Below, piece after piece: positions 1-64,000 of a stretch of DNA of 64,000 nucleotides (positions are counted from its first letter, which is position 1; every line of letters begins with the position of its first letter). Below the pieces are notes generated by a model. The model was not told where the DNA came from, ran no database searches, and worked only from the letters and a program-made list of their open reading frames with translations. The stretch covers positions 1-64,000 of the forward strand of contig JAJCZL010000056.1 in assembly GCA_029262415.1 (NCBI GenBank), in the 5' to 3' direction. Source of the stretch: Deltaproteobacteria bacterium. GTDB taxonomy: Bacteria; Desulfobacterota; Binatia; UBA1149; JAJCZL01. The position numbers and the translations under genes are program-made.

Positions 1-141
1 GAGATGGTGATGCCGGGCGACACGGTTTCGATCGATGTCGATTTGATCACCCCGATCGCGATGGATGAGGGTCTCAGGTTCGCAATCCGCGAAGGTGGCC
101 GTACGGTCGGCGCCGGCGTGGTTACCTCGATTACTGAGTAA
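1..141 (+). CDS. tuf: Elongation factor Tu, C-terminal end (partial)
   Basis: The window opens inside an open frame of 46 codons ending in TAA. The peptide contains [20 protein letters not shown] and ends [21 protein letters not shown]-like, which is the highly conserved end of domain 3 of EF-Tu, the GTPase that carries aminoacyl-tRNA to the ribosome. The GTP-binding and domain 2 regions lie upstream of the window. rpsJ follows after 31 bases, the usual join of the str and S10 operons. The gene is 5'-truncated only by the window edge. Confidence 0.97.
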
Positions 142-172
142 GTAAGAGAAGGCGCAGGGTAGTTACACCGCC

Positions 173-484
<312 letters not shown>

Positions 485-496
485 GCGGGGTTGACG

Positions 497-1141
497 ATGG
501 AAGGCCTGATCGGAACCAAAATCGGCATGACACAGCTCTTTACTGACCAAGGGCAAGTGGTACCCGTGACCGCGTTAAAAGCTGGTCCATGCATTGTTGT
601 GCAAGTGCGCACAATGGAGCGCGACGGCTACGAAGCGATTCAGATTGGGGCCGGAACCAAGCGCGACAAGACCGTAAGCAAAGCGTATGTGAAACACTGC
701 GCGCCGGCCGGCCGGACATTTGCCTCTCTCGTCGAGTTCCATACCGACAAGGCTTCTGAGTATGCAGTCGGCCAAGAGATCAAGCTCGGTGATTTGTTCA
801 AGAATGGCGACGTCGTCGATGTGACGGGCACGACCAAAGGCCACGGCTTTGCCGGCGTCGTGAAGCGCTACAGCTTTGCCGGCCAGACCGCTACGCACGG
901 TAGCCATGAATCGTTTCGCGGTCCGGGCTCGGTTGGTGCCTGCGCCTATCCGGGCCGCATATTCAAAGGGAAGAAGATGCCGGGGCACATGGGCGCCAAG
1001 CGGCGTACCACGCAAAACCTCAAGGTAGTGCGCATCGATGAAGAAGAGAACCTGATCTTCATCAAGGGTGCGATTCCGGGTGGAAAGAACGGTGAGGTGA
1101 TCGTGCGTAAAGCGATCAAGGCGAAGAAGCATGGCGACTAA
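497..1141 (+). CDS. rplC: 50S ribosomal protein L3
   Basis: A 214-residue L3, beginning MEGLIGTKIGMTQLF as in the family, with the central GTTKGHGFAGVVKR motif and KMPGHMGAKRRTTQNLKV near the C-terminal half, where the extended loop approaches the peptidyl transferase centre. I chose ATG 497 over the in-frame TTG at 491 because it gives the canonical N-terminus and the GCGGGG stretch at 485-490 is correctly placed as a ribosome binding site. The end overlaps rplD by 11 bases, which suggests translational coupling. Confidence 0.97.
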   Translation: MEGLIGTKIGMTQLFTDQGQVVPVTALKAGPCIVVQVRTMERDGYEAIQIGAGTKRDKTVSKAYVKHCAPAGRTFASLVEFHTDKASEYAVGQEIKLGDLFKNGDVVDVTGTTKGHGFAGVVKRYSFAGQTATHGSHESFRGPGSVGACAYPGRIFKGKKMPGHMGAKRRTTQNLKVVRIDEEENLIFIKGAIPGGKNGEVIVRKAIKAKKHGD

Positions 1142-1769
1142 CGCACCGCACGAAGTAGCTGTTGTCGATCCGGACAACAAAGAGGTCGGGCGCGTCGCGT
1201 TGCCTGAGCCCTTTGGTGCTCGGATCAGCGATGCCGTCATGTTTGAGCAAATCATGGCTCAACGCGCCACACGGCGCAGCGGAACGCACTCGACCAAGAC
1301 ACGTGGGCTGGTCAGCGGCGGCGGCGCCAAGCCGTGGCGGCAGAAAGGGACCGGCCGTGCCCGCGCGGGTAGTAGCCGTTCACCGATCTGGCGTGGTGGC
1401 GGTACGACGTTCGGGCCGCAGCCCAGATCCTATGAATATCGGCTTCCGCGCAGCGCCCGTCGCGCAGCAGTGCGCAGCGCGCTGGCGATGAAGGCCCGCG
1501 AGGGTAACGTCCGCGTGATCGACGGACTCCACTTCGATACGCCGAAAACCAAGCAGATGTTGGCAACGCTCGGTTCGCTGGGAATCGCCAACGAAACGGT
1601 ATTTTTGATTACCGCGGATCGCGACCGGGGTTTGGAGCTGTCAGCCCGTAACCTGCCGCGCGTCAAGGTACTCGCCGCCGCCGGCATCAACGTCGAGGAC
1701 GTCGTACGGCACGAGATCCTTTTGATCACCAAGGATGCACTCGCGGCCATCGAGGAACGGTTAAGCTGA
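1131..1769 (+). CDS. rplD: 50S ribosomal protein L4
   Basis: A 212-residue L4/L1e family protein. The conserved extended loop KPWRQKGTGRARAGSSRSP, followed by IWRGGGTTFGP, lies at about residues 67-98. In E. coli this loop lines the nascent peptide exit tunnel, and L4 also represses its own S10 operon. Whether autoregulation operates here cannot be read, because the leader upstream of rpsJ is only about 30 bases after tuf. It starts inside the end of rplC, and its stop overlaps the rplW start by one base (TGATG). Confidence 0.97.
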   Translation: MATNAPHEVAVVDPDNKEVGRVALPEPFGARISDAVMFEQIMAQRATRRSGTHSTKTRGLVSGGGAKPWRQKGTGRARAGSSRSPIWRGGGTTFGPQPRSYEYRLPRSARRAAVRSALAMKAREGNVRVIDGLHFDTPKTKQMLATLGSLGIANETVFLITADRDRGLELSARNLPRVKVLAAAGINVEDVVRHEILLITKDALAAIEERLS

Positions 1770-2059
1770 TGCGACCCGCATATCAAATCATCAAAGCGGC
1801 CATGATCACCGAGAAGGGGACCATGGTCTCTGAGAAGGCCGGACAGGCAATTTTTAAGGTCGATTCCTCGGCGACGAAGCCGGAGATCGCGAGAGCGGTC
1901 AAGGAACTTTTTGATGTGACGGTCAGCCACGTGCGCACTGCGCGCTTTCTCGGAAAGAAGGTTCGCCGCGGTCGTACTGTCGGCAAACGCCCGGATTGGA
2001 AGAAGGCGTATGTCACGCTCGAGGAAGGCCAGACTCTGGACCTTCTCGAAGACGTATAA
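1769..2059 (+). CDS. rplW: 50S ribosomal protein L23
   Basis: A 96-residue L23, of normal length. Recognisable segments are IIKAAMITEKGTMVSEKAGQ at the N-terminus and FKVDSSATKPEIARAVKELF in the middle, then a basic stretch FLGKKVRRGRTVGKRPDWKK. L23 stands at the tunnel exit and docks trigger factor and signal recognition particle. The ATG overlaps the rplD stop codon by one base, and rplB follows 12 bases downstream. Confidence 0.96.
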   Translation: MRPAYQIIKAAMITEKGTMVSEKAGQAIFKVDSSATKPEIARAVKELFDVTVSHVRTARFLGKKVRRGRTVGKRPDWKKAYVTLEEGQTLDLLEDV

Positions 2060-2071
2060 CGGAGCGAAACG

Positions 2072-2905
2072 GTGGCAGTTAAGAAATACAGACCGACTTC
2101 GCCGGGACGAAGGTTCCAGACCAGCCTCGACTTCGAGGAGGTAACGAAGTCCACCCCCGAGAAGTCGCTGCTCAAGCCACTGAAACACAGCGGCGGGCGT
2201 AACGCGAACGGACGCATTACCGCGCGGCATCGTGGCGGTGGCCACAAGCGCCGCTTCCGTGTGATCGATCTTCGCCGCGACAAGGACGGTATCCCCGCGC
2301 GTGTGGCATCGATCGAGTATGACCCCAACCGGTCGGCTCGAATCGCGTTGCTGGCATTTGCCGATGGTGACAAGCGCTACGTTATTGCAGCCGAAGCGCT
2401 GCAGGTCGGTGCCAGTGTGCTGTCCGGTGTGACCGCGGACATCAAAGTAGGCAACTGCTTGCCGCTGGGTTCGATCCCGACCGGCACGGTGGTGCATGCG
2501 ATCGAGATGAAAGCCGGCGGTGGTGCAAAAATGGTTCGCAGCGCGGGCACCGGTGCGCAACTTGTCGCCAAAGAAGGCGACTATGCGCTGTTGCGGTTGC
2601 CGTCGGGCGAACTCCGCAACGTGCGCCGCGAGTGTAGAGCGACGATCGGAACGGTCGGTAACCCCCAACACGAGAACGTCAAGATAGGTAAAGCCGGACG
2701 TTCGCGTTGGCTGGGGATACGCCCGCAAACCCGCGGTATGGCGATGAACCCGGTCGATCACCCGCACGGCGGTGGTGAAGGCCGCTCAAAGGGAAACCAT
2801 CCGTGCACGCCGTGGGGCAAGCCGACGAAGGGCTTCCGCACGCGTAGTAACCACACTTCAGACAAGTATATCGTTGCTCGGCGCAAACGGCGCAAGGGCC
2901 GTTAG
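2072..2905 (+). CDS. rplB: 50S ribosomal protein L2
   Basis: A 277-residue L2, the normal length. The protein starts [17 protein letters not shown] and has [20 protein letters not shown] near residue 50. Close to the C-terminus it has [19 protein letters not shown], containing the conserved histidine region near the peptidyl transferase centre. It starts with GTG at 2072, supported by GGAG at 2061-2064. It is the largest ribosomal protein gene of the run, and rpsS follows after 31 bases. Confidence 0.98.
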
Positions 2906-2936
2906 AATCCGCCGGTAGGAAACGAGGAGAGACGCG

Positions 2937-3215
2937 TTGCCCAGATCGCTTAAAAAAGGCCCGTTCATTGACGGACACTTGCTCAGCAAGCTGTCCGCCC
3001 AGAGCGTGGATGACAGACGTCCGATCAAGACATGGTCACGTCGTTCGACTGTTACGCCGGAGATGGTCGGTTATACGATTGCCGTGCACAATGGCCGCCG
3101 GTTCATTCCGATTTTCGTCACCGAGAACATGGTCGGCCACAAGCTTGGTGAATTCTCGCCGACGCGAACCTATCACGGCCATGTCGCGGCACGGAAATCC
3201 GAGGTGAAACGATAG
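2937..3215 (+). CDS. rpsS: 30S ribosomal protein S19
   Basis: A 92-residue S19 with the family start [15 protein letters not shown], then [20 protein letters not shown] and the C-terminal [16 protein letters not shown]19 lies in the head of the small subunit and forms a complex with S13. The start codon is TTG at 2937, fixed by the canonical N-terminus and a GAGGAGA ribosome binding site at 2924-2930. rplV starts two bases after the stop. Confidence 0.97.
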
Positions 3216-3217
3216 TC

Positions 3218-3556
3218 ATGGAAAGTCGTGCCATACTACGGGAGGTTCGCATCGCTCCGCGCAAGGCTCGGCTTGTCGTCGATCTGGTCAGGGGTAAGTC
3301 CGTCGAGGATGCCCTGTCGGTTCTGGCGTTCACATCTAAAAAAGCCGCCCGTCTGATCGAGAAGACGGTGCGCTCGGCTGTCGCGAACGCCGAAGACACG
3401 CAAAACATTGACGTCGACAAACTGTTCGTCAAGAGCGCATTTGTCGATGACGGTCCGCTTAGCTGGCGTTGGCGTCCGCGCGCGCACGGCCGCGCGACTG
3501 GTATTCGCAAACGGACCAGCCACATCACGATTATAGTCGACGAGCGGGGAGCCTAG
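3218..3556 (+). CDS. rplV: 50S ribosomal protein L22
   Basis: A 112-residue L22, normal length. The N-terminal VRIAPRKARLVVDLVRGKSV segment and the C-terminal PRAHGRATGIRKRTSHITI segment, which forms the beta hairpin of the exit tunnel in known structures, are both intact. GAGGTGA at 3201-3207, inside the end of rpsS, serves as ribosome binding site. rpsC follows after nine bases. Confidence 0.97.
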   Translation: MESRAILREVRIAPRKARLVVDLVRGKSVEDALSVLAFTSKKAARLIEKTVRSAVANAEDTQNIDVDKLFVKSAFVDDGPLSWRWRPRAHGRATGIRKRTSHITIIVDERGA

Positions 3557-3565
3557 TAGCAACCG

Positions 3566-4231
3566 ATGGGACAGAAAACACATCCGAAAGGCTTTCGCCT
3601 TGGAATTACCGAGAACTGGGATTCGCGTTGGTACGCTAAGGAGAACTACGCGGAACTGCTCCAGCAGGATCTTGAAATCCGCAAGTTCCTCAAGAAACGT
3701 CTAGCGCACGCCGGTGTTCCCAAGATCGAGATCGAACGCGCCGCGCGCAAGGTGAAGGTTAACATTCACACCGCGCGTCCGGGTATCGTGATCGGCAAAA
3801 AGGGCGTCGAGATCGAGAAGCTCAAGAGCGAGATTGTTGCGATTGCGGGTAAGGACAGCTTCGTCGAGATTCATGAGATCCGCCGTCCTGATCTGGACGC
3901 GCAGCTCGTTGCCGAGAACGTTGCGATGCAGCTCGAACGCCGAATCATGTTCCGCCGCGCGATGAAAGAAAGCGTTGCGCGCGCGATGCGCATGGGTGCT
4001 CTCGGTATCCGCGTCCAATGCGGTGGCCGTCTGGGTGGACACGAAATTGCGCGCACCGAGTGGTACCGCGAGGGTCGCGTTCCCCTACACACCCTGCGTG
4101 CCGATGTCCAGTACGGTTTTGCCGAAGCACGAACGACGTTCGGTCTGATCGGCGTAAAGGTTTGGGTTTTCCGCGGCGAAGCCGCGACCACCGGCGTTCA
4201 CGAGGAACGGCGGGTGGGAATTGGAGCCTGA
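3566..4231 (+). CDS. rpsC: 30S ribosomal protein S3
   Basis: A 221-residue S3. The N-terminal part starts [20 protein letters not shown]. The KH domain, with [20 protein letters not shown], is at about residues 71-90. The C-terminal domain contains [21 protein letters not shown]3 lies at the mRNA entry channel and contributes to helicase activity there. The length is slightly shorter than the 233 residues of E. coli S3, the difference being in the variable tail. rplP starts a few bases downstream. Confidence 0.97.
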
Positions 4232-4234
4232 GCT

Positions 4235-4666
4235 ATGATGCTGCAGCCGAAGAAAACCAAGTATCGCAAGATGCAAAAGGGCAAGGGCCGCTCTAAGGGC
4301 TTGTCTCAGCGCGGTAACACGCTTGCCTTCGGAGACTATGGTCTCAAGTGCACGGGTACGGCCCGGATCACGGCGCGACAGATTGAGGCCGCGCGTATCG
4401 CGATCACCCGTCACGTAAAACGTGGCGGTCGCGTGTGGATTCGCGTTTTTCCCGACGTACCTTTTTCGAAGAAGCCGGCCGAAGTTCGGATGGGTAAAGG
4501 CAAAGGCTCCCCCGAGGGGTGGTGCGCTCCGGTCAAACCGGGCCGGATACTGTTCGAGATGGAGGGCGTGAGTTCGGCGATGGCGCGGGAAGCCCTACGC
4601 TTGGGAGCGCACAAGTTGTCGGTCCGGACTCAGTTCTGTGAACGCGAGGATACACATGCGGGCTAG
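4235..4666 (+). CDS. rplP: 50S ribosomal protein L16
   Basis: An L16 of 142-143 residues. After the tandem ATG pair at 4235 and 4238 the sequence reads [20 protein letters not shown], and the family motif [13 protein letters not shown] lies near residue 85. The second ATG gives the canonical MLQPK start, while GGAG at 4222-4225 suits either. L16 helps shape the A-site tRNA channel of the large subunit. The end overlaps rpmC by 11 bases. Confidence 0.96.
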
Positions 4667-4868
4667 TGAAATTCGCCGGAAGTCGGAGGCCGAGCTTCTT
4701 GGCCGACTCGAAGAACTGCGCATGACGATTTCCCAGATGACGATGGCCCGCAACGCCAATCGGCTTGAGAAGCCGCACGAGTTAGCCCGTGCACGCCGCA
4801 GCCTTGCTTGTGTGCTGACGGTGTTGGCCGAGAACAAGCGTGCTTCGGCACAGGAGAAGGCCGGATGA
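4656..4868 (+). CDS. rpmC: 50S ribosomal protein L29
   Basis: A 70-residue L29, predicted to be two helices. It begins [20 protein letters not shown] and contains the [20 protein letters not shown] stretch typical of the family. The ATG at 4656 overlaps the rplP end and is preceded by GCGAGGA at 4643-4649. Four further codons upstream are open, but they would remove the ribosome binding site. The stop overlaps the rpsQ start in an ATGA arrangement. Confidence 0.95.
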
Positions 4869-5260
4869 GCCAGCTAGGGACCCGAAAGACTCCGCGAACC
4901 CGTGAGGGTGTCGTGGTCAGCAACGCACCGGAAAAGAGTGCGGTCGTATCGGTGCGTCGGCGCTTCAAGCACGCGCGCTACCACAAGTTTATCCAGCGTG
5001 ACCAGAAGTACCTCGTGCACGACGAGAAGAACCAGTGTGGAGTTGGCGACCGCGTTCAGATCGCGGAGACGCGTCCAATCAGCAGGCGTAAGCACTGGAA
5101 GCTGACGACGATTCTCGAACGTGCGATCCAGGACCCGCTTGCAGATGGGCTCATCGACGATCTCGAGGCCGCGAGCCGGCGAGCGGCCGAGCCTCAAGAG
5201 GCCCGGCGAGCGGCCGAGCTCAGCGGGTCGGACGTGGAAGACAAGGCTCCGGAGGCGTAG
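4865..5260 (+). CDS. rpsQ: 30S ribosomal protein S17 with C-terminal extension
   Basis: A 131-residue S17, against about 85 in most bacteria. The first 87 residues form a normal OB-fold S17, with GVVVSNAPEKSAVVSVRRRF, the HDEKNQCGVGDRVQI stretch and ETRPISRRKHW. The remaining 44 residues are an acidic and alanine-rich tail containing the imperfect repeat SRRAAEPQEARRAAEL. S17 binds helix 11 of 16S rRNA and is an early assembly protein. The tail is not part of the standard fold. It is in frame with normal codon use and ends just before rplN. Confidence 0.95.
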   Translation: MSQLGTRKTPRTREGVVVSNAPEKSAVVSVRRRFKHARYHKFIQRDQKYLVHDEKNQCGVGDRVQIAETRPISRRKHWKLTTILERAIQDPLADGLIDDLEAASRRAAEPQEARRAAELSGSDVEDKAPEA

Positions 5261-5266
5261 GGCGCA

Positions 5267-5635
5267 ATGATTTCGCAGGAAACCGTACTTGATATCGCCG
5301 ACAATTCCGGCGCCCGCCGTGTGTTGTGCATCAAAGTGTTGGGCGGCAGTCGCCGTCGCTACGCACGTATCGGCGACACCATCGTTGCGGCTGTGAAGGA
5401 AGCGATTCCGGGCGGCAAAGTAAACAAGGGCGATGTCATCAAGGCTGTCGTAGTGCGCACCGCGAAGGAAATTCGCCGTTCCGACGGTTCTTACATCAAG
5501 TTCGACACGAACTCGGCAGTGGTGATCGATGCACAGGGCGAGCCGGTGGGGACGCGTATCTTCGGCCCGGTCGCGCGTGAACTTCGCGCGAAGCGCTTCA
5601 TGAAGATCGTCTCGCTCGCGCCGGAGGTGCTCTAA
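5267..5635 (+). CDS. rplN: 50S ribosomal protein L14
   Basis: A 122-residue L14, exactly the usual length. It begins [20 protein letters not shown] and holds [20 protein letters not shown] and the C-terminal [21 protein letters not shown]14 lies at the subunit interface and is the docking site of the RsfS silencing factor. GGAGGCG at 5251-5257 is a strong ribosome binding site. It opens the spc part of the run, and rplX follows after 23 bases. Confidence 0.98.
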
Positions 5636-5658
5636 GGGCGAAGCCCGGAGACGTAACG

Positions 5659-6003
5659 ATGGCGAAGTTTAAGATAAAGAAAGACGACACGGTCCTGGTG
5701 ACTGCCGGCCGCGATCGCGGAAAAACCGGCAAGGTTGTCCGCGTGTTCCCCGAAAAAGGCCGCGTGATTGTCGAACGGCTCAACATGGTCAAGCGCCACA
5801 GCAAGCCGTCGGGGCCGCAAAAACCTGGTGGGATCATCGAGAAAGAAGCTCCGCTCCACATTTCGAACGTGATGCTCGTGTGTCCGCGGACCAACAAGCC
5901 CACACGCGTCGGTCGTAAAGTGATGCAGGATTCGAAGGACGCGACCAAGACCAAGACTGTACGTATCAGTCGTAGAAGCGGCGAAGCCGTCGAGAGGGTG
6001 TAG
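5659..6003 (+). CDS. rplX: 50S ribosomal protein L24
   Basis: A 114-residue L24 with the KOW motif DTVLVTAGRDRGKTGKVVRV at about residues 10-29 and the C-terminal VMLVCPRTNKPTRVGRKV segment. L24 initiates large subunit assembly and later sits near the exit tunnel. The ATG at 5659 has CGGAG at 5646-5650. rplE follows after three bases. Confidence 0.97.
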   Translation: MAKFKIKKDDTVLVTAGRDRGKTGKVVRVFPEKGRVIVERLNMVKRHSKPSGPQKPGGIIEKEAPLHISNVMLVCPRTNKPTRVGRKVMQDSKDATKTKTVRISRRSGEAVERV

Positions 6004-6006
6004 AAG

Positions 6007-6558
6007 ATGGCATCTGTCACTCCGAATTTCGCGCGCCTCTACCAGGAAGAAATCCTGCCGGCGCTGAAGGAAAAATTTTCCTTGGCGACCGTGATGGCGG
6101 TGCCGCGTCTCGAGAAAATCGTCTTGAATATGGGTTTGGGTGAAGCAGTCGCAAACCCGAAGATTATCGAGGCAGCAGTTGAGGAGTTGAGCCTGATCGC
6201 GGGGCAAAGGCCGGTGATCACCAAGGCGCGCAAGTCGATCGCGAACTTTAAACTGCGTGAGGGAATGCCGATCGGCGTCTCGGTCACACTGCGACGGGTG
6301 CGGATGTACGAATTTTTGGAACGGTTGGTCGCTGTCGCGCTGCCTCGTGTGCGTGACTTCCGTGGTCTCAACCCACGCGGCTTTGACGGCCGTGGTAACT
6401 ATACGCTCGGTATTCGCGAGCATCTCATCTTTCCTGAGGTCAATCTCGACAAGGTCGAGAAGGTCAAAGGGCTGAGCGTAACGATCGTAACAACGGCACC
6501 TAATGACGAGCAAGCACGCGAACTGCTTCTCTCACTCGGCATGCCGATCCGAAGGTAG
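6007..6558 (+). CDS. rplE: 50S ribosomal protein L5
   Basis: A 183-residue L5. Family signatures are [20 protein letters not shown], then [20 protein letters not shown] and the [20 protein letters not shown] region, followed by [20 protein letters not shown]5 binds 5S rRNA and contacts the P-site tRNA. The C-terminal half is intact and rpsN follows after five bases. Confidence 0.97.
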
Positions 6559-6563
6559 CTGGA

Positions 6564-6749
6564 ATGGCCAAGACATCACTCAGGGTAAAGGCAGAGCGCA
6601 AGCCAAAGTTTAAAGTGCGTGGCTACACGCGCTGCCAGCAGTGCGGTCGTCCGCGCAGCGTGTATCGTCGCTTCAAGCTGTGTCGGATTTGTCTGCGCAA
6701 GCTGGCGCTCGAAGGATCGATCCCCGGTCTCGCCAAGGCGAGTTGGTAA
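6564..6749 (+). CDS. rpsN: 30S ribosomal protein S14, zinc-binding short form
   Basis: A 61-residue S14 of the type Z class. Four cysteines at residues 24, 27, 40 and 43 (CQQC and CRIC) form a zinc ribbon. The longer zinc-free form has about 100 residues. The C-terminal [15 protein letters not shown] is diagnostic. It sits between rplE and rpsH, as in most genomes. A strong AAGGAGG just after the gene serves rpsH. Confidence 0.97.
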
Positions 6750-6764
6750 GGAGGAACGGAAGAT

Positions 6765-7163
6765 ATGATGACCGATCCGATTGCCGATTTGTTGACGCGT
6801 GTACGTAACGCCGGTTCAGCCCGCCGTGCGACGACCGAGATGCCGTGGTCACGGATGAAAGAAGCCATCGTGAAGATCCTCGAACAGGAAGGCTACATAG
6901 CGAGCCACGAGGTCGAGGGCGAAGGCGTGAAACGAACGCTCAAGGTGAAGCTGGCATATACGAAGAAAGGAGGCCGTTCGGTGATCGTCGGCATTCGTCG
7001 TGTAAGCCGCCCGAGCCTACGAATTTACCGTGGCGCCGCGGAGGCTCCACGGGTGCGTAACGGGCTTGGTGTGAGCATCCTTTCTACTCCTCAAGGCCTG
7101 CTCGTAGACCGTGAGGCTCGTAAGCAAAACCTCGGCGGCGAGGTCCTCTGCGAGGTTTGGTGA
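6765..7163 (+). CDS. rpsH: 30S ribosomal protein S8
   Basis: A 132-residue S8, beginning MMTDPIADLLTRVRNAGSAR, with the C-terminal GLGVSILSTPQGLLVDREAR. S8 binds the central domain of 16S rRNA; in E. coli it represses translation of the spc operon. The tandem ATGs at 6765 and 6768 are both usable behind the near-perfect TAAGGAGG ending at 6754. rplF follows one base after the stop. Confidence 0.97.
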   Translation: MMTDPIADLLTRVRNAGSARRATTEMPWSRMKEAIVKILEQEGYIASHEVEGEGVKRTLKVKLAYTKKGGRSVIVGIRRVSRPSLRIYRGAAEAPRVRNGLGVSILSTPQGLLVDREARKQNLGGEVLCEVW

Positions 7164-7164
7164 A

Positions 7165-7707
7165 ATGTCACGCGTAGGAAAACTCCCGATCCCGGTGCCC
7201 TCGGGCGTGACAGTGACCCTTCGGGGAAGCAACGTCGCGGTTAAGGGCCCCCGGGGTGAATTGAAGCTGGACCTCCTTCCGCAGGTGACGCTGTCGCAGA
7301 CCGATGGACAACTCGACGTTGCGCGTACCGGCGACAGCAGGGAAGAGCGCTCCGTGCAGGGGCTGTCCCGTCGACTTGTCGCGAACATGGTCGAGGGAGT
7401 CAGTGCGGGCTTCAGCAAACAACTCGAGATCACTGGAGTCGGTTACAGGGCGGATGCCAGAGGGCGCAACCTGAATCTCGCGCTCGGTTATTCCCATCCG
7501 ATCGTTTATCAGCTCCCTGAAGGAGTAGACGCCAAGGTCGATAACCAAACGGTTGTCACGATATCGGGTATAGACCGGCAATTGGTCGGCGAGGTCGCCG
7601 CCGAGATCCGCAAACTGCGGCCGCCCGAGCCTTACAAGGGCAAGGGAATCCGCTACAGCAACGAATACGTCCGCAGGAAATCCGGCAAGGCCGGAGCGGG
7701 CGCCTGA
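7165..7707 (+). CDS. rplF: 50S ribosomal protein L6
   Basis: A 180-residue L6. Two L6 repeats are visible. The first contains VTVTLRGSNVAVKGPRGELK. The second contains the family signature RPPEPYKGKGIRYSNEYVRR near residue 155, followed by the basic KSGKAGAG end. L6 lies near the sarcin-ricin loop, where elongation factors bind. The open frame extends 18 codons upstream into rpsH, but ATG 7165 gives the conserved MSRVGKLPIPVPSGVTV start. Confidence 0.97.
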   Translation: MSRVGKLPIPVPSGVTVTLRGSNVAVKGPRGELKLDLLPQVTLSQTDGQLDVARTGDSREERSVQGLSRRLVANMVEGVSAGFSKQLEITGVGYRADARGRNLNLALGYSHPIVYQLPEGVDAKVDNQTVVTISGIDRQLVGEVAAEIRKLRPPEPYKGKGIRYSNEYVRRKSGKAGAGA

Positions 7708-7728
7708 ACGAGAGATCGGGTACGGATA

Positions 7729-8079
7729 ATGAACGTTTCGGAACAAAGAAGAGTTTCGCGAATGCGGCGTAAGGCGCGTATCCGCCGTAAGGTGCGTGGC
7801 ACCGACGCGCGGCCGCGTATATGCGTTTTTCGTTCGAACAAGCACATGTACGTGCAGGTCATCTCCGATGAGAGTGGGCGTACGATGGCTTCGGTGTCCA
7901 CGACTAAGGGAGCGAAGGCGCCCGGCGTCGAGGGTGCGAAAGCGTTGGGCAGCGAGCTTGCCGAGAAGTGCAAGGCGTTGTCGATCCAAGCCGCGGTGTT
8001 CGATCGCAACGGTTACGAATATCACGGACGCGTGCGCGCTGTTGCGGATTCGGTTCGCGAAGCCGGCATCAGGCTATAA
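7729..8079 (+). CDS. rplR: 50S ribosomal protein L18
   Basis: A 116-residue L18, normal length. The N-terminal basic segment leads to [20 protein letters not shown] at about residues 26-45, and the C-terminal end reads [20 protein letters not shown] followed by EAG. L18 binds 5S rRNA with L5 and L25. AAGGAG overlapping its stop belongs to rpsE. Confidence 0.97.
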
Positions 8080-8091
8080 GGAGTAGGTAGT

Positions 8092-8604
8092 TTGGCTCGT
8101 AGACAGACACACGAAAGGCAGGCGGAAGCCTCCGATCTCAAAGAGCGCGTGGTGTATATCAACCGTGTTGCCAAGGTCGTAAAGGGTGGCCGACGTTTCA
8201 GCTTCAGCGCATTGGTCGTGGTTGGTGACAGTGCTGGAAAGGTGGGCTTCGGAATCGGCAAAGCCAAAGAGGTTCCCGAAGCGATCCGTAAAGGCGTAGA
8301 GAAGGCCCGCAAGGAAATGATCGAGGTGCCTATGGTTGACGGCACCATCCCGTACACGGTCAACGGCCACTACGGTGCAGGCAAGGTACTGCTCAAGCCG
8401 GCCGGGCCTGGTACCGGGGTGATCGCGGGCGGCGGTATCCGTGCGGTTGTTGAACTGGCAGGTATCGAGAACGTGCTCACGAAGTGCCTCGGCTCGCACA
8501 ACGCGAACAACATGGTGCGCGCGACGATCGATGCGATTCAGCAGCTCGCACTGCCCGAAGAGATCGCCGCGTTGCGTGGCAAATCCTTAGCCGAGATCCG
8601 CTAA
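8092..8604 (+). CDS. rpsE: 30S ribosomal protein S5
   Basis: A 170-residue S5. The N-terminal double-stranded RNA binding part contains [20 protein letters not shown] and [11 protein letters not shown]. The C-terminal domain contains [20 protein letters not shown] and ending [21 protein letters not shown]5 lies at the mRNA entrance and affects accuracy. The start is TTG at 8092, eight bases after AAGGAG, which rules out later starts. Confidence 0.96.
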
Positions 8605-8618
8605 ACCGGAGGCGTGAG

Positions 8619-8804
8619 ATGGCGAGTAACGACATGATTCGTGTGACGCTGACGGGCAGCACTATCGGCTCGACGAAACGGCAACGTGAGACGGTTAAAG
8701 GTCTCGGGTTACGTCGGACCGGCACCTCGGCGATAGTCCGTGACAACCCCGCAGTACGCGGGATGATCCGCAAGGTGGCTCACTTGGTCACCGTGGAGGT
8801 TTGA
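8619..8804 (+). CDS. rpmD: 50S ribosomal protein L30
   Basis: A 61-residue L30 with the typical core [20 protein letters not shown], then [20 protein letters not shown] and [13 protein letters not shown]. The open frame continues upstream into rpsE, but ATG 8619 has GGAGGCG at 8608-8614 and gives the family length. rplO begins four bases after the stop. Confidence 0.96.
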
Positions 8805-8808
8805 CCCG

Positions 8809-9285
8809 ATGCGTTTGGATTCACTAAAGCCGCCGAAAGGCTCGCGTAAGGCGCGTAAACGGGTCGGTCGCGGGCCTGGCTCGGGCACCGGCAAGACCGC
8901 CGGCCGCGGCCACAAAGGTCTCGGTGCACGTAGCGGCGGTGGCGCAGCAGCGCCGGGCTTCGAGGGTGGCCAGATGCCTCTGGCCAGGCGGTTGCCGAAG
9001 CGCGGCTTTAGCAACGTAAACCGGGTCGAATACCAGGTGGTCAATCTTGCCGACCTCGCGAGTTTCGATGCGGGATCGGTTGTCGATCCGGCCGCGCTGA
9101 AGATCAGCGGGTTGGCCAAACGCCGCATGCCGGTCAAGATTTTGGGTAACGGTAAACTCGAGCATTCTCTGACAGTACGGGCGCACGGATTTTCCGCTGC
9201 CGCTCGCAAAGCGATTGAAGGAGCCGGCGGCACCGCTGAAGTCGTGGTGCGGGCATTGACTGAAGGGACGCCTGCGGGCGCCTAA
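8809..9285 (+). CDS. rplO: 50S ribosomal protein L15
   Basis: A 158-residue L15. The glycine-rich N-terminal arm contains [20 protein letters not shown] and [17 protein letters not shown]. The C-terminal globular half ends [14 protein letters not shown]15 is a late assembly protein that bridges 23S rRNA domains. secY follows after six bases. Confidence 0.97.
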
Positions 9286-9291
9286 CCAGAC

Positions 9292-10599
9292 GTGATTGAG
9301 AATCTCGGAAACATAGGGCGTGTCCCTGAGCTTCGCCGCCGCGTGCTGTTTACGCTCGGGATGCTGGCGGTGTATCGTGTTGGCGTCGCTATCCCGACCC
9401 CCGGGATTAACGGGCAAGCTCTGTCCGACTTCTTCCAGGCGGCGCAACAGACGGTGTTCGGGATGGTTAACCTGTTCTCAGGTGGTGCTCTCGAGAGGTT
9501 CTCGATTTTTGCGCTGGGGATCATGCCGTACATCTCGGCGTCGATTATCCTGCAGCTGATGACGCTCGTAGTTCCGTATCTCGAACAGCTTAAGAAAGAG
9601 GGCGAGCAAGGCCAGAAGAAGATCACGCAGTACACCCGTTACGGGACCGTGCTGCTCTCGCTCGTACAGGGGTTCTTTATCTCGCTCGGACTCGAGCAGA
9701 TCACGACGCCGTCGGGTGCATCAGTGGTTTTTCACCCCGGTTGGTCGTTTCGTCTTATGACGATCCTTACGCTGACTTCGGGTACCGCATTCATCATGTG
9801 GCTCGGTGAGCAGATGAGTGAGCGGGGAATCGGTAACGGTATCAGCATCATCATTTTCGCGGGCATAGTCGCGGCTTTACCGTCGGCGCTCACCGCTACG
9901 TTCGACTATACACGCCAAGGAGAACTGGGACCGTTGGTACTGCTGCTCCTCGCAATCTTGATGGTCGCGGTCGTCGCGATCATTGTCTACGTCGAGCGCG
10001 GCCAGCGCCGCATCCCGGTGCAGTATGCAAAGCGTGTCGTAGGGCGAAAACAGTACGGTGGTCAGTCCACGCATCTGCCTCTCAAAGTGAATACTGCGGG
10101 AGTTATTCCACCGATTTTTGCCTCCTCTCTGCTGATTTTCCCGGCGACCATTGCCCAGTTCGCGCCGTACCCGATCTTCCAGGACATGGCGTCGTACTTG
10201 AACCCCGGTGCGTGGGTTTACAACCTCATCTACGTGGCCGCGATCGTGTTCTTTTGTTACTTCTACACGGCGATTCAGTTCAACCCGCAAGACGTAGCCG
10301 AGAATCTCCAGAAGTACGGAGGCTTTGTGCCCGGTATAAGGCCGGGGAAACGCACCGCCGACTACATCGACAGGATTCTGACACGGATTACCCTTGGCGG
10401 CGCCATCTACTTGGCGGTGGTGTGCGTCCTGCCGACATTCCTGATCTCGCGCTTCAACGTCCCGTTCTTCTTCGGGGGCACCGCCCTGCTCATCGTCGTG
10501 GGTGTTGCGATCGACACGGTAGCGCAGATGCAGGCGCATCTGATTCAACGCAGCTACGAAGGCTTCATGGGTAAGGGCAAAGTAAGGGGGAGAGGCTGA
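9292..10599 (+). CDS. secY: Preprotein translocase subunit SecY
   Basis: A 435-residue polytopic protein forming the channel of the SecYEG inner membrane translocon. About ten membrane segments can be seen, starting with [20 protein letters not shown]. The plug and lateral gate regions contain [20 protein letters not shown] and ASIILQL. The loop [20 protein letters not shown] (about residues 237-256) and the [16 protein letters not shown] stretch of the cytosolic loops bind SecA and ribosomes in known systems. The start is GTG at 9292, six bases after rplO. The operon position is the standard one. Confidence 0.98.
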
Positions 10600-10604
10600 C
10601 GTCC

Positions 10605-11258
10605 GTGCGGATCGTATTGTTAGGTCCACCGGGCTCTGGAAAGGGGACCCAGAGTGCCCTGCTGCAAGAGCAGTACGGAGCGCAGCACGTGGCTTCCGGC
10701 GACCTGTTACGCGAAGCGGTCGAGCGAGAGACAGAACTGGGATGCAAGGCGAAGCAGTATATGGACTCGGGCCGTTTGGTGCCTGACCAACTTGTTCTAG
10801 ACATGGTTAAGGAGCGTCTGTTGCGTCCGGATTGCCGCAAGGGGTTTATCCTCGACGGGTTTCCGCGCACCGACGCTCAGGCCGACGAGTTGGCCAGGGT
10901 GCTGACAGAAGAAGGGCGGCCGCTCGACCACGCGGTGGCATTTGCGATTTCGCGCGACGCCATTGTCGAACGGCTAACGGGCCGCCGCTCGTGCCCGAAT
11001 TCGGATTGCGGGCGGACCTTCCATGTGAAGTTCAAGCCACCCGCGGTTGATGATGTCTGCGATGAATGCGGTACACCGTTGCGCTGGCGCGATGACGACA
11101 CCGAAGAGACGATCCTCAAGCGGATCGAAGTGTACATAGAGCAGACCAAGCCGTTGATCGAGTGGTACCGCAAGGCCGGGTTGTTGCGCGAGATCGAGGG
11201 TGCCGGCGCTCCGGCGGAAGTTTTCGGGCGTGTCCGTGAGGCTCTAGCTTCCAACTGA
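10605..11258 (+). CDS. adk: Adenylate kinase, zinc-LID form
   Basis: A 217-residue adenylate kinase converting ATP and AMP to two ADP. The P-loop GPPGSGKGT lies at residues 7-15 and the AMP-binding segment with GFILDGFPRT at about 80-89. The LID domain has four cysteines at 130, 135, 152 and 155, the arrangement of zinc-stabilised LIDs in many bacteria; E. coli Adk lacks them. The start is GTG at 10605. It lies between secY and map, as is common. Confidence 0.97.
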   Translation: MRIVLLGPPGSGKGTQSALLQEQYGAQHVASGDLLREAVERETELGCKAKQYMDSGRLVPDQLVLDMVKERLLRPDCRKGFILDGFPRTDAQADELARVLTEEGRPLDHAVAFAISRDAIVERLTGRRSCPNSDCGRTFHVKFKPPAVDDVCDECGTPLRWRDDDTEETILKRIEVYIEQTKPLIEWYRKAGLLREIEGAGAPAEVFGRVREALASN

Positions 11259-11259
11259 G

Positions 11260-12018
11260 ATGATCGAACTGAAGTCGCCCGTAGAAATTGAGAAGATGAG
11301 AACCGCAGGGAAAATCGTTGCAGAAATCCTCGCTTCGCTGACCGAGCAGGTCAAGCCGGGGGTGACGACCAGCTACCTCAACCGTCAGGCCGAGAAGATG
11401 ATTGTGAAGCTGGGCTGCCGATCGGCCTTCAAGAATTACCGGGTCGGAACCGTGGTGTTTCCGGCTGTGCTTTGCGCATCGATCAACGAAGAAGTCGTGC
11501 ACGGGATTCCAGCCGAGCGTGCGGTTTGCGACGGCGACCTTCTTAAGCTCGACTTCGGAGTCGAGGCCGATGGTTACTACGGCGACGCTGCAGTGACTGT
11601 TGCGGTCGGTGACGTAGACGAGGACTCGATGCGCCTTTTGCGGGTGACCAAAGAGTGTTTGGATGCAGGCATCCGTAAGTTGACCGATAGCAATCGCCTC
11701 GGTGACGTAGGCGAGGCGGTGCAAGCCCACGCGGAGTCCGCCGGCTACGGGGTCGTTAAGGATTTTGTGGGCCACGGCATCGGCCGGGCGCTCCACGAAG
11801 ACCCGCAGGTGCCGAACTTCGGCAAGACAGGTCGCGGACGCAGGATTAAGACCGGTATGGTCTTGGCCGTCGAGCCGATGATCAACATCGGTGGCCCCGG
11901 TGTGCGCATCACCGACGACGGTTGGACGGCGGTGACACTCGACGGAGGGCGTTCGGCGCACTTCGAGCACACGATCGCGGTGACCGACAACGGGCCGGAG
12001 GTATTGACCGCGTTGTAA
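11260..12018 (+). CDS. map: Methionine aminopeptidase, type I
   Basis: A 252-residue type I enzyme removing the initiator methionine. The five metal ligands of the pita-bread fold can be followed: the aspartates in LKLDFGVEADGYYGDAAVTV, the histidine in FVGHGIGRALHEDP, the glutamate in LAVEPMINIG and the final glutamate in AHFEHTIAVTD. It starts one base after the adk stop. The 37-base gap to rpmJ is too short for infA, which often lies here. Confidence 0.97.
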   Translation: MIELKSPVEIEKMRTAGKIVAEILASLTEQVKPGVTTSYLNRQAEKMIVKLGCRSAFKNYRVGTVVFPAVLCASINEEVVHGIPAERAVCDGDLLKLDFGVEADGYYGDAAVTVAVGDVDEDSMRLLRVTKECLDAGIRKLTDSNRLGDVGEAVQAHAESAGYGVVKDFVGHGIGRALHEDPQVPNFGKTGRGRRIKTGMVLAVEPMINIGGPGVRITDDGWTAVTLDGGRSAHFEHTIAVTDNGPEVLTAL

Positions 12019-12055
12019 AGAACCCAAGGACTGGGCACGCGGGGAGTGAACGAAC

Positions 12056-12169
12056 ATGAAAGTAAGAGCATCAGTCAAAAAGATCTGCAGGGACTGCAAG
12101 ATCATCAAGCGCCACGGCAAAGTCCGGATAGCTTGTAAAAACCCGCGCCACAAGCAGCGGCAAGGATAG
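12056..12169 (+). CDS. rpmJ: 50S ribosomal protein L36, zinc-binding form
   Basis: A 37-codon gene read directly from the bases: it starts [20 protein letters not shown] and ends with NPRHKQRQG. Cysteines 11, 14 and 27 and histidine 32 form the zinc site of the C+ form of L36. GGGGAG at 12041-12046 is the likely ribosome binding site. It lies between map and rpsM, the canonical place. The position, length and motif leave little doubt. Confidence 0.96.
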
Positions 12170-12180
12170 GGAAGAGATCG

Positions 12181-12561
12181 ATGGCTAGAATCGCCGGAGT
12201 GGACCTTCCGCGTAACAAGCGGATGGAAATCGCGCTCACGTATATTTTCGGGATCGGCAACACCACGGCGGGGAAGATCCTCTCCGCTACCGGCATCGAT
12301 CCCGGAAAGAAGAGCGACGATCTCAATGACGCCGAGATCAATGCGATTCGCGGCGTCATCGACGGTCAGTTTAAGGTCGAAGGCGATCTGCGGCGTGAGG
12401 TCGCAACCAACATCAAGCGTTACATGGACGTTGGCTGCTATAGGGGCCTTCGTCACCGCCGCGGCCTTCCGGTCCGCGGACAGAGAACCAGTACCAACGC
12501 GCGCACGCGCAAAGGGCCCCGCAAGGCGATCGCGGGCAAGAAAATGGCGCCCAAGCGCTAG
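12181..12561 (+). CDS. rpsM: 30S ribosomal protein S13
   Basis: A 126-residue S13. It starts [20 protein letters not shown], has [11 protein letters not shown] and the basic C-terminal tail [20 protein letters not shown] that reaches the P-site tRNA. S13 forms intersubunit bridges with L5 and 23S rRNA. It opens the alpha part of the run; rpsK follows after 20 bases. Confidence 0.98.
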
Positions 12562-12581
12562 GCTGCGGGAGCTAAGAGTAT

Positions 12582-12986
12582 ATGGCAACCAGTCAGAAAG
12601 CCGCCCAGGCGGCGCGACGCAAGAAAGCGAAGAAGCGTAGCGTGAGCGAAGGCATCGCTCACGTCCGTGCGACCTTCAACAACACAACAGTCACTATCAC
12701 CGATCCGAAAGGCAATGTGATTTCGTGGAACAGCGCAGGCCAGGCCGGTTTCAAAGGGTCGCGCAAGGGGACGCCGTTCGCGGCGCAGCTCGCTGCCGAC
12801 CGTGCCGCTAAGTCTGCTGTGGACATGGGCATGCGCTCAGTGGCCGTGTTGATCAAAGGCCCAGGGGCAGGCCGCGAGTCTGCAGTGCGCGCGCTCGGTT
12901 CAGCGGGCCTTCAGGTCACGATCATCAAAGATGTTACGCCGATTCCTCACAACGGCTGCCGCCCTCCCAAGCGGCGTCGGGTCTGA
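12582..12986 (+). CDS. rpsK: 30S ribosomal protein S11
   Basis: A 134-residue S11. After a lysine-rich N-terminus come [20 protein letters not shown] and [20 protein letters not shown]. The C-terminal [17 protein letters not shown] is diagnostic. S11 forms part of the platform near the E site. rpsD follows after 17 bases. Confidence 0.98.
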
Positions 12987-13003
12987 GGCGGCAGGAGTAG
13001 ACT

Positions 13004-13633
13004 GTGGCAAGGTATACCGATCCGGTTTGCAGACTGTGCCGTCGTGAGGGGATTAAACTCTTCCTCAAAGGCGAGCGCTGTTACACCGACAAGTGCGCGA
13101 TTGAGCGCCGAAACTACGCACCAGGCCAGCACGGTCAGGGCCGTCGCCGGAAGATCTCCGAGTATGCGGTTCAGTTGCGCGAAAAGCAGCGGCTCAAACG
13201 CATGTACGGCTTGATGGAGAAGCAGTTTCGCAAGTACTTCGACATGGCCGAGAATTCCAAGGACGTTACCGGTCCGGCGTTGTTGATTCTTCTCGAACGT
13301 CGATTCGACAACATGGTCTACAGACTCGGTATGGCTGGATCCCGCGCCGAGGCGCGGCAACTGATTCTGCACCGCCACTTCATGGTTAACGGCAAGAGGG
13401 TGAACATCCCCTCCTACCTGATCAGCTCCGGCGACGAGATCACTGTTACCGAAAGAAGCCAGAAGAAAGAAGTGTTCAGGAAGTCCCTGGAGCTCGGCCA
13501 ACGTCGCGGTTTGCCTGCATGGCTGACCGTGGACCCAGAAAAGTTCGCCGGCAAGATCATGAAACTTCCCGAGCGTGAAGAACTCACGATGCCGGTCAAC
13601 GAGAGGTTGATCGTCGAGCTTTACTCGAAGTAG
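13004..13633 (+). CDS. rpsD: 30S ribosomal protein S4, zinc-binding form
   Basis: A 209-residue S4 starting at GTG 13004 behind AGGAG at 12993-12997. Cysteines 9, 12, 26 and 31 form an N-terminal zinc site. [20 protein letters not shown] is the family signature that follows. The S4 RNA-binding domain contains [20 protein letters not shown] and [13 protein letters not shown]4 nucleates 30S assembly and, in E. coli, represses the alpha operon. rpoA follows after 52 bases. Confidence 0.97.
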
Positions 13634-13685
13634 ACACCGCAGGCAGGTCCGCGCACAAGAGGGCCGCCATGGAGGCGCATAGCGT

Positions 13686-14696
13686 ATGTTGGACAATTGG
13701 AAAGACCTGATCCGACCGACCCTTGAGGTCCGTCAGGCCGAAGAAAGATACGGCAAGTTCGAACTGGAGGCGCTGGAGCGCGGCTTCGGCACGACCATTG
13801 GTAACGCGCTCAGGCGCGTGCTGCTCTCCTCACTCAAAGGTGCGGCGATCACGGCGTGCAAGATCGACGGCGTCGTCCACGAGTTCTCGACCATCGATGG
13901 CGTGACCGAAGACGTCACCGATATCGTCTTGAACCTGAAAGAGGTGCGCCTGCGCATCCACGAGGGGAACCGTCACATCGGGACCGTGGAGGCCGGCGGT
14001 GCCGGTGTGGTAACTGCGGGCCAGATCAACTTCGGCCCTTCCGTGGAGGTTTTGAACCCCGACCACGTGATCGCGACGCTGAGCGATGATGCGACGCTTC
14101 GTCTGGAAGCGACGGCCCGGCGTGGCAGCGGGTACGTCACCGCTGATCGCAACCGCGACGAGGATGCTCCAGTCGGCACGATTGCGATGGACGCGGCGTT
14201 CTCGCCGGTTCGCCGCGTAAACTTCGAAGTGAGCAACGCGCGCGTCGGTCAGCGTACCGACTACGACAAGCTCACCTTGGAAGTGTGGACTGACGGCAGT
14301 GTACGTGTCGAAGACTCAGTCGCGATTGCAGCGCGCATCCTCCAAGACCAGATGCAGGTACTGGTGAACTTCGATGCCGAAGAAATCGAAGCTAAAGAGT
14401 CGGCCAAAGAGCCCGAATCAGAGCCGCTCAACGAAAACCTCTTCCGTTGTGTCGACGAACTCGATTTGTCGGTGCGCTCGGCCAACTGTTTGCAGAACGC
14501 CGACATCAAATACATAGGCGAGCTTGTGCAGCGTTCGGAGTCCGAAATGCTGCGCACCAAGAACTTTGGCCGTAAGTCGTTGCTCGAGATCAAAGAGCTG
14601 CTTTCCGAGATGGGCTTGTACCTTGGAATCCGCCTGACCAGTTTCCCCGACCGCGAGAGCCTCGACAGGATGAGGCTCGAGCAAGAGAAGTACTGA
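13686..14696 (+). CDS. rpoA: RNA polymerase alpha subunit
   Basis: A 336-residue alpha subunit. The N-terminal assembly domain (to about 235) contains [20 protein letters not shown] and [14 protein letters not shown]. After an acidic linker, the C-terminal domain contains [20 protein letters not shown] and [18 protein letters not shown]. The arginine of SVRSAN corresponds to the DNA and activator contact residue of E. coli alpha. It lies between rpsD and rplQ as in almost all bacteria. Confidence 0.98.
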
Positions 14697-14700
14697 CTCC

Positions 14701-15090
14701 ATGAGGCACCAGAAAACAGGCCGAAAGCTCAACCGTTCGCCCTCCCATAGGCGTGCGATGCTGCGCAACCTAACCACCTCGCTGATTGAGCGTGGGCGTA
14801 TCACCACAACCGACGCGAAGGCGAAGGAACTGCGTCGTTTCGCCGACCGTATGATTACGCTCGGCAAGGCGCAGACCGTTGCCGCGCGCCGACGCGCGCG
14901 TCGTTTCATCACAACGGACGCCGTTCTTGCTCAGCTGTTCAACGAGGTAGCACCTCGTTTCGCAGCGCGCAACGGTGGCTACACGCGCATCATCAAAGTG
15001 GGGCCGCGCAAAGGCGACAACGCCCCGATGAGCATCGTCGAACTCACTGAACTCCCGGTCGAAGGAAAGGCCGAAGCGAAAGCTTCCTAA
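14701..15090 (+). CDS. rplQ: 50S ribosomal protein L17
   Basis: A 129-residue L17 starting [20 protein letters not shown] and containing [12 protein letters not shown]. The C-terminal [20 protein letters not shown] and VELTELP complete the family signature. It is the last gene of the ribosomal run; an intrinsic terminator begins 45 bases after its stop. Confidence 0.98.
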
Positions 15091-15134
15091 AGCGGGCTCG
15101 CCTAGCAGCCCCTTACGCGACCGCGGGAGGGTAT

Positions 15135-15158
15135 GCTAGGCCTGGGCCTGGCTTTTTT
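15135..15158 (+). terminator. Intrinsic terminator of the ribosomal protein run
   Basis: The arms GCTAGGC (15135-15141) and GCCTGGC (15146-15152) pair over seven positions with one G-T wobble and a loop of four bases. TTTTTT follows immediately at 15153-15158. A partly overlapping hairpin, GCCTAGCA (15100-15107) with TGCTAGGC (15134-15141), shares the left arm and could act as an alternative fold. Position after rplQ and before argS fits the end of the operon. Confidence 0.85.
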
Positions 15159-15193
15159 GCGCCGCCGGCGACATCTTCGCTAGCTGGGCTGAG

Positions 15194-16858
15194 ATGAAAG
15201 CGGAACTGCAAGAACTGTTACGTGCCGCACTGGCTCGCGCGAAAGACTCCGGCGCTTTCCCGGTCGAAGAACTTCCCGAGATTCGCATCGAAGAGCCTCG
15301 CGAAACGGGCTACGGCGACCTGGCGACCAACATCGCACTCGTCACTGCCAAGGCTGCGCGACGTTCGCCACGTGAGCTTGCCGAGGCTTTGGTGGCTGCC
15401 ATCGATGACCCCGACGGGATCATCGAGAAGGTCGAAGTCGCGGGTCCCGGGTTCATCAACTTTACTTTTAGCAATGCCGCTTGGCAGCGTCGCCTTGCGG
15501 CAATACTGGCCGAGGGCGAGAACTACGGCTCGCCCGATCTGGGCAAAGGCCGGCGCGTGCAGGTCGAGTTTGTCTCAGCCAACCCAACCGGTCCCTTGCA
15601 TATCGGGCACGGGCGCGGTGCCGCAGTGGGTGATGCACTTGCCCGTGTGCTCGAGGCCGCCGGATACGATGTCAAACGTGAGTATTACGTCAACGACGCC
15701 GGTGTGCAGATCAACACACTCGGCCGTTCTGTACGCGCGCGCTACCTACAGTTGGCCGGCGTTGACACGCCGTTCCCAGATGACGGTTATCCGGGTGACT
15801 ACGTAACCGAATCGGCGCGCGGTATATTCGAACGCGACGGCAGAAAGTGGGTCGATGTAGATGTGGACGAGGCGGTTGTCGCTCTCGGCCGAATTGTCGC
15901 TGACGAACAACTGGCCGGAATTCGTACGGATCTGCACGCGTTCGGCGTCTCCTTCGATGGTTTTTCAAGTGAGCGTGCCCTATGCGAGGCAGGGGCCGTT
16001 GAGCATGCGCTGGAGAGGCTGCGGGAGCGTGGCTGCGTGTACGACGCCGATGGCGCCGTGTGGTTTCGTTCGAGCGATTTCGGAGATGACAAGGACCGGC
16101 CGCTGATCAAAAGCGACGGCCAGCTGACTTATTTCGCCGCCGACATCGCCTATCACTTAAAGAAACTGGAAGCGGGTTTCGACACCATAATCGACGTTTG
16201 GGGCGCGGATCATCACGGTTATGTTCCGCGCGTGCGTTCGTCTATTCAAGCGCTGGGGCACGACCCCGCGCGCTTTGCGGTGCTTCTGGTACAGATGGTC
16301 AACCTCACGCGCGACGGTGAGCCGGTCAGGATGGGCAAGCGGACGGGGACCTTCATCACACTGAAAGAGGTTGTGGATGAGGTCGGTGCCGACCTCGCGC
16401 GCTTCTTCTTCTTGATGCGCAAGTCGGACGCTCACCTGGATTTCGACCTTGAGCTTGCGCGAAGGCAAAGCGCGGAGAATCCGGTTTTCTACGTTCAGTA
16501 CGCCTACACGCGGATCGCCGGCATCTTCCGCCAGGCCACGGAGAAAGGCATCGTCGAGCCCTCCGCGGATGCTGCGGCCGTCACTGCGCTCCAAACCGAG
16601 GAAGAAATTTCGCTGATCCGCATGCTCGACAGCTTCCCCGACGTCGTTGAAGCAGCTGCCGATACCCTTGAGCCCCACAGGATCGTCTTCTACGTGCAGA
16701 AGCTGGCCGGGGAATTTCACCGCTTTTATGCCCGCCACCGCTGCGTGACCGAGGATGCGGAGCTGACCGCAGCCCGCCTGCTCCTGGTCCGGGCGGTGCA
16801 AATGGTGATCGGGCGTGGCCTCGGGCTGGTAGGTGTGAATGCGCCCGAGCGTATGTAA
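15194..16858 (+). CDS. argS: Arginyl-tRNA synthetase
   Basis: A 554-residue class Ia synthetase charging tRNA-Arg. The N-terminal Add1 domain (to about 90) is followed by the catalytic core with VEFVSANPTGPLHIGHGRG, HIGH at 136-139. The place of KMSKS is taken by RMGKRTGTF, as in ArgRS that lack the canonical lysine. The anticodon-binding domain ends GLGLVGVNAPERM. It starts right after the ribosomal terminator. A SPOR-domain gene follows after nine bases, a pairing also known in deltaproteobacteria. Confidence 0.97.
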   Translation: MKAELQELLRAALARAKDSGAFPVEELPEIRIEEPRETGYGDLATNIALVTAKAARRSPRELAEALVAAIDDPDGIIEKVEVAGPGFINFTFSNAAWQRRLAAILAEGENYGSPDLGKGRRVQVEFVSANPTGPLHIGHGRGAAVGDALARVLEAAGYDVKREYYVNDAGVQINTLGRSVRARYLQLAGVDTPFPDDGYPGDYVTESARGIFERDGRKWVDVDVDEAVVALGRIVADEQLAGIRTDLHAFGVSFDGFSSERALCEAGAVEHALERLRERGCVYDADGAVWFRSSDFGDDKDRPLIKSDGQLTYFAADIAYHLKKLEAGFDTIIDVWGADHHGYVPRVRSSIQALGHDPARFAVLLVQMVNLTRDGEPVRMGKRTGTFITLKEVVDEVGADLARFFFLMRKSDAHLDFDLELARRQSAENPVFYVQYAYTRIAGIFRQATEKGIVEPSADAAAVTALQTEEEISLIRMLDSFPDVVEAAADTLEPHRIVFYVQKLAGEFHRFYARHRCVTEDAELTAARLLLVRAVQMVIGRGLGLVGVNAPERM

Positions 16859-16867
16859 GATGTAACG

Positions 16868-17905
16868 ATGCGGTCGCGCGCGCAGTTTCAGTTCACGGTC
16901 TTCGAACTCATCGTTTTGGCTGCCAGTTTCGCGGCGACCTCGGCGCTGGTCTTTCTGTTGGGAATCTATGTCGGGCGCGATATCGCCGGTGAGCATGCGC
17001 CGGCCGACCAACAGGTCGCGCGGCTTCCGATCGAGCACGGCGCGCCGATTGCGCTCGCCGCTCGTCCTCGTGGCGCACCCGAACTCCAGTTCGGTCCGAC
17101 CGCCGCTGAGGCGGCGCTGGCCGCCGAGGCAGCCGCAGCCGCGGCTGTAGCGGAGGCGCGGCTTGCATCCGAACGTGCGGCGACGGCGCGCAGGGCGGCT
17201 GCAGCAGAGAACGAACGGGTCGCCATCGCCGAGAGTGCCGCCAGGGCCCGTGCCCAGGCGTCTTCCGCTGCTGCCGATGTGGCCGTTGGCGGTGCAGGGG
17301 CATCGGCTTCTAAGGCCACTGAACGCGCCGACTTCGCCGTGGCAAAGACTGCGCGCGCATATGGTTCACGCGGCACGCAAGGGCCTGAGTACCGCAACCA
17401 GCGTCCGGACAGGACTCCGCCGCCAGCGCCAACGGCTGCGTCTCCGAGCGGGCGGGGCTCTGCCTCCGGAGGAGCCTTCTTGTTTACAGAAGATGCCCCG
17501 GCGTCCGCGTCGCCGACCGTCACGGCTCGCGACCCGCGCCGCCCGAACTATCCCGCGACATCCAAGCAGCGCCAGGAGGCCCGCGCGCGTACGGCGCCGC
17601 CGCTGCAGCCCTACCGGCCACCGCCGCCGCTTGCGGCGGCGGTTCCGCCGGCCCCACGTGCATCGGCAACCCCTGCCTACACCGTCCAAGTCCTGTCCAC
17701 GCGCGATTCCGCTGCGGCCGACAACCTGGCTAGATCTCTCCAATCGAGGGGCTATGGTGCCTACGTACGGCCCGCACAAGACTCGACCGGCCGCTGGTAC
17801 CGGGTCAGGGTTGGGCGTTTCGACGACCTCTCGTCTGCGCGTGCGATGGCGACTCGTTGCCGCAAGGACTTGCGGTTGGACCAGGCCTACGTAATCTCCG
17901 ACTGA
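16868..17905 (+). CDS. SPOR-domain membrane protein
   Basis: A 345-residue protein with one N-terminal membrane helix (about residues 12-33, FELIVLAASFAATSALVFLL). A long low-complexity alanine and arginine-rich region (about 75-140) and a proline-rich linker follow. The SPOR domain at about 268-345 starts YTVQVLSTRDSAAADNLARS and contains YGAYVRPAQDSTGRWYRVRV. SPOR domains bind denuded glycan strands of septal peptidoglycan, so a role at the division site is likely. The alanine region may be a coiled coil across the periplasm. It lies between argS and trpE with gaps of about ten bases. Confidence 0.85.
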   Translation: MRSRAQFQFTVFELIVLAASFAATSALVFLLGIYVGRDIAGEHAPADQQVARLPIEHGAPIALAARPRGAPELQFGPTAAEAALAAEAAAAAAVAEARLASERAATARRAAAAENERVAIAESAARARAQASSAAADVAVGGAGASASKATERADFAVAKTARAYGSRGTQGPEYRNQRPDRTPPPAPTAASPSGRGSASGGAFLFTEDAPASASPTVTARDPRRPNYPATSKQRQEARARTAPPLQPYRPPPPLAAAVPPAPRASATPAYTVQVLSTRDSAAADNLARSLQSRGYGAYVRPAQDSTGRWYRVRVGRFDDLSSARAMATRCRKDLRLDQAYVISD

Positions 17906-17915
17906 GGCCTCCGCC

Positions 17916-19457
17916 ATGGAACCCACGCCCTTGTTTGAAGAATTCGTGCGCCTCACGGTCGCGCACGATACGGTGCCCGTCTTTCGGGAGATCGCGGCTG
18001 ATCTCGACACACCCGTGTCGGCGTTTATGAAGCTGCACCGTAAGGGCCACGGGTTTCTCCTGGAGAGCGTTGAAGGGGGAGAGCGCTGGGGTCGCTACAG
18101 TGTGCTCGGATCCGAACCGTTGATGTTGGTCCGCGCCCACGGCAACCGCACTGAAGTTCGCCGTCGTGGATCAGATGCTCCCGAAACCCTCGAAGGTGAC
18201 CCCCTCGACTGCTTGCGCCGTGTGATCGAGCCGTTCAACCAGGCCGACGTTGAAGGTCTCGAACGGTTTGCAGGCGGTTTCGTCGGCTACTTCGCCTACG
18301 ACTTAGTGCGCCACATCGAAGATTTGCCCGACGAGAACATCGATGACCTGGGAGTCGCCGAGATCGCCGGGATGGTGGCCGACAACTTTGTGATCTTCGA
18401 CAACGTCAGTCACACGATGAAAGTGGTGAGCCTCGCTCTGTGTGGTGACGGCGCCGACCCGCGTGTGGCTTACGACCGTGCAGTTGTAGCGATCAATCAC
18501 ACCGTTGAACGCCTTCAGGCTGCAGCGCCGGCTCCGGCGTTTGCCTATGCTCGGGCCGCTGCCTCCTCATCGGGAGAGTCGTCAACGACCGCGGCGGTTG
18601 AGCGTACCTGTAACATCACCCCCAACGCTTATGCCGTTGCTGTAGAGCGGGCGCGCGAATACATCCGTGCCGGCGACGTCATACAAGTGGTTCTTTCGCA
18701 GCGCTTCTCGCAACCGCTCGGTGTGCATCCGTTTTCCATCTACCGTGGACTGCGCACGATCAATCCCTCACCGTACATGTTTTATCTTGATCTCGGCGAT
18801 GAGGTTGCGGTGGGAGCATCACCCGAGGTCATGGCTAAAGTCGAAGGCCGGACTGTCGCGGTACGGCCGATCGCGGGTACCGTGCGTAGGGGAGCCACCG
18901 AAGAAGAGACCTCGAAGCTCATCGAGCAGATGCTTGCCGATCCCAAGGAACGGGCCGAACACATCATGTTGCTCGACCTTGGACGTAACGATGTTGGCCG
19001 GGTTTCCGCAATAGGGAGCGTACGGGTTATCGATCAGATGGTTGCCGAGCGTTACTCGCACGTCTGTCACATCGTTTCTCATGTCGAGGGAACCTTGCGC
19101 GATGACTGCGACAGGTTCGATGCGTTCCGCGCGACGTTTCCGGCCGGCACGCTCAGCGGCGCACCGAAGATTCGCGCTATGCAGATCATCGATGAATTGG
19201 AGACCACCAGGCGCGGGGTTTACGGCGGTGCCGTCGGTTACTTTGACTTCAAGGGCAACATGGATACCTGCATCGCGATCCGCACCGTTTTCATAAAGAA
19301 CGATACGGTGTACCTGCAGGCGGGAGCTGGAATTGTTGCCGACTCGGTAGCCGAACGCGAGCAGGCAGAATGTGAGGCGAAAGCTGCCGGGGTTCAGGCC
19401 GCACTTGAGCGCGCGGTAGAGATCGAAGCCGCCTCTGCTGGAGGTCGCAAACCGTGA
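17916..19457 (+). CDS. trpE: Anthranilate synthase component I
   Basis: A 513-residue chorismate-using enzyme that makes anthranilate with ammonia supplied by an amidotransferase partner. The N-terminal FLLESVEGGERWGRYSVLGS holds the LLES motif known to bind inhibitory tryptophan. The catalytic half has VVLSQRFSQPL, ASPEVMAKVEGRTVAVRPIA and GAVGYFDFKGNMDTCIAIRT. The partner gene trpG does not follow; trpD overlaps the stop directly (GTGA). No leader peptide or attenuator fits into the ten bases upstream, so regulation must be elsewhere or rely on feedback inhibition. Confidence 0.97.
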   Translation: MEPTPLFEEFVRLTVAHDTVPVFREIAADLDTPVSAFMKLHRKGHGFLLESVEGGERWGRYSVLGSEPLMLVRAHGNRTEVRRRGSDAPETLEGDPLDCLRRVIEPFNQADVEGLERFAGGFVGYFAYDLVRHIEDLPDENIDDLGVAEIAGMVADNFVIFDNVSHTMKVVSLALCGDGADPRVAYDRAVVAINHTVERLQAAAPAPAFAYARAAASSSGESSTTAAVERTCNITPNAYAVAVERAREYIRAGDVIQVVLSQRFSQPLGVHPFSIYRGLRTINPSPYMFYLDLGDEVAVGASPEVMAKVEGRTVAVRPIAGTVRRGATEEETSKLIEQMLADPKERAEHIMLLDLGRNDVGRVSAIGSVRVIDQMVAERYSHVCHIVSHVEGTLRDDCDRFDAFRATFPAGTLSGAPKIRAMQIIDELETTRRGVYGGAVGYFDFKGNMDTCIAIRTVFIKNDTVYLQAGAGIVADSVAEREQAECEAKAAGVQAALERAVEIEAASAGGRKP

Positions 19458-20467
19458 AGCAGGTCTTGGCCGCACTGGTTGAAGGTCGCAATCTGACAGA
19501 AGGCGAGATGGAAGCTGCAGTTGGTGTTTTGATGGACGGTGGGGCGACGCCTGCCCAGACCGGGGCGTTCTTGGCCGCGCTGCGCGCCAAAGGCGAGACG
19601 GTCGACGAACTGGTTGCGACGGTGCGCGTGGTGCGTGCGCGCTCGATTCGCGTGCAGGCGGCCGGAGACGTCATCGATACCTGTGGTACCGGCGGTGATG
19701 GCCGGGGCACGTTTAACGTCTCGACCGCTGCCGCGTTTGTCGCCGCAGCGGGCGGAGCGAAAGTCGCCAAACATGGAAACCGCGCGGCTTCGGGGAAGGT
19801 CGGCGCGGCCGATGTTCTTGAAGCGCTCGGAGCGCGTATTGAGCTCGACGCCGTGGATGCCGCACGCGTGCTTGCCGAAACCGGAATTACCTTCATGTTC
19901 GCGCCGTGTTTCCACCCGGCGTTTCGTCACGTCGGTCCGGTGCGCAAGGAGCTGGGTTTTCGCACGTTGTTCAACCTCACAGGTCCGCTGTGTAACCCCG
20001 CCGGTGCGCGTCGCCAATTACTCGGTTTGTTCTCGCGTGAGGCGATGTCGATGGTTGCCGCAGCGTTGCAGCGTCTTGGCTGTGAGCATGCACTCGTAGT
20101 GCACGGTCGCGACGGCAGCGATGAAATCACCACCACCGGTCCTAGCTACGTCCTCGAAGTCCGGTCCGACTCGGTCGATGAATACGAGATTGCGCCCGCT
20201 GACTTCGGAATCGAGACTGTAGCCGCAGATGCGCTGAAGGGGAGCGACGCCAGCGGCAACGCAGCGCTGATTCGCCGCGTTCTTGTCGGCGAGGTGGGCC
20301 CTGCGGGCGACATCGTCGCGCTGAACGCAGGCGCCGCACTGTACGTCGCCGGTAATGCGCTTAGCATTCACGAGGGTGTGCAGTCGGCCCGCGCCCTTAT
20401 AGCTGACGGGGCGCCTGCACGGGTCCTCGATGCGTTCGTGCGAGCTACCAATGCAGGTGCGACGTGA
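19454..20467 (+). CDS. trpD: Anthranilate phosphoribosyltransferase
   Basis: A 337-residue enzyme joining anthranilate and phosphoribosyl pyrophosphate. The PRPP site DTCGTGGDGRGTFNVSTAAA lies at about residues 76-95, followed by KVAKHGNRAASGKVGAADVL. The conserved FAPCFHPAFRHVGPVRKELG and FNLTGPLCNPAGA segments are present. There is no fused glutamine amidotransferase. The start is GTG 19454 overlapping the trpE stop, and the stop overlaps the GTG of trpC, so trpE, trpD and trpC are probably translationally coupled. Confidence 0.97.
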   Translation: MKQVLAALVEGRNLTEGEMEAAVGVLMDGGATPAQTGAFLAALRAKGETVDELVATVRVVRARSIRVQAAGDVIDTCGTGGDGRGTFNVSTAAAFVAAAGGAKVAKHGNRAASGKVGAADVLEALGARIELDAVDAARVLAETGITFMFAPCFHPAFRHVGPVRKELGFRTLFNLTGPLCNPAGARRQLLGLFSREAMSMVAAALQRLGCEHALVVHGRDGSDEITTTGPSYVLEVRSDSVDEYEIAPADFGIETVAADALKGSDASGNAALIRRVLVGEVGPAGDIVALNAGAALYVAGNALSIHEGVQSARALIADGAPARVLDAFVRATNAGAT

Positions 20468-21252
20468 TTCTCGACGAGATCCTTGCAACCAAGCGCGATG
20501 AGGTCGCAGCTGCACGGCGCAGGTACGATGAAGACGCACTGCGTGCCTCCGAGGGCTATGGCGAGCCGCGTCGCGGTTTTACGCGTGCTCTTCGCGCCGC
20601 GAAGGGGCCCGCGGTGATTGCGGAGATCAAACGGGCGTCGCCCTCCAAGGGCGTGCTCCGTGCAGACTTTGACCCGGCTCTGCATGCGCGCCAGTACGCC
20701 GGTGCGGGAGCGACGTGCCTATCGGTGTTAACCGACCAGAAGTACTTTCAAGGATCGCTTGAATACCTGCGTGCGGTCCGTGGCGCGTGTGAGCTGCCGT
20801 TGCTGCGTAAGGATTTCACCATCGACCCCTACCAGATTGTTGAGGCGCGGGCGTGGGGCGCAGACGCGGTGCTACTGATTGTCGCCGCGCTCGACAGCGA
20901 GCGGATCCGCGACCTGACCGCGCTGGCTGCAGATGAGCAACTTGACGTATTGGTTGAAGTTCACGACCGCGCAGAACTAGAGATTGCGATCGCCTGCGGT
21001 GCGCGTCTTGTCGGTATCAACAACCGCGACCTTCGTACGTTCAAGACCTCGCTCGACACGACCCGTAACCTCGCGCCGTTGGTCCCCCGCGAGACCACGT
21101 TGGTCTCAGAGAGCGGACTCCAGACGCGTGCCCAACTCGAAGAACTAGCGGCGCTCGGCGTAGGCGCTTTTCTCATTGGCGAGCACTTCATGCGTGCCGA
21201 TGATCCCGGCACCGCGCTCGCCGAGCTTACAATGGTAAGCACCGGCGGCTGA
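20464..21252 (+). CDS. trpC: Indole-3-glycerol phosphate synthase
   Basis: A 262-residue TIM barrel enzyme. Signature segments are VIAEIKRASPSKGVLRADFD, the lysine in LLRKDFTIDPYQIVEARAWG, LVGINNRDLRTFKTSLDTT and LVSESGLQT. It is a stand-alone enzyme, not fused to TrpF. It starts with GTG overlapping the trpD stop. Its TGA lies in the loop of a perfect 11-bp inverted repeat that separates it from trpF. Confidence 0.97.
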   Translation: MILDEILATKRDEVAAARRRYDEDALRASEGYGEPRRGFTRALRAAKGPAVIAEIKRASPSKGVLRADFDPALHARQYAGAGATCLSVLTDQKYFQGSLEYLRAVRGACELPLLRKDFTIDPYQIVEARAWGADAVLLIVAALDSERIRDLTALAADEQLDVLVEVHDRAELEIAIACGARLVGINNRDLRTFKTSLDTTRNLAPLVPRETTLVSESGLQTRAQLEELAALGVGAFLIGEHFMRADDPGTALAELTMVSTGG

Positions 21253-21264
21253 GCGCCGGTGCTT
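21237..21264 (+). other. Perfect 11-bp hairpin on the trpC stop codon
   Basis: AAGCACCGGCG (21237-21247) and CGCCGGTGCTT (21254-21264) are exact reverse complements around a six-base loop GCTGAG that holds the trpC stop. No run of T follows, so it is not a classical intrinsic terminator. A second, shorter hairpin GTCGGC/GCCGAC is at 21289-21306. Likely roles are mRNA processing or protection, or separation of trpEDC from trpFBA expression. These are inferences. Confidence 0.6.
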
Positions 21265-21324
21265 GAATCGGTCGCTCCTGAGGGGTCAGTCGGCCCGGGC
21301 GCCGACCTCGTATATAGTGAAAAC

Positions 21325-21969
21325 GTGAAGCTTTGGTTGAAGATTTGCGGAGTCCGCCGTGGCCGAGATGCACGCGTTGCCGTGGCGGCTGGGGCCGACG
21401 CCATCGGGGTAAATTTTTCTGCAGCGAGTAAGCGGTTTGCGACCTTTGAGCAGGCCCGTGAAGTCGTGGCGGCGGTGCCGACCGGGTTTCCGGTCTATGG
21501 GGTGTTTGCCGATGCCGGCCGCGCGGAGATCGGACGTACTATCGAAGAAACCGGAATCACCGGCGTGCAGCTTCACGGCGCAGAGCCGTTGTCTGAGGCA
21601 CTGGGGTGGGGGCTCCCTGTGATTTTTGCACGCAAGGTCCTCGAGCCGCTCGATGCAGGACTGCGAATGCTTCTGGCGAAGCCGGCCCCCGACCCAGAGG
21701 AAGGGCAGGGACGCATTCGTCTGTTACTCGACAGCCCGGCCGGTGGCGGCAGCGGCCTGCGTTTCGATGACCGTGTGTTGCGCGCGGCCGGCTACAACGA
21801 TTTTTCGTCATGTATCGTTGCCGGAGGCCTTACACCGGCCAACGTCGGGAGCGTTGTCGAGGCCATGCACCCGTTTGGGGTCGATACAGCCGGAGGAGTT
21901 GAGACCGAACCGGGTATGAAGGAATCTGTGCTCATCGAGGAGTTCATTCGCAATGCGCGCACTGCCTGA
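21325..21969 (+). CDS. trpF: Phosphoribosylanthranilate isomerase
   Basis: A 214-residue TIM barrel isomerase. The start [20 protein letters not shown] matches the family (MxxKICG). The strands [30 protein letters not shown] and [20 protein letters not shown] can be followed to [15 protein letters not shown] chose GTG 21325; the in-frame GTG at 21259 would put 22 unfamiliar residues in front and lie inside the hairpin arm. Neither start has a strong ribosome binding site. The end overlaps trpB by 17 bases. Confidence 0.93.
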
Positions 21970-23146
21970 CGCCACCGGTCGCTTCGGCGATTTCGGCGGG
22001 CGCTACGTACCCGAGACTTTAATGCCGGCTCTTATCGAGTTGTCCCAGGCCTATGACCGTTGGAGTGTAGACGAAGGGTTTCTCGGCGACTTGGCGGCTC
22101 TGCAGTCGGGCTACGCTGCGCGGCCGACGTTGCTGTACCCGGCGATGCGGCTGAGCGAACAGCTTGGCGGAGCGCGCATCTATCTGAAGCGTGAAGATCT
22201 TTGCCACACCGGCGCGCACAAGATCAACAACACGATCGGGCAGGCGTTGCTCGCCAAGAAAATGGGCAAGCAGCGTGTGATCGCAGAGACCGGAGCGGGA
22301 CAGCACGGCGTCGCATCGGCGACCATCTGCGCGTTGATGGGTCTGGACTGCGAGGTGTTCATGGGTGCCGACGACATCGCGCGCCAGGCACTCAACGTGT
22401 TTCGAATGAAGCTGCTCGGCGCGAAAGTGGTTGCGGTAGAGTCCGGCAGCCGGACGCTCAAAGACGCGATCAACGAAGCGATGCGCGACTGGGTGACGAA
22501 TGTCGAGACGACCTACTATTGCATCGGTTCGACGATGGGTCCGCACCCATACCCTATGATGGTCCGCGACTTCCAAGCGGTGATCGGTAAGGAGGTGCGT
22601 CAGCAGATCCTCAAAGCCGAAGGCCGTTTGCCCGACTTGCTGGTCGCGTGCGTCGGCGGTGGAAGCAACGCTATGGGGTTGTTCCATCCCTTTATCGATG
22701 ACGTCGGCGTCGCGATGGCGGGTGTCGAGGCGGCAGGTGACGGACTCGAAAGCGGACGCCATTCGGCCTCGATCGTCAAAGGTCAGATAGGTGTGTTGCA
22801 TGGTAAGAAGACGTTCTTGCTGCAGGACGAACTTGGCCAGATTCGCGACGCGCACTCGATCGCACCAGGCTTGGATTACCCCGGCGTCGGACCCGAGCAT
22901 GCGTGGCTGAAAGACACCGGTCGTGCCGACTATGTGTCGGTCGACGATAAGCAGGCCGTTGACGCTTTGCAGTTGCTGTCGCGGACGGAAGGGGTGATTC
23001 CGGCGCTTGAAAGCGCGCATGCCGTTGCCCACGCCGTCGCGGTCGCGCCTACGATGGCTAAGGACAAGATCATCGTCGTCAATCTTTCGGGACGCGGCGA
23101 CAAGGACATGCCGAGCGTCGCCGAATACCTCGGAGTGCATCTCTAA
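21953..23146 (+). CDS. trpB: Tryptophan synthase beta chain
   Basis: A 397-residue PLP enzyme of the TrpB1 class, joining indole and serine. It starts [20 protein letters not shown]. The PLP lysine is in [20 protein letters not shown], with [20 protein letters not shown] after it. The phosphate-binding [12 protein letters not shown] and the C-terminal [16 protein letters not shown] are intact. It overlaps trpF and abuts trpA, the usual coupling for the two subunits of one complex. Confidence 0.98.
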
Positions 23147-23965
23147 GTGGCAGCGCAGAGTAGGATCAGCGCTGTTCTCGACAGGCTCGCACACGAGGGC
23201 CGCAAGGCTTTGGTCCCGTTTTTCTCCGTGGGCGACCCCGACATTGACGTCACGCGTCGCGCCGTGCTGGCTGCGGCCAAGGCGGGGGCAGACATCATTG
23301 AGTTGGGTGTGCCGTTCTCCGATCCGATCGCTGATGGGCCGGTGATTCAAGCATCCAGCCAGCGTGCGTTGCGCGGAGGTGCGAGCCTGCCGGGCGTGCT
23401 CGACCTAGTTGGCTCGCTGCGCACCGAGACAGAAGTGCCGATTGTGTTGTTCGGCTACTACAACCCGTTCTTTCGTTACGGCGATGCGTTGCTGGCACGC
23501 GACGCCAAAACCGCCGGCGTTGACGGGATCTTGTGCGTCGACCTTCCCCCTGAAGAAGCCGGTCCGCTCTCGGCTGCCTGTAAGGACTCAGGGCTCGATT
23601 CCATCTTCTTGCTTGCTCCGACCAGTGACGATTCACGTATCCGCGCCGTCGCCGAACGGTCGGCGGGCTTCGTATACTTTGTTGCAGTCACCGGCGTGAC
23701 TGGTGCCCGCACGGACGTGCCGGTGGGGATCGAAGACAAGGTCGCGCGTGTGCGTGAATTATGCGGACTCCCGGTCGGCGTCGGATTCGGCATCTCCGGC
23801 CCTGAGCAAGCGGTCGCGGTGGCGGCGTATGCCGATCTCGTTGTAGTCGGATCGGCGCTGGTGCGCGTGATGCACGAAGCCGGTCCGCGTGCGGCCGAAG
23901 TGGCCGGGGAGTTCACCGCCTTGCTCAGACAGGGCTTGGATGTTGCCTACCCGGGTCGCGCTTAA
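23147..23965 (+). CDS. trpA: Tryptophan synthase alpha chain
   Basis: A 272-residue TIM barrel subunit that cleaves indole-3-glycerol phosphate. The catalytic glutamate lies in IIELGVPFSDPIADGPVIQA and the catalytic aspartate in GILCVDLPPEEAGPL. FVYFVAVTGVTGARTDVP is the family loop. It starts at GTG 23147 directly after the trpB stop. folC follows after 20 bases; accD, often found between trpA and folC in proteobacteria, is absent. Confidence 0.97.
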   Translation: MAAQSRISAVLDRLAHEGRKALVPFFSVGDPDIDVTRRAVLAAAKAGADIIELGVPFSDPIADGPVIQASSQRALRGGASLPGVLDLVGSLRTETEVPIVLFGYYNPFFRYGDALLARDAKTAGVDGILCVDLPPEEAGPLSAACKDSGLDSIFLLAPTSDDSRIRAVAERSAGFVYFVAVTGVTGARTDVPVGIEDKVARVRELCGLPVGVGFGISGPEQAVAVAAYADLVVVGSALVRVMHEAGPRAAEVAGEFTALLRQGLDVAYPGRA

Positions 23966-23985
23966 GTGCACGGCGCACATCGAAG

Positions 23986-25254
23986 ATGAGCAGCACCTAC
24001 CGTCAAACCCTGGATTGGCTTTACACGCGCGAAGCGAAGCTGGGAATGGACTTCCGTCTCGACCGTATGCAGCCGGTGCTCAGACGGCTGCAAAACCCGG
24101 ATGCGAGCTTCCCGTCGATCCTAATTGCCGGCACCAACGGCAAGGGGTCGACGGCCGCGCTGCTCGCGTCGGTTTACTTGCAAGCGGGTTTTGCCGTCGG
24201 TTTGTACACATCACCCCATCTGTTGAGCTTTCGCGAGAGAGTCCAGGTTGACGGCGAGTTGATTGCAGAAGACCGAGTCGTCGACTTCACTGCTGAGATC
24301 AATACCGCGATGGAAGCCTGTGGGCAAGAACTCACGTTTTTTGAGATCGCCACCCTCATGGCCTTTCTCGAGTTCCGCCGCGGGGCAGTCGACCTCGCGG
24401 TGCTCGAAGTAGGAATGGGCGGCCGCCTCGATGCCACCAATGTCGTCACGCCGGTGTGCTCGGTCGTTACCACGGTGTCGCGCGACCACATGCGCTTTCT
24501 CGGCGATACAGTTGAGCAGATTGCCGAAGAAAAGGCAGGCGTCATGCGCCGCGGCGTCCCGGTGGTTACCGGTGCTGTGACCACCGCTGTCGACCGCGTG
24601 CTTGATGCCGCTGCGCAGAAAGTCGGTGCTCGGCGGATTGCCTACGGGCGCGAGTTCAGTGAACTCGGCGACCGTGTCGAGTCAGGTGTTCGGAGATCCG
24701 GATTGGCAGGTTCCCATCAGCGAGAAAACGCGGCGGTTGCGGCTGCGGTGGTGCGTACGCTGCAGGGCCGTTTCGAGGTTGATGAGGAGGACCTGGTCGA
24801 GGGCATTGCGCGCGTGCGCTGGCCCGCGCGTCTGGAGACTATAGCTGAGTCGCCGCTTACCGTCATCGATGCGGCCCACAACCCCGACGCTGCCGACCGC
24901 CTCCTTGCGGCGTTGCGCGTGTTGACGTTACCGTCGCCGCGCGTTCTGGTGTTCGGGGTCATGGCCGACAAAGATTGGACGGAAATGCTCGCAATGCTGC
25001 TGCCGGAGTTCGATCAGGCGGTGTTCGTCCCGGTCGCACAACCGCGCGCCTTGGATCCGGCCGAAGCGCTCGCATTGTCAACGGATATCAAACCCGCGAT
25101 AACGGCTGCGACCGCTCTCGAGGGGTTGCGAGCGGCACGCAAGTTCGCGGGTTCAGAGGGCAGCGTAGTCATAGCCGGTTCGATATTCCTTGCGGCCGAG
25201 GTTTACGAAGAGGCGGGTGGCCGGTCGCGGCCGTTTGAGATTGACATTGACTGA
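23986..25254 (+). CDS. folC: Folylpolyglutamate synthase / dihydrofolate synthase
   Basis: A 422-residue Mur-ligase-family enzyme that adds glutamate to folates (and, in bifunctional members, to dihydropteroate). The P-loop is IAGTNGKGSTAALLASV near residue 48. LEVGMGGRLDATNVVTP, the HMRFLGDTVEQIAEEKAGV segment and VIDAAHNPDAADRLLAALRV follow the family order. The C-terminal domain ends EAGGRSRPFEIDID. The end of the gene may overlap the lptD frame, depending on the lptD start. Confidence 0.95.
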   Translation: MSSTYRQTLDWLYTREAKLGMDFRLDRMQPVLRRLQNPDASFPSILIAGTNGKGSTAALLASVYLQAGFAVGLYTSPHLLSFRERVQVDGELIAEDRVVDFTAEINTAMEACGQELTFFEIATLMAFLEFRRGAVDLAVLEVGMGGRLDATNVVTPVCSVVTTVSRDHMRFLGDTVEQIAEEKAGVMRRGVPVVTGAVTTAVDRVLDAAAQKVGARRIAYGREFSELGDRVESGVRRSGLAGSHQRENAAVAAAVVRTLQGRFEVDEEDLVEGIARVRWPARLETIAESPLTVIDAAHNPDAADRLLAALRVLTLPSPRVLVFGVMADKDWTEMLAMLLPEFDQAVFVPVAQPRALDPAEALALSTDIKPAITAATALEGLRAARKFAGSEGSVVIAGSIFLAAEVYEEAGGRSRPFEIDID

Positions 25255-25258
25255 CAGC

Positions 25259-27553
25259 TTGAAGCTTGCGCCTCGGCGGCGCGGAAGTTGGTCTATCCGG
25301 TGGAGATGTCGCCTGGGGTTCGTCTTTGTGTGGTCTGCTTACGCGTTAGTCACGGTTGTGGCGTTCTCGACAGACCTGCATGCGGAATCGATCGAACTCG
25401 AGGCCGATACGATCAGTTACATCCAAGAGGGCGAAATCGTCGAAGCCAACGGCAATGTACGGGTCAATTGGGCTTCAAACGCACTGCGTGCAGGCGTGCT
25501 GAGGCTTGAGAAGGTACGCGGCCGGCTGGTCGCCGGCGGGGGCCTGCTACTGACCGCCCCCGACTACGGAGTGACGGCCGACTCCCTCGAACTCTTCCTA
25601 GAAAACGAAACCGGACGCTTCGACAACGTACAGATCTCTCTTGGCGACCGCCCCGGTGGCTTTGGCGGGCGTGTCGTCGAGAAAGACCTTGGTCAGCGCT
25701 ACGTCGTACGCGACGGGTACTATACCACCTGTCATCTGCGCGAAGACGGCAATCCGGATTGGGATATCAGCTCGGAGAAGATTGAGGTTCAAGCCGACAG
25801 TCACGGTACGATGCAGAACGGTCTGCTTCGGGTTCGCGGTATCCCGGTCCTGTACGTTCCGTATATGGTCTTTCCGGTCGGAGACGAGCGCCGTTCGGGG
25901 CTGCTACAGCCGAACATCGGGCACTCCAGCGTCACGGGCGCGATCTACTACCAGCCTTATTTTTGGGCGATCGACAAACACATGGACCTGACTACTACGT
26001 TCGGGCTCGAGACCTCTGCGCGCATCGGTCTTGTTAACGAGTTCCGTTACGCGCCGAGCAAAGACACCAAGGGAGCCTTTCAGGTCGAGTACTACAACGA
26101 GAAAATCCGTGGCGATGCGGTAACCGACATCGTGTCGCCGCTGTTCAGCGGCCGTTCGGTGCCGATCGACCGTGCGGCTATCAGCGGTATGCACCGGCAG
26201 CGGCTGAGTCCGGAGAGCGATTTCTACCTCGATGTGCTCGCGGCGACCGACGACCTGTACTTCCGTGAAATAGATACCGTCGAGGGAAGCCGTGAGCACA
26301 TCGACCTGCGCCGCAAGGCGCGCTACTCGCGATCCGATGGTGGGTTGATCTCGCGTGCGGGGTTCTCGAGCTACGGCGCCGAGGCAGAGTTTTACCAGGA
26401 CTTCGTCAGGCCCAAGGACAATGTCGGCAACTTCATCGACGATGCGAGTTCTTTCACCATCCAGAAACCGCTCGAGCTCTGGGGGGAACGCGACGGAGAA
26501 TGGTTGGGTGGTGTCGCGTTCGTGGCCGAGGGCTCGGTCGCGGAGTTCTGGCGGGAAAAATCGACGAAAGGTCAACGTCTCGATCTCGTCACGACGATCG
26601 AAAAACCGATCGCGCCCGGCGGACCCGTGAAGGCCAAGCTTTGGGGCCGCGGGCGCGCCACGGGCTATCGAATGGACGAGCGGATGCCGGTCGATATTTT
26701 AACCGGCAATGTCGGTACCGAACTCGATGAATTTCCCAGCCGAGGAGTGATCGAGGCCGGTGCAGATGTGAGCATGGGGCTGGCTAGGGACTTCGAGCTG
26801 GATTCGGAGCGTTGGACCGGGATGCGTAATGTCCTCGAGCCTTTCGTTTCCGCCCACCGTACCAGCGGCAGCGCGCGCGGTGAGTTGCCGCTGTATGACG
26901 GGGCTGATTCCATCGAGGGCCGCACGACCGGTACCTATGGCGTCGTCTCACGGTTGCTGTTCGACGAGCGTGAAACGAGAGAGCACCGGGAACTCGCCAG
27001 GTTACAACTTTCGCAAACCTACAACTTCAGCGAGCGTGTCAGGACCGATAATTTCTCCGATATCGACTTCGCGGCGCTGTTGGTTCCCAGCGATCGCCTC
27101 TCGCTCAACACGCTCGTCTCCTACGATACCGACGGTGCGATCGTGACCGGCGCGATAGCATCGCTGGCCTGGTACTCTGACATCGATGAGGTGATTGCCG
27201 GCCGCGGCACCAGCCTTGGAGCCGCCTATCACTACGTTCGCGACGGCGGGCTGGAAGCGCTCGAAGCGCGAGGAACGCTGGGCCTCAGTGAGCGGGTCAG
27301 CCTAGGAGCGAAAGTACGCTACGATTTCGTCGGTGAGCGCTTCATCGAAGAGGCGGTCAGCGCGCGCCTGACCTCGAGTTGTGACTGTTGGGCGATAAAC
27401 ATCGCTGCGGTTAACCAGGTTAACCCCGATGAGTTTCAGTTTCGAATTCTGGTCGAGTTCGGCGGAATCGGAAGTCTTGGCAATGCGTCCGGAACTGGCC
27501 TGGTATCGACCCCGCAAGATCCGGCTGAACGTAACTGGAGGGGCGGCTGGTGA
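25259..27553 (+). CDS. lptD: LPS assembly outer membrane protein LptD
   Basis: A protein of about 764 residues that inserts lipopolysaccharide into the outer leaflet. The signal peptide has an arginine-rich start and the core FVFVWSAYALVTVVAFSTDL, cut near HAES. The periplasmic OstA/LptA-like domain starts ESIELEADTISYIQEGEIVE. The barrel begins near RRSGLLQPNIGHSSVTGAIY and ends with SSCDCWAINIA and the aromatic-rich EFQFRILVEFGG. Start is uncertain: the frame is open from TTG 25190, and TTG 25247 and 25259 are further choices. I prefer 25259, after the folC stop, since it gives a compact signal peptide. Confidence 0.9.
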   Translation: MKLAPRRRGSWSIRWRCRLGFVFVWSAYALVTVVAFSTDLHAESIELEADTISYIQEGEIVEANGNVRVNWASNALRAGVLRLEKVRGRLVAGGGLLLTAPDYGVTADSLELFLENETGRFDNVQISLGDRPGGFGGRVVEKDLGQRYVVRDGYYTTCHLREDGNPDWDISSEKIEVQADSHGTMQNGLLRVRGIPVLYVPYMVFPVGDERRSGLLQPNIGHSSVTGAIYYQPYFWAIDKHMDLTTTFGLETSARIGLVNEFRYAPSKDTKGAFQVEYYNEKIRGDAVTDIVSPLFSGRSVPIDRAAISGMHRQRLSPESDFYLDVLAATDDLYFREIDTVEGSREHIDLRRKARYSRSDGGLISRAGFSSYGAEAEFYQDFVRPKDNVGNFIDDASSFTIQKPLELWGERDGEWLGGVAFVAEGSVAEFWREKSTKGQRLDLVTTIEKPIAPGGPVKAKLWGRGRATGYRMDERMPVDILTGNVGTELDEFPSRGVIEAGADVSMGLARDFELDSERWTGMRNVLEPFVSAHRTSGSARGELPLYDGADSIEGRTTGTYGVVSRLLFDERETREHRELARLQLSQTYNFSERVRTDNFSDIDFAALLVPSDRLSLNTLVSYDTDGAIVTGAIASLAWYSDIDEVIAGRGTSLGAAYHYVRDGGLEALEARGTLGLSERVSLGAKVRYDFVGERFIEEAVSARLTSSCDCWAINIAAVNQVNPDEFQFRILVEFGGIGSLGNASGTGLVSTPQDPAERNWRGGW

Positions 27554-27581
27554 AGGCTCTGGTAACAGGCGGATCAATAAT

Positions 27582-27959
27582 ATGAAACAAGAATCGCACG
27601 GACTTACCCGGGTCGAGCGCGTCGAGAAGCCGTGGGGCCATGAGTTGATTTGGGTTCACACCGACGCCTACGCCGGCAAGATCCTCCACATCAACGCGGG
27701 GCAAGCGCTGAGTTATCAGTTCCACGAGCACAAGACGGAAACGATCTATGTGATCAAGGGCACGCTCTTGCTTCATGTTTCTGAAGACGACAGCCCACCA
27801 CGGGTTCGCGAACTCAAACAGGGCAGTGCGTTTCACATTACCCCTGGGTTGCGTCACCGTTTCGAGGCGCACGAAGAGGTCGATCTGGTCGAGGTGTCGA
27901 CGCCGCAGCTCGGCGACGTGGTCAGGCTTTCCGATCGCTACGACCGGGTTCCGCGATAG
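27582..27959 (+). CDS. Cupin protein, mannose-6-phosphate isomerase type
   Basis: A 125-residue single cupin. RVEKPWGHELIWVHTDAYAG at about residues 10-29 is typical of the C-terminal cupin of type II phosphomannose isomerase / GDP-mannose pyrophosphorylase and related stand-alone cupins. QALSYQFHEHKTETIYVIKG carries the metal-binding histidines and glutamate, and ITPGLRHRFEAHE the last histidine. It may act in mannose metabolism or as a sugar-binding cupin; the substrate is not certain. The open frame runs further upstream inside lptD, but ATG 27582 gives the cupin start. An 11-codon reading frame resembling a dehydrogenase start precedes it. Confidence 0.8.
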   Translation: MKQESHGLTRVERVEKPWGHELIWVHTDAYAGKILHINAGQALSYQFHEHKTETIYVIKGTLLLHVSEDDSPPRVRELKQGSAFHITPGLRHRFEAHEEVDLVEVSTPQLGDVVRLSDRYDRVPR

Positions 27960-28048
27960 CGCAGCTGCGGCCATACACCGGGATGCATTGCGCGTACCGG
28001 ACGAAACGGAACGGTCAGTATCGCGAACGGGTTGGTTAACGGTCTGCA

Positions 28049-28987
28049 ATGCGTCCGGTCAGTGTCGATATCATCACAGGGTTTCTCGGCAGCGGGAAAA
28101 CTACGCTGTTACGTACTGCGCTCGCGCGTAGCCTGGCCGGCGACAAAGTCGCTGTCGTCGTAAACGAGATCGGCGACATCGGTATCGACGGTCGTGTTAT
28201 TACCGGACTTGATCATATCGAGAATGCTATCGAACTCTCGAGCGGATGCATCTGCTGCTCAATTGAAGATTCCCGCTTCGACCTAGCCATCCAAGAACTC
28301 GTTACGACGGTAGACCCCGCCTTGATTGTGATCGAGACTACCGGCGTCGCAGATCCAGAGCCGCTCAGATTGCGAATCGCCGAGGCCGGCCTCGGTTTGG
28401 ACGCGACGACTTGCGTGGTCGATGGACTCAACTACCGCCGCGCGATGGTGGAGACGCGGATCGCGCGTAGGCAGATCGAAACTGCCGACTTCTTGGTGCT
28501 CAACAAGGTCGATCTCATAGATGAGCGTGAGAAAGCTGCGGCTCTAAGGAAGCTCCGGCGCCTAAATAAACGTGCCCTGGTTCTCGAAGCTGAGCGCGGC
28601 GTGGTCGACGAGACTCTCCTGTTTGCGACCTCGGCTCGCAAGCAGCGCACGCGCACGACAGTGCAGGCTGCCGACCGTGTAATGGGGCATCTCAAGGCCG
28701 ACGATATCGGGTCGTATGCATACACCACCGATAGCGAATTCGACCGGCAACGCTTTGAGCGGATGCTTGCGCGCTTGCCGGGTACGATTTACCGCGCTAA
28801 GGGCTTTGTTCGCTTTCAAGGGCACGGCTGGGGCTGCCTTTTTAATTACACGTGTGGCCGGAGCGAGCTGAACTGGGTAAAATTGGCAGCGATGCCCGCA
28901 TCGAGCCAGGCGGTCTTCATCGGGCGTTCGATGCAGGAGGCGGTTCCGGGCATTCTTGAGGGGCTTGAGGCCTGTAAGGTGGGCTGA
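28049..28987 (+). CDS. COG0523 (CobW-like) metallochaperone GTPase
   Basis: A 312-residue G3E GTPase. The P-loop GFLGSGKTT is at residues 11-19, the metal-binding GCICC motif has cysteines 67, 69 and 70, and the guanine-specificity motif NKVD is at 152-155. The C-terminal CobW_C domain contains RLPGTIYRAKGFVRFQGHGW. Members insert or supply zinc, cobalt or other metals. No histidine-rich metal loop and no target gene are near, so the metal cannot be named. It is preceded by an 89-base gap and followed by gspE after 17 bases. Confidence 0.87.
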   Translation: MRPVSVDIITGFLGSGKTTLLRTALARSLAGDKVAVVVNEIGDIGIDGRVITGLDHIENAIELSSGCICCSIEDSRFDLAIQELVTTVDPALIVIETTGVADPEPLRLRIAEAGLGLDATTCVVDGLNYRRAMVETRIARRQIETADFLVLNKVDLIDEREKAAALRKLRRLNKRALVLEAERGVVDETLLFATSARKQRTRTTVQAADRVMGHLKADDIGSYAYTTDSEFDRQRFERMLARLPGTIYRAKGFVRFQGHGWGCLFNYTCGRSELNWVKLAAMPASSQAVFIGRSMQEAVPGILEGLEACKVG

Positions 28988-29004
28988 GGACAGCAGCAGC
29001 GAAG

Positions 29005-30783
29005 ATGGAAACCGACACCGAGCACAAAGCGGCAAATGCCCCTGCAGCTTTGCCTAAAACCACGCTGACCGACGGTGCGGGGCCGGAGGGCGAGGGCAAC
29101 GGTCATTTTGAACGGAGCCCTCTTGACGACGCACTGCTCGAATCGGGCAAGATCTCGGTTGACGACCTGCGCAAGGTCCGCCGCTTCTCTCACGAGAAGG
29201 GGGAACGCGTCGAGCGTATGCTGGTCGAACTCGGCTTTGTCTCCGAAGACGACCTGCTGCCGATTCTCGCGGTTTACCACGGCACCGAGTTGGTCAGTGC
29301 CGATACCATTCCAGCCGAACCTCCGGTCATCGACAAGCTCAGCCTTGAGTACATGCGTGCCAATCGGATTCTGCCGATGCGCCTGCACGACGGCATCGTG
29401 ACGTTGGCTATGGCCGACCCGGGCGACTCGACGACCATCGAGGTCGTCGAGAAGGTGACCGGCCTACAGGTTGAACCTTTGCTCGTACGTCCGCGTGACT
29501 TAGTCGAAAGGTTCGATGCGATCTTCGGCCGCGTCGAGGGTGAAGATGGTCGTGACGACGGTGGCGTCGAGCTGCTGCAGGACGATGAAGAAGACGTCGA
29601 ACACTTGCGTGACATGGCCAGCGAAGCGCCGGTCATACGTCTCGTCAATCAGGTTCTCTCGCGGGCGGTCGAGCAGCGCGCTTCAGATATCCATGTCGAG
29701 CCTTTCGAGAACGAGCTGCGTGTTCGGTTTCGCATCGACGGTGTTTTGCACGATATCGATCCGCCGCCGCGCAAGTTGACTGCGGCCATCATCTCGCGCA
29801 TCAAGCTGATGGCCAAGCTCAACATCGCCGAACGGCGTCTTCCGCAAGACGGGCGTATCAAGCTGCGCTTGGTCGGCCGAGAGATTGACCTGCGGGTTTC
29901 GACGCTTCCGACCTTATACGGCGAGAGCGTTGTCATGCGTATACTCGACCGTTCGAACGTGATGGTCGATCTTGGTCAACTCGGTATGCCCGAGGACACC
30001 TTGGGGACGTTCAAGGCGATGATCTCGCAGCCCCATGGGCTGATCCTCGTCACCGGACCTACCGGTTCCGGTAAGACCACGACGCTTTACGGCGCGCTCG
30101 ATAAGATCAATTCTCCTGAGAAGAAAATCATCACGATCGAGGATCCGGTCGAATATCAATTGCGCGGTGTCAATCAGATCCACGTCAAGGCCAAGATCGG
30201 ACTCACATTCGCGAGTGGGCTGCGCTCGATTGTGCGTCAGGACCCCGACGTGATTATGGTCGGCGAAATTCGTGATAGCGAAACCGCTGAGATCGCGATT
30301 CAAGCCGCGCTCACCGGCCACCTGGTTTTCTCCACGCTTCACACCAACGACGCAGCAGGCGCCGTTTCACGCTTGCTGGAGATGGGTGTTGAAGACTATC
30401 TACTTGCGTCGTCGCTACTCGGCGTGCTCGCCCAGCGACTGGTACGCACGTTGTGCAAAAAGTGCGCGGTGGCTGAACCGCTAGCTCCGGAGCTGGCCGC
30501 GCAGCTTGGTTGGGTTGGTGATTCTGCACGTCAGTCGGTATACGATGCCGACGGTTGTGCCGAGTGCGCGGGTACCGGATTCCGTGGACGGCGTGGTATT
30601 TATGAGTTGCTGTCAGTTAACGAAGACGTTCGTAAGCTCATCGTTTCGCGTGCGCCGGCCGACAAGGTCAAAGCGGCGGCGATTGACGGTGGGATGCGGA
30701 CCCTGAGGGAAGACGCTTGGCTACGCGTAAGCGACGGAATCACCAGTGTGGCAGAGATCATGCGCGTCACCCAAGACGAATAG
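29005..30783 (+). CDS. gspE: Type II secretion ATPase GspE
   Basis: A 592-residue secretion ATPase. The N-terminal T2SSE domain (about 40-170) holds LLESGKISVDDLRKVRRFSH and would bind GspL. The motor has GPTGSGKTTT from 351, the Asp box around 376-381, the His box and Walker B DPDVIMVGEIRD at 413-424. A zinc-binding tetracysteine (484, 487, 518, 521) marks GspE/PilB. It is separated from gspF by six glycan-type genes, whereas gspE and gspF usually adjoin. PilB is the alternative, but the only T2SS-like core genes nearby are gsp genes. Confidence 0.9.
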   Translation: METDTEHKAANAPAALPKTTLTDGAGPEGEGNGHFERSPLDDALLESGKISVDDLRKVRRFSHEKGERVERMLVELGFVSEDDLLPILAVYHGTELVSADTIPAEPPVIDKLSLEYMRANRILPMRLHDGIVTLAMADPGDSTTIEVVEKVTGLQVEPLLVRPRDLVERFDAIFGRVEGEDGRDDGGVELLQDDEEDVEHLRDMASEAPVIRLVNQVLSRAVEQRASDIHVEPFENELRVRFRIDGVLHDIDPPPRKLTAAIISRIKLMAKLNIAERRLPQDGRIKLRLVGREIDLRVSTLPTLYGESVVMRILDRSNVMVDLGQLGMPEDTLGTFKAMISQPHGLILVTGPTGSGKTTTLYGALDKINSPEKKIITIEDPVEYQLRGVNQIHVKAKIGLTFASGLRSIVRQDPDVIMVGEIRDSETAEIAIQAALTGHLVFSTLHTNDAAGAVSRLLEMGVEDYLLASSLLGVLAQRLVRTLCKKCAVAEPLAPELAAQLGWVGDSARQSVYDADGCAECAGTGFRGRRGIYELLSVNEDVRKLIVSRAPADKVKAAAIDGGMRTLREDAWLRVSDGITSVAEIMRVTQDE

Positions 30784-31724
30784 AACGAATCGCAGCCGTC
30801 GTCCCGGCCTATCTGTCTGAGACCACAATTGGGGCGACGCTCCAAGCGCTGTTGAGCCCGGCTTCGCCCAGGCTTGTTGGTATCTTTGTCGTAGCGTCGC
30901 CAGGTGACCGTAGCGCCGAGATTGCCGCACGATATTCCGCAGTCAGTGTTCTGCGTCCGCCTCGACGTATGAGTGCGGGTGCGGCACGTAACCTCGGTGC
31001 CGCAGAGGCCGCCCGCCGGGGCTGTGACGCGGTTCTGTTTGTGGATGCAGATTGTCGAATCGCTCCCGATTGCCTTGAGCGGCTCGCCCAGGCGCTCGAG
31101 CGGTCTGTAGCTGTCGCCGCTGCAGCAGCCGTGGTTCGCGACGGGAATGGGACGGTCGCGCGCTTGCGCCACGCGCTCGAGTTCAAGGACTCCGACGGCA
31201 GCGCGCCGCCGGGCCCGGTGGTGTTCGTGCCGAGCGCGACTTTCATTTGCCTAGGCTCGGCGTTTGAACGGGTCGGAGGCTTTCCGGATATGTGGCCCGG
31301 CGAAGACTTGGTGTTCTGTGACGCATTGCTAAGACGCTTCGGTAGAGCCGCGATTACTCGTGCGCCTGGGGCGAAGAGCTTTCATCGTCATCCGCATGGA
31401 TGGTGGAACATGGCTATTCACCAATACCGGTTGGGTCGCACCTCGGCGTTGGCGCGCAGGCGTGCGCGTATTCATGGCTCGAGGTGGGCGCGCACGCCGC
31501 TGGTGGCACCGGTACTCGCACTCGGTCGAATCGTCCGCGCGGTCGTGTGGTTCGCCCGCTACAAGAAAGACGAGTTGGTGTGGTTGGTCGCGGTGCTACC
31601 TGCGTACGCAGCGCTTGTCGGCATTTGGGCGGTGGGTTTCGCCGCCGGGTGTGGGGGCACCCTCACGCCCCACCGTGCGCTTGGTATCGATTCGCCCGTA
31701 GATAGCGCACGTCGGGCTGCCTGA
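30717..31724 (+). CDS. Glycosyltransferase family 2 with C-terminal membrane segment
   Basis: A GT-A glycosyltransferase. IAAVVPAYLSETTIGATLQA is the nucleotide-binding start, AVLFVDADCRIAPDCLE contains the DxD motif and GGFPDMWPGEDLVFCDALL the acidic acceptor motif. A hydrophobic segment LVWLVAVLPAYAALVGIWAV lies near the C-terminus. No ATG, GTG or TTG stands at the expected start. TTG 30717 overlaps gspE by 67 bases and adds 21 residues. An ATA at 30780, overlapping the gspE stop as ATAG, would give the expected MERIAAVVPAY start. The coordinates use TTG; the true start is unresolved. Confidence 0.8.
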   Translation: MATRKRRNHQCGRDHARHPRRIERIAAVVPAYLSETTIGATLQALLSPASPRLVGIFVVASPGDRSAEIAARYSAVSVLRPPRRMSAGAARNLGAAEAARRGCDAVLFVDADCRIAPDCLERLAQALERSVAVAAAAAVVRDGNGTVARLRHALEFKDSDGSAPPGPVVFVPSATFICLGSAFERVGGFPDMWPGEDLVFCDALLRRFGRAAITRAPGAKSFHRHPHGWWNMAIHQYRLGRTSALARRRARIHGSRWARTPLVAPVLALGRIVRAVVWFARYKKDELVWLVAVLPAYAALVGIWAVGFAAGCGGTLTPHRALGIDSPVDSARRAA

Positions 31725-31886
31725 GGCGTTCCCCCCGGCTTTTTGTGGTTCTGTGTCTGCCCGCGCGGCGCGGTCTATCAAAGATCCGAAGATCCGGCCT
31801 ATCCTGGCATTGTGCGCAGAGTTTGCGCTGTTGCTTTACGAATGTTCAGGTGGTGGACATAGGGTCCGCGAGAAGAGGTCTTGGTA

Positions 31887-32819
31887 TTGCGAGAGGCTCC
31901 GACACTTAACCAAGCACCCTCGGTCGGTGTTGTCGTTGTCGCATACAACGGCGGCACGCTGCTCGGAACTTGCGTTGATGCACTGGTCCGGCGTTCGCCG
32001 CGAGGTACGCGGGTGCTGCTAGTCGACAACGGCTCGAGCGACGGTTCAGTCGAGGCTGTTCAGGCGCAGTTTCCACGCGTGGCGATCTTGCGCCTGAACC
32101 AGAATTTAGGGTTTGCCGGCGGTGCGAACGCGGGCCTTCGGCATCTGACCGACGGCAGCGCGGACCGTACGCCGGTGCTGCTCGGCTTGGTCAACCAGGA
32201 TTGCATCGTGGCTGGCCGATGGCTCGAGCCCTTGGCGCAAGCGCTCACCGATCCGAGCATCGGTCTGGTCGGCTCGCGGCTGCTTGGCAGTGACGGTGTC
32301 ACGCTCGAACATGCCGGCGGGATCGTCGAAGCGAATGGGCTTACGCGACACATCGGTCGCGGTCTGAGCGATCGTAGAGCGTTCTCTCGCCACTCCGATG
32401 TCGAGTATGTGACCGGCGCGGTTGTGGTCATGCGGGGTGAAATCTGGAAGCGCTTCGGTCCCTTCGATGAAGGCTACTTCCCAGCCTACTTCGAAGAAGT
32501 GGACTTTTGTGTACGGCTACGCCACGCTGGTTTGCGAATCCGCTACGTACCCTCCAGCAGTGCCGTACACCATGTAGCTTCGGCTTCGGGCGGACCGGAT
32601 ACGCGTCTGTACTTCGAGCGTTACCACCGCAGCCGCATGCGCTTTGCCGCTCGTCATCTACTCGAGCGCGGCCAACGTTTGCAGTTTCTCAAAGCAGAAC
32701 TGAAGTGGCTGGGGCAGTTGCGTGACCGTTCGCATCTCGGCGCAGCTATCAACGCCTACAAAACGCTTCCGCAAGAATTGCGCGACGCGCGCAAGTCAAA
32801 GCGGAGCCACGGGCAGTGA
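31887..32819 (+). CDS. Glycosyltransferase family 2, rhamnosyltransferase-like
   Basis: A 310-residue GT2 resembling the WbbL group. SVGVVVVAYNGGTLLGTCVD starts the fold, RVLLVDNGSSDGSVEAVQAQ and RLNQNLGFAGGANAGLRH follow, LVNQDCIV stands where NPD-type motifs bind the metal, and FDEGYFPAYFEEVDFCVRLR is the acceptor region. I use TTG 31887, eight bases after AGAAGAGG; TTG 31881 is too close to it. The preceding 162 bases hold no gene I can support. Sugar and acceptor are not known. Confidence 0.85.
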   Translation: MREAPTLNQAPSVGVVVVAYNGGTLLGTCVDALVRRSPRGTRVLLVDNGSSDGSVEAVQAQFPRVAILRLNQNLGFAGGANAGLRHLTDGSADRTPVLLGLVNQDCIVAGRWLEPLAQALTDPSIGLVGSRLLGSDGVTLEHAGGIVEANGLTRHIGRGLSDRRAFSRHSDVEYVTGAVVVMRGEIWKRFGPFDEGYFPAYFEEVDFCVRLRHAGLRIRYVPSSSAVHHVASASGGPDTRLYFERYHRSRMRFAARHLLERGQRLQFLKAELKWLGQLRDRSHLGAAINAYKTLPQELRDARKSKRSHGQ

Positions 32820-34234
32820 GCCGCCTGTGCCTGGTCGGCGTCGGTCTCCCGGCATTCGTTGCCGGACGTGAACACGCAGGGCCGGGCCTGCGCAGCGCGC
32901 ATTTTGCCGTCGCCGCTGCGCGTGCAGGCCACGAGGTCCTGCTGGTCTGCGTGTTGCCCGAAACACGCGCGCTCGAACCGGCTTTTGTCCATGCACCGGT
33001 TGCTTCGGTCGGCGGCCTGCGTGCTGCCGCCATTCGTACCGTTTTCGCTCATGAGAAAGGCTTTCCGCACTCACCGTTGCGAGAGCAGATCGAGGCTTTC
33101 GATCCGCAGGCGCTTGTCGGTGTGACGGCGTACGGCGCTTCTGTTGCGCTGAGGATTGGCTTGCAGGTGCCGATGTGGGCCGACGTGTTCGGTGACTTAA
33201 TGGCCGAAGCACAGGCCAAGTCGCTCGCGGCCGGCTCTGACGCGTGCCTCGTCCATTTTTGGAGCTTGTTGGCACCGGTACTCAACCGGGCCGACCGGTT
33301 CTCTGCGGTCTCAACCGCCCAGGCCCACGCGCTGGTCGGCCAACTCGGACTGTGTGGGCGGCTCTCGGCAGCCACTGCCGGTGAGAATTTTGTGCGGGTA
33401 ATCCCGTGTTCCGCCGAACCTCCGTCACCCGAGCTGCATGGTGTCGGCCGCTTTCGATTGCGCGGAGAAGTAGTCCCTCAGGATGCGCGCATCGTCCTAT
33501 GGAGCGGTGGTTTCAACACCTGGTGCGACGTGGACACCTTCGCGCGCGGCATCGAACTCGCAATGGACGCCGATGTGAGTCTTCACTTGGTGGTTACCGG
33601 TGGGTCGATTGGCGGGCACGACGAGCGCACCTATGAACGGTTTCGTAGCCTCGTCGAGCGTTCCCGCAACGTTGCACGTGTCCACCTGCTCGGCTGGATC
33701 GAGTCGGACGGGCTGGTTGGTTGCTACGCCGATGCCGACCTGGGGATCATCGTTGAGCGCGATTTGTACGAGCGACGCCACGGTTCGGAGAACCGTGCGG
33801 TTCATTGGATGGCGCATGGACTCCCGTTTGCAACCACGGCTCTGAGTGAATTTGGAGGCTATGCGTGCGCAGCCGGGTGTGCGTTCGCGATCGAGGCCGG
33901 ATCGCCCGCGTCGCTGAGCGAGACGCTTGGTGCAGTGTTCGCGCATCCGTCGGCGCTCGCGAGCGCCTCTGCGCGATGCCGAGAGCTAGCCGGACGTGAA
34001 TTCAGCTACGCCAGTGCGAAGCCGTTTCTTGACTGGGCCGCTTCACCAATCAAGGCGGGGGATCACGGTTGCGAACGTCCGTTGCGCCCAGGGCTGCTTT
34101 CGGAGCCCGAGGCCCTCGCCGATGTCCTTGAGGCCTATCTGGCCGGACTCAGTCTCATGGAACTCGGTCGCCGCTCGACACGCTGGCTGTGGCGTCGTGT
34201 GCTCGGTATTGGGGCCTACGGCGCGCACGGTTGA
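32816..34234 (+). CDS. Glycosyltransferase, GT4-like (GT-B fold)
   Basis: A 472-residue protein. The N-terminal domain starts SRLCLVGVGLPAFVAGREHA, then RSAHFAVAAARAGHEVLLVC. The C-terminal domain has ARIVLWSGGFNTWCDVDTFA, ARVHLLGWIESDGL and LPFATTALSEFGGYACAAGC, in the order of a GT-B donor domain. The usual EX7E element is poorly conserved. The GTG start overlaps the previous stop (GTGA), so the two transferases are coupled. Substrates cannot be inferred. Confidence 0.72.
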   Translation: MSRLCLVGVGLPAFVAGREHAGPGLRSAHFAVAAARAGHEVLLVCVLPETRALEPAFVHAPVASVGGLRAAAIRTVFAHEKGFPHSPLREQIEAFDPQALVGVTAYGASVALRIGLQVPMWADVFGDLMAEAQAKSLAAGSDACLVHFWSLLAPVLNRADRFSAVSTAQAHALVGQLGLCGRLSAATAGENFVRVIPCSAEPPSPELHGVGRFRLRGEVVPQDARIVLWSGGFNTWCDVDTFARGIELAMDADVSLHLVVTGGSIGGHDERTYERFRSLVERSRNVARVHLLGWIESDGLVGCYADADLGIIVERDLYERRHGSENRAVHWMAHGLPFATTALSEFGGYACAAGCAFAIEAGSPASLSETLGAVFAHPSALASASARCRELAGREFSYASAKPFLDWAASPIKAGDHGCERPLRPGLLSEPEALADVLEAYLAGLSLMELGRRSTRWLWRRVLGIGAYGAHG

Positions 34235-34272
34235 GAACCGATCCGCGTGCGCGTAGTCTCACGGACTGCGTC

Positions 34273-35943
34273 GTGGCAAACCCCGATAAAGTATTCGTCA
34301 TCGGTCTCGACGGCGTCCCTTTTGACATCATCCGTCAGTGGGCCGACGAGGGGCACATGCCGGTGTTCAAGCGATTGATCGAGGAGGGTGTCGCGGGCTC
34401 CTTGGGTTCGACCATGCCGCCGACCTCGGGTCCCTCTTGGTCAAGTTTTACCACCGGCAAGAACCCCGGCAAGACGGGGATCTACGATTTTCTTTATCGG
34501 CGTCCCGGTTCTTACGTTTTCCCTCCGGTCAGCGCACGCATGCGCAGCGGCCGGTCGCTGTGGAGTATTCTCTCGGAGCGGGGAAAGAAGGTGGGTGTCG
34601 TCAACCTGCCGATCTCTTATCCCGTGGAGAAGGTCAACGGCGTGCTCGTCAGCGGATGGATGACGCCGTATTACGCCAAAGACTACACGTATCCTCCTGA
34701 GCTGGCTGCTGAGATTGACCGCGAGGTCGGCGACTACCGCATATACCCGGCTGAGACGTTTGCCGAGGGCCGCAAAGACGCTTTCTTCAAAGCCTGCGAT
34801 GAACTGCTCGAGCTGTTGACGCGAACCACCATGCATCTGATGGATCGCGACGATTGGGACTTCTTCATGACGGTCTATTTCGATACCGACCGTGTGTTTC
34901 ACCAGCTATGGCATTATCTCGACCCTGCACATCCTTGGAGAGCCGACGATAAGCGCGATTTATCGACACCGGTCAAGCGCTACTTTTCGCGGTTAGACGC
35001 CGATGTCGGCCGTTTGCTCGACAAGCTTCCCGAAGACACGCGTGTGATGGTCATGTCCGATCACGGCATGGGCACTGCCGCGCGCTTCATCGTACTGAAC
35101 AACCTGCTGCTCGAGACCGGCTGGATCAAGCTAGCCGACGACGCGGGGACACGAATGAAAGCGTTCGCCTTCCGACGCGGGTTTACGCTGCGCAACGTGC
35201 ACAAGATTGTCGACCGGTTGGGGCTCGCCAAGCATGCCGAGTACAAGAACGTCTACAGCTTCGATGGTGTGCTCAAGCGCTTCTTCCTTTCGTTCCTCAA
35301 CGTCGATTGGCGACGCACGCGCGCTTACTCTTTTGGTCGGCACTACGGTTCGCTCTATCTCAACGTGAACGGCCGCGAGCCACAGGGCTGCGTCGCGCCT
35401 GGTAAGGAATACGAGCGTGCGCGTGAGGAATTGAGCGAAACACTACTTTCTTATGTCGATCCCGAACTCGGCCGCCGACTGTTCGCGCGCGCGATCAAGC
35501 GTGAAGACCTCTACGCGGGCAAGCACTTCGACGAGGCGCCCGACTTGATCGTCACGCCGCAAGATCCGACCGATATCGTGTTTGGTCTTTCCGATTTCGG
35601 CTCCAACCGTGTTTGGGACGCGACCTACCGCTACTCTGGTATGCACCGCGAGGACGGGATGATCATCGCGCACGGCCCTGGGGTTCGCAGCGGTGAATCG
35701 TTCGCAGGGGGGGCGGTGATCGACCTTGCGCCGACCATCCTGCATTGGATGGATCAGGCGGTACCTGCGGATATGGACGGCCGGCCATTGGCCTCGATGA
35801 TGACGGATGACTTCATGAGCAAGCGTCCAGTCTGTGTGGCCGAGCCTGTCTCCGATCGCGACGACACCTCCGCGCACGACTACTCGACGGACGAGGAAGA
35901 GGAAATCATGGACCGACTTCGCGACCTCGGTTACATGAACTGA
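34273..35943 (+). CDS. Alkaline phosphatase superfamily hydrolase (type I phosphodiesterase-like)
   Basis: A 556-residue cytoplasmic protein without signal peptide. Metal-site motifs of the superfamily are in order: FVIGLDGVPFDII (Asp13), MPPTSGPSWSSFTTGKNPGK with the Thr/Ser nucleophile near 51-52, YFDTDRVFHQLWHY, VMVMSDHGMG and the histidine of YSGMHREDGMIIAHGPGV. It resembles COG3379-type hydrolases often seen in glycan loci. I chose GTG 34273; the frame is open further upstream into the preceding gene, but the added residues do not look conserved. The substrate, possibly a phosphodiester-linked glycan or nucleotide sugar, is unknown. Confidence 0.82.
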   Translation: MANPDKVFVIGLDGVPFDIIRQWADEGHMPVFKRLIEEGVAGSLGSTMPPTSGPSWSSFTTGKNPGKTGIYDFLYRRPGSYVFPPVSARMRSGRSLWSILSERGKKVGVVNLPISYPVEKVNGVLVSGWMTPYYAKDYTYPPELAAEIDREVGDYRIYPAETFAEGRKDAFFKACDELLELLTRTTMHLMDRDDWDFFMTVYFDTDRVFHQLWHYLDPAHPWRADDKRDLSTPVKRYFSRLDADVGRLLDKLPEDTRVMVMSDHGMGTAARFIVLNNLLLETGWIKLADDAGTRMKAFAFRRGFTLRNVHKIVDRLGLAKHAEYKNVYSFDGVLKRFFLSFLNVDWRRTRAYSFGRHYGSLYLNVNGREPQGCVAPGKEYERAREELSETLLSYVDPELGRRLFARAIKREDLYAGKHFDEAPDLIVTPQDPTDIVFGLSDFGSNRVWDATYRYSGMHREDGMIIAHGPGVRSGESFAGGAVIDLAPTILHWMDQAVPADMDGRPLASMMTDDFMSKRPVCVAEPVSDRDDTSAHDYSTDEEEEIMDRLRDLGYMN

Positions 35944-35951
35944 GGACGATC

Positions 35952-38900
35952 GTGGCGCAGTTTCAGCGCTTCGCGGCAGCGGCCCTCGCGCTCTCCGCAA
36001 CAGCCGGAGGTTTCGGCTATTGGCGCGGGATTCCCGCCGCGGTTCTGGTTGTGTTCGTTATCTGGCTTCCCGGACACGTGTTGGTCACTACGGCTTTTGC
36101 GCCGCGAAGCCGTAATGCATGGTCGAGCGGGCCGGCCGCACCGGTTGCCGCATGGGTGGCGGGGATGTTCGTGTTTGGTCTCGCGCTGGCACCGGTGGCC
36201 CTGGCCGGCTGGGGTTGGACCGCGACGGTTCGCACCACGGCCTTTTTGCAACTCGGCATCGCGTGCGCCGCACTGGCGTCAATGCGTGTAGGAACGCGAG
36301 CTTTAACGGGCTGTTCCGGCCCGAGCGCAAAGGCAACGCGGACACAGTCGCGCGACACCTATGTGGTCGCCGGCATGGTCTTAGCAGTGCTGTTGCCGAT
36401 GGTTCTCACATACGCCGGCGGTAAGGTTGATGACTGGTGGGATCTCGCCTTCATTCGTGCACACGCCGAGGCCTCGTCATTCTCCTTTTTGCAGCCGGTG
36501 ATCACCGGCGATCTTGTTCACCCGCGTTTCAGTTGGAACCTGTGGTGGCTGCTTCAGTCTTTCTTGAGTACCTACTCGGGACGAGATCCGGTCGAGATGC
36601 AGTCGGCGCTGGTACCGTTCTTGGTCTGCGTGCTTTCGGTGAGCGCACTCACGTCACTCGCGGCTTCACTTTTTCTACCTGACACTGAACCCGCCGTCGC
36701 CCCAGGGTCGACTCGTAGTCTTTCGCCCAGCCGCGAAACACAGGTTGCACTTCTCCTGATGCCGGTGTGGTTGTACGGAACCGAGGCGTTTCCGTACTTC
36801 ACGCGCTTGCACCAGGACAAGTTTGCGGCGGTACTTGTCGCGGCGCCGTTGACGATCGCGGTTCTCTTACAGGCGCTGCGTACTCCGTCGCGGTTGCACA
36901 GCGTAGCGGTGTTTGTAGCGGCAGCGGTTACCTGTTCGATCCATTCGGTGGTCTACGGCTATCTGCTTTTGTTGGGTGCGGCTGTGGTGGTCGCCTGCAC
37001 GGGAGTTCATGACCTGCGCCGTCATGCCCTTACGTCTGTCGCCCTGGCGCTTCCTGTGGTGTTTCCGCTTTGGCAGTCGTACGCACTCTCTGAATTGTTT
37101 GTTGCGCAGGGGATCTCACTCGCAAATATGGGCAACCCGGTGGTTCGCGCTCACGTTTGGCTCGACCGTCTGGCCGGCGCCGGGTCACCGTACTATATCG
37201 TCAGACCGAGCGCTGCGTTCGGCCCGGTTGCGCTGGTTGCCTTGCCGGGGCTGGCTGTTGCGTGGAGGCGCCGTGCACAGGTAGGAATGCGCGCGTTGAT
37301 CGCCCTCGCCGTGGTGCCATGCTTGCTTGCGTTTATACCGGGGGTGGCTGCGATTGTGGGACGGGTCTTCGTTCCGTGGATGTTGTATCGGGTGCTGTGG
37401 TTCGTTCCGGTTGCCGTCGGCGGCGCACTTACGGTGTCGTGGGTGACTGACAATAGCGAAGGTTTACGGCGCGCGGCCTCGCTGGTGCTGTTGGGCGCAG
37501 TGACGCTCGCGCTCGCTGTGCCGGTTGCGGCCGACCGTGCGCATCGCGGAATGAGCGTGCGACCCTTCGAACGATCGGCACATCCCGAGGCAGCGGCGTT
37601 GGCCGCCTACAGTTTCCTCCGCAACGAGCCGGGGCGGGGCGCGGTGCTTGCGCCTGCGGGGTTCTCTGAGCTGGTACCGGCGATGACGGGACGGCCCGTC
37701 GTTGCCATCTCTGAACGGGGGACGTTGGTGTTTTCGCCGACCGAACGAGGGGCCTACGAACGGCTACGTGATCGCGCCGAGTTCTTCGCGCGCGACTCGA
37801 CGCCTGCGCACCGGACCGATATCGCCGACCGCTACGGCGTTACGCACGCGGTGTTTCGCAAGAAGTACATTGCGACTGGATCCGAGGCGGCGCTGCTGCG
37901 CCGGTACAGTGCCGAAGGCGTACTTCTCCGCACCGCCGCCGAGCAAGCGGGCGCGGGAGAGGTTTGGAGTACCTCCACCGCACGAATACGCGCGGGGTTG
38001 TCCGCAGGGTGGAGTGTTGTCTTCGACAGCGCAGACTTCGTTGTTGCGCGGCGGCAGGTGACCGGCGATGACGCTGTGTCTGAGCGACCGTTGCAAGACG
38101 TGGAAGCTGCCGCGGTGCGAGAGGAACCCCCATCGCGTTGGTTGAGAGTGTTCGAGTTGACGGAGCCCGCGGCGACGATCGCGGGTGAGAATTCGGAACC
38201 GCCCGCAGCGCACCGCTTGCTCGCCTCCCTTGTCGGTGAACCCGGTGCGGATATTCGTATCGATCCGGTACCCTTGGCGATCGGTAATGCCGAGACCCTG
38301 GTGTGGACATCGGGGGTGGCGTTGTGGGATGACGGGCCCTCTGAGGTCTCGGTGACGCTTGGGTTTGGCACGGTCTGCGAGCCCACACGCGTTGAGGTAC
38401 TGCCGTATCTACGCAAATCCCGGCGCGAGGTTTGGGAGATCCGCGCGTCGATTCGGCGTGCAAGCGAAGCACGGTTCTTGCCCGCAAGGCCGATTCCTAT
38501 CATTGCGCGTGCTTTGGATCACCGTCCGATCGTCGTCGAACTGGGCGCTGCGGCCGATGGGCCAGGCTCGACTGCACACGCGAGCAGGGCAAGCACGGCA
38601 GGGACGATCGGGGCAGCGGCTGAAGTCCGTATCGAGGTTCGCAGTATGCTGGGAGAACCGTTCGGCATCGCCGATATTCGGGTTTTCGGCGACCGTAGCC
38701 TCTGCGCCGGTCAGCGGCCTGGCCCAGCGACGGGGCCGCTGCAAGAAATTGACCTTTCCGAGCTGCTGTCGATGGCGGCCTCGTACCCGAACGATGCACG
38801 CCCAGCGATCGCGGTGCACCGTCGACTCAACGAAATGGGCGCGTTTGCTGACGCCGATGCATTCTTGCAGGCGGCTCTTTTGCGCGACCCGAGCCTTGCC

Positions 38901-39362
38901 AACGGTTTGGTTGAGCTGGGTCTTGCGCGTGATCGTGATGGGCGCATGGAAGAAGCCGGCGAGCTCTTCCGCCGCGCGGTACGCGCGGACTCTAACAACG
39001 CCTGGGCACGCGGTTGTCTGGCCTGGTCCGACCAACGCCGCGGCCGTCCCCTGCGCGCGCTTTGGCAGGCCGGCCGTGCAGCCGATCTAGACGAACGTTA
39101 TGCCGATGCGTGGACGATCAAGGGTATTGCGCAACGAAGTCTCGGTATGCGGGGGGCGGCGTTGAGTTCGCTGCGACGCGCAGTGCGGCTCGACCCAAGA
39201 CGCGATTGGGGCACCTATGAACTCTCGGCGACGCTCGCCCGCGCAGGTCGTCGCGAAGACGCACGGCGGGTACTGAGTCGCTACTTGCAGCTGAGTCCGG
39301 GTCGGCCCGAGACCTTGACCCGGTTGGCGGCGTTGGACGCAGAGGAGGGGGGAACGAAATGA
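35952..39362 (+). CDS. Large polytopic membrane protein with C-terminal TPR repeats
   Basis: An 1136-residue protein, GTG start. Roughly the first 530 residues form ten or more hydrophobic segments; a loop after the fourth to fifth carries GGKVDDWWDLAFIRAHAEA, with an acidic pair of the kind found in GT-C glycosyltransferases. A soluble part follows (about 540-700) with PAHRTDIADRYGVTHAVFRK, as in membrane mannosyl- and oligosaccharyl-type families. The last 210 residues contain about five TPR-like repeats, including DPSLANGLVELGLARDRDGR and YADAWTIKGIAQRSLGMRGA. I infer a GT-C type transferase or glycan polymerase; no known family is recognised with certainty. Confidence 0.7.
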   Translation: MAQFQRFAAAALALSATAGGFGYWRGIPAAVLVVFVIWLPGHVLVTTAFAPRSRNAWSSGPAAPVAAWVAGMFVFGLALAPVALAGWGWTATVRTTAFLQLGIACAALASMRVGTRALTGCSGPSAKATRTQSRDTYVVAGMVLAVLLPMVLTYAGGKVDDWWDLAFIRAHAEASSFSFLQPVITGDLVHPRFSWNLWWLLQSFLSTYSGRDPVEMQSALVPFLVCVLSVSALTSLAASLFLPDTEPAVAPGSTRSLSPSRETQVALLLMPVWLYGTEAFPYFTRLHQDKFAAVLVAAPLTIAVLLQALRTPSRLHSVAVFVAAAVTCSIHSVVYGYLLLLGAAVVVACTGVHDLRRHALTSVALALPVVFPLWQSYALSELFVAQGISLANMGNPVVRAHVWLDRLAGAGSPYYIVRPSAAFGPVALVALPGLAVAWRRRAQVGMRALIALAVVPCLLAFIPGVAAIVGRVFVPWMLYRVLWFVPVAVGGALTVSWVTDNSEGLRRAASLVLLGAVTLALAVPVAADRAHRGMSVRPFERSAHPEAAALAAYSFLRNEPGRGAVLAPAGFSELVPAMTGRPVVAISERGTLVFSPTERGAYERLRDRAEFFARDSTPAHRTDIADRYGVTHAVFRKKYIATGSEAALLRRYSAEGVLLRTAAEQAGAGEVWSTSTARIRAGLSAGWSVVFDSADFVVARRQVTGDDAVSERPLQDVEAAAVREEPPSRWLRVFELTEPAATIAGENSEPPAAHRLLASLVGEPGADIRIDPVPLAIGNAETLVWTSGVALWDDGPSEVSVTLGFGTVCEPTRVEVLPYLRKSRREVWEIRASIRRASEARFLPARPIPIIARALDHRPIVVELGAAADGPGSTAHASRASTAGTIGAAAEVRIEVRSMLGEPFGIADIRVFGDRSLCAGQRPGPATGPLQEIDLSELLSMAASYPNDARPAIAVHRRLNEMGAFADADAFLQAALLRDPSLANGLVELGLARDRDGRMEEAGELFRRAVRADSNNAWARGCLAWSDQRRGRPLRALWQAGRAADLDERYADAWTIKGIAQRSLGMRGAALSSLRRAVRLDPRRDWGTYELSATLARAGRREDARRVLSRYLQLSPGRPETLTRLAALDAEEGGTK

Positions 39363-40693
39363 ACGTTGCGATCCTCGGCCCCGCGCCGCCTCACCGCGGC
39401 GGCATCGCTGCGCATACAGCTGGACTCGAAGAAGCCCTACGTGATGCAGGTGCGTGCGTAGAAGTCATCGGCTACCGAAGGCTGTATCCGCAAGTGTTTT
39501 TCCCGGGGCGCTCTGAACTCGTGCCCGAGAGATCGAAGGCTTCGAACGCGTTGACGACCTCGATAGGAACGATTGGCGTGGAGGGCCAAGCCGTCGCGCT
39601 GGACCCCCTGCGTCCCTTGGCGTGGCGCGCTGTCAACGCACATTTGCGACGCATGCGCCCTGACCTGATCATCGTGCAGTGGTGGCATCCGGCGTTCGCG
39701 CCTGCGATCTTGGCGGCGCTCGCGGGGCGGGACGTCAGCCGTGTGGTTTTTGTTTGTCACAACGCGGTGTCGCACGAAGCGGTTCCCGGCGCTGCGCCGT
39801 TGACCGCCCTCGCGCTTGGGCGCGCTGGTGCGGTCTTGTGTCACTCGGACTTTGTCGCTGAGCACCTCAGCTCAAAACACCCGCGGTTGGTTGTCGAGCG
39901 AGTCGCGATGCCGGTTTTGTTGGTTGCGCCGAGTGAAGCACCCGCGCGTGACACAATTCGCGAGTCGTACGGAGTTGGCCGTGACGGCGGTCTTGTCGTA
40001 TGCGCGGGGCTAGTGCGGCGCTATAAAGGCGTTGATGTATTGCTCGATGCTTGGGGCGGTGCACGTATACCTGACCACGCACGCTTGCTGGTTGCAGGTG
40101 AATCCTACCTTGGCAGGGGCCGCCTCCAGGCGCTGGTGGATGGCTGCGCGCGTAGAGACTCGGTTTGTATCGATGATCGCTATCTCGCTGACGACGAACT
40201 CGTATCGTTACTGGCTGCAGCTGATCTCGTGGTGTTGCCTTATAAGTCTGCAAGCCAAAGTGGGCTCATGCCCATGGCCGCTGCAGTTGGGGCTCGGCTG
40301 TTGACTTCCGATGCCGGAGGGCTCTCCGAGCGGTTGTCGTTCGATGCCGACGTGCGGTGCTTTAAAGTCGGCTGTCGTGCATCGCTGCGTCGCGGGCTCG
40401 AGCGCGTGCTTTCGCCGACTGCGCCGCAAATGCTTTGCCCCGATGCGAAGCGTCAGCCGATCACCGACCAGGATTTTTCGCGCTACTCACTCCTGCGCGC
40501 CGAAAGTTGGGCGCGCGTGATTGAAGCTTTAGACGGGCTCGTACGTCGATTAAATACCGGGCGTGGCGAGGGCTTGAGTGCGCCACAGGGTTTGGCGGTT
40601 CTAAGGGGCGCCGGAGGTTTTGGTCGGTTCGCTTGCGCGGGGCCACGGGGCCGACGGCTCGGGTTGCATCCCGGCTCCGGACCCGTGGTATAA
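39359..40693 (+). CDS. Glycosyltransferase family 4
   Basis: A 444-residue GT-B enzyme. It starts MNVAILGPAPPHRGGIAAHT, as GT4 proteins do. The donor domain has VVCAGLVRRYKGVDVLLDAW and DLVVLPYKSASQSGLMPMAA, followed by LTSDAGGLSE. The start overlaps the previous stop (ATGA). After the fold ends near IEALDGLVRRL, about 50 glycine and arginine-rich residues follow that do not look like part of the family. That DNA also carries a possible promoter for gspF. Confidence 0.85.
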   Translation: MNVAILGPAPPHRGGIAAHTAGLEEALRDAGACVEVIGYRRLYPQVFFPGRSELVPERSKASNALTTSIGTIGVEGQAVALDPLRPLAWRAVNAHLRRMRPDLIIVQWWHPAFAPAILAALAGRDVSRVVFVCHNAVSHEAVPGAAPLTALALGRAGAVLCHSDFVAEHLSSKHPRLVVERVAMPVLLVAPSEAPARDTIRESYGVGRDGGLVVCAGLVRRYKGVDVLLDAWGGARIPDHARLLVAGESYLGRGRLQALVDGCARRDSVCIDDRYLADDELVSLLAAADLVVLPYKSASQSGLMPMAAAVGARLLTSDAGGLSERLSFDADVRCFKVGCRASLRRGLERVLSPTAPQMLCPDAKRQPITDQDFSRYSLLRAESWARVIEALDGLVRRLNTGRGEGLSAPQGLAVLRGAGGFGRFACAGPRGRRLGLHPGSGPVV

Positions 40694-40694
40694 A
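40664..40694 (+). promoter_or_regulatory. Possible sigma70 promoter upstream of gspF
   Basis: TTGCAT (40664-40669) and TATAAA (40689-40694) are separated by 19 bases, 42 bases before the gspF ATG. It would give gspF-D their own promoter behind the glycan genes. It lies inside the frame of the preceding glycosyltransferase tail. The spacer is longer than ideal, so this is tentative. Confidence 0.35.
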
Positions 40695-40735
40695 GATGGT
40701 TACTGCGCGCTCTGGCGAGCGGCAGGCTGCAGCCT

Positions 40736-41977
40736 ATGGCACAATTTTCTTACCGAGCATCGACCGCTGACGGCCAGATTGTCGAAGGCGTAATCGACGC
40801 TGACGTCGAATCTACAGTTGTCGCCAGCCTCCGCGGACAAGGCTATATTCCCATCCAAATCGACCACGGCGCGAAACTCGCGCGGGGTGGCGCCGGTGCG
40901 TGGGCGGCGGGCCTGACTGAGTCGTTCGAACGCTGGCGAGACCGAGTCAGCAATCGCGACCTGATGCTTTTTACGCGCGAGCTGGCCACTCTCCTCAACG
41001 CCGGCCTTCCCCTCGACCGCTGCCTACAGAGTTTGGCCACGCTGACTGAGAAAGAGTCGCTCAAGGCGATCGTGCGGCGCGTGCTGGTAGACGTCCAGGA
41101 AGGCAAGTCTCTTTCAGACGCACTCGCTGTTCACGACTACGTATTTCCCGCTTTGTACGTCAACATGGTTCGTGCCGGCGAAGCCGGTGGTGTTCTGGAG
41201 ATGATACTGGAGCGGCTTGCCGATTACCTCGAACAATCACAGAAGGTACGCGACGAGGTCAGCTCGGCGATGACCTATCCGATTTTCCTTGTCGTTGTCG
41301 GCGGTCTGATGATGGTTGGGATGCTGACCTATGTGCTGCCGAAATTCGCGGTCTTGTTTAATGATCTCGGCGGCGCGTTGCCTGCCTCGACGCAGTTTGT
41401 TATGGCGCTCAGTGACATATTCCGGGCCTACTGGTGGGCGATGTTGCTTGGGTCGGGAGTTATCTTCTTCGGGGTCCGACGCTGGAGCAACAGCCAAAAG
41501 GGACGTGCTACGGTCGACCGCTTTAAGCTGCAGATGCCGATACTCGGGGACCTGTTCACGAAAATGCAAGTCGCCACGGTTGCACGTACGCTTGGTACGA
41601 TGCTCAAGAGCGGCGTGCCGTTGATTAAGTCTTTGGAGATCGTCAAGGCTGTAGTCGCCAACGTGGTGATCGGGCGCGCTTTGACCGAAGTCCAGCACGA
41701 CGTGAGCGAAGGCAAGGGGCTGGCGTCGCCGTTGGAACGTACGGGTGTGTTCCCCTCGATGGCGCTGCAGATGGTCAGCGTGGGCGAGGACACCGGCCGC
41801 CTCGACGAAATGCTGTTGGTGGTTGCGGACCACTACGATCGGGACGTGTCGAATATCATCAAAAGCCTGATGTCGATGATTGGCCCGATTGTCATGATCT
41901 TCATCGCCGGCCTGGTCGGGTTCATCATCATGGCGGTGATGTCGGCGATCTTTAGCGTCAACGAACTGATCGAGTGA
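40736..41977 (+). CDS. gspF: Type II secretion inner membrane protein GspF
   Basis: A 413-residue platform protein. It starts MAQFSYRASTADGQIVEGVI, and the two T2SSF domains contain LMLFTRELATLLNAGLPLDR and VATVARTLGTMLKSGVPLIK. The three membrane segments include MTYPIFLVVVGGLMMVGMLT and the C-terminal IGPIVMIFIAGLVGFIIMAV. GspF is thought to transmit GspE action to pseudopilus assembly. It is separated from gspE by a glycan cassette. gspG follows after 34 bases behind TAAGGAG. Confidence 0.93.
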   Translation: MAQFSYRASTADGQIVEGVIDADVESTVVASLRGQGYIPIQIDHGAKLARGGAGAWAAGLTESFERWRDRVSNRDLMLFTRELATLLNAGLPLDRCLQSLATLTEKESLKAIVRRVLVDVQEGKSLSDALAVHDYVFPALYVNMVRAGEAGGVLEMILERLADYLEQSQKVRDEVSSAMTYPIFLVVVGGLMMVGMLTYVLPKFAVLFNDLGGALPASTQFVMALSDIFRAYWWAMLLGSGVIFFGVRRWSNSQKGRATVDRFKLQMPILGDLFTKMQVATVARTLGTMLKSGVPLIKSLEIVKAVVANVVIGRALTEVQHDVSEGKGLASPLERTGVFPSMALQMVSVGEDTGRLDEMLLVVADHYDRDVSNIIKSLMSMIGPIVMIFIAGLVGFIIMAVMSAIFSVNELIE

Positions 41978-42011
41978 TGGCTCGGCCGCAGTAAGGAGTG
42001 TTTGAGAACCC

Positions 42012-42464
42012 ATGGAGATTGCAACCAAACCGATGAAAATCAGCACTGACGAAAAACGCCAACGAGGGTTCACGCTGATCGAGATCCTCCTCGTCATGGC
42101 AATCCTTGGCATGCTCGCAGCGATGGTGTTGCCAAACATCGTCGGCAGCGCTGAAAAGGCGCGTATCAAGACTGCGCAGACGCAGATCGCGAGCCTCGGG
42201 ACCGCGCTAGACGCTTTCGCACTTGATGTCGGACGTTATCCCGACTCGCAGGAAGGACTCGAAGCTCTGGTTCAAGCCCCACAAGGCATGCGAATGTGGG
42301 CCGGCCCCTATCTCAATAAGTCGTTACCGATGGACCCTTGGGGCAACCCCTACGAATACACCGGGCCTGATCGTGGGAATACCGGCTACGAACTGATCAG
42401 CTATGGGGCGGACGGGCGCAGCGGTGGCGAAGGCGGCGACGGCGACATTAGCAACCTCCGTTAG
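42012..42464 (+). CDS. gspG: Major pseudopilin GspG
   Basis: A 150-residue major pseudopilin. The prepilin peptidase site is RQRG/FTLIEILLVMAILGML, with glutamate at position 5 of the mature chain. The family C-terminal part has MDPWGNPYEYTGPDRGNTGY and SYGADGRSGGEGGDGDISN, the calcium-binding region in known GspG. The leader of about 20 residues is longer than usual. An in-frame ATG at 42033 would shorten it, but TAAGGAG at 41992-41998 better suits the first ATG. No prepilin peptidase gene lies in the window. Confidence 0.95.
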   Translation: MEIATKPMKISTDEKRQRGFTLIEILLVMAILGMLAAMVLPNIVGSAEKARIKTAQTQIASLGTALDAFALDVGRYPDSQEGLEALVQAPQGMRMWAGPYLNKSLPMDPWGNPYEYTGPDRGNTGYELISYGADGRSGGEGGDGDISNLR

Positions 42465-42488
42465 CGCGATCGAAGCAAAACCCCAGTG

Positions 42489-42962
42489 GTGAACCCGCGC
42501 GGCACATCTTCCCAGACGGGGTTCACGCTGATCGAACTCGTGGCCGTACTCGTCATCATGGCGCTGGCTTCGGCTTTGGTGATACCGTCGGTTCGTTCGG
42601 GCAACGAGCAGCGCGAGGTTCGTCGCACCGTCCAGCGGTTTGTTTCGGCGGTGCGCGCGGGATCCTCGCGCGCGATCCGTGAGCGTAAGCTAGTAGGCCT
42701 GGTGCTCGATGTTGAGAAACCGAGTTTCGGCGTCCGCGGTGATGACCGTGTTATCGAGCTGCCATCGTCCGGCGCTTTCGGCGAAATCCGCGGCGGCTAC
42801 GTCGAGGGTGACGGGCAGAGGTTCGTTTTCGAGTTCTATCCAACCGGAGGGTCGACCGGCGGCTCTGTCGAACTCGTCTTCGAATTACGCGCCGGTCGCC
42901 AAACGTACGTGATGAACATCAACCCGCTTCTCAGCACCGTGGGTATCGAGGAGGGGATGTGA
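42489..42962 (+). CDS. gspH: Minor pseudopilin GspH
   Basis: A protein of about 157 residues starting at tandem GTG codons (42486, 42489). The cleavage site QTG/FTLIELVAVLVIMALASA is followed by the helix with NEQREVRRTVQRFVSAVRAG and a GspH-type beta domain. Order G-H-I-J-K identifies it. Its stop overlaps the region of the gspI start. Confidence 0.9.
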   Translation: MNPRGTSSQTGFTLIELVAVLVIMALASALVIPSVRSGNEQREVRRTVQRFVSAVRAGSSRAIRERKLVGLVLDVEKPSFGVRGDDRVIELPSSGAFGEIRGGYVEGDGQRFVFEFYPTGGSTGGSVELVFELRAGRQTYVMNINPLLSTVGIEEGM

Positions 42963-43390
42963 TGCGTGGTGTCGGCCGGGTCAAGCCCGAAGGTGGCTTC
43001 ACCCTGATCGAGGTGATGGTGGCGATGGCGGTACTGTCGTTTGCGTTGGTGAGCGCGTTGCAGCTCTTTGCCGGGAGCATGCGGCTGGCGGGTAACTCGG
43101 TGGCGCATACCAAAGCGCTGATGCTCGGCCGTTCAGTTATGGACGAAATCCTTTGGCAGGCGGAACTCGAAGACCTCGAGGTTTCCGACCGGACTCCAGA
43201 CGGCTACCGGTGGTCGGCTTACGTCGGACCGGTGGCGGTCGCTTTGGGGGCGACCGCGGACGACGAAGGCGTAGGCGCCGACTCCGACGAGTTCGAACTC
43301 AAGCAGATCATCGTGCGCGTTGATTGGGAGGGAGTGCTCGGTGAAAAATCTATTGTTCTCGAGTCGGCGCGTCTTGCGGAGCGCTATTGA
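42962..43390 (+). CDS. gspI: Minor pseudopilin GspI
   Basis: A 142-residue minor pseudopilin with cleavage site EGG/FTLIEVMVAMAVLSFALV and the GspI-like NSVAHTKALMLGRSVMDEIL segment. ATG 42962 is six bases after GAGGAGGGG (42949-42956); GTG 42959, overlapping the gspH stop, is the alternative. GspI, J and K form the pseudopilus tip in known systems. Confidence 0.9.
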   Translation: MRGVGRVKPEGGFTLIEVMVAMAVLSFALVSALQLFAGSMRLAGNSVAHTKALMLGRSVMDEILWQAELEDLEVSDRTPDGYRWSAYVGPVAVALGATADDEGVGADSDEFELKQIIVRVDWEGVLGEKSIVLESARLAERY

Positions 43391-44124
43391 GCGCCGCGAC
43401 GACAGCAAGCTTCAGAGGCGAGCGCGGCTTTACGCTACTCGAAATGATGGTCTCGATGTTCATCATGGCGCTGATGTCGGCTTCGATTTACGGCGTGCTT
43501 TCTATGGGCGCTCGTGCTGCGGCCTCAGGGGAGCGTAAGACCGAACAGGCGCGACGCTTGCGGTTGGCGACCGATTTGATGGTCAGGCAGCTACGCTCGA
43601 CAGTACCGATTGCGTTGATCGTTGACGGCGAGTCTCGCGAGTTTTTTGTCGGTGAGCACGATCGAGTCACGTTCGTCACCTCGGCCCCGCAGATTCCGGA
43701 CTCCAGCGGCCTTAGTCTCGTCAGCTACTGGCGCGAAGGCGACCGGCTGATGTATTCAGAGGTTCCGCGCTTCGCGGTCTTTGACGCCGAAGATATCGAC
43801 GAGATCACCCAGGAGCTGTCGATGTCGACGACGCTGCTTTATGACGTCGACGCCGTAAGCTTTTGGTACCGGCGAAACTCGAGTCGCGATGAAGAGGTTT
43901 CGGATGAATGGGACGCATCCAAGGAAGACGACTTGCCCGCGGTCGTCGAGATTGTGGTGACACCGGCTACGCCGGACGGACCGTCTTGGCACCACCAGGT
44001 GCCGATCTTGGTCGGCGTGTTCAACGAGATCAGTGGAGAAGACGACTTCCGCGGCCGTCGCCGCGCAGTGACGCGGGAGCCCGAGCCGGACGACGACGAT
44101 GACGACGACGATGATGACGAATGA
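43387..44124 (+). CDS. gspJ: Minor pseudopilin GspJ with poly-aspartate tail
   Basis: A 245-residue pseudopilin starting at TTG 43387, which overlaps the gspI stop (TTGA). The cleavage site is ERG/FTLLEMMVSMFIMALMSA. VRQLRSTVPIALIVDGESRE and the later FWYRRNSSRDEE fit GspJ. The last 11 residues are ten aspartates and one glutamate, encoded by GAY codons at 44089-44118, which I have not seen as a normal part of GspJ. The tail ends at the gspK start region. Confidence 0.9.
   Translation: MSAATTASFRGERGFTLLEMMVSMFIMALMSASIYGVLSMGARAAASGERKTEQARRLRLATDLMVRQLRSTVPIALIVDGESREFFVGEHDRVTFVTSAPQIPDSSGLSLVSYWREGDRLMYSEVPRFAVFDAEDIDEITQELSMSTTLLYDVDAVSFWYRRNSSRDEEVSDEWDASKEDDLPAVVEIVVTPATPDGPSWHHQVPILVGVFNEISGEDDFRGRRRAVTREPEPDDDDDDDDDDE
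44089..44118 (+). repeat. GAY codon tract encoding ten aspartates
   Basis: Ten consecutive GAC or GAT codons at the end of gspJ, followed by GAA and the stop. The tract runs directly into the possible gspK start ATGATGACGAAG. Such trinucleotide tracts can change length by slippage. Confidence 0.9.
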
Positions 44125-44207
44125 TGACGAAGTGTTCTAAATCGTCGCTTCGGCGACACGATTCGGCCGCCTACGCGGACGGCGAGCCGCTGCGTGAGGA
44201 CGCGCCG

Positions 44208-45245
44208 ATGCGCGAGTCGGCACTGTCACGGCTGCGTCACTCGCGCGGCGCGGCGTTGATTCTGGTTTTGTGGACGTTCTCTGTCCTGTCGGTGTTGGCA
44301 GGAGAGTTCGCCCGAGCGATGCGCGAAGATGCTCTCAGCACCCGCAACTTTCGCTTGCAGACTACCGGCCAATACATCGCGATGGCGGCTATCAACGAGG
44401 CGATATTGGCGATGATTACGGCTCGTGACGATGACCTTGATGACGACCCCGACGACGAAGAGATCCCCGAGCAAGAACTGCCCTTCGACCCTGACGCTCC
44501 GCCGATCGATAGTGGCAAGCGCGCGATCCGGATGTTAATGCAGGGTGACGGCCGCTGGGTACGCGGCGCTTTTGCGGGTATCCCCTATGAAGTCAGGGCT
44601 ATCGACGAGGGCGGCAAGATTGCGATCAATCAGGTTGACGTCGAGGTGATCCGCTTGGTGATGCTCAACCTTGGATACGAGGAACTCACTGGAGACACCG
44701 TCGCCGACTCGATAGCTGACTGGATCGATGAAGACGATCTCCACCGCATAAACGGTGCCGAGGAGGATTTTTACGACGGGTTGCCACGGCCTTATCCTGC
44801 TAAGAATGCGCCGCTGGAGGCGATCGAGGAGTTGCTGCTCGTGCGTGGGGTTACGCGGTCGATCTTTTACGGAGGCGACGGGGTTCCGGGACTGCGCGAG
44901 ATCTTCTCTGTATTTGCGACTAACGATAAGCTGAACCTGCGCAGCATCCGTCCCGAGGTCATGATTGCGATCAGCGGAATTCCCGAGGACGATGCCGACG
45001 AGTTGCGTCGGCGCCGCAATCGAAGCGGAGAAAACGTCTCAGAAGAGCTGAGGGTGCTGGTTACCGGCAGCGGTCTGGGAACTCCTCGCGAATCGGCCTT
45101 GACGGATGTGACGATCGAGGCCCGGGTAAAAGATGCGGCAGGGCGCATTGTTGCGCATGTGGGGGCGGTGGTGAAGGTACGGAATGGTTTCCGAACTTAC
45201 CGCTGGTATGATTCGGTGTTCGAGGACGACGGGGAAGCGAGCTAG
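44208..45245 (+). CDS. gspK: Minor pseudopilin GspK
   Basis: A protein of about 345 residues, larger than the other pseudopilins as is typical. The leader ends SRG/AALILVLWTFSVLSVLAGEF without the glutamate at position 5, as usual for GspK. The alpha domain contains AINQVDVEVIRLVMLNLGYE-like helical sequence and SIADWIDEDDLHRINGAEED, the calcium-binding SAM-like part in known GspK. I prefer ATG 44208, eight bases after GAGGA. The frame is open from ATG 44121, which overlaps the gspJ stop and would add 29 residues. Confidence 0.87.
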   Translation: MRESALSRLRHSRGAALILVLWTFSVLSVLAGEFARAMREDALSTRNFRLQTTGQYIAMAAINEAILAMITARDDDLDDDPDDEEIPEQELPFDPDAPPIDSGKRAIRMLMQGDGRWVRGAFAGIPYEVRAIDEGGKIAINQVDVEVIRLVMLNLGYEELTGDTVADSIADWIDEDDLHRINGAEEDFYDGLPRPYPAKNAPLEAIEELLLVRGVTRSIFYGGDGVPGLREIFSVFATNDKLNLRSIRPEVMIAISGIPEDDADELRRRRNRSGENVSEELRVLVTGSGLGTPRESALTDVTIEARVKDAAGRIVAHVGAVVKVRNGFRTYRWYDSVFEDDGEAS

Positions 45246-46621
45246 TGGAGACGCCGGGATTTCTCAAACGGCTTTCGAAAGTCGATGTGGCGGATGCTGT
45301 GGGTGTATACGTCCGTAAGGACGTGGCCTCGGTAGCTCTGGTCAAGAAACGTCTCCGCAATGTACAGGTCGCGGCGGTCGAGTCGCTTGAGCTTTCGGGG
45401 CCTCCGGAGGCACACGACGCAGAGGTCGCCGCGTTTCTACGCCGATTTGTCGCGACGCATCACGCCGACGGAGCCCGCCTGGCTCTCGCCCTCGAGCCGC
45501 GCGATACGCTGATCAGTGAGTTGCAGTTGCCGACATCGGCGGCGGATAATATCGACAAAGTCGTCCAGTACGAACTCGACCGCATCATGCCCGTCGCCGG
45601 CGACTCGTTGTATCACTCCATATACACACGGCCGATGGGGACCGAAGGCGAACGCATCAGTGTGACCGTTGTCGGTGCTCAGAAAGACCGCGTCGATGTG
45701 CTGCGCGGAGTCATGGCCGAGGCTGGCGCAGCGCCTACGGCAGTGAGCGTCCAGCCTGTCGCGCTGTGCAACTATGTAAGTTTTTGTCTTGGCGAAGAAC
45801 GTCCACTCTGCGGAATCTTCTGCGTCGAATCGGACCGTGAGTACCAGACGCTTGCGTGGCAAGGACGTATGATCTCGAGCCACCGCTTCGACCGTAATTC
45901 TAAAGGCGGTCGGCAGGGCTCGCTCGCTCGCGAGATAGAGCGGTCTCTGCCCGAACGTGCCGGTGAGGAGCCGGTCTTGGTTACCGAGATCCCCTCCGAC
46001 CCTGGAGCGTTCGTACTCGCAGGCATAGCGCCGACGGGTTTCATGCAGGAGGATCAGGGGGTGACGTCCTCGACCGAGATCGTTGCGATCGGCGCTGCGT
46101 TGGGAGAACTCGGCGAAAGCGGTGCTCGTCTGAACCTGCTTCCTACAGGAATGGTTCGCGTTGAGCAGGGGATCGGCCTGCGCGAGATCGGACTGTCGGC
46201 TCTGGTGGCAGTGCTTGCGTTGGTGCTGCTTGTCTCTATCGGCATCAAGAACCTAAGCGTTTCTAACGCACTGGCCTACGAGCTTTCACGTTTGGAGCCG
46301 GTCGTTACCGAGGTTGGTCGCCAGCAGGAGCGCAACAGGCAAATCGCTGCCAAGCTCGAGGCTCTCGAATCAGCGCGCAAGCTCGGGATACTCGAATACA
46401 TGCGTGCTCTGACTGTATTGGTTCCAAAATCGGCGTACCTGACGACGTTTCGGTTTCGTGGCAACAGGCTCGAGGTTAACGGTATCGCCGACTCATCGGC
46501 GGAGCTGATTTCGATTCTCGAGAATTCGCAGCAGTTCAAGCAGGTCGAGTTCACGGCGCCGACGACCAAGTATTTGCAGAGCAAAGAGCGCTTTTCGTTG
46601 CGCATGGGGCTTGAAGAATAA
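45245..46621 (+). CDS. gspL: Type II secretion protein GspL
   Basis: A 458-residue protein. The cytoplasmic actin-like (PilM-like) part contains ADNIDKVVQYELDRIMPVAG and SVQPVALCNYVSFCL. One membrane helix, GLSALVAVLALVLLVSIGIK, is near residue 328. The periplasmic ferredoxin-like (PilN-like) domain contains LRALTVLVPKSAYLTTFRFR-like sequence. GspL anchors GspE to the membrane and pairs with GspM. It starts at GTG 45245, overlapping the gspK stop by one base. Confidence 0.9.
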   Translation: METPGFLKRLSKVDVADAVGVYVRKDVASVALVKKRLRNVQVAAVESLELSGPPEAHDAEVAAFLRRFVATHHADGARLALALEPRDTLISELQLPTSAADNIDKVVQYELDRIMPVAGDSLYHSIYTRPMGTEGERISVTVVGAQKDRVDVLRGVMAEAGAAPTAVSVQPVALCNYVSFCLGEERPLCGIFCVESDREYQTLAWQGRMISSHRFDRNSKGGRQGSLAREIERSLPERAGEEPVLVTEIPSDPGAFVLAGIAPTGFMQEDQGVTSSTEIVAIGAALGELGESGARLNLLPTGMVRVEQGIGLREIGLSALVAVLALVLLVSIGIKNLSVSNALAYELSRLEPVVTEVGRQQERNRQIAAKLEALESARKLGILEYMRALTVLVPKSAYLTTFRFRGNRLEVNGIADSSAELISILENSQQFKQVEFTAPTTKYLQSKERFSLRMGLEE

Positions 46622-47238
46622 TGACGTTGCGTGAACGTTGGAACGGGCTGGCGAAGCGAGAGCGTTATTTGTTGCTGGCGTTCACCGGCCTCGCCGGGGT
46701 CGCGCTGGTGCGCTTTTTCGGCAGCGGCGTACTCGGCGACGTGTCGTTGGGCGGTGACGATACCACCTGGGTTCAGACGCAGAAGATCGAAAGCTACCGC
46801 AAGATTGCCGCACGCGCGGAGTCCGCGGCCAAGCAGGGGAAGGAGCTGGAGAAGCGCTACGCGCAGGCCCAGGCGCGGCTGTTGGCGGGTAGCACGCCGA
46901 CTGAAGTAGGGGCGGAATTGCAGGGGCGTTTGAGTTCCATGGCGAGTGCTGCAGGGCTCAACGTGCTTAGTTCGCAAATCTTACGCGAAGAAGAGGACGG
47001 GGAGTTTCGTCAAGTAGGGGTGAGATTGTCCCTTAGCGGCGGGCTTGAAGGGGTTGCCCGCTTGCTGTCATCGGTGGAGACGGGTGAGATAGACCTGAAA
47101 GTCACTCTGCTGGAGATCAACCGCAAGCTCGGGGCATCCAGGCGTCCGGTTCCTGGACGCAATCAGCCTCCGCCGGCCGCGGTTTCGCCCTTGACCGCAA
47201 CAATGGAAATAAAAACCTATATGCAGGAACCCCTATGA
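46621..47238 (+). CDS. gspM: Type II secretion protein GspM
   Basis: A 205-residue bitopic protein. The membrane helix RYLLLAFTGLAGVALVRFFG is at about residues 15-34. A coiled-coil region with RAESAAKQGKELEKRYAQAQ and a ferredoxin-like C-terminal domain with RLSLSGGLEGVARLLSSVET follow, as in GspM/PilO. The ATG overlaps the gspL stop by one base and the stop overlaps the gspC start (ATGA). Position after gspL supports the assignment. Confidence 0.88.
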   Translation: MTLRERWNGLAKRERYLLLAFTGLAGVALVRFFGSGVLGDVSLGGDDTTWVQTQKIESYRKIAARAESAAKQGKELEKRYAQAQARLLAGSTPTEVGAELQGRLSSMASAAGLNVLSSQILREEEDGEFRQVGVRLSLSGGLEGVARLLSSVETGEIDLKVTLLEINRKLGASRRPVPGRNQPPPAAVSPLTATMEIKTYMQEPL

Positions 47239-48011
47239 GGCAGGTTCTACAACTCTTGTCGCTCTTGCTTGCTGTAATCGCCGTCGCGGTTGGCTGGCGT
47301 ATTATGCAGGTGGTCAGAATTGAACCGCCGGTTTTCAACGATCCCGAACAAGTGGCCGCTGCCGGACCCGCGTTCGCTCCGGTACGCCGCAAGAACCCCA
47401 ACCCTGCTATAATTACCGCTGTAGTCGATGGTAACATTTTCCAGGAAGAACGCGGGTATACTGAAAAGCCGGGTGACGGCGAGCCGGTTGATGTGCCGCT
47501 GCCACCTCCGACCAACGTTTTGTTGAGCGGTATCATAGTGTTGGGCGGCGAACCGATTGCCATCCTGACCGATACCAAGCAGGGTAACGCGCAGAAGTCG
47601 CTACGGATGGGTGAGATGGTGGATGTGTACGAGGTAGGTGAGATCGGTGACGCGGATGTCACGCTTCTGGGCCCTGGCGGGCAGAGGTTTGCGCTCGCGT
47701 TGGAGATCTCCAAGGGGCCGGCCCGGCGCGCGACACCTTTGCGGCCTACGCCCTCGCGTGCGACGCCACCGCGTCCAACGCCCACAAGGGCAACGCCGCC
47801 GACGCGCCCCGGGCGACCGACCCCCGCTTCGCGAACGCCTCCCAACCGTGCAACGACGCCCGCGAATAATCGCGCGGCACAGGCCAACAGGGCGGCAGCT
47901 AGGCCACGGCCGGCACCGACGCGTCCTCAACCGCAGGACAACCGAGCAGACCCGGCCCAGGCGAGGCTCGAGGCTCTCAAGCAACTGAGAGCCGCGGCGG
48001 CTGGCAACTAA
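47235..48011 (+). CDS. gspC: Type II secretion protein GspC-like, repeat-rich tail
   Basis: A 258-residue bitopic protein. The N-terminal helix is LLSLLLAVIAVAVGWRIMQV. The HR-like periplasmic domain (about 65-160) contains TNVLLSGIIVLGGEPIAILT and AQKSLRMGEMVDVYEVGEIG. There is no PDZ domain; instead about 90 residues rich in Pro, Thr, Arg and Ala follow, with a ten-residue repeat. GspC links the inner membrane platform to the secretin. It is placed before gspD, after gspM, rather than first in the operon. Confidence 0.8.
   Translation: MRQVLQLLSLLLAVIAVAVGWRIMQVVRIEPPVFNDPEQVAAAGPAFAPVRRKNPNPAIITAVVDGNIFQEERGYTEKPGDGEPVDVPLPPPTNVLLSGIIVLGGEPIAILTDTKQGNAQKSLRMGEMVDVYEVGEIGDADVTLLGPGGQRFALALEISKGPARRATPLRPTPSRATPPRPTPTRATPPTRPGRPTPASRTPPNRATTPANNRAAQANRAAARPRPAPTRPQPQDNRADPAQARLEALKQLRAAAAGN
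47727..47801 (+). repeat. 30-bp tandem repeat in the gspC tail
   Basis: Two full copies and one partial copy of a 30-base unit encode RATPLRPTPS, RATPPRPTPT and RATPP. Similar but degraded proline and threonine-rich sequence continues to about 47860. The repeat is in frame, so copy changes would keep the gene intact. Confidence 0.85.
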
Positions 48012-48014
48012 TAG

Positions 48015-50207
48015 ATGCGGATTCTCCCCAGCACCGGCCGTCTAGCGCGGAACTGGCTACTGGCTTGCGCGGCCTCGTCGGCCGTAGGGCTATTTGTCTG
48101 CGGCATGTCGATTCCTGCATCATTCGCGCAAACCGCGGGCGCTGCGCACGAGGAGGGTTCTGAGAACGAATCCGTCGTCCTGAACTTTGAAGGGGCGGAC
48201 ATTCGTGAGGTGATCTACAGCCTGGCGACCGCGCTGGACATTAATTACTGGCTCGACCCACGGGTGCAGGGCCAGGTGACTGTGCGCACGGCGAGTCCGA
48301 TTGCGCGTGAAGACCTGCTGCCGGTGTTCCACCACATACTGCGCAACAACGGCTATATCGCCGTTGACGACGGCGAGATGTACGTCATCTCGCCGGCCGA
48401 GGACGCCAAGGCCCGCGTGCGCGTGCCCGGTCGGGAAGACGCGAAACGGCGCGGTGAAGACCACCTGATCATGGAGCTTGTGAAACTCGAGCACGCGGGC
48501 GCTGAAGAAATCGTTCAGCTGATCCAGACCTTTGTTACGCCCGGCGGTGACATTCTTGCGTATCCGCGTAGTAACCTGGTGATCATCTCCGACATTGCTT
48601 CCAACGCAGAGAGGCTTGCGGATCTAATTCGTACCTTCGACACTGACACGTTCGACGATCTCACAGCGAAGATCTACAGGATCGAGCACGCGTCGCTAGA
48701 AGAGATCGGTGAAGAACTCAGCGCGGTTCTTGACAGCTACCAGGTCCTGCAAAGCGGTGCCGGTCTGTACATGATCCCGCTGGTTCGCTTGAACTCTATT
48801 GCGGTGATCTCGGCCGACAAGGAAGTATTCGTCAATGTCGAGTACTGGTTGAGTACTCTGGACGTTCCGGCCGAGAGTTCTTCGCTGCGCAAGATTCACG
48901 TTTACCACGTCGAGAATACCAAGGCGGCGGATCTTTCGGTCATCCTGAACGACGTATTCGCAAACGAGGGTGCCAGCGTGTCCGGTGCCAGTAGCGGTCG
49001 TTCGGGCGCGGCTGCAGAGTCGGGACTCGGACTCGGCGGTGGCTTCGGCGGGCGCGGGGGTGCTCAAAATAACCAACGTGGTAACACCAACCAACGCGGG
49101 GCACAGCAGAATCAGAACCAACGCCAAACCCAGCGTGGCGGACGTGACACAGGACGCACTGGAGCTGCGCGCGGCGGCGCCGGCACCGGCGTGGTCGGCG
49201 AGGCCGGTTCGCTGTTCGAACAAGAAGTCAGCATCGTTGCCGACGAGATCACCAATGCGTTGGTGATCTTGGCGACGCCTCGCGATTTCGAGCAGATCTC
49301 GGATGTTCTTAAGCAACTCGACATCGTCCCCCGCCAGGTCCTGATCGAGGTCTTGCTTGCCGAGATCACCCTGACCAACGACAGCACTTTCGGGGCCGAG
49401 CATCGGTTGCTCGAGACGGGTACCGGTTCGAATACCGATGCGGTGCTTGACGGAGGCGGGACCTTCTTCGACCTCTTTGGCGAAGAAATCAGACTCACCG
49501 GTTCGACGGGTGGCGGCGTGGTCGGCGTGTTTACGCATTTCCGCGACGGCCGGGCTGTGTACGACGCGGTTCTTTCGGCGTTGGCGAGTCGCAGCCGCGT
49601 CAAGCTCCTCTCGCGTCCGCATATTCTCACCGCGGATAACAAAGAGGCGAGTATTTTGATCGGGAACGAAGTTCCGATCATCACTCAGCAGCAGAACTCG
49701 ACGGCGCAGACCGGCGGCAGCTCTAATCTTCTCCAGAACGTTCAGTACCGCGATACCGGCATCATCATCCGCGTGTTACCGCAGGTGAACTCCGCCGGTT
49801 TGGTGAATATGCAGATCAGCCAAGAGGTCAGCGAGATCGCCGCTGGACTCCAGGTCGAGGGCATCACCTCGCCGACCTTTACCACCCGCGAGACCGAGAC
49901 CACGGTTGTCGTACAAAACGGCGAGACGATCGTGATCGGCGGAATCATCCAAGAGAACAAAAACTCGACAAGCTCGGGTGTCCCGTTTTTGATGGACATC
50001 CCAGTGCTCGGCCAACTCTTCAAGCGTGACAGCGAATCGTTGCGTCGTACGGAGTTGGTTGTTCTGATCACCCCTTATGTTGTCCGCGACCGCGAGGAAG
50101 CCCGCTCGGTGACCGAAGAATTCAAGCGGCGGGTGGACAACGTCCTCAAAGAGATCGGACCCGACATCGAGACCGACTCGGTAAGCCACACGTTCATATT
50201 GCAGTAG
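48015..50207 (+). CDS. gspD: Type II secretion secretin GspD
   Basis: A 730-residue outer membrane secretin with signal peptide (cut near SFAQTAG). N0 begins VVLNFEGADIREVIYSLATA. N1 to N3 contain IMELVKLEHAGAEEIVQLIQ and ending VYHVENTKAADLSVILNDVF. A glycine, glutamine and asparagine-rich insert (about 320-395) interrupts N3. The secretin core has RQVLIEVLLAEITLTND, SRSRVKLLSRPHILTADNKE, GNEVPIITQQQNS and GVPFLMDIPVLGQLFKRDSE. The C-terminal region after TPYVVRDREEARS may serve as a pilotin contact. It closes the gsp run. Confidence 0.94.
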   Translation: MRILPSTGRLARNWLLACAASSAVGLFVCGMSIPASFAQTAGAAHEEGSENESVVLNFEGADIREVIYSLATALDINYWLDPRVQGQVTVRTASPIAREDLLPVFHHILRNNGYIAVDDGEMYVISPAEDAKARVRVPGREDAKRRGEDHLIMELVKLEHAGAEEIVQLIQTFVTPGGDILAYPRSNLVIISDIASNAERLADLIRTFDTDTFDDLTAKIYRIEHASLEEIGEELSAVLDSYQVLQSGAGLYMIPLVRLNSIAVISADKEVFVNVEYWLSTLDVPAESSSLRKIHVYHVENTKAADLSVILNDVFANEGASVSGASSGRSGAAAESGLGLGGGFGGRGGAQNNQRGNTNQRGAQQNQNQRQTQRGGRDTGRTGAARGGAGTGVVGEAGSLFEQEVSIVADEITNALVILATPRDFEQISDVLKQLDIVPRQVLIEVLLAEITLTNDSTFGAEHRLLETGTGSNTDAVLDGGGTFFDLFGEEIRLTGSTGGGVVGVFTHFRDGRAVYDAVLSALASRSRVKLLSRPHILTADNKEASILIGNEVPIITQQQNSTAQTGGSSNLLQNVQYRDTGIIIRVLPQVNSAGLVNMQISQEVSEIAAGLQVEGITSPTFTTRETETTVVVQNGETIVIGGIIQENKNSTSSGVPFLMDIPVLGQLFKRDSESLRRTELVVLITPYVVRDREEARSVTEEFKRRVDNVLKEIGPDIETDSVSHTFILQ

Positions 50208-50222
50208 CCCGGGAAGGCCCGC

Positions 50223-50324
50223 TTGGGTCGGCCCCGCGGGCGTAGCGGGCAAGCGCTGAGCCTCATGGTTCTGCTCAGCGGCGGTTGTGCGTCGGGCCTA
50301 AAATCGCTAAAACACGGGGGTTAA
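50223..50324 (+). CDS. Possible small lipopeptide after gspD
   Basis: A 33-codon frame starting at TTG 50223, five bases after GGAAGG. It begins GRPRGRSGQALSLMVLLSGG after the start and continues CASGLKSLKHGG. A basic start, a hydrophobic core and a cysteine give a lipoprotein-like signal, though the lipobox (SGGC) is imperfect. A shorter version from ATG 50265 is possible. The same DNA contains the inverted repeat GCCCGCT/AGCGGGC at 50217-50250. This may be chance; no homolog is recognised. Confidence 0.25.
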   Translation: MGRPRGRSGQALSLMVLLSGGCASGLKSLKHGG

Positions 50325-50387
50325 AGCTCGGGCCAGACGCGTCGGAGCCGGAACTCGAAGCAAGATCCAGCGGAGGGAACGAGCCAG

Positions 50388-51794
50388 ATGGCTACCGTCA
50401 TCACAGAAGAGTGTATCAACTGCGGGGCATGCGAGCCCGAATGTCCTAACACCGCCATCTATCAGGGCGGTGTCGAATACGATTGGCAGGGGGTGCAGCC
50501 TGCGCTGTCCGAGGACTTCTTCTATATCGTCCCGGAGAAATGCACCGAATGCGTGGGCTTCTTCGACCAGGAGGCCTGTGCTGCCGTCTGTCCGGTCGAT
50601 TGTTGCGTGCCTGATCCGGTGCACCCGGAAACCGACGTTGTTTTGTTCGCCAGAGCTAAAGAACTCCATCCCGGCGACGAGTTCCCGGCCGACTATCCGT
50701 CGCGCTTCAAGAGCGTCGCCGGCGAGGCTCCAGCGATGCCCAATGGCGCGGCTCCCGAAGCGGCGCCCGTGGTGCCCGTAGTGCCCGTAGTGCCAAAGAC
50801 GGCGGCTCCTCCTGCAGCGGCAGCTGCTGTGGATGCGGGAGCGTTTACTGGGGTAGCCGCGGGACGCGTCGAGAAGATCGTGGCGAAGAAGAAACTCGAT
50901 CTCGCCCACGGTGCCCCGACGATCGATTTCGACGGCGAACTCAGCGACGACTTCGACACACTCGCGGACAGTATTCGCGACTCGGGGCGTGAAGGCGGAT
51001 CGTCGCTTCTCGGCTGGGGCCTGCTGGCGCTGGCGCCCGGCCTCGGGGCGCTCACCGACCGAGTTAAACGCAGCATCGAGGAGGGCTACGGTGACACGCG
51101 GTTCTTCTCCGCACAGATGTCGACTGCGCTCAATGTCTTCCAGAACTTCCTTTTGTACCCAGTCCTCTTTTACTTCATCGGGGTGATGCGTGGTGTGCAG
51201 CCGTATACCGAAGGCGACCGGGGATTTATATTTCTCGGCATTGCGGTTGCTGTGGTAGAGACCTGTTGGCGTTTGCGCGACAGCCTGTTCGGCGGGATGT
51301 CGGTGGCCGAAGGGCGCTTGGGATCGGCGTTTTACGGGGCACCACTCGGACTTTTGGCCATGCCGCTGGTCGGCAAACTCCGCTCCGGAGAAGTCAGTGG
51401 GGTGGTACCAGTCGAGGGGTTCTTCACGCCTGAGTTCGAGCACAAGCGTGAGCGCGAGCGTCGTTACGGTGAAGTCTACGAGGTTCAAGAGTTTGATCGC
51501 GGCGCATACATTCGCTTCGAGTTGCCGCGCAACGTTCCGCCATCCTCGGCCAAGAGCGAAATGGGAATCCCCGACGAGATGCCTGATTACGACGTCGATA
51601 TTGTCTTCGAGGGCGAGAATCTGGTGATCAGCGGCAGCGTTGTTGATGAGAAGCTGCGCGCAGTTTGTGGGGTATCTTCGGCATTCCCTGCGGATTTCCG
51701 TACCGAGATTTCCCTCGACGCTCGGCCTTCCGGTTTCCGTCATCGCTACCGAGACAAAATTCTGGAGATCTTGGTTCTCAAGGCCGGGAGCTGA
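50388..51794 (+). CDS. Ferredoxin-membrane-HSP20-like fusion protein
   Basis: A 468-residue protein with a strong ribosome binding site (GGAGGG at 50372-50377). Residues 1-75 hold a 2[4Fe-4S] ferredoxin: CINCGACEPECP and, after a short insert, CTECVG...CAAVCPVDCC. A linker with three VVP repeats (128-136) and Ala/Pro sequence leads to hydrophobic segments near NVFQNFLLYPVLFYFIGVMR, GFIFLGIAVAVVETCW and FYGAPLGLLAMPLVG. The last 120 residues look like an alpha-crystallin/HSP20 or CS-type beta sandwich: YEVQEFDRGAYIRFELPRNV, VFEGENLVISGSVVD and YRDKILEILVLKA. I do not recognise this architecture. The HSP20 assignment is by pattern only. Confidence 0.75.
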   Translation: MATVITEECINCGACEPECPNTAIYQGGVEYDWQGVQPALSEDFFYIVPEKCTECVGFFDQEACAAVCPVDCCVPDPVHPETDVVLFARAKELHPGDEFPADYPSRFKSVAGEAPAMPNGAAPEAAPVVPVVPVVPKTAAPPAAAAAVDAGAFTGVAAGRVEKIVAKKKLDLAHGAPTIDFDGELSDDFDTLADSIRDSGREGGSSLLGWGLLALAPGLGALTDRVKRSIEEGYGDTRFFSAQMSTALNVFQNFLLYPVLFYFIGVMRGVQPYTEGDRGFIFLGIAVAVVETCWRLRDSLFGGMSVAEGRLGSAFYGAPLGLLAMPLVGKLRSGEVSGVVPVEGFFTPEFEHKRERERRYGEVYEVQEFDRGAYIRFELPRNVPPSSAKSEMGIPDEMPDYDVDIVFEGENLVISGSVVDEKLRAVCGVSSAFPADFRTEISLDARPSGFRHRYRDKILEILVLKAGS

Positions 51795-51798
51795 GGGA

Positions 51799-52719
51799 TT
51801 GGCCGACCTCAGCGCGAAGGTCGGGAGTCTCGATTTCGCGACGCCGGTAATCGCCGCATCAGGTACCTATGGATATGGCCTCGAGTTCGACGGGTTGGTC
51901 GACTGGACCGGCTTCGGGGGCGTGTCGGTCAAAGGCATCTCTTCTGAGCCTTGCGACGGTCTTGCGGCGCCGCGCATGGTCGAGACCCCGGCCGGGATGC
52001 TTAACGCGATCGGCCTGCAGAATATCGGCGTAGAGGCCTTCCTTTCCGACAAGCTTCCGCGGCTTAGCTCTCTTCCGATTCGTGTGATCGTCAACGTATG
52101 GGGCAATTCACCCGAGCAGTACGAAGACGTTGTCGAGCGACTCGGCGATGCCGACGGAATTGATGCGATCGAGGTCAACCTGGCGTGTCCGAACAGGAAA
52201 GAGTGGGGCACTATCTTTGCGTGTGACCCCAAACTGGTTGCCACTGTGACCGCACGGCTACGCAAGAAGACACGGCTTCCGCTTTGGGTGAAGCTGACGC
52301 CGAACGTTTCTGACATTACCGAACCTGCCAAGGCGGCGGCGGGAGAGGGGGCCGAGGCGCTCAGTTTGATCAACACGTTGCGGGGGATGGCGATAGATCC
52401 CGAGTCGCGTCGCCCCCTACTCTCCAACACCACCGGTGGCCTGTCCGGACCTGCGATCAAGCCGATCGGCCTGCTGATGACCTACGAGGCCTCGCGTGCA
52501 GTCGATGTGCCGGTTGTCGGAGGGGGTGGGGTCGCCTCCGGCCGCGACGTCGCCGAGTATCTGCTCGCCGGTGCCTCGGCTGTGCAGGTCGGGACGGTCA
52601 ACCTTTTCGATCCTTCCGCACCGCATAGGATCGGCCGCGAGCTCGACAGATTCCTCGACGAACAGGGCGTAGCGGCGGCACGTGATCTAGTCGGCGCGCT
52701 CGAAGCCCCCGCGGGTTGA
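51799..52719 (+). CDS. pyrD: Dihydroorotate dehydrogenase, class 1B-like
   Basis: A 306-residue flavoprotein of pyrimidine synthesis, converting dihydroorotate to orotate. It starts DLSAKVGSLDFATPVIAASG after TTG 51799, preceded by GGGAG at 51785-51789. The catalytic cysteine lies in IEVNLACPNRKEWG. KLTPNVSDITEPAKAAAGEG and GGLSGPAIKPIGLLMTYEAS are family segments, and FMN phosphate sits at VVGGGGVASGRD. Class 1B enzymes work with an iron-sulfur PyrK electron carrier; no pyrK is adjacent. The preceding ferredoxin fusion gene stops five bases upstream. A link between them is speculation. Confidence 0.92.
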   Translation: MADLSAKVGSLDFATPVIAASGTYGYGLEFDGLVDWTGFGGVSVKGISSEPCDGLAAPRMVETPAGMLNAIGLQNIGVEAFLSDKLPRLSSLPIRVIVNVWGNSPEQYEDVVERLGDADGIDAIEVNLACPNRKEWGTIFACDPKLVATVTARLRKKTRLPLWVKLTPNVSDITEPAKAAAGEGAEALSLINTLRGMAIDPESRRPLLSNTTGGLSGPAIKPIGLLMTYEASRAVDVPVVGGGGVASGRDVAEYLLAGASAVQVGTVNLFDPSAPHRIGRELDRFLDEQGVAAARDLVGALEAPAG

Positions 52720-52815
52720 GTGAGGAACAGCCGTTGTATCAGCGGGCTTGTGGAACTACCTACCCGGTCCTTTTGCTATTCGGCCCGCTAATCAACGCGA
52801 TCGCAGCCGCGGGGT

Positions 52816-52844
52816 TTGACGAAGTCGACGCGTTGCGCTAGACT
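52816..52844 (+). promoter_or_regulatory. Sigma70-type promoter of carD
   Basis: TTGACG at 52816-52821 and TAGACT at 52839-52844 are separated by 17 bases. Transcription would start near 52850, leaving a leader of about 26 bases with AGGAGG at 52866-52871 before the TTG start. It is the best promoter match I see in the window. Confidence 0.75.
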
Positions 52845-52865
52845 TGATGCGCTCCCACTCTATTC

Positions 52866-52871
52866 AGGAGG
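52866..52871 (+). promoter_or_regulatory. Ribosome binding site that decides the carD start
   Basis: AGGAGG is a perfect anti-16S match. It is five bases upstream of TTG 52877 and lies inside any frame begun at ATG 52847, so it excludes the longer protein. Confidence 0.8.
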
Positions 52872-52876
52872 TTCCA

Positions 52877-53368
52877 TTGTCGACGTCATTTAAGGTCGGA
52901 CAGAAAGTCGTCTACCCAGCCCATGGGGTAGGCGTGATTGAAACCGTACAGTCCCGGACTATCTCCGGGGCCGAGGCGACGTTCTATACACTGCGTATCA
53001 TCGATACCGACATGAAGATCATGATCCCTACACAGAAGGCGAAGTCGGTCGGGCTCCGCAGCGTGATCGGGAAGGAAATGGTCGGCAAGGTCTACAAGGT
53101 ATTGCGTGAAAAGCGCGTCAAATTGGACCAGGCCACGTGGAATCGCCGGTATCGTGAATACACGGAGAAGATTAAAACAGGCTCGGTTTTAGAGATCGCA
53201 GCCGTACTCCGCGACTTGTTCATGCTCAAGGGCGACAAAGAATTGAGCTTCGGCGAGCGCAAGATGCTCGACACCGCCCGCAATCTGTTGGTCAAAGAGT
53301 TGGCGATTGCCAAGGCAAACACTGAAGAGACCATCATGGACGAGCTCAGGACGATATTCGGCCATTGA
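52877..53368 (+). CDS. carD: CarD family transcription regulator
   Basis: A 163-residue CarD/CdnL-type protein. The N-terminal RNA polymerase interaction domain has FKVGQKVVYPAHGVGVIETV and ATFYTLRIIDTDMKIMIPTQ. The C-terminal helical domain has REKRVKLDQATWNRRYREYT and LRDLFMLKGDKELSFGERKM. Members stabilise open complexes at promoters, including rRNA promoters. Start TTG 52877 follows from the ribosome binding site; ATG 52847 lies too near the promoter. The gene has its own promoter and intrinsic terminator and so is monocistronic. Confidence 0.94.
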   Translation: MSTSFKVGQKVVYPAHGVGVIETVQSRTISGAEATFYTLRIIDTDMKIMIPTQKAKSVGLRSVIGKEMVGKVYKVLREKRVKLDQATWNRRYREYTEKIKTGSVLEIAAVLRDLFMLKGDKELSFGERKMLDTARNLLVKELAIAKANTEETIMDELRTIFGH

Positions 53369-53397
53369 AAAGGACCGCGTAGTCCATGAAGAAATTG

Positions 53398-53428
53398 AAG
53401 GCCGGGATAGATTCCCGGCCTTTTTTTT
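53398..53428 (+). terminator. Intrinsic terminator after carD
   Basis: AAGGCCGGGA (53398-53407) pairs perfectly with TCCCGGCCTT (53413-53422) around a five-base loop, and eight T residues run from 53421 to 53428. It separates carD from ispD. Confidence 0.95.
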
Positions 53429-53499
53429 GGTGTGGCCATGTTTCTACTGATCGTGACCCCATGATCGGTTTAGGCTAGGATCCTACGCAACACATCGAA

Positions 53500-54195
53500 A
53501 TGAGTATTGCTCTTATCGTACCTGCAGCCGGCAGTGGCCGGAGACTCGGCTCGGAACGACCGAAGGCTCTTGTCGATCTTGACGGTGTCGCTATCGTGCG
53601 CCGTACGCTCGCGAAATTCGCGGGAATTCCCGATCTTACCGAGACCGTCGTGGTCGTGCCCGAAACCGCTGTACAGGAGTTCAACTCCGCGTTGGAAGGT
53701 TTGGAGTTCCACGTCGGTGATGTCCACATCGTCAGCGGAGGCGACACCCGGCAGGCCTCGGTGCGTCTCGGGCTGGAGGCCGTGGGGAGCAACCCCGATC
53801 TGATCTGTGTTCACGATGCGGCGCGTCCTTTGGTCTCACGCCGAACGCTGGCCGATGTCATTGCTGCCGCACGGGTCTCGGGCGCCGCGTGTGCCGGATC
53901 CCGTGCCGTCGACAGCGTGCGCGAAGATCTTGGTGACGGCCGCACGCGTGCTTTGGACAGAACGCGCTTGTGGATGGTGGAGACGCCACAGGTCTTCCGC
54001 TTCGAGCTACTGATGAAGGCGCACCATACAGCTAAGGCGATGCGATTTACGGCTACCGACGACGCATCGCTTGTCGAGCAAGCGGGTCATCCTGTCGAGA
54101 TTGTCGAATCCACGGGGAGCAACCTCAAGATCACCAAACAGGAGGATCTCGAGCTTGCGAAGGTTCTTATTGCGCGGTCCGAATCGCGTCGTTGA
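53500..54195 (+). CDS. ispD: 2-C-methyl-D-erythritol 4-phosphate cytidylyltransferase
   Basis: A 231-residue enzyme of the non-mevalonate isoprenoid pathway, coupling CTP to methylerythritol phosphate. The nucleotide loop IVPAAGSGRRLGSERPKALV is at the N-terminus. HDAARPLVSRRTLADVI, then VETPQVFRFELL and the C-terminal TGSNLKITKQEDLELAKVLI follow the family order. ispF, its frequent neighbour, is not beside it. A weak promoter (GTGACC, TAGGAT) may lie at 53453-53481. The 3' end overlaps convergent larE by 29 bases. Confidence 0.95.
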   Translation: MSIALIVPAAGSGRRLGSERPKALVDLDGVAIVRRTLAKFAGIPDLTETVVVVPETAVQEFNSALEGLEFHVGDVHIVSGGDTRQASVRLGLEAVGSNPDLICVHDAARPLVSRRTLADVIAAARVSGAACAGSRAVDSVREDLGDGRTRALDRTRLWMVETPQVFRFELLMKAHHTAKAMRFTATDDASLVEQAGHPVEIVESTGSNLKITKQEDLELAKVLIARSESRR

Positions 54196-54991
54196 GACTG
54201 CCCGACCGCAGCGGATCATCTGAAATCGTCACGCTTTGAAAACCGCTCTCCACCACTGCTTCGAGAACCCTTACGCACAGTGCCGGGTCGCTCAGGCGTC
54301 CGTGTTCACGCGCTGCGATTTCTACCCTGGCGTCGCCGCCCAGGTGCCGGACCCGTAGTTCGCTGAAGCCGAGCCGCTGCAGAGCGGCCTCGGCACGCGC
54401 GACCTGTTTGAGTCGGAGCGCATCGATGCGCACGCCGTACGGAAACCGTGAGGACAAGCACGGCGAGGCCGGCCGCTCGGCGGTCGGCAGCCGATAGTTG
54501 CGCGAAAGCACGCGAACGTCTTGTTTCGACATCCCCGCTTCAACCAGCGGGTGACGTACGCCGAATTCTTCGGCGGCCTTGAGCCCGGGACGGTAGTCGC
54601 CGAGGTCGTCGGTGTTGACGCCATCGGCAACCCACGCAATCTCGGCCTCTCGCGCGGCAGCCAAACACAAGGGGTAGAGCGTCTGTTTGCACAGGTAACA
54701 ACGGTTAGCGGGGTTCTCGGCGTAGCCCGGGGTGTCGAGTTCGTTGACGATGCGGACGACGTGTGTTGCGCCCATTGCGCGTGCCATCGTGATCGCGTCG
54801 TTGATTTCTTCGTTGGTGTTGGTCGGAGAATCGGTCGTTAGCGCGAGCACGCGCAGGTCGCGCGTTTCGATTGCTGCACGTAGCAGAAAGGTAGAATCAA
54901 CGCCGCCCGAATAGGCAACCACGACCGACTCCATCTCCCGAAGGATAGTCTGAAGCCGCGCGAGTTTTTCCTCAGAGCCCGCTTCCGGCAT
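54167..54991 (-). CDS. larE: LarE-type ATP-dependent sulfur transferase
   Basis: A 274-residue PP-loop ATPase. SGGVDS at residues 28-33 binds ATP. NPANRCYLCKQTLYPLCLAA carries cysteines 98 and 101, and RPASPCLSSRFPYGVRIDAL cysteine 178. In the LarE group the last one is either sacrificed as sulfur donor or, with the CxxC pair, coordinates an iron-sulfur cluster. All three are present, so a cluster-dependent form is likely. LarE makes the nickel-pincer cofactor with LarB and LarC, which are not in the window. It overlaps the upstream cysK by 20 bases. Confidence 0.85.
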   Translation of the reverse strand: MPEAGSEEKLARLQTILREMESVVVAYSGGVDSTFLLRAAIETRDLRVLALTTDSPTNTNEEINDAITMARAMGATHVVRIVNELDTPGYAENPANRCYLCKQTLYPLCLAAAREAEIAWVADGVNTDDLGDYRPGLKAAEEFGVRHPLVEAGMSKQDVRVLSRNYRLPTAERPASPCLSSRFPYGVRIDALRLKQVARAEAALQRLGFSELRVRHLGGDARVEIAAREHGRLSDPALCVRVLEAVVESGFQSVTISDDPLRSGSLNDAIRTAQ

Positions 54992-55955
54992 CGAACAACT
55001 CCATGGTCAGATAGCGCTCCCCTGTATCGCAGAACACCACCAGGACCGTTTTTCCCGGACCGAGTTCGGCGGCTATGCGGAGCGCGGCGGCGTAGTTGGC
55101 ACCCGAGGAGATGCCGACCAAAACGCCATCTTTACGGGCGAGGTCGCGCGTGTGCTCCATCGCCACGTCGTCGTCAACGGTAATGACACGGTCGATGAGG
55201 TCGGCGTCAAGGACATCGGGAATGAAGCCTGCACCGATGCCTTGAATCTGGTGAAAACCCGGCTCGCCGCCCGAAAGCACCGGAGAGCGCGCAGGCTCAA
55301 CTGCGATGATCTCGCACTCCGGACGCTCGCGCTTGAGCACCGAGCCTACGCCGGTGATCGTGCCACCGGTGCCAACCCCAGCGATGAATGCATCGAGTTG
55401 AGGACACTGCTCAAGGATCTCGATTGCTGTAGTTTTGCGGTGCGCCTCGGGGTTGGCCGGATTGGAGAACTGCTGAGGCATGTAGTAGCCGGGGTTCTCT
55501 TCGAGAATCTCCTCGGCCCGGCGGATCGCCGCGTGCATGCCTTTGGTGTCGGGAGTCAGTTCGAGTTCCGCGCCGTAAGCTCTGAGCAGGCTGCGCCGCT
55601 CCTGGCTCATGGTGTCCGGCATCGTCAAAATCAGGCGATAGCCGCGGGCTGCGGCGACCATCGCAAGGCCGATACCGGTGTTGCCGCTGGTCGCCTCAAT
55701 GATGGTTCCGCCGGGTTTGAGCCTGCCGTCGGCTTCGGCCGCATCGATCATCGCGAGACAGATCCGATCCTTGACACTGCCGCCCGGGTTGGTGGATTCG
55801 AGTTTCGCCAGGACGGTCGCGGAACCAGCCGGGACGGAATTGCGCAAGCGAATGACGGGGGTCGAGCCGATCAGCTCGGCAGCGTTTTCGGCGACTTGCT
55901 TTGGGGCTGGCATCAAGGGCTGTGTCGGCCGGTCTGAGGCCACGTACGAAATCAT
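54972..55955 (-). CDS. cysK: Cysteine synthase (O-acetylserine sulfhydrylase)
   Basis: A PLP fold-type II enzyme of about 327 residues. AELIGSTPVIRLRN starts the fold. STNPGGSVKDRICLAMIDAA carries the PLP lysine, EATSGNTGIGLAMVAAARGY the substrate loop, AGVGTGGTITGVGS the phosphate loop and GISSGANYAAALRIAAELGP the C-terminal helix. I chose ATG 55955; ATG 55913 and TTG 55979 are possible. Coupling with larE is by overlap. Supply of cysteine-derived sulfur next to a sulfur transferase is a reasonable but unproven link. Confidence 0.9.
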   Translation of the reverse strand: MISYVASDRPTQPLMPAPKQVAENAAELIGSTPVIRLRNSVPAGSATVLAKLESTNPGGSVKDRICLAMIDAAEADGRLKPGGTIIEATSGNTGIGLAMVAAARGYRLILTMPDTMSQERRSLLRAYGAELELTPDTKGMHAAIRRAEEILEENPGYYMPQQFSNPANPEAHRKTTAIEILEQCPQLDAFIAGVGTGGTITGVGSVLKRERPECEIIAVEPARSPVLSGGEPGFHQIQGIGAGFIPDVLDADLIDRVITVDDDVAMEHTRDLARKDGVLVGISSGANYAAALRIAAELGPGKTVLVVFCDTGERYLTMELFDAGSGL

Positions 55956-55975
55956 AGGGACCGGTCTTTCGGAAG

Positions 55976-56116
55976 TCAATTTGCTTTACCAGACGCGGAT
56001 TTACGCGCGTCGGCAGTTGCGGACCCGGCGACCATGGGTTCGCCGTTAGCATTGCGATCCGGCTTGCCTTTTTCGAGTTGTCCCTGACCGCCTGCGAATA
56101 AAGCCGCGCTCGGACG
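55976..56116 (-). CDS. Possible small protein upstream of cysK
   Basis: A minus-strand frame ends in TGA that overlaps a possible TTG start of cysK. The last residues, QGQLEKGKPDRNANGEPMVA and GSATADARKSASGKAN, read like a charged tail of a real protein. A start within 56100-56200 on the minus strand would give about 40-70 residues, the longer frame being antisense to the next gene. No family is recognised and the start shown (a TTG near TALTRPSAALF) is a guess. Confidence 0.2.
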   Translation of the reverse strand, partial: RPSAALFAGGQGQLEKGKPDRNANGEPMVAGSATADARKSASGKAN

Positions 56117-56219
56117 CGTCAACGCTGTCAATGGGTAGCGTCCCCAAGCGATGCTTTCATATCCGGTTCCCCGTGTTACAAATTCGACTTCCACCGGGTG
56201 TGAAGGAGACGGGGCGAGA

Positions 56220-56777
56220 ATGTCCGAACGAGACAGCGAACGCGGATTCAAAATCGAAGACAAGCGACGCTTCACCGAATCAGGTGAGCCACGCGACCCT
56301 GAGGCGCCCACCGAGGAGAAGGATCCAGAACGTGAGGTCTTTGCAGAGGCAGGCGCGGGGAAATGCGATAATCTCGGCAGTGGCGCGACCGAATCACCAG
56401 ATCCTGCGGGTCTGCAAGCCCGGTCGGGCGAAAGCGGATTAATGGGCGAAGACGATACAGTAGGGCCTGCCGGTCAGCGGCCCCCTGGAATGGAGGGGGG
56501 ATATCCGGCCGTCGATTTTTCGGGGTTCGTCGTCGGTCTTGCCCAGCAGGCCTTCATGCTTCTCGGTGCGGCTCCGGATCCGGTCGGCGGCGAGGTCCTC
56601 AAAGACCTTCCCCAGGCTGCGGCCATGATCGACATCATCGCTATGCTTGAGCGCAAGACTGCCGGTAACCTTACCGAAGACGAATCGCGATTGGTCGAAG
56701 AAGTGCTTTACGAATTGCGAATGCGTTACGTTGCCGAATCAGGCTCTGGCGGCCGCGCATCAGGAGACACAAACTAG
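56220..56777 (+). CDS. DUF1844 family protein
   Basis: A 185-residue protein. The first 105 residues are charged and low-complexity (Glu, Asp, Pro, Gly). The DUF1844 domain at about 110-175 has VDFSGFVVGLAQQAFMLLGA, PDPVGGEVLKDLPQAAAMID and LERKTAGNLTEDESRLVEEV, ending LYELRMRYV. Function of the family is unknown. It is widespread in deltaproteobacterial and related genomes. AAGGAG at 56203-56208 precedes ATG 56220. The degP gene follows immediately (TAGATG). Confidence 0.85.
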   Translation: MSERDSERGFKIEDKRRFTESGEPRDPEAPTEEKDPEREVFAEAGAGKCDNLGSGATESPDPAGLQARSGESGLMGEDDTVGPAGQRPPGMEGGYPAVDFSGFVVGLAQQAFMLLGAAPDPVGGEVLKDLPQAAAMIDIIAMLERKTAGNLTEDESRLVEEVLYELRMRYVAESGSGGRASGDTN

Positions 56778-58241
56778 ATGAGTTCGAATCGATTAATCCT
56801 CGCCGCCACTCTCTTGGTCGGAGCCGTTGTAGGCGTCGGCCTGACGATCTCGTCGAACAACGAGAGTTGCTCTGTTGCCGACACCGGTGCTCCGGTAGCA
56901 GCTCTTTTGCCGGTCGGACAGTTGACCGGCTCCGTCGGCGCGCTTCCGGACTTCACCGAACTGGTTAAACGTTTGAGCCCATCGGTGGTTTTTATCTCGA
57001 CCGTTAGCGAAGAGAACCGCAACTTCTCCAAGCGTGACAACCAACAACAACGCGATCCGTTTGAGTTCTTCTTTCCCAAGCGCCCGCGTCGGGGGCTCGG
57101 ATCCGGCTTTGTCTTTGACGAGAACGGCTACATTATAACCAACCATCACGTCGTCGAGGATGCGACTAAAGTGGTGGTCAAATTTGACAATGATCGTGAG
57201 TACGCAGCAGAGGTTATCGGCAGCGACGCAAAAACCGATGTCGCTGTGATCCATATCGAGAATGCTGAAGACCTGACCCCGGTCGTACTCGGTGATTCCG
57301 ACAGTTTGGAAGTAGGAGAGTGGGTAGTAGCGATCGGAAACCCGTTCGGGCTCAGTCATTCCGTTACCGCGGGGATCGTTTCGGCAAAAGGTCGTCAGAT
57401 CAACTCACCGGGCGAGAACGCCTACGATGACTTCATTCAGACCGATGCAGCGATCAACCCCGGCAACTCAGGGGGACCGCTTGTTAACCTCAAGGGGCAG
57501 GTTGTCGGTATCAACACTGCGATCTTCTCGCGCACCGGCGGCAACATTGGAATCGGCTTCGCGATTCCGGTCAACATCGCGCGTACGGTGGTGCCCCAGC
57601 TGAGAGAAACCGGTCATGTGACCCGTGGGTGGCTCGGCGTGCTGATCCAGCCGGTCGACAAGGAAGTCGCCGAGGCTTTTGACCTCAAAGAGACTACCGG
57701 GGCGCTGGTCGCGAAAGTGTTCGAAGACAGCCCGGCGGATAAGGCCAAGATCAAAGTTGGTGATGTCATCATGCGTTTCAACGGCAAGGACGTCGGCAAG
57801 TCTGCCGAGCTGCCAACGATCGTCGCTAACACGCCGGTCGGTACCAAAGCTCCGGTTGTGGTATTGCGCGACGGAGACCGCAAGAAGCTGACCGTCGAGA
57901 TCGGCAAACTCGAAGATGCGGCGGATGAGGCCAAACCTGTTCGAGCCAAAGAGCTCGGCTTGTCCGTTCAGGACATCACCCCTGAGGTCGCGAAGGAGCT
58001 CGGCCTGGACGACGATGCCGCGGGTGTCGTCGTTACCTCGGTTGCCAACGGATCTCCGGCTGAAGTGGCCAACATCCGCCCAGGTGACGTGATTGAGCAG
58101 ATCGGTCGTAGCCCGATTGCCAACGTCAAGGAGTTCCGTAAGCTTCTCGCTGAGCGCAAAGAGGGCGAGTCAATTATCGCCTTGGTTCGTCGCGGCGAAC
58201 AGGCCGTGTTCCGGGTTATCAAGCCGGGCGAAGAGGACTGA
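56778..58241 (+). CDS. htrA: Periplasmic serine protease of the HtrA/Deg family
   Basis: A 487-residue DegP/DegQ-like protease and chaperone. An N-terminal signal or anchor (residues 5-23, RLILAATLLVGAVVGVGLTI) precedes the trypsin-like domain with His124 in ITNHHVVED, Asp154 in AKTDVAVI and Ser231 in NPGNSGGPLV. Two PDZ domains follow, the first with RGWLGVLIQPVDKEVAEAFD, the second with GVVVTSVANGSPAEVANIRP. A cysteine at residue 31 is not in a lipobox. The stress promoter that often drives such genes is not obvious; it directly follows the DUF1844 gene. Confidence 0.95.
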   Translation: MSSNRLILAATLLVGAVVGVGLTISSNNESCSVADTGAPVAALLPVGQLTGSVGALPDFTELVKRLSPSVVFISTVSEENRNFSKRDNQQQRDPFEFFFPKRPRRGLGSGFVFDENGYIITNHHVVEDATKVVVKFDNDREYAAEVIGSDAKTDVAVIHIENAEDLTPVVLGDSDSLEVGEWVVAIGNPFGLSHSVTAGIVSAKGRQINSPGENAYDDFIQTDAAINPGNSGGPLVNLKGQVVGINTAIFSRTGGNIGIGFAIPVNIARTVVPQLRETGHVTRGWLGVLIQPVDKEVAEAFDLKETTGALVAKVFEDSPADKAKIKVGDVIMRFNGKDVGKSAELPTIVANTPVGTKAPVVVLRDGDRKKLTVEIGKLEDAADEAKPVRAKELGLSVQDITPEVAKELGLDDDAAGVVVTSVANGSPAEVANIRPGDVIEQIGRSPIANVKEFRKLLAERKEGESIIALVRRGEQAVFRVIKPGEED

Positions 58242-58262
58242 CGACGAGCGCATTGATGGCAG

Positions 58263-58292
58263 GCCGGTTGTTACCTTCTGGTAACAACCGGC
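58263..58292 (+). terminator. 13-bp perfect stem-loop between htrA and the PBP gene
   Basis: GCCGGTTGTTACC (58263-58275) and GGTAACAACCGGC (58280-58292) are exact reverse complements with loop TTCT. The stem is strong but no T run follows, so termination would have to be of a non-classical kind. Attenuation or 3' protection of the htrA message is equally possible. Confidence 0.45.
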
Positions 58293-58317
58293 TGTCGCCG
58301 CTCGGAGTCCGCCGCTG

Positions 58318-60771
58318 GTGAACACCAAGAAGCGCTCGCGGCTGCGCCGCTTTACAACCGTCCTGCTGATTCTAGTCCCGCCTCTGCTCGCGATTGCCGG
58401 GTTGTGGACGTGGGTGGAGTACCGGGCAATCGACGCGGTGTTGGTCGAAAAGTTCGCGGGACGCCGTTGGGACTTTCCGTCCAAGGTCTACACCGACACT
58501 TACACAGTCTACCCGGGCCTCGTCCTCGGCGAAGGCTTCGAGCGGCGTCTACACAGCCTCGGCTATCTCAGGGTTCAGGCCGTACCCACACGTCGTGGTC
58601 AGTACCGGGTCTCAGAGGTTCCCTCGCGGATCGATCTGTACCTGACCGCGTTCGAGTACCCGGCCCGCCGCGAGAACGGCCGTCTCATCGAAATCGCTCT
58701 CGACGCGAACTCGGCGGTCGCGTCTCTGCGCGAGATGCCGACAGGCAAACGGCTTTCGACTTTCGTGCTCGAGCCGACACTGCTGGCCGGCCTTCACGGC
58801 GAGCTGCGTGAGGACCGCCACGAGATGAAGATCGACGAGGTGCCGTTGCCACTGGTACGCTCGGTGCTTGCGGTCGAGGACCGGCGCTTCTTTGAGCACC
58901 CGGGTGTCGATGCGCGTGGGTTGGCACGTGCGTTCTTCGTCAATCTCTTCGCCGGCCGTGTGCGCCAGGGCGGTTCGACGCTGACTCAGCAGCTGATGAA
59001 AAACTTCTTCCTCACCGAAGAGCGCACCATCTCGCGCAAGCTGCGCGAAGCGGCGATGGCAATCGTCGCCGAGCGGCGTTTCACCAAGCTCGAGATACTC
59101 GAAGCCTACATGAACGAGATCTACCTCGGACAGCGCGGCAGCGTGGGAATTCATGGGATGTGGGAGGCATCGCGCTTTTACTTTGGACGCGAGCCCGCCG
59201 AACTCACACTCGGTCAACTCGCGACACTGGCCGGGATGATTCGCGCACCCAACTACTACTCCCCGCACGAACACCCTGAGCGCGCGCGCGAACGACGCGA
59301 CGTGGTACTCAGTCTTCTCAGCGAGCAAGGGGAGATAGACATTGACGCTTACCGTGCGGCAGCGGTCGAGCCGATCGATACTGTCCCTGCGGTGACTGCG
59401 ACCCAGAACGGACTGCACTTCGTAGATTTTGTACGCGAGGAGCTCAAGGAGAACTATCCCGCAGACGTGCTGACCACCGAAGGCTTCACCATCCTGACCA
59501 GCCTAGACCCCGAGCTGCAAGCGTTCGCCGTCGAGGCCGTCGCCGACGGTTTGCGGCGTATCGAAGAAACGCCGGGAAGGCCGGAGGCCCCGAGTGATGC
59601 GCGGCTGGAGGCGGCGTTGATCGCAACCAACCCGCGTACCGGCGCGATCTTGGCGATGGTCGGCGGTCGCGATTACAAGCAGAGCCAGTTCAACCGCGCC
59701 GTCCAAGGCCGGCGCCAGCCGGGCTCGGTGTTCAAACCCGTGGTAATGCTTGCGGCACTAGGCAGCGAGCGAGTAGGGCGCGTGCATTTTCTTCCGACAA
59801 CTATTGTTCCGGATGCGCCTTTCGTGTGGGAGTACGAGAAGGGCATGAAGACCTGGCGGCCTGAGAACTATGGCGATGAGTATAACGGTGGTGTTGCCAT
59901 CCGCGATGCGCTTCAGTTCTCGGTCAACACCGTGACAGCGCGGATCGCGCGCGATGTCGGCATTGAAGCCGTGCGTGACTTGGCGATGCGCCTGGGTGTT
60001 GAGCCGGGGATTCCCGCTTTGCCTTCGATTTCTCTCGGTTCGTGGGAGGTCTCGCCATTTGAGATGGCGCAAGTCTACGGTGTTTTTGCCAACAGCGGCT
60101 TTCTCGCCAAGCCGCTCGCGGTGCGTTCGGTCGTCGATCGCTCCGGCAGTGCAGTCGAAGGCAACGCGATCAAGATTGAGCGACGTATTCCTGCGACTGA
60201 CGCTTATCTTATCACGCAGCTTTTGGAGGGTGCTGTCGAACGCGGGACCGGGCGCTCGGTGCGCCGCTATGGGTTCACCGCTCCGGCGGCTGGTAAAACC
60301 GGCAGCACTAACGAGCTACACGATGCGTGGTTCGTGGGCTACACACCCGATCTGCTGTGCGTGGTGTGGGTCGGTTACGACCGCGACGTGAGGCTCGGCC
60401 TGACTGGTTCACGCGCGGCTCTGCCGATCTGGACGCAGTTCATGAAGGATGCCATAGAAGGGCGCCCCCAGCCCGGCTTCCGTCCGCCGCCCGGGGTGTT
60501 GGTGGAAAACGTCGATCCTGTCACCGGACTGCTCGCTTCGAGTGACTGCGGCCCCGGGGTACCGACCGCGTTTCTCGAAGGCGAAGAACCGCAGCACTAC
60601 TGTCACCGGCGTGATCTGGAGGTCCGTCGTAACGCTAACGGTGGTCGTATCGACGACCGCGGCCGCGATGGCGACCAAGACCTCGGACGCGCCCCGCGCA
60701 CCGGTGCAGGGCGTGTGGACCCGGGAAGCCGCGACCGGTACGACGAGAGCAATGTTTACCTCTTCGAATAG
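58318..60771 (+). CDS. mrcB: Class A penicillin-binding protein (PBP1b-like)
   Basis: An 817-residue bifunctional peptidoglycan synthase. One membrane helix (about 12-30) is followed by a UB2H-like region (RRWDFPSKVYTDTYTVYPG). The GT51 glycosyltransferase has catalytic Glu187 in AVEDRRFFEHPGVD and GGSTLTQQLMKNFFL. The transpeptidase has Ser470 and Lys473 in PGSVFKP, SVN at 535-537 and KTGST from 660. The C-terminal 60 residues are charged and arginine-rich. GTG start at 58318. It is followed by a TPR lipoprotein gene, which might be an accessory protein. Confidence 0.93.
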   Translation: MNTKKRSRLRRFTTVLLILVPPLLAIAGLWTWVEYRAIDAVLVEKFAGRRWDFPSKVYTDTYTVYPGLVLGEGFERRLHSLGYLRVQAVPTRRGQYRVSEVPSRIDLYLTAFEYPARRENGRLIEIALDANSAVASLREMPTGKRLSTFVLEPTLLAGLHGELREDRHEMKIDEVPLPLVRSVLAVEDRRFFEHPGVDARGLARAFFVNLFAGRVRQGGSTLTQQLMKNFFLTEERTISRKLREAAMAIVAERRFTKLEILEAYMNEIYLGQRGSVGIHGMWEASRFYFGREPAELTLGQLATLAGMIRAPNYYSPHEHPERARERRDVVLSLLSEQGEIDIDAYRAAAVEPIDTVPAVTATQNGLHFVDFVREELKENYPADVLTTEGFTILTSLDPELQAFAVEAVADGLRRIEETPGRPEAPSDARLEAALIATNPRTGAILAMVGGRDYKQSQFNRAVQGRRQPGSVFKPVVMLAALGSERVGRVHFLPTTIVPDAPFVWEYEKGMKTWRPENYGDEYNGGVAIRDALQFSVNTVTARIARDVGIEAVRDLAMRLGVEPGIPALPSISLGSWEVSPFEMAQVYGVFANSGFLAKPLAVRSVVDRSGSAVEGNAIKIERRIPATDAYLITQLLEGAVERGTGRSVRRYGFTAPAAGKTGSTNELHDAWFVGYTPDLLCVVWVGYDRDVRLGLTGSRAALPIWTQFMKDAIEGRPQPGFRPPPGVLVENVDPVTGLLASSDCGPGVPTAFLEGEEPQHYCHRRDLEVRRNANGGRIDDRGRDGDQDLGRAPRTGAGRVDPGSRDRYDESNVYLFE

Positions 60772-60784
60772 GGAGAGCGTCGGT

Positions 60785-61330
60785 GTGCGCCCGCGAAGTA
60801 TTGGTACGGTAGCGCTGCTTGTCGCGTTGCTTACCCTTACCGGTTGCCCCTACGATCCGCTTCCGATGCCGCGCAGGCCGCGGCCGCGACCCAGGCCGCC
60901 GGTTATTGAAGGTCCGACCCGTCCGCTGCCAGGTCCGGACTACCAAGAGGAGGCCTCACAAGGGGATCGCGCGGATCAGTTGCTCCGTGCCGAGATTGAG
61001 TATCTTGAAGCCGCGGGTCCCGGTTCGGACGGGCAACGATTGACCGCGCTGCGCTTAACGTCAGAGGCGTGGGACTTCGCTGCCGCCGGTGACGAGCGCG
61101 AAGCACTCGAGCTTCTCGAACGAGCTGTCGCGATCGACGGTAGCTCGGGGTTCGCCTACCTCTACCTTGCCAGGCTGCACTATCGCGCGACCGCGTACGG
61201 GGCGGCCGAGCAGTTTCTCGCGCGCGCGAGACCGCTCCTTCCGCCCGACCGGCGTCTGAACCGTGCACTCGACAGGTTCGAGTACGATCTCGCAAACCGC
61301 CCCATCGCCGATCCGGCCATCCAGCGTTGA
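60785..61330 (+). CDS. Small TPR lipoprotein
   Basis: A 181-residue protein with signal TVALLVALLTLTGCPYDPLP and lipobox LTGC (cysteine near residue 21). A proline and arginine-rich linker (RRPRPRPRPP) follows. Helices at about 85-160 contain AWDFAAAGDEREALELLERA and AYLYLARLHYRATAYGAAEQ, a TPR-like pair. GTG 60785 lies nine bases after GGGAG; ATG 60752 inside the PBP gene is an alternative. LpoB/CpoB-type partners of PBP1b are also small lipoproteins or TPR proteins, so an accessory role is a fair inference. Confidence 0.75.
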   Translation: MRPRSIGTVALLVALLTLTGCPYDPLPMPRRPRPRPRPPVIEGPTRPLPGPDYQEEASQGDRADQLLRAEIEYLEAAGPGSDGQRLTALRLTSEAWDFAAAGDEREALELLERAVAIDGSSGFAYLYLARLHYRATAYGAAEQFLARARPLLPPDRRLNRALDRFEYDLANRPIADPAIQR

Positions 61331-61347
61331 CCCGCCGGCATCAGGCC

Positions 61348-62352
61348 ATGCGAATACTCGGAATCGAAACCTCATGTGACGACACTTCAGCAGCAGTCGT
61401 CGATGGTCGTGAGGTATTGTCGAGCGTGGTTTCCTCGCAGGACGCTTTGCACGCCGTCTACGGAGGTGTGGTACCAGAACTCGCCGCCAGACGTCACCTT
61501 GAATCTATACAGGCCGCAATTGGCTTGGCCATGAAACGGGCCTGCGCGGACTTCGATTCGCTCGATGCCATCGCTGTCACGCGCGGCCCTGGGTTAGTCG
61601 GATCTTTGTTGATTGGTCTCTCGGTCGCGCAAGGCTTGGGAATGCGAACTGGTTTGCCGGTCTACGGTGTTAACCATCTGGAGGGGCACGTTCTCTCGCC
61701 GCTTATCGAGAGTGAGTTGGCGCTGCCGTTTCTCGCGATGATCGTTTCTGGTGGTCATACCGCTGTCTATCTCGTCGAGGACGTTGGCTCGTACAAAGAG
61801 GCTGCGTCGACGCGCGACGATTCGGCGGGCGAGGCTTTTGACAAAGGTGCGAAGATGCTTGGACTCGGTTACCCCGGTGGACGCCTGATGGATGAAACCG
61901 CGCGCGATGGAAATAGGGCGGCTGTAGTGTTCCCGCGCGGGCGCGTTCGTGCGGAGCGCTTCGCGTTCACGTTCTCGGGGCTAAAGACATCGCTTTGGGA
62001 CTATCTGAACAAGCAGCAGGAGCACGCTTCGCTCGAAGATATTTGCGCCTCCTTTCAGGAAGCGATTGTCGATGTGTTGGTCTCGCGCGCAGGCGAACTG
62101 ATGACGGTCTGCGGAGTGCCACGTCTCGCCGTTGCCGGTGGCGTGTCGGCGAACAGTCGATTACGTGGGGCTGTGGCAGAGTACGGCGCCGCGAACGGCT
62201 GCGAGATCGTATTCCCTCCCTTGCGTTACTGCACCGACAACGCCGCGATGATCGCGCACGCCGCCGCGCTACGGATGGAACGCGGGTTGCCCGGGGATCC
62301 GCTCCACGCGGTCTCGCGTCTTCCCTTGGGACCACGACTTCAGGCCGCCTGA
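61348..62352 (+). CDS. tsaD: tRNA threonylcarbamoyladenosine transferase TsaD
   Basis: A 334-residue Kae1/TsaD ASKHA-fold enzyme that transfers threonylcarbamoyl to A37 of ANN-decoding tRNAs. The start MRILGIETSCDDTSAAVVDG is canonical. The metal histidines are 110 and 114 in VNHLEGH. MIVSGGHTAVYLVEDVGSYK and LPLGPRLQAA complete it. ATG 61348 is used; TTG 61327, overlapping the previous stop, would add seven residues. rsmA overlaps its stop by one base. Confidence 0.96.
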   Translation: MRILGIETSCDDTSAAVVDGREVLSSVVSSQDALHAVYGGVVPELAARRHLESIQAAIGLAMKRACADFDSLDAIAVTRGPGLVGSLLIGLSVAQGLGMRTGLPVYGVNHLEGHVLSPLIESELALPFLAMIVSGGHTAVYLVEDVGSYKEAASTRDDSAGEAFDKGAKMLGLGYPGGRLMDETARDGNRAAVVFPRGRVRAERFAFTFSGLKTSLWDYLNKQQEHASLEDICASFQEAIVDVLVSRAGELMTVCGVPRLAVAGGVSANSRLRGAVAEYGAANGCEIVFPPLRYCTDNAAMIAHAAALRMERGLPGDPLHAVSRLPLGPRLQAA

Positions 62353-63155
62353 TGGTGCCGCGTCGCAACGTTCGCTTGGGCCAGAACTTTCTGATCGACA
62401 AGAACATCGCGCGTAAGATCGTCGACTGGGCGGCGATCGACGGTAGCGATGTCCTCGAGGTCGGCCCCGGGCGCGCGATCCTTACCGACATCCTGGCTGA
62501 ACGTGCGCGTACGCTGGTCGCCGTCGAGCTTGACCCGCGCCTAGCTGCAGATCTGCAAGTGAGATTCTGCGTGGATCCCGCCGATCGCGTGCGTATCGTT
62601 GAGGGCGATGCTCTCAAAGTCGATTTGCACTCATTGTTTCCGGGTTCGTTTAGTGTTGTCGCAAACCTTCCCTACGAAAGCGGGACCGCGATCCTCGTTC
62701 GATTAATCAAAGAGCGTCCGGGGATTCGGTCGATGGTGCTGATGCTCCAGCGCGAAGTATGTCACCGTGTGACCGCGCAACCCGGCGGCAAGGAGTACGG
62801 TCGTCTGGCGGTATTGTGCGGTTTGCACACCGACGTCGAGCCGGGTCGTGTCGTGCACCCCGGTTCGTTTCGCCCGGCTCCGAAAGTCGATTCGCAGATA
62901 ATCCGCGTGACGCCGCTCAGCCAGCCGCGCTTTGATGTGGGGAATGAAGAAACCTTTGAGGCGATCGTTAAAGCGGCCTTCGCGGGGCGCCGTAAGATTC
63001 TACGCAACAATCTCGGAGGCTGGCTACGCGAACGGTTCGGCGATGATGCCGACGCGATGATGGACGAGGCGCGAATCGACCAGAGCTCGCGCCCCGAAAC
63101 GCTCGCCATAGAATCGTTCGCGGCACTGTCGAAGCTGGTAAGCGCCCGTGCCTGA
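62352..63155 (+). CDS. rsmA: 16S rRNA dimethyladenosine transferase
   Basis: A 267-residue KsgA-type methyltransferase that dimethylates A1518 and A1519 of 16S rRNA. VRLGQNFLIDKNIARKIVDW, the SAM-binding DVLEVGPGRAILTDILAERA and motif IV VVANLPYESGTAIL are present, followed by FRPAPKVDSQIIRV. Motif IV reads NLPYESG where NLPYNIS is common, a small change next to the target base site. The ATG overlaps the tsaD stop by one base. The end overlaps mutM by eight bases. Confidence 0.94.
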   Translation: MVPRRNVRLGQNFLIDKNIARKIVDWAAIDGSDVLEVGPGRAILTDILAERARTLVAVELDPRLAADLQVRFCVDPADRVRIVEGDALKVDLHSLFPGSFSVVANLPYESGTAILVRLIKERPGIRSMVLMLQREVCHRVTAQPGGKEYGRLAVLCGLHTDVEPGRVVHPGSFRPAPKVDSQIIRVTPLSQPRFDVGNEETFEAIVKAAFAGRRKILRNNLGGWLRERFGDDADAMMDEARIDQSSRPETLAIESFAALSKLVSARA

Positions 63156-63966
63156 GCTACCCGAAGTCGAGACCACGCGGCGCTCTCTCGAGCCGCTGGT
63201 TGTTGGACGTACCATCGAAAGTGTCGAGGTGCGTTGCGCGAACTTGCGGCGGCCGCTTGATGAGGACTTCGCGGCGCGCCTGGCCGGCCGACGTTTGCTC
63301 GCGACCGCCCGCCGGGCGAAGTATTTGATCTTCGAACTCGATGCGCCCGAGTCGTTGATTGTGCATCTCGGTATGAGCGGTCGCTTGATCCACCGACCGC
63401 CGCCGGTGGTCGAACCGCTCAAGCACGATCACGTGCTAGTCGCGCTCGACGATGACAGTCTCATGGTGTTTCACGACCCGCGTAGGTTCGGGCTCGTGGC
63501 GCTCGTGGATACCGATGATTGCGACCTGTTGCGGGGGATTGGGCCCGAACCCTTTGATCGTGACCTATTTCACGGCGCCTATCTCGCAGCCCTCGGTCGT
63601 AAGACCGTGCGCACGATTAAGGACGTCCTGATGGATCAACGGGTGGTGGCCGGCTTAGGCAACATCTACGTAAACGAGGTGCTATTCGCGTGCGGCATAC
63701 GCCCGCGGCGTCGCCTTGCGCGTATGACCCGCGCGGAGTGCGACGGGGTCGTAGCGCAGAGCCGCGTTATCCTCGCCGATGCGATCGAGCATCGCGGCTC
63801 GAGCGTCTCTGACTTTCTAGACGGCGTTGGCCGCCGCGGCGGCTACCAATGGAAGCACCAGGTCTACGACCGTGAGGGGCAGCCATGCCCGCGCTGCGCA
63901 ACCCCGATTAAGGCGGTTGTTATCGCGCAACGGTCGAGTTTCTACTGTCCGAAGTGTCAGCGCTGA
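63148..63966 (+). CDS. mutM: Formamidopyrimidine-DNA glycosylase
   Basis: A 272-residue Fpg removing oxidised purines. GTG start then PELPEVETTRRSLEPLVVGR: the catalytic proline and glutamate follow the initiator residue. The catalytic lysine lies in LVHLGMSGRLIH-like sequence (IVHLGMSGRL). KDVLMDQRVVAGLGNIYVNE is the helix-two-turns-helix. The C-terminal zinc finger has CPRCATPI and YCPKCQR. Nei proteins are similar, but this pattern fits MutM. Confidence 0.96.
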   Translation: MPELPEVETTRRSLEPLVVGRTIESVEVRCANLRRPLDEDFAARLAGRRLLATARRAKYLIFELDAPESLIVHLGMSGRLIHRPPPVVEPLKHDHVLVALDDDSLMVFHDPRRFGLVALVDTDDCDLLRGIGPEPFDRDLFHGAYLAALGRKTVRTIKDVLMDQRVVAGLGNIYVNEVLFACGIRPRRRLARMTRAECDGVVAQSRVILADAIEHRGSSVSDFLDGVGRRGGYQWKHQVYDREGQPCPRCATPIKAVVIAQRSSFYCPKCQR

Positions 63967-63970
63967 GCCG

Positions 63971-64000
63971 ATGTTGACGGCCTATGTCGAGCGTACGTCG
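63971..64000 (+). CDS. Start of a further gene (cut by the window end)
   Basis: Ten open codons from ATG 63971 read MLTAYVERTS up to the window end, four bases after the mutM stop. Y-x-ERT near the N-terminus resembles the beginning of ceramidase-like membrane proteins, but ten residues are too few to decide. Confidence 0.3.
   Translation, partial: MLTAYVERTS

Follow-up and report, generated by a model that had tools for sequence, protein, structure and literature searches.

Glycan genes between gspE and gspF in a type II secretion locus of the Binatia

Introduction

Glycosylation and type II secretion have been connected in Vibrio cholerae, where O-glycosylation by PglL affects type II secretion (PMC6901666). 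This general O-glycosylation system resembles the arrangement that we propose below for Binatia in that glycosylation of envelope proteins is functionally tied to the efficiency of the type II secretion system (T2SS); it differs in that PglL is a ligase of another type, from which the GT-C of Binatia is distinct, and in that the link in Binatia is known from genome arrangement alone. To our knowledge, PglL is not encoded in a T2SS operon. A second comparison is offered by the TMTC O-mannosyltransferases, which combine a GT-C with TPRs and are reported to have 11 TM helices and a DUF1736 domain (PMC7801869). A third is given by Wzm/Wzt-dependent O-antigen clusters, which bring together GT2 and GT4 genes with an ABC permease and ATPase.

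In T2SS loci gspE is usually followed directly by gspF, although this order is not a defining requirement. Here we analysed a stretch of 64,000 nucleotides (the window), part of a 3.9-Mb assembly that is 97% complete in 83 contigs and comes from a member of order UBA1149 of the Binatia (Ca. Binatota). In the window gspE and gspF are separated by 9.95 kb, and a six-gene glycan cassette lies between them. In relatives this cassette shares with the Wzm/Wzt-dependent clusters its GT2 and GT4 genes and an ABC permease and ATPase; unlike them, it is embedded between gspE and gspF, and the ABC pair is missing in the window genome.

Results

Open reading frames and Pfam matches place, closely packed on the forward strand, gspE, two GT2 genes, a GT4 gene, an AP hydrolase gene, a gene for an 1136-aa membrane protein, a second GT4 gene and gspFGHIJKLMCD; this is the order given in the initial annotation, and its recurrence in relatives bears it out. 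The T2SS ATPase gene gspE (29005..30783; T2SSE 6e-147, MshEN) is the best of five T2SSE-family members within the genome. The cassette opens with c1, a GT2 glycosyltransferase gene (30717..31724; PF00535 5e-16) whose true start is uncertain, no in-frame ATG or GTG being found close to the gspE stop. A 156-bp gap (31725..31880), the site of a Wzm/Wzt-like ABC exporter pair in relatives of the order, separates it from the second GT2 gene, c2 (31881..32819; PF00535 5e-19). Then come c3, a GT4-type glycosyltransferase (32816..34234; PF13692 1e-6), c4, an AP-superfamily phosphodiesterase (34189..35943, with a probable start near 34276; PF01663 4e-43), c5, a predicted GT-C glycosyltransferase with C-terminal TPRs (35952..39362; Pfam, fold model and topology), and c6, a GT4 glycosyltransferase (39359..40693; PF13439 1e-9). 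Beyond gspF (40736..41977; T2SSF 1e-64), the genes gspG, H, I, J, K, L, M, C and D (42012..50207) were recognised from profile and motif evidence and have an order conserved in relatives. The T2SS component set is thus complete at one locus, with GspE, GspF, GspG, the minor pseudopilins, GspK, L, M and C, and a GspD secretin with an N0 domain; GspC was called from a weak, below-cut-off match, and H, I and J from the N-methylation motif and position.

The cassette genes had been described as mostly coupled by overlaps, which holds for c2/c3 and c5/c6 (4 bp each) and also for c3/c4 if the early c4 start is used, and fails at the gap between c1 and c2. The spacers are short between c4 and c5 (8 bp) and between c6 and gspF (42 bp). 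Sequence scans returned 2 promoter-like sites against 3.2 expected and 25 terminator-like sites against 15.9 expected.

Two further genes precede gspE on the forward strand. One is a cupin / mannose-6-phosphate-isomerase-type gene (27429..27959; Pfam Cupin_2 3e-9, MannoseP_isomer 1e-7), a member of a conserved neighbourhood of LptD, nucleotide-sugar genes and gspE that recurs upstream of gspE class-wide; the other is cobW, for a COG0523-type GTPase (28049..28987; Pfam cobW 5e-42), which stands upstream of gspE in most relatives of the order with contigs long enough.

A comparison of gene order in relatives and a count of co-occurrence, the two checks proposed with the initial annotation, gave the same picture. 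The cassette is present in 13/13 genomes of the order, spanning four families: c4, at 61-73% identity, was found together with gspE in every one, and so was c5. In all eight genomes that have gspE and gspF on one contig the cassette sits between them, in a gap of 10-14 kb, while in the remaining five the pieces are split by contig breaks. The six core genes keep their order in relatives with covering contigs, with the exception of one genome in which c2 was undetected, and in-place orthologues are 36-47% (c1), 43-50% (c2) and 44-54% (c3) identical. Since this order recurs in independently assembled relatives, it is not an assembly join or the product of chance. A cassette elsewhere, accompanied by an intact gspEF pair, was looked for and not found in the order; intact pairs were seen solely in other families. 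Upstream of gspE, where contigs of the order extend that far, lie trp, folC, LptD, cupin and cobW genes. A Wzm-type permease gene stands between c1 and c2 in 8 of the 13 genomes, with a Wzt-type ATPase gene too where this was read, and no relative of the permease was detected in the whole window genome at E 1e-15. The named public records nearest to c4 are Candidatus Binatia, Binatota and UBP10 UBA1149 MAGs.

These results refute the recent insertion that had been offered as one origin of the cassette. A recent horizontal insertion whose co-transcription was merely retained would agree with the GC content of the cassette (0.60-0.65, slightly above the 0.59-0.61 of the gsp genes) and with the grouping of the order's c4 with Chloroflexota sequences in the tree; however, the cassette is kept by the whole order, at an unchanged position wherever contigs are long enough, the order's c4 and c6 genes each form a single clade, and glycan genes that are related or analogous occupy the slot in other families. 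We therefore regard a recent arrival as scarcely credible.

gspE and gspF were then searched in 145 Binatia genomes, a sample of one class, mostly draft genomes, in which contig breaks are frequent within the cassette. Genes at distant loci were called with a codon-usage gene caller, so that starts and small genes are approximate, and were named by Pfam in some cases and by sequence inspection or BLAST to a named neighbour in others. In family f5, gspE and gspF adjoin (60-170 bp) in 11 of the 13 genomes with both on one contig, and the other two have opposite-strand genes without a glycan domain between them. In f11 the pair either adjoins or is parted by one AP gene (1.54-1.57 kb). The gap measures 3.6-10.3 kb in f9, where its contents vary between genomes and include DPM-like GT2, PMT_2 GT-C, KAS III, MaoC-like, AP, GT4 and MsbA-like genes. 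In f8, where three genomes have the pair on a single contig, it reaches 20.8-26.8 kb and holds DPM-like GT2, GT4 and PMT_2 (opposite strand), Wzm/Wzt-type ABC, PPIase, WecB and Wzy_C (WaaL-like) ligase genes and several GT genes; a 520-aa secreted protein is also encoded in f8 cassettes, and inspection of it by eye revealed no C-terminal surface-sorting tag. The two genes lie far from each other in f7, with distances of 0.76 and 0.87 Mb in two genomes that are single contigs. Cupin, RmlABC, GMD and RMD genes are recurrent upstream of gspE, the full set not being found in each family.

Such variety raises the question of whether the junction is a hot spot of neutral insertion and the cassette a cargo whose linkage was never selected. 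The change of junction contents between families speaks for this, as do the AP hydrolases of two separate subfamilies found in the slot and the two f5 genomes with opposite-strand, non-glycan genes. Gene set and order are nevertheless conserved across several families within the order, and the same-strand genes in the gaps outside f5 are mostly glycan or envelope genes; moreover, the window contains no tRNA genes, and none of the nameable interval genes is mobile-element-like. On this evidence we hold a neutral hot spot to be improbable.

The last cassette gene, c6, is an element shared near gspF with f8 and f9. A c6-like GT4 (E < 1e-25) occurs in 32 genomes of the class, of which 24, from the order, f8 and f9, have it at most 8.2 kb upstream of a gspF on one contig; in three others the contig is limiting and in five it is unlinked to gspF. 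In the c6 tree the order, f8 and f9 each form a single clade, and gspF-linked and unlinked copies are not separated. A gspE+gspF tree rooted on f5 sets the order with f7 against f8, f9 and f11, and at least four changes of state at the gspE-gspF junction are needed on it. From these trees one ancient interruption is possible and is not required, and the slot may already have been filled, with later changes of content, before several of the families diverged. The AP genes of f9/f11 fall into a subfamily distinct from that of the order's AP genes, which implies at least two arrivals of an AP gene in the slot or the replacement of one by another.

In c4, residues D12, T50, D205, H209, D262, H263 and H457 are invariant among 13 orthologues; they presumably form a two-metal site with a Thr nucleophile, an assignment that we make from the ligand set of Xanthomonas NPP. 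NPP is among the top fold matches of the c4 model (pLDDT 71), and the protein is probably cytoplasmic, as no signal peptide was seen in its sequence. Chloroflexota homologues are 50-60% identical, and in three loci the nearest of them adjoin PMT_2 GT-C genes, of which two are TPR-fused. The gsp queries had no match in the Chloroflexota stretches read around the c4 homologues. This pairing of AP with GT-C(-TPR) away from a T2SS suggests that c4 and c5 form a functional unit of their own, which would later have joined the T2SS operon.

The AlphaFold2 model of c5, with 12 orthologues, has a pLDDT of 78 and a pTM of 0.75. The best fold matches of its membrane region (residues 133-704) are human and yeast STT3 and archaeal AglB (Z 19-22, the top near 22; rmsd 5.0-6.6; 10-13% identity; about 475 residues), with which c5 also has a similar acidic first-loop motif; DPY19 matches at Z 18, and residues 981-1136 match TPR proteins, e.g. 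OGT. The layout comprises about 15 TM helices, a periplasmic VDDWWD loop, a periplasmic beta domain and the TPRs, and a positive-inside charge count puts the VDDWWD loop and all beyond residue 531 in the periplasm. D160 and D161 of VDDWWD are invariant among c5 orthologues, and D160 is also kept in paralogues; D160, W163, R192-F193, D289-K290 and other residues are common to the orthologues and to TPR-less paralogues. One TPR-less paralogue in the window genome matches DUF6077 (PF19554; E 6e-9), for which we found no paper in the open-licence literature; c5 shares these invariant motifs with the paralogue and departs from the family in scoring below its model and in its added TPRs.

c5 was considered as a canonical STT3/AglB, and the profile and motif tests ruled this out. 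In profile comparison c5 gave a weak match to PMT_2 (probability 46%) and none to STT3. At an E cut-off of 0.01 the STT3 profile (PF02516) matched nothing in the window genome, with archaeal controls positive, and the WWDYG motif is absent from c5 and its orthologues. Among the 60 matches listed in a c5-profile search of solved structures, the TPR part only was matched. STT3-type proteins of other Binatia do have WWDYG. With TMTC, c5 has in common an N-terminal GT-C membrane domain and C-terminal TPRs on the exported side; it differs in its roughly 15 TM helices, its inserted beta domain, the lack of a DUF1736 match in Pfam scans and its bacterial origin. Judged by its modelled fold, c5 would work like a GT-C enzyme, and we propose it as a bacterial glycosyltransferase candidate that resembles the TMTCs in layout.

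Discussion

Gene content, order and conservation, and with them the GT-C-type fold of the c5 model, its motifs and its topology by charge, are derived from sequence, and they lead us to favour, at somewhat under even confidence, an ancient glycan-assembly module that has been passed on stably as part of the Binatia T2SS operon, with exported proteins as the likeliest recipients of c5 transfer. Co-transcription, activity, lipid carrier, acceptor and effect on secretion are what we infer. The cytoplasmic GT2 and GT4 enzymes c1, c2, c3 and c6 would assemble a glycan on a lipid carrier, while c4, also cytoplasmic, might trim or recycle a phosphorylated or nucleotide-sugar intermediate; in relatives, the Wzm/Wzt-type ABC exporter would flip the product. 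c5, predicted to expose its catalytic loop, its beta domain and its TPRs to the periplasm, could then transfer sugar to a periplasmic acceptor, most likely exported proteins such as T2SS cargo, periplasmic helpers or pseudopilins. The TPR and beta domains lead us to favour protein acceptors, as does the general lack of LPS in Chloroflexota, where the AP and GT-C pairing also occurs.

The neighbourhood can be read otherwise. The cassette may serve an O-antigen-like or other surface glycan, its place among the gsp genes reflecting merely the clustering of envelope genes in Binatia, with no mechanistic coupling to secretion. LptD and the cupin, Rml, GMD and RMD genes upstream of gspE across families would fit LPS or O-antigen synthesis, as would the Wzm/Wzt, WecB, WaaL-like (Wzy_C-type) ligase and MsbA-like genes of the f8 and f9 intervals, and they count against a protein-glycosylation reading. 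So do the lack of an STT3 match and the weak PMT_2 match of c5, the missing ABC exporter of the window genome, and the clusters of AP, GT4, GT2 and membrane-protein genes that stand at other sites in genomes of the order, away from gsp genes. The cassette is, however, within the gsp unit and not beside it, on the same strand and with short spacing in the order; the TPR tail of c5 is typical of protein-binding enzymes; and the AP homologue can pair with a GT-C(-TPR) in Chloroflexota, where LPS is generally lacking. We take this explanation to be a serious possibility, and given the LPS-type neighbourhood a plain surface-glycan role is nearly as likely as protein acceptors.

The embedded glycan genes, among them one for a predicted sugar transferase of the membrane whose tail would bind proteins, suggest that secretion and glycosylation may cooperate. 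The functional link, the other option of the initial annotation, is supported in part: deep conservation, the repeated occupation of the junction mostly by glycan and envelope genes and the GT-C and TPR nature of c5 speak for it, and the link could run through pseudopilins, secreted substrates or a surface glycan. A stronger version, which we consider unlikely, is that the Binatia T2SS has a dedicated, operon-encoded glycosylation arm in which c5, as a GT-C of a new kind with beta and TPR domains, decorates cargo or pseudopilus in the periplasm and glycosylation is integral to secretion.

In the open-licence papers searched we found no earlier description of a gsp-embedded cassette, and the text of the 2021 uncultured Binatota genome survey contains no secretion or glycosyl terms (PMC8262859). 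If the link is true, this is a natural system that encodes glycosylation and type II secretion together; even if the coupling is purely genomic, one junction in much of the class saw glycan genes turn over with the secretion genes unmoved.

Additional observations

In the Binatia family f8, the interval between gspE and gspF encodes a conserved protein of 516-527 aa (L119, 7627-9174; L120, 5948-7519; L123, 1914-3494), for which no Pfam match was obtained at any of these loci; this protein is probably secreted and is a candidate T2SS cargo. In two single-contig genomes of family f7 (G027:C1 and G099:C1), gspE and gspF lie 0.76-0.87 Mb apart, and the T2SS is dispersed. The window's own contig carries a PilB/PilC-like pair approximately 80-90 kb downstream (G000:C56:131922-134911).

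Immediately upstream of gspE in the window is a cobW-type gene (28049-28987), possibly encoding a metal chaperone, which precedes the presumed metal-dependent AP hydrolase gene, c4, by four genes. Chloroflexota homologues of c4 (L108-L118; 50-60% identity), some adjoining MFS transporters and others PMT_2(-TPR) genes, suggest a transfer between phyla.

Another AP-GT4-DPM-like GT2-membrane-protein cluster, not near gsp, was observed in the window genome (L167, G000:C42, 669-10080) and in relatives (L169, L172); in all three, the membrane protein was judged by eye to be GT-C-like, and a probable UDP-sugar dehydrogenase gene follows the cluster.

Tandem paralogues of the membrane protein c5, TPR-less and DUF6077-like, are found elsewhere in this genome (L082, G000:C34, 8603-13596), adjoining a luciferase-like oxidoreductase gene, named by inspection. 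TPR-less c5 paralogues are likewise paired with such a gene in L083, and a single one in L084.

Follow-up and report, generated by a model that had tools for sequence, protein, structure and literature searches.

A predicted GT-C glycosyltransferase with a tetratricopeptide tail, encoded in the glycan cassette that separates gspE from gspF in a type II secretion operon

The window, i.e. the whole stretch of 64,000 nucleotides that was analysed (contig JAJCZL010000056.1 of a Binatia genome), contains a type II secretion system (T2SS) operon on its forward strand. As in other T2SS operons, gspE, gspF, gspG, gspH to gspK, a gspC-like gene, and gspD are found in order, but here a glycan cassette lies between gspE and gspF. 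The left border is gspE (29005-30783), encoding the T2SS ATPase (TIGR02533, 660 bits, above the cut-off), and the right border is gspF (40736-41977; TIGR02120, 1.5e-119, just below the cut-off). The rest of the operon (42012-50207) consists of gspG, H, I, J, K, probably L and M, the gspC-like gene, and gspD. In an NCBIfam scan covering all of it but 46621-47238, G and D scored above the cut-off and the others more weakly, and the ORF at 45245-46621 had no match. As defined by Pfam and synteny, the cassette comprises two GT2 glycosyltransferase genes (30717-31724 and 31881-32819), a GT4-type glycosyltransferase gene (32816-34234), a gene encoding an alkaline phosphatase (AP)-superfamily phosphodiesterase-like enzyme (34189-35943), the GT-C/TPR gene studied here (35952-39362), and a second GT4-type gene (GT4b; 39359-40693), the start of which overlaps the GT-C/TPR stop by 4 bases. 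These T2SS surroundings are absent from an earlier, sequence-only reading of this DNA. An lptD gene is also found near the cassette.

The GT-C/TPR ORF has a GTG start with a GAGG stretch just 5' of it, and encodes 1136 aa, exactly as in the sequence-only reading, the whole of which is partly confirmed by our analysis. It is real rather than a chance frame, because orthologues are present in 13/13 genomes of the order. Their identity is 36-41% in the orthologue alignment, and 33-43% in the comparison with neighboring genes, a greater divergence than that of the AP enzyme (61-73%) and gspE (72-78%). Mean hydropathy over the 13 orthologues displays 16 peaks, one of which, weak and amphipathic, falls within the first large periplasmic loop, hence our estimate of ∼15 transmembrane (TM) segments, which replaces the about ten proposed previously. 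Four extra N-terminal segments (residues 1-136; 35952-36359) precede a predicted GT-C core of 11 segments (residues 137-526; 36360-37529), the fifth segment corresponding to GT-C TM1. Both parts are delineated by hydropathy and a positive-inside bias (22.1% Lys/Arg in predicted cytoplasmic loops versus 9.5% in periplasmic loops), and the core also by the profile alignment to PMT_2 and the DUF6077 matches in orthologues described below. We defined a GT-C layout as 11 or 13 core TM segments in a 1-6-4 or 1-8-4 arrangement, with conserved residues that are non-cytoplasmic. The 11 segments after TM4, in which loops 1 and 4 are the large ones, agree with 1-6-4, although this count and the loop tallies below depend on TM boundaries that we set from hydropathy. 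A two-sequence AlphaFold model of residues 1-672 had a pLDDT of 35.9.

Conserved residues cluster on the predicted periplasmic side. The first large periplasmic loop (residues 157-218; 36420-36605) contains DDWWD (160-164) and HPRF (190-193), which are invariant in orthologues. The sequence-only reading placed DDWWD close to where the membrane part begins; the motif is indeed present, but it follows the fifth membrane segment, so that, as in GT-C enzymes, the acidic motif comes after core TM1, in the first of the large periplasmic loops. Conservation of the acidic pair, a check that the sequence-only reading set for its own proposal, holds and favors it: D160-D161 is found in 13/13 orthologues. 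In the superfamily alignment, D160 and R192 are present in 26/26 rows, D161 in 12/26, and an Arg occupies position 161 in 12/26. The second periplasmic loop (residues 281-290; 36792-36821) displays R285-x3-D289-K290 (D289 in 26/26, R285 and K290 each in 25/26), the large fourth loop (residues 379-419; 37086-37208) NPVVRAHxxxxR (R406 in 26/26, H401 in 23/26 with 3 gaps), and the fifth loop together with the start of the next TM (residues 467-486; 37350-37409) VPWMLYR480-x5-P486 (R480 and W483 in 26/26, P486 in 25/26). With our boundaries, 37/135 positions in periplasmic loops are invariant versus 0/98 in cytoplasmic loops, and in the membrane part every one of the 12 invariant residues that are charged or histidine lies outside cytoplasmic loops. 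The sections of PMC6801728 that outline the GT-C plan give a 1-6-4 layout with DD in EL1, Rx4D in EL2, and Rx6P in EL5 (or eight residues in POMT). The GT-C/TPR protein shares DD in EL1, but has Rx3D in EL2 and Rx5P in EL5.

Profile comparison by hhalign of 11 orthologues with 30 PMT_2 proteins of the same order gave a probability of 94.9% (E 4.2e-8), over an alignment that spans 94 columns in the first part of the protein only, in which D160-D161 falls on an Asp-Glu of the PMT_2 proteins and HPRF on their HPPL. The paralogues reached 93.8% against PMT_2. Control profiles gave 0.9% (MFS) and 0.2% (19 Wzy_C proteins), i.e. both below 1%, which argues for homology to known GT-C proteins at the profile level. 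By HMM, neither the protein nor the 11 orthologues match PMT_2, and profile searches of PDB sequences returned no credible relative. As in ArnT/PMT-type GT-C enzymes (PMT_2; PF13231), its large periplasmic loop 1 displays the acidic pair and an HP motif, and later loops display conserved R, D, H, and R, but the protein differs by the four additional N-terminal helices. DUF6077 (PF19554) is matched by 4/11 orthologues, and three orthologue loci are above the cut-off in a genome search. The window protein has no DUF6077 match up to E 1 and does not reach the Pfam gathering cut-off. Since some orthologues pass and the window protein does not, it is a relative of this family rather than a scored member, and the previous statement that no named family fits holds for the window protein but needs amending in view of these orthologues. 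The two tandem paralogues in the same genome match DUF6077 and show no TPR match; compared with DUF6077, the GT-C/TPR protein and its orthologues carry an extra β-rich domain and TPRs. From sequence, the best reading of the membrane part is thus a GT-C glycosyltransferase with kinship to DUF6077, a Pfam family that still lacks a name, and profile, topology, and conservation all support the GT-C-like identity first proposed.

A GT-C core joined to TPRs is known from TMTC1-4, which are O-mannosyltransferases for which the pertinent part of PMC7801869 describes an 11-helix GT-C core with DD in EL1 and TPRs on the luminal side. The GT-C/TPR protein shares the 11-helix core, DD in EL1, and a TPR tail predicted to be non-cytoplasmic, but has extra N-terminal helices and a β-rich domain; the likeness is one of architecture only and may reflect convergence. 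Membership of TMTC (GT105) was dropped, as DUF1736 (PF08409) is unmatched in the window's genome and the profile of bacterial DUF1736 (TMTC-type) proteins scored only 3.6%.

The core is followed by a small, presumably periplasmic α/β region (residues 527-714; 37530-38093) with the motif FSELVPAxxGxPVVAxxERGTLVF, in which F594 and R604 are invariant even when paralogues are aligned. Next is a β-rich domain (residues 715-933; 38094-38750), the strands of which are modeled with middling pLDDT and in which C809 and C918 are invariant (12/12); it has no credible Pfam match, and sequence searches found no jelly-roll or carbohydrate-binding family for it. A soluble domain between the membrane part and the TPRs had been anticipated, and is confirmed. 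The C terminus (residues 934-1136; 38751-39359) consists of TPRs, matched at about residues 952-1132 by Pfam (TPR_2 and others) and NCBIfam models. Because 12 helices are modeled, mostly with pLDDT 70-93, there are ∼six repeats; the tail of the sequence-only reading stands, its count of about five does not. The 603-residue C-terminal model has an overall pLDDT of 54.6, and VIA-align with this model gave a list filled by TPR proteins (best TPR match Z 20.6). The β-rich domain and TPR tail are predicted to be periplasmic.

The gene upstream encodes, as proposed, an AP-superfamily enzyme (PF01663, E 3.7e-43), and adjoins the GT-C/TPR gene in 13/13 genomes (12 plus the window). Visual inspection of the alignment revealed a D, T/S, D, H, DH, H pattern, which we take to be the metal site of the superfamily. 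It also revealed no signal peptide or TM, the protein starting directly at its first β-strand, and the enzyme should therefore be cytoplasmic. It is thus probably on the opposite side of the membrane from the predicted periplasmic acidic motif of the GT-C protein, which weakens the earlier idea that the two act on one lipid-linked glycan, even though they belong to one cassette.

The GT-C/TPR gene occupies the same place in the genomes of the order wherever contigs reach. GT4b adjoins gspF in 11/11 genomes with contigs spanning the site, and gspE is upstream in 9/9 stretches that extend far enough, window included. Class-wide, a clear orthologue is found in 13/148 genomes only versus a gspF-type match in 140/145, which indicates that the enzyme is dispensable for T2SS itself. 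The membrane profile matches 6/297 genomes of the phylum, two of these only weakly and in the C-terminal part; phylum-wide matches to the full-length query were mostly TPR-only and were excluded from relatives. A scan of genome contigs found a single relative. For gspF stretches we relied on tblastn, because ORF calling is unreliable in GC-rich DNA. Around 17 gspF loci outside the order (flanks ≤1.5 kb), gspE is found in 2 and the AP enzyme in 2, and 13/17 have none of nine window query proteins besides gspF and gspG. None of 12 longer stretches outside the order carries a GT-C/TPR orthologue; four of them have gspE, four have GT4b-like genes, and two have the AP enzyme. Stretches L217-L219, L226, and L227 have no cassette proteins by tblastn.

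At the level of sequence, the GT-C relationship, topology, conservation, and synteny are established. From these we infer activity, single-residue roles, donor, acceptor, and coupling to secretion; the function would be glycosylation in the periplasm, with a T2SS protein as a possible target. We consider the chances about even that the protein is a GT-C glycosyltransferase whose periplasmic loops form the active site and whose tail holds an acceptor, most likely a T2SS-linked protein because the cassette is inside the T2SS operon. D160/D161 would be the catalytic or metal-binding acids, whereas R192, R285/D289/K290, H331, R406, and R480 would hold a polyprenyl-phosphate-linked donor by its phosphate and its sugar. 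This donor could be prepared, or the glycan built, by the cytoplasmic GT2/GT4 enzymes of the cassette, and a phosphorylated intermediate would be the cytoplasmic target of the AP-superfamily enzyme. The β-rich domain and ∼six TPRs would hold the acceptor, possibly a pseudopilin or a substrate, i.e. a protein of, or carried by, the T2SS.

The same enzyme may instead have a glycan acceptor, be it a lipid-linked oligosaccharide, LPS, or an exopolysaccharide, with TPRs assembling polysaccharide machinery and the T2SS position reflecting co-regulation or chance retention. This lesser but real possibility agrees with the preponderance of glycan-building glycosyltransferases in the cassette, with the lptD gene close by, and with surface-glycan-type genes beside gspF in other families of the class (L224 and L228). 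However, it leaves unexplained the constant place of the cassette between gspE and gspF across the order, and accounts for a periplasmic TPR tail less simply than a protein acceptor does. That the GT-C fold is degenerate and non-catalytic, the protein being a periplasmic scaffold whose TPRs organise T2SS or envelope assembly, seems improbable: its fast divergence relative to its neighbors would fit, but the charged residues of active-site type are invariant and restricted to positions outside cytoplasmic loops. O-antigen ligases with TPR tails exist, and a Wzy_C protein is found in the L228 cassette, yet we regard a Wzy_C/PglL-type O-antigen ligase or oligosaccharyltransferase acting on lipid-linked oligosaccharide as very improbable in view of the profile scores (0.2% against 94.9% for PMT_2). 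Wzy_C membership was dropped on that score and on the absence of a Wzy_C match in orthologues (0/11).

The proposal gives a family of unknown function a partner system and an activity that can be put to the test. It also suggests that bacteria, in a separate GT-C line, share the combination of GT-C and TPRs known from animal TMTC proteins, and points to a coupling of glycosylation to type II secretion. Our literature searches found no paper that connects a GT-C glycosyltransferase with tetratricopeptides to type II secretion, nor any naming DUF6077. A bolder version, which we put forward tentatively and think rather unlikely, is that protein glycosylation is coupled to secretion order-wide. 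Periplasmic TPRs of a TMTC-like GT-C enzyme would capture a pseudopilin or substrate entering the T2SS and tag it, enzyme and glycosyltransferases being encoded in the secretion operon, and the gspE-gspF gap would be an exchange site at which other families of the class carry different glycan-modifying sets. In L223, gspE directly precedes gspF with no gene between, which counts against coupling. Beside gspF, L224 has a PMT_2 GT-C protein, an ABC transporter, a GT4, and an AP enzyme, and L228 has Wzy_C, a sulfatase, a GT2, and a GT4.

The forward-strand open reading frame at 35952-39362, whose product we call the GT-C/TPR protein, has a GTG start with a GAGG stretch just 5' of it, encodes 1136 residues and ends in a stop codon that shares four bases with the ATG of the following gene. 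Orthologues 36-41% identical to the window protein occur throughout the order (13 of 13 genomes, including the window's own), which argues that the gene is real and old. Searches of the protein against Pfam and NCBIfam gave scores above chance for TPRs alone (residues ~952-1132), and one named relative was found. DUF6077 is matched by two tandem paralogues in the window's own genome and by others in the order, as well as by 4 of 11 orthologues.

Across 26 aligned rows of this superfamily, D160, R192, D289, H331, R406 and R480 are unchanged, R285 and K290 change once each, and position D161 is Asp in 12 rows, Arg in 12, Ala in one and Lys in one. Profile comparison against 30 PMT_2 proteins of the order gave 94.9% for the orthologues, 93.8% for the paralogues and 94.5% for both together; with MFS, Wzy_C and DUF1736 sets it gave only 0.1-3.6%. 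The orthologue-PMT_2 alignment places D160-D161 opposite Asp-Glu, and the His-Pro of HPRF opposite that of HPPL. According to the available text of PMC7801869, the first Asp of the EL1 acidic motif is essential in other GT-C enzymes, and the lipid-linked phosphate is held by positively charged residues towards the end of EL1. The membrane part is taken to be GT-C. The TPR-free DUF6077/GT-C paralogues of the window's own genome (L077:8600-14619, contig C34) lie immediately downstream of a gene for a luciferase-like monooxygenase, and one or two such paralogues follow this gene in several genomes of the order (also at loci L078, L081 and L083). Distant GT-C relatives of these proteins are clustered at L084:6660-18119 in genome G281, which belongs to a different family of the class; they retain the D160 equivalent.

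Hydropathy averaged over 13 aligned orthologues has 16 peaks; the weakest, at residue 202, falls in an amphipathic stretch within a long loop, and we therefore counted 15 membrane segments, this count and the loop tallies below resting on boundaries that we drew from hydropathy. Segments 1-4 form an N-terminal extension. After segment 5 come a 62-residue loop carrying DDWWD and HPRF and then segments 6-11; a 41-residue loop separates these from segments 12-15, which lead into the soluble part. Segments 5-15 thus follow the 1-6-4 plan (N terminus in, C terminus out) given for 11-TM GT-C enzymes in the accessible portion of PMC6801728. Lys/Arg make up 22.1% of predicted cytoplasmic loops versus 9.5% of periplasmic ones (12 orthologues), and residues invariant in 11 orthologues occupy 37/135 periplasmic-loop positions versus 0/98 cytoplasmic-loop positions. 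Eleven invariant charged/His residues of the membrane part lie in periplasmic loops, and H331 lies at a periplasmic TM end.

In the soluble tail, residues 527-714 form a conserved alpha/beta stretch common to the paralogues. Residues 715-933, which had no credible family match in Pfam, are beta-rich in a predicted model of middling confidence. C809 and C918 are invariant in 12/12 orthologues, as would be expected of a periplasmic disulfide. Residues 934-1136 are modelled with good confidence as about six TPRs, and a fold search with the C-terminal model retrieved TPR proteins, e.g. O-GlcNAc transferase (Z 20.6, rmsd 2.3, 155 residues).

The gene lies within a type II secretion (T2SS) operon. 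GspE, GspG and GspD exceed the cut-offs of their NCBIfam equivalog models, GspF falls just below its own, and scores are weaker for GspH-K and GspC; the scan, which left out 46621-47238, gave no match for 45245-46621. Between gspE (29005-30783) and gspF (40736-41977) lies a cassette of, in order, GT2, GT2, GT4, an AP-superfamily enzyme (34189-35943), the GT-C/TPR gene and a second GT4 (39359-40693). By tblastn, the AP gene adjoins the GT-C/TPR gene in 12/12 other genomes of the order, gspE lies upstream of the cassette in 8/8 stretches reaching that far, and the second GT4 and then gspF follow downstream in 8/8, with two more genomes from gspF loci. The GspJ-like protein (43387-44124) ends in a run of ~10 aspartates, unusual for a minor pseudopilin, and the GspC-like protein (47235-48011) has a long C-terminal tail rich in Pro/Arg/Thr/Ala.

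Read by eye, the alignment shows the D, T, D, H, DH, H pattern of the AP superfamily in 12/12 orthologue rows of the AP enzyme. In the alignment it opens with its first strand and the signal peptide is absent. It is 61-73% identical among orthologues versus 33-43% for the GT-C/TPR protein. The sequence-only reading suggested that both proteins may act on one lipid-linked glycan, which could hold only if they work in successive steps from opposite sides of the membrane.

Our comparisons demonstrate, at the level of sequence, a GT-C relation, conserved residues in predicted periplasmic loops, a TPR tail and a constant place in the T2SS operon. The functional reading is a well-founded hypothesis: the protein would be an active enzyme using a polyprenyl-phosphate sugar as donor, and its tail would hold a protein acceptor, which may be part of the T2SS. 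Among working systems, TMTC comes closest, likewise a GT-C core with (luminal) TPRs as described in the accessible part of PMC7801869; TMTC membership is unsupported. The same text reports full-length TMTC-like homologues in prokaryotes, so bacterial GT-C proteins with TPRs are not new as such. GT-C enzymes are a known kind, of which the architecture seen here is a variant: it has four additional helices, a beta-rich region and a TPR tail, and is encoded in a T2SS operon. A literature search, mostly of titles and listings, found no description of this architecture inside a T2SS operon; the find would be relevant to work on protein secretion and glycosylation.

Twelve gspF stretches outside the order contain no GT-C/TPR orthologue, and other glycan-related genes often occupy the gspE-gspF gap there. 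The gap holds an AP enzyme alone at locus L222 and GT2, PMT_2, FabH-like, AP, GT4 and ABC-transporter genes at L224, and is empty at L223. No gspE was observed at three further loci: L228 carries Wzy_C, sulfatase, GT2 and GT4 genes upstream of gspF, and L220 and L221 encode proteins with two GT2 stretches. Across the class, the gap looks like an exchange site for glycan or AP-superfamily genes, with content that differs per family (the window, L222, L224 and L228). A clear orthologue is present in 13/148 class genomes (two others match weakly) versus a gspF-type match in 140/145, which indicates that T2SS in general can do without the cassette.
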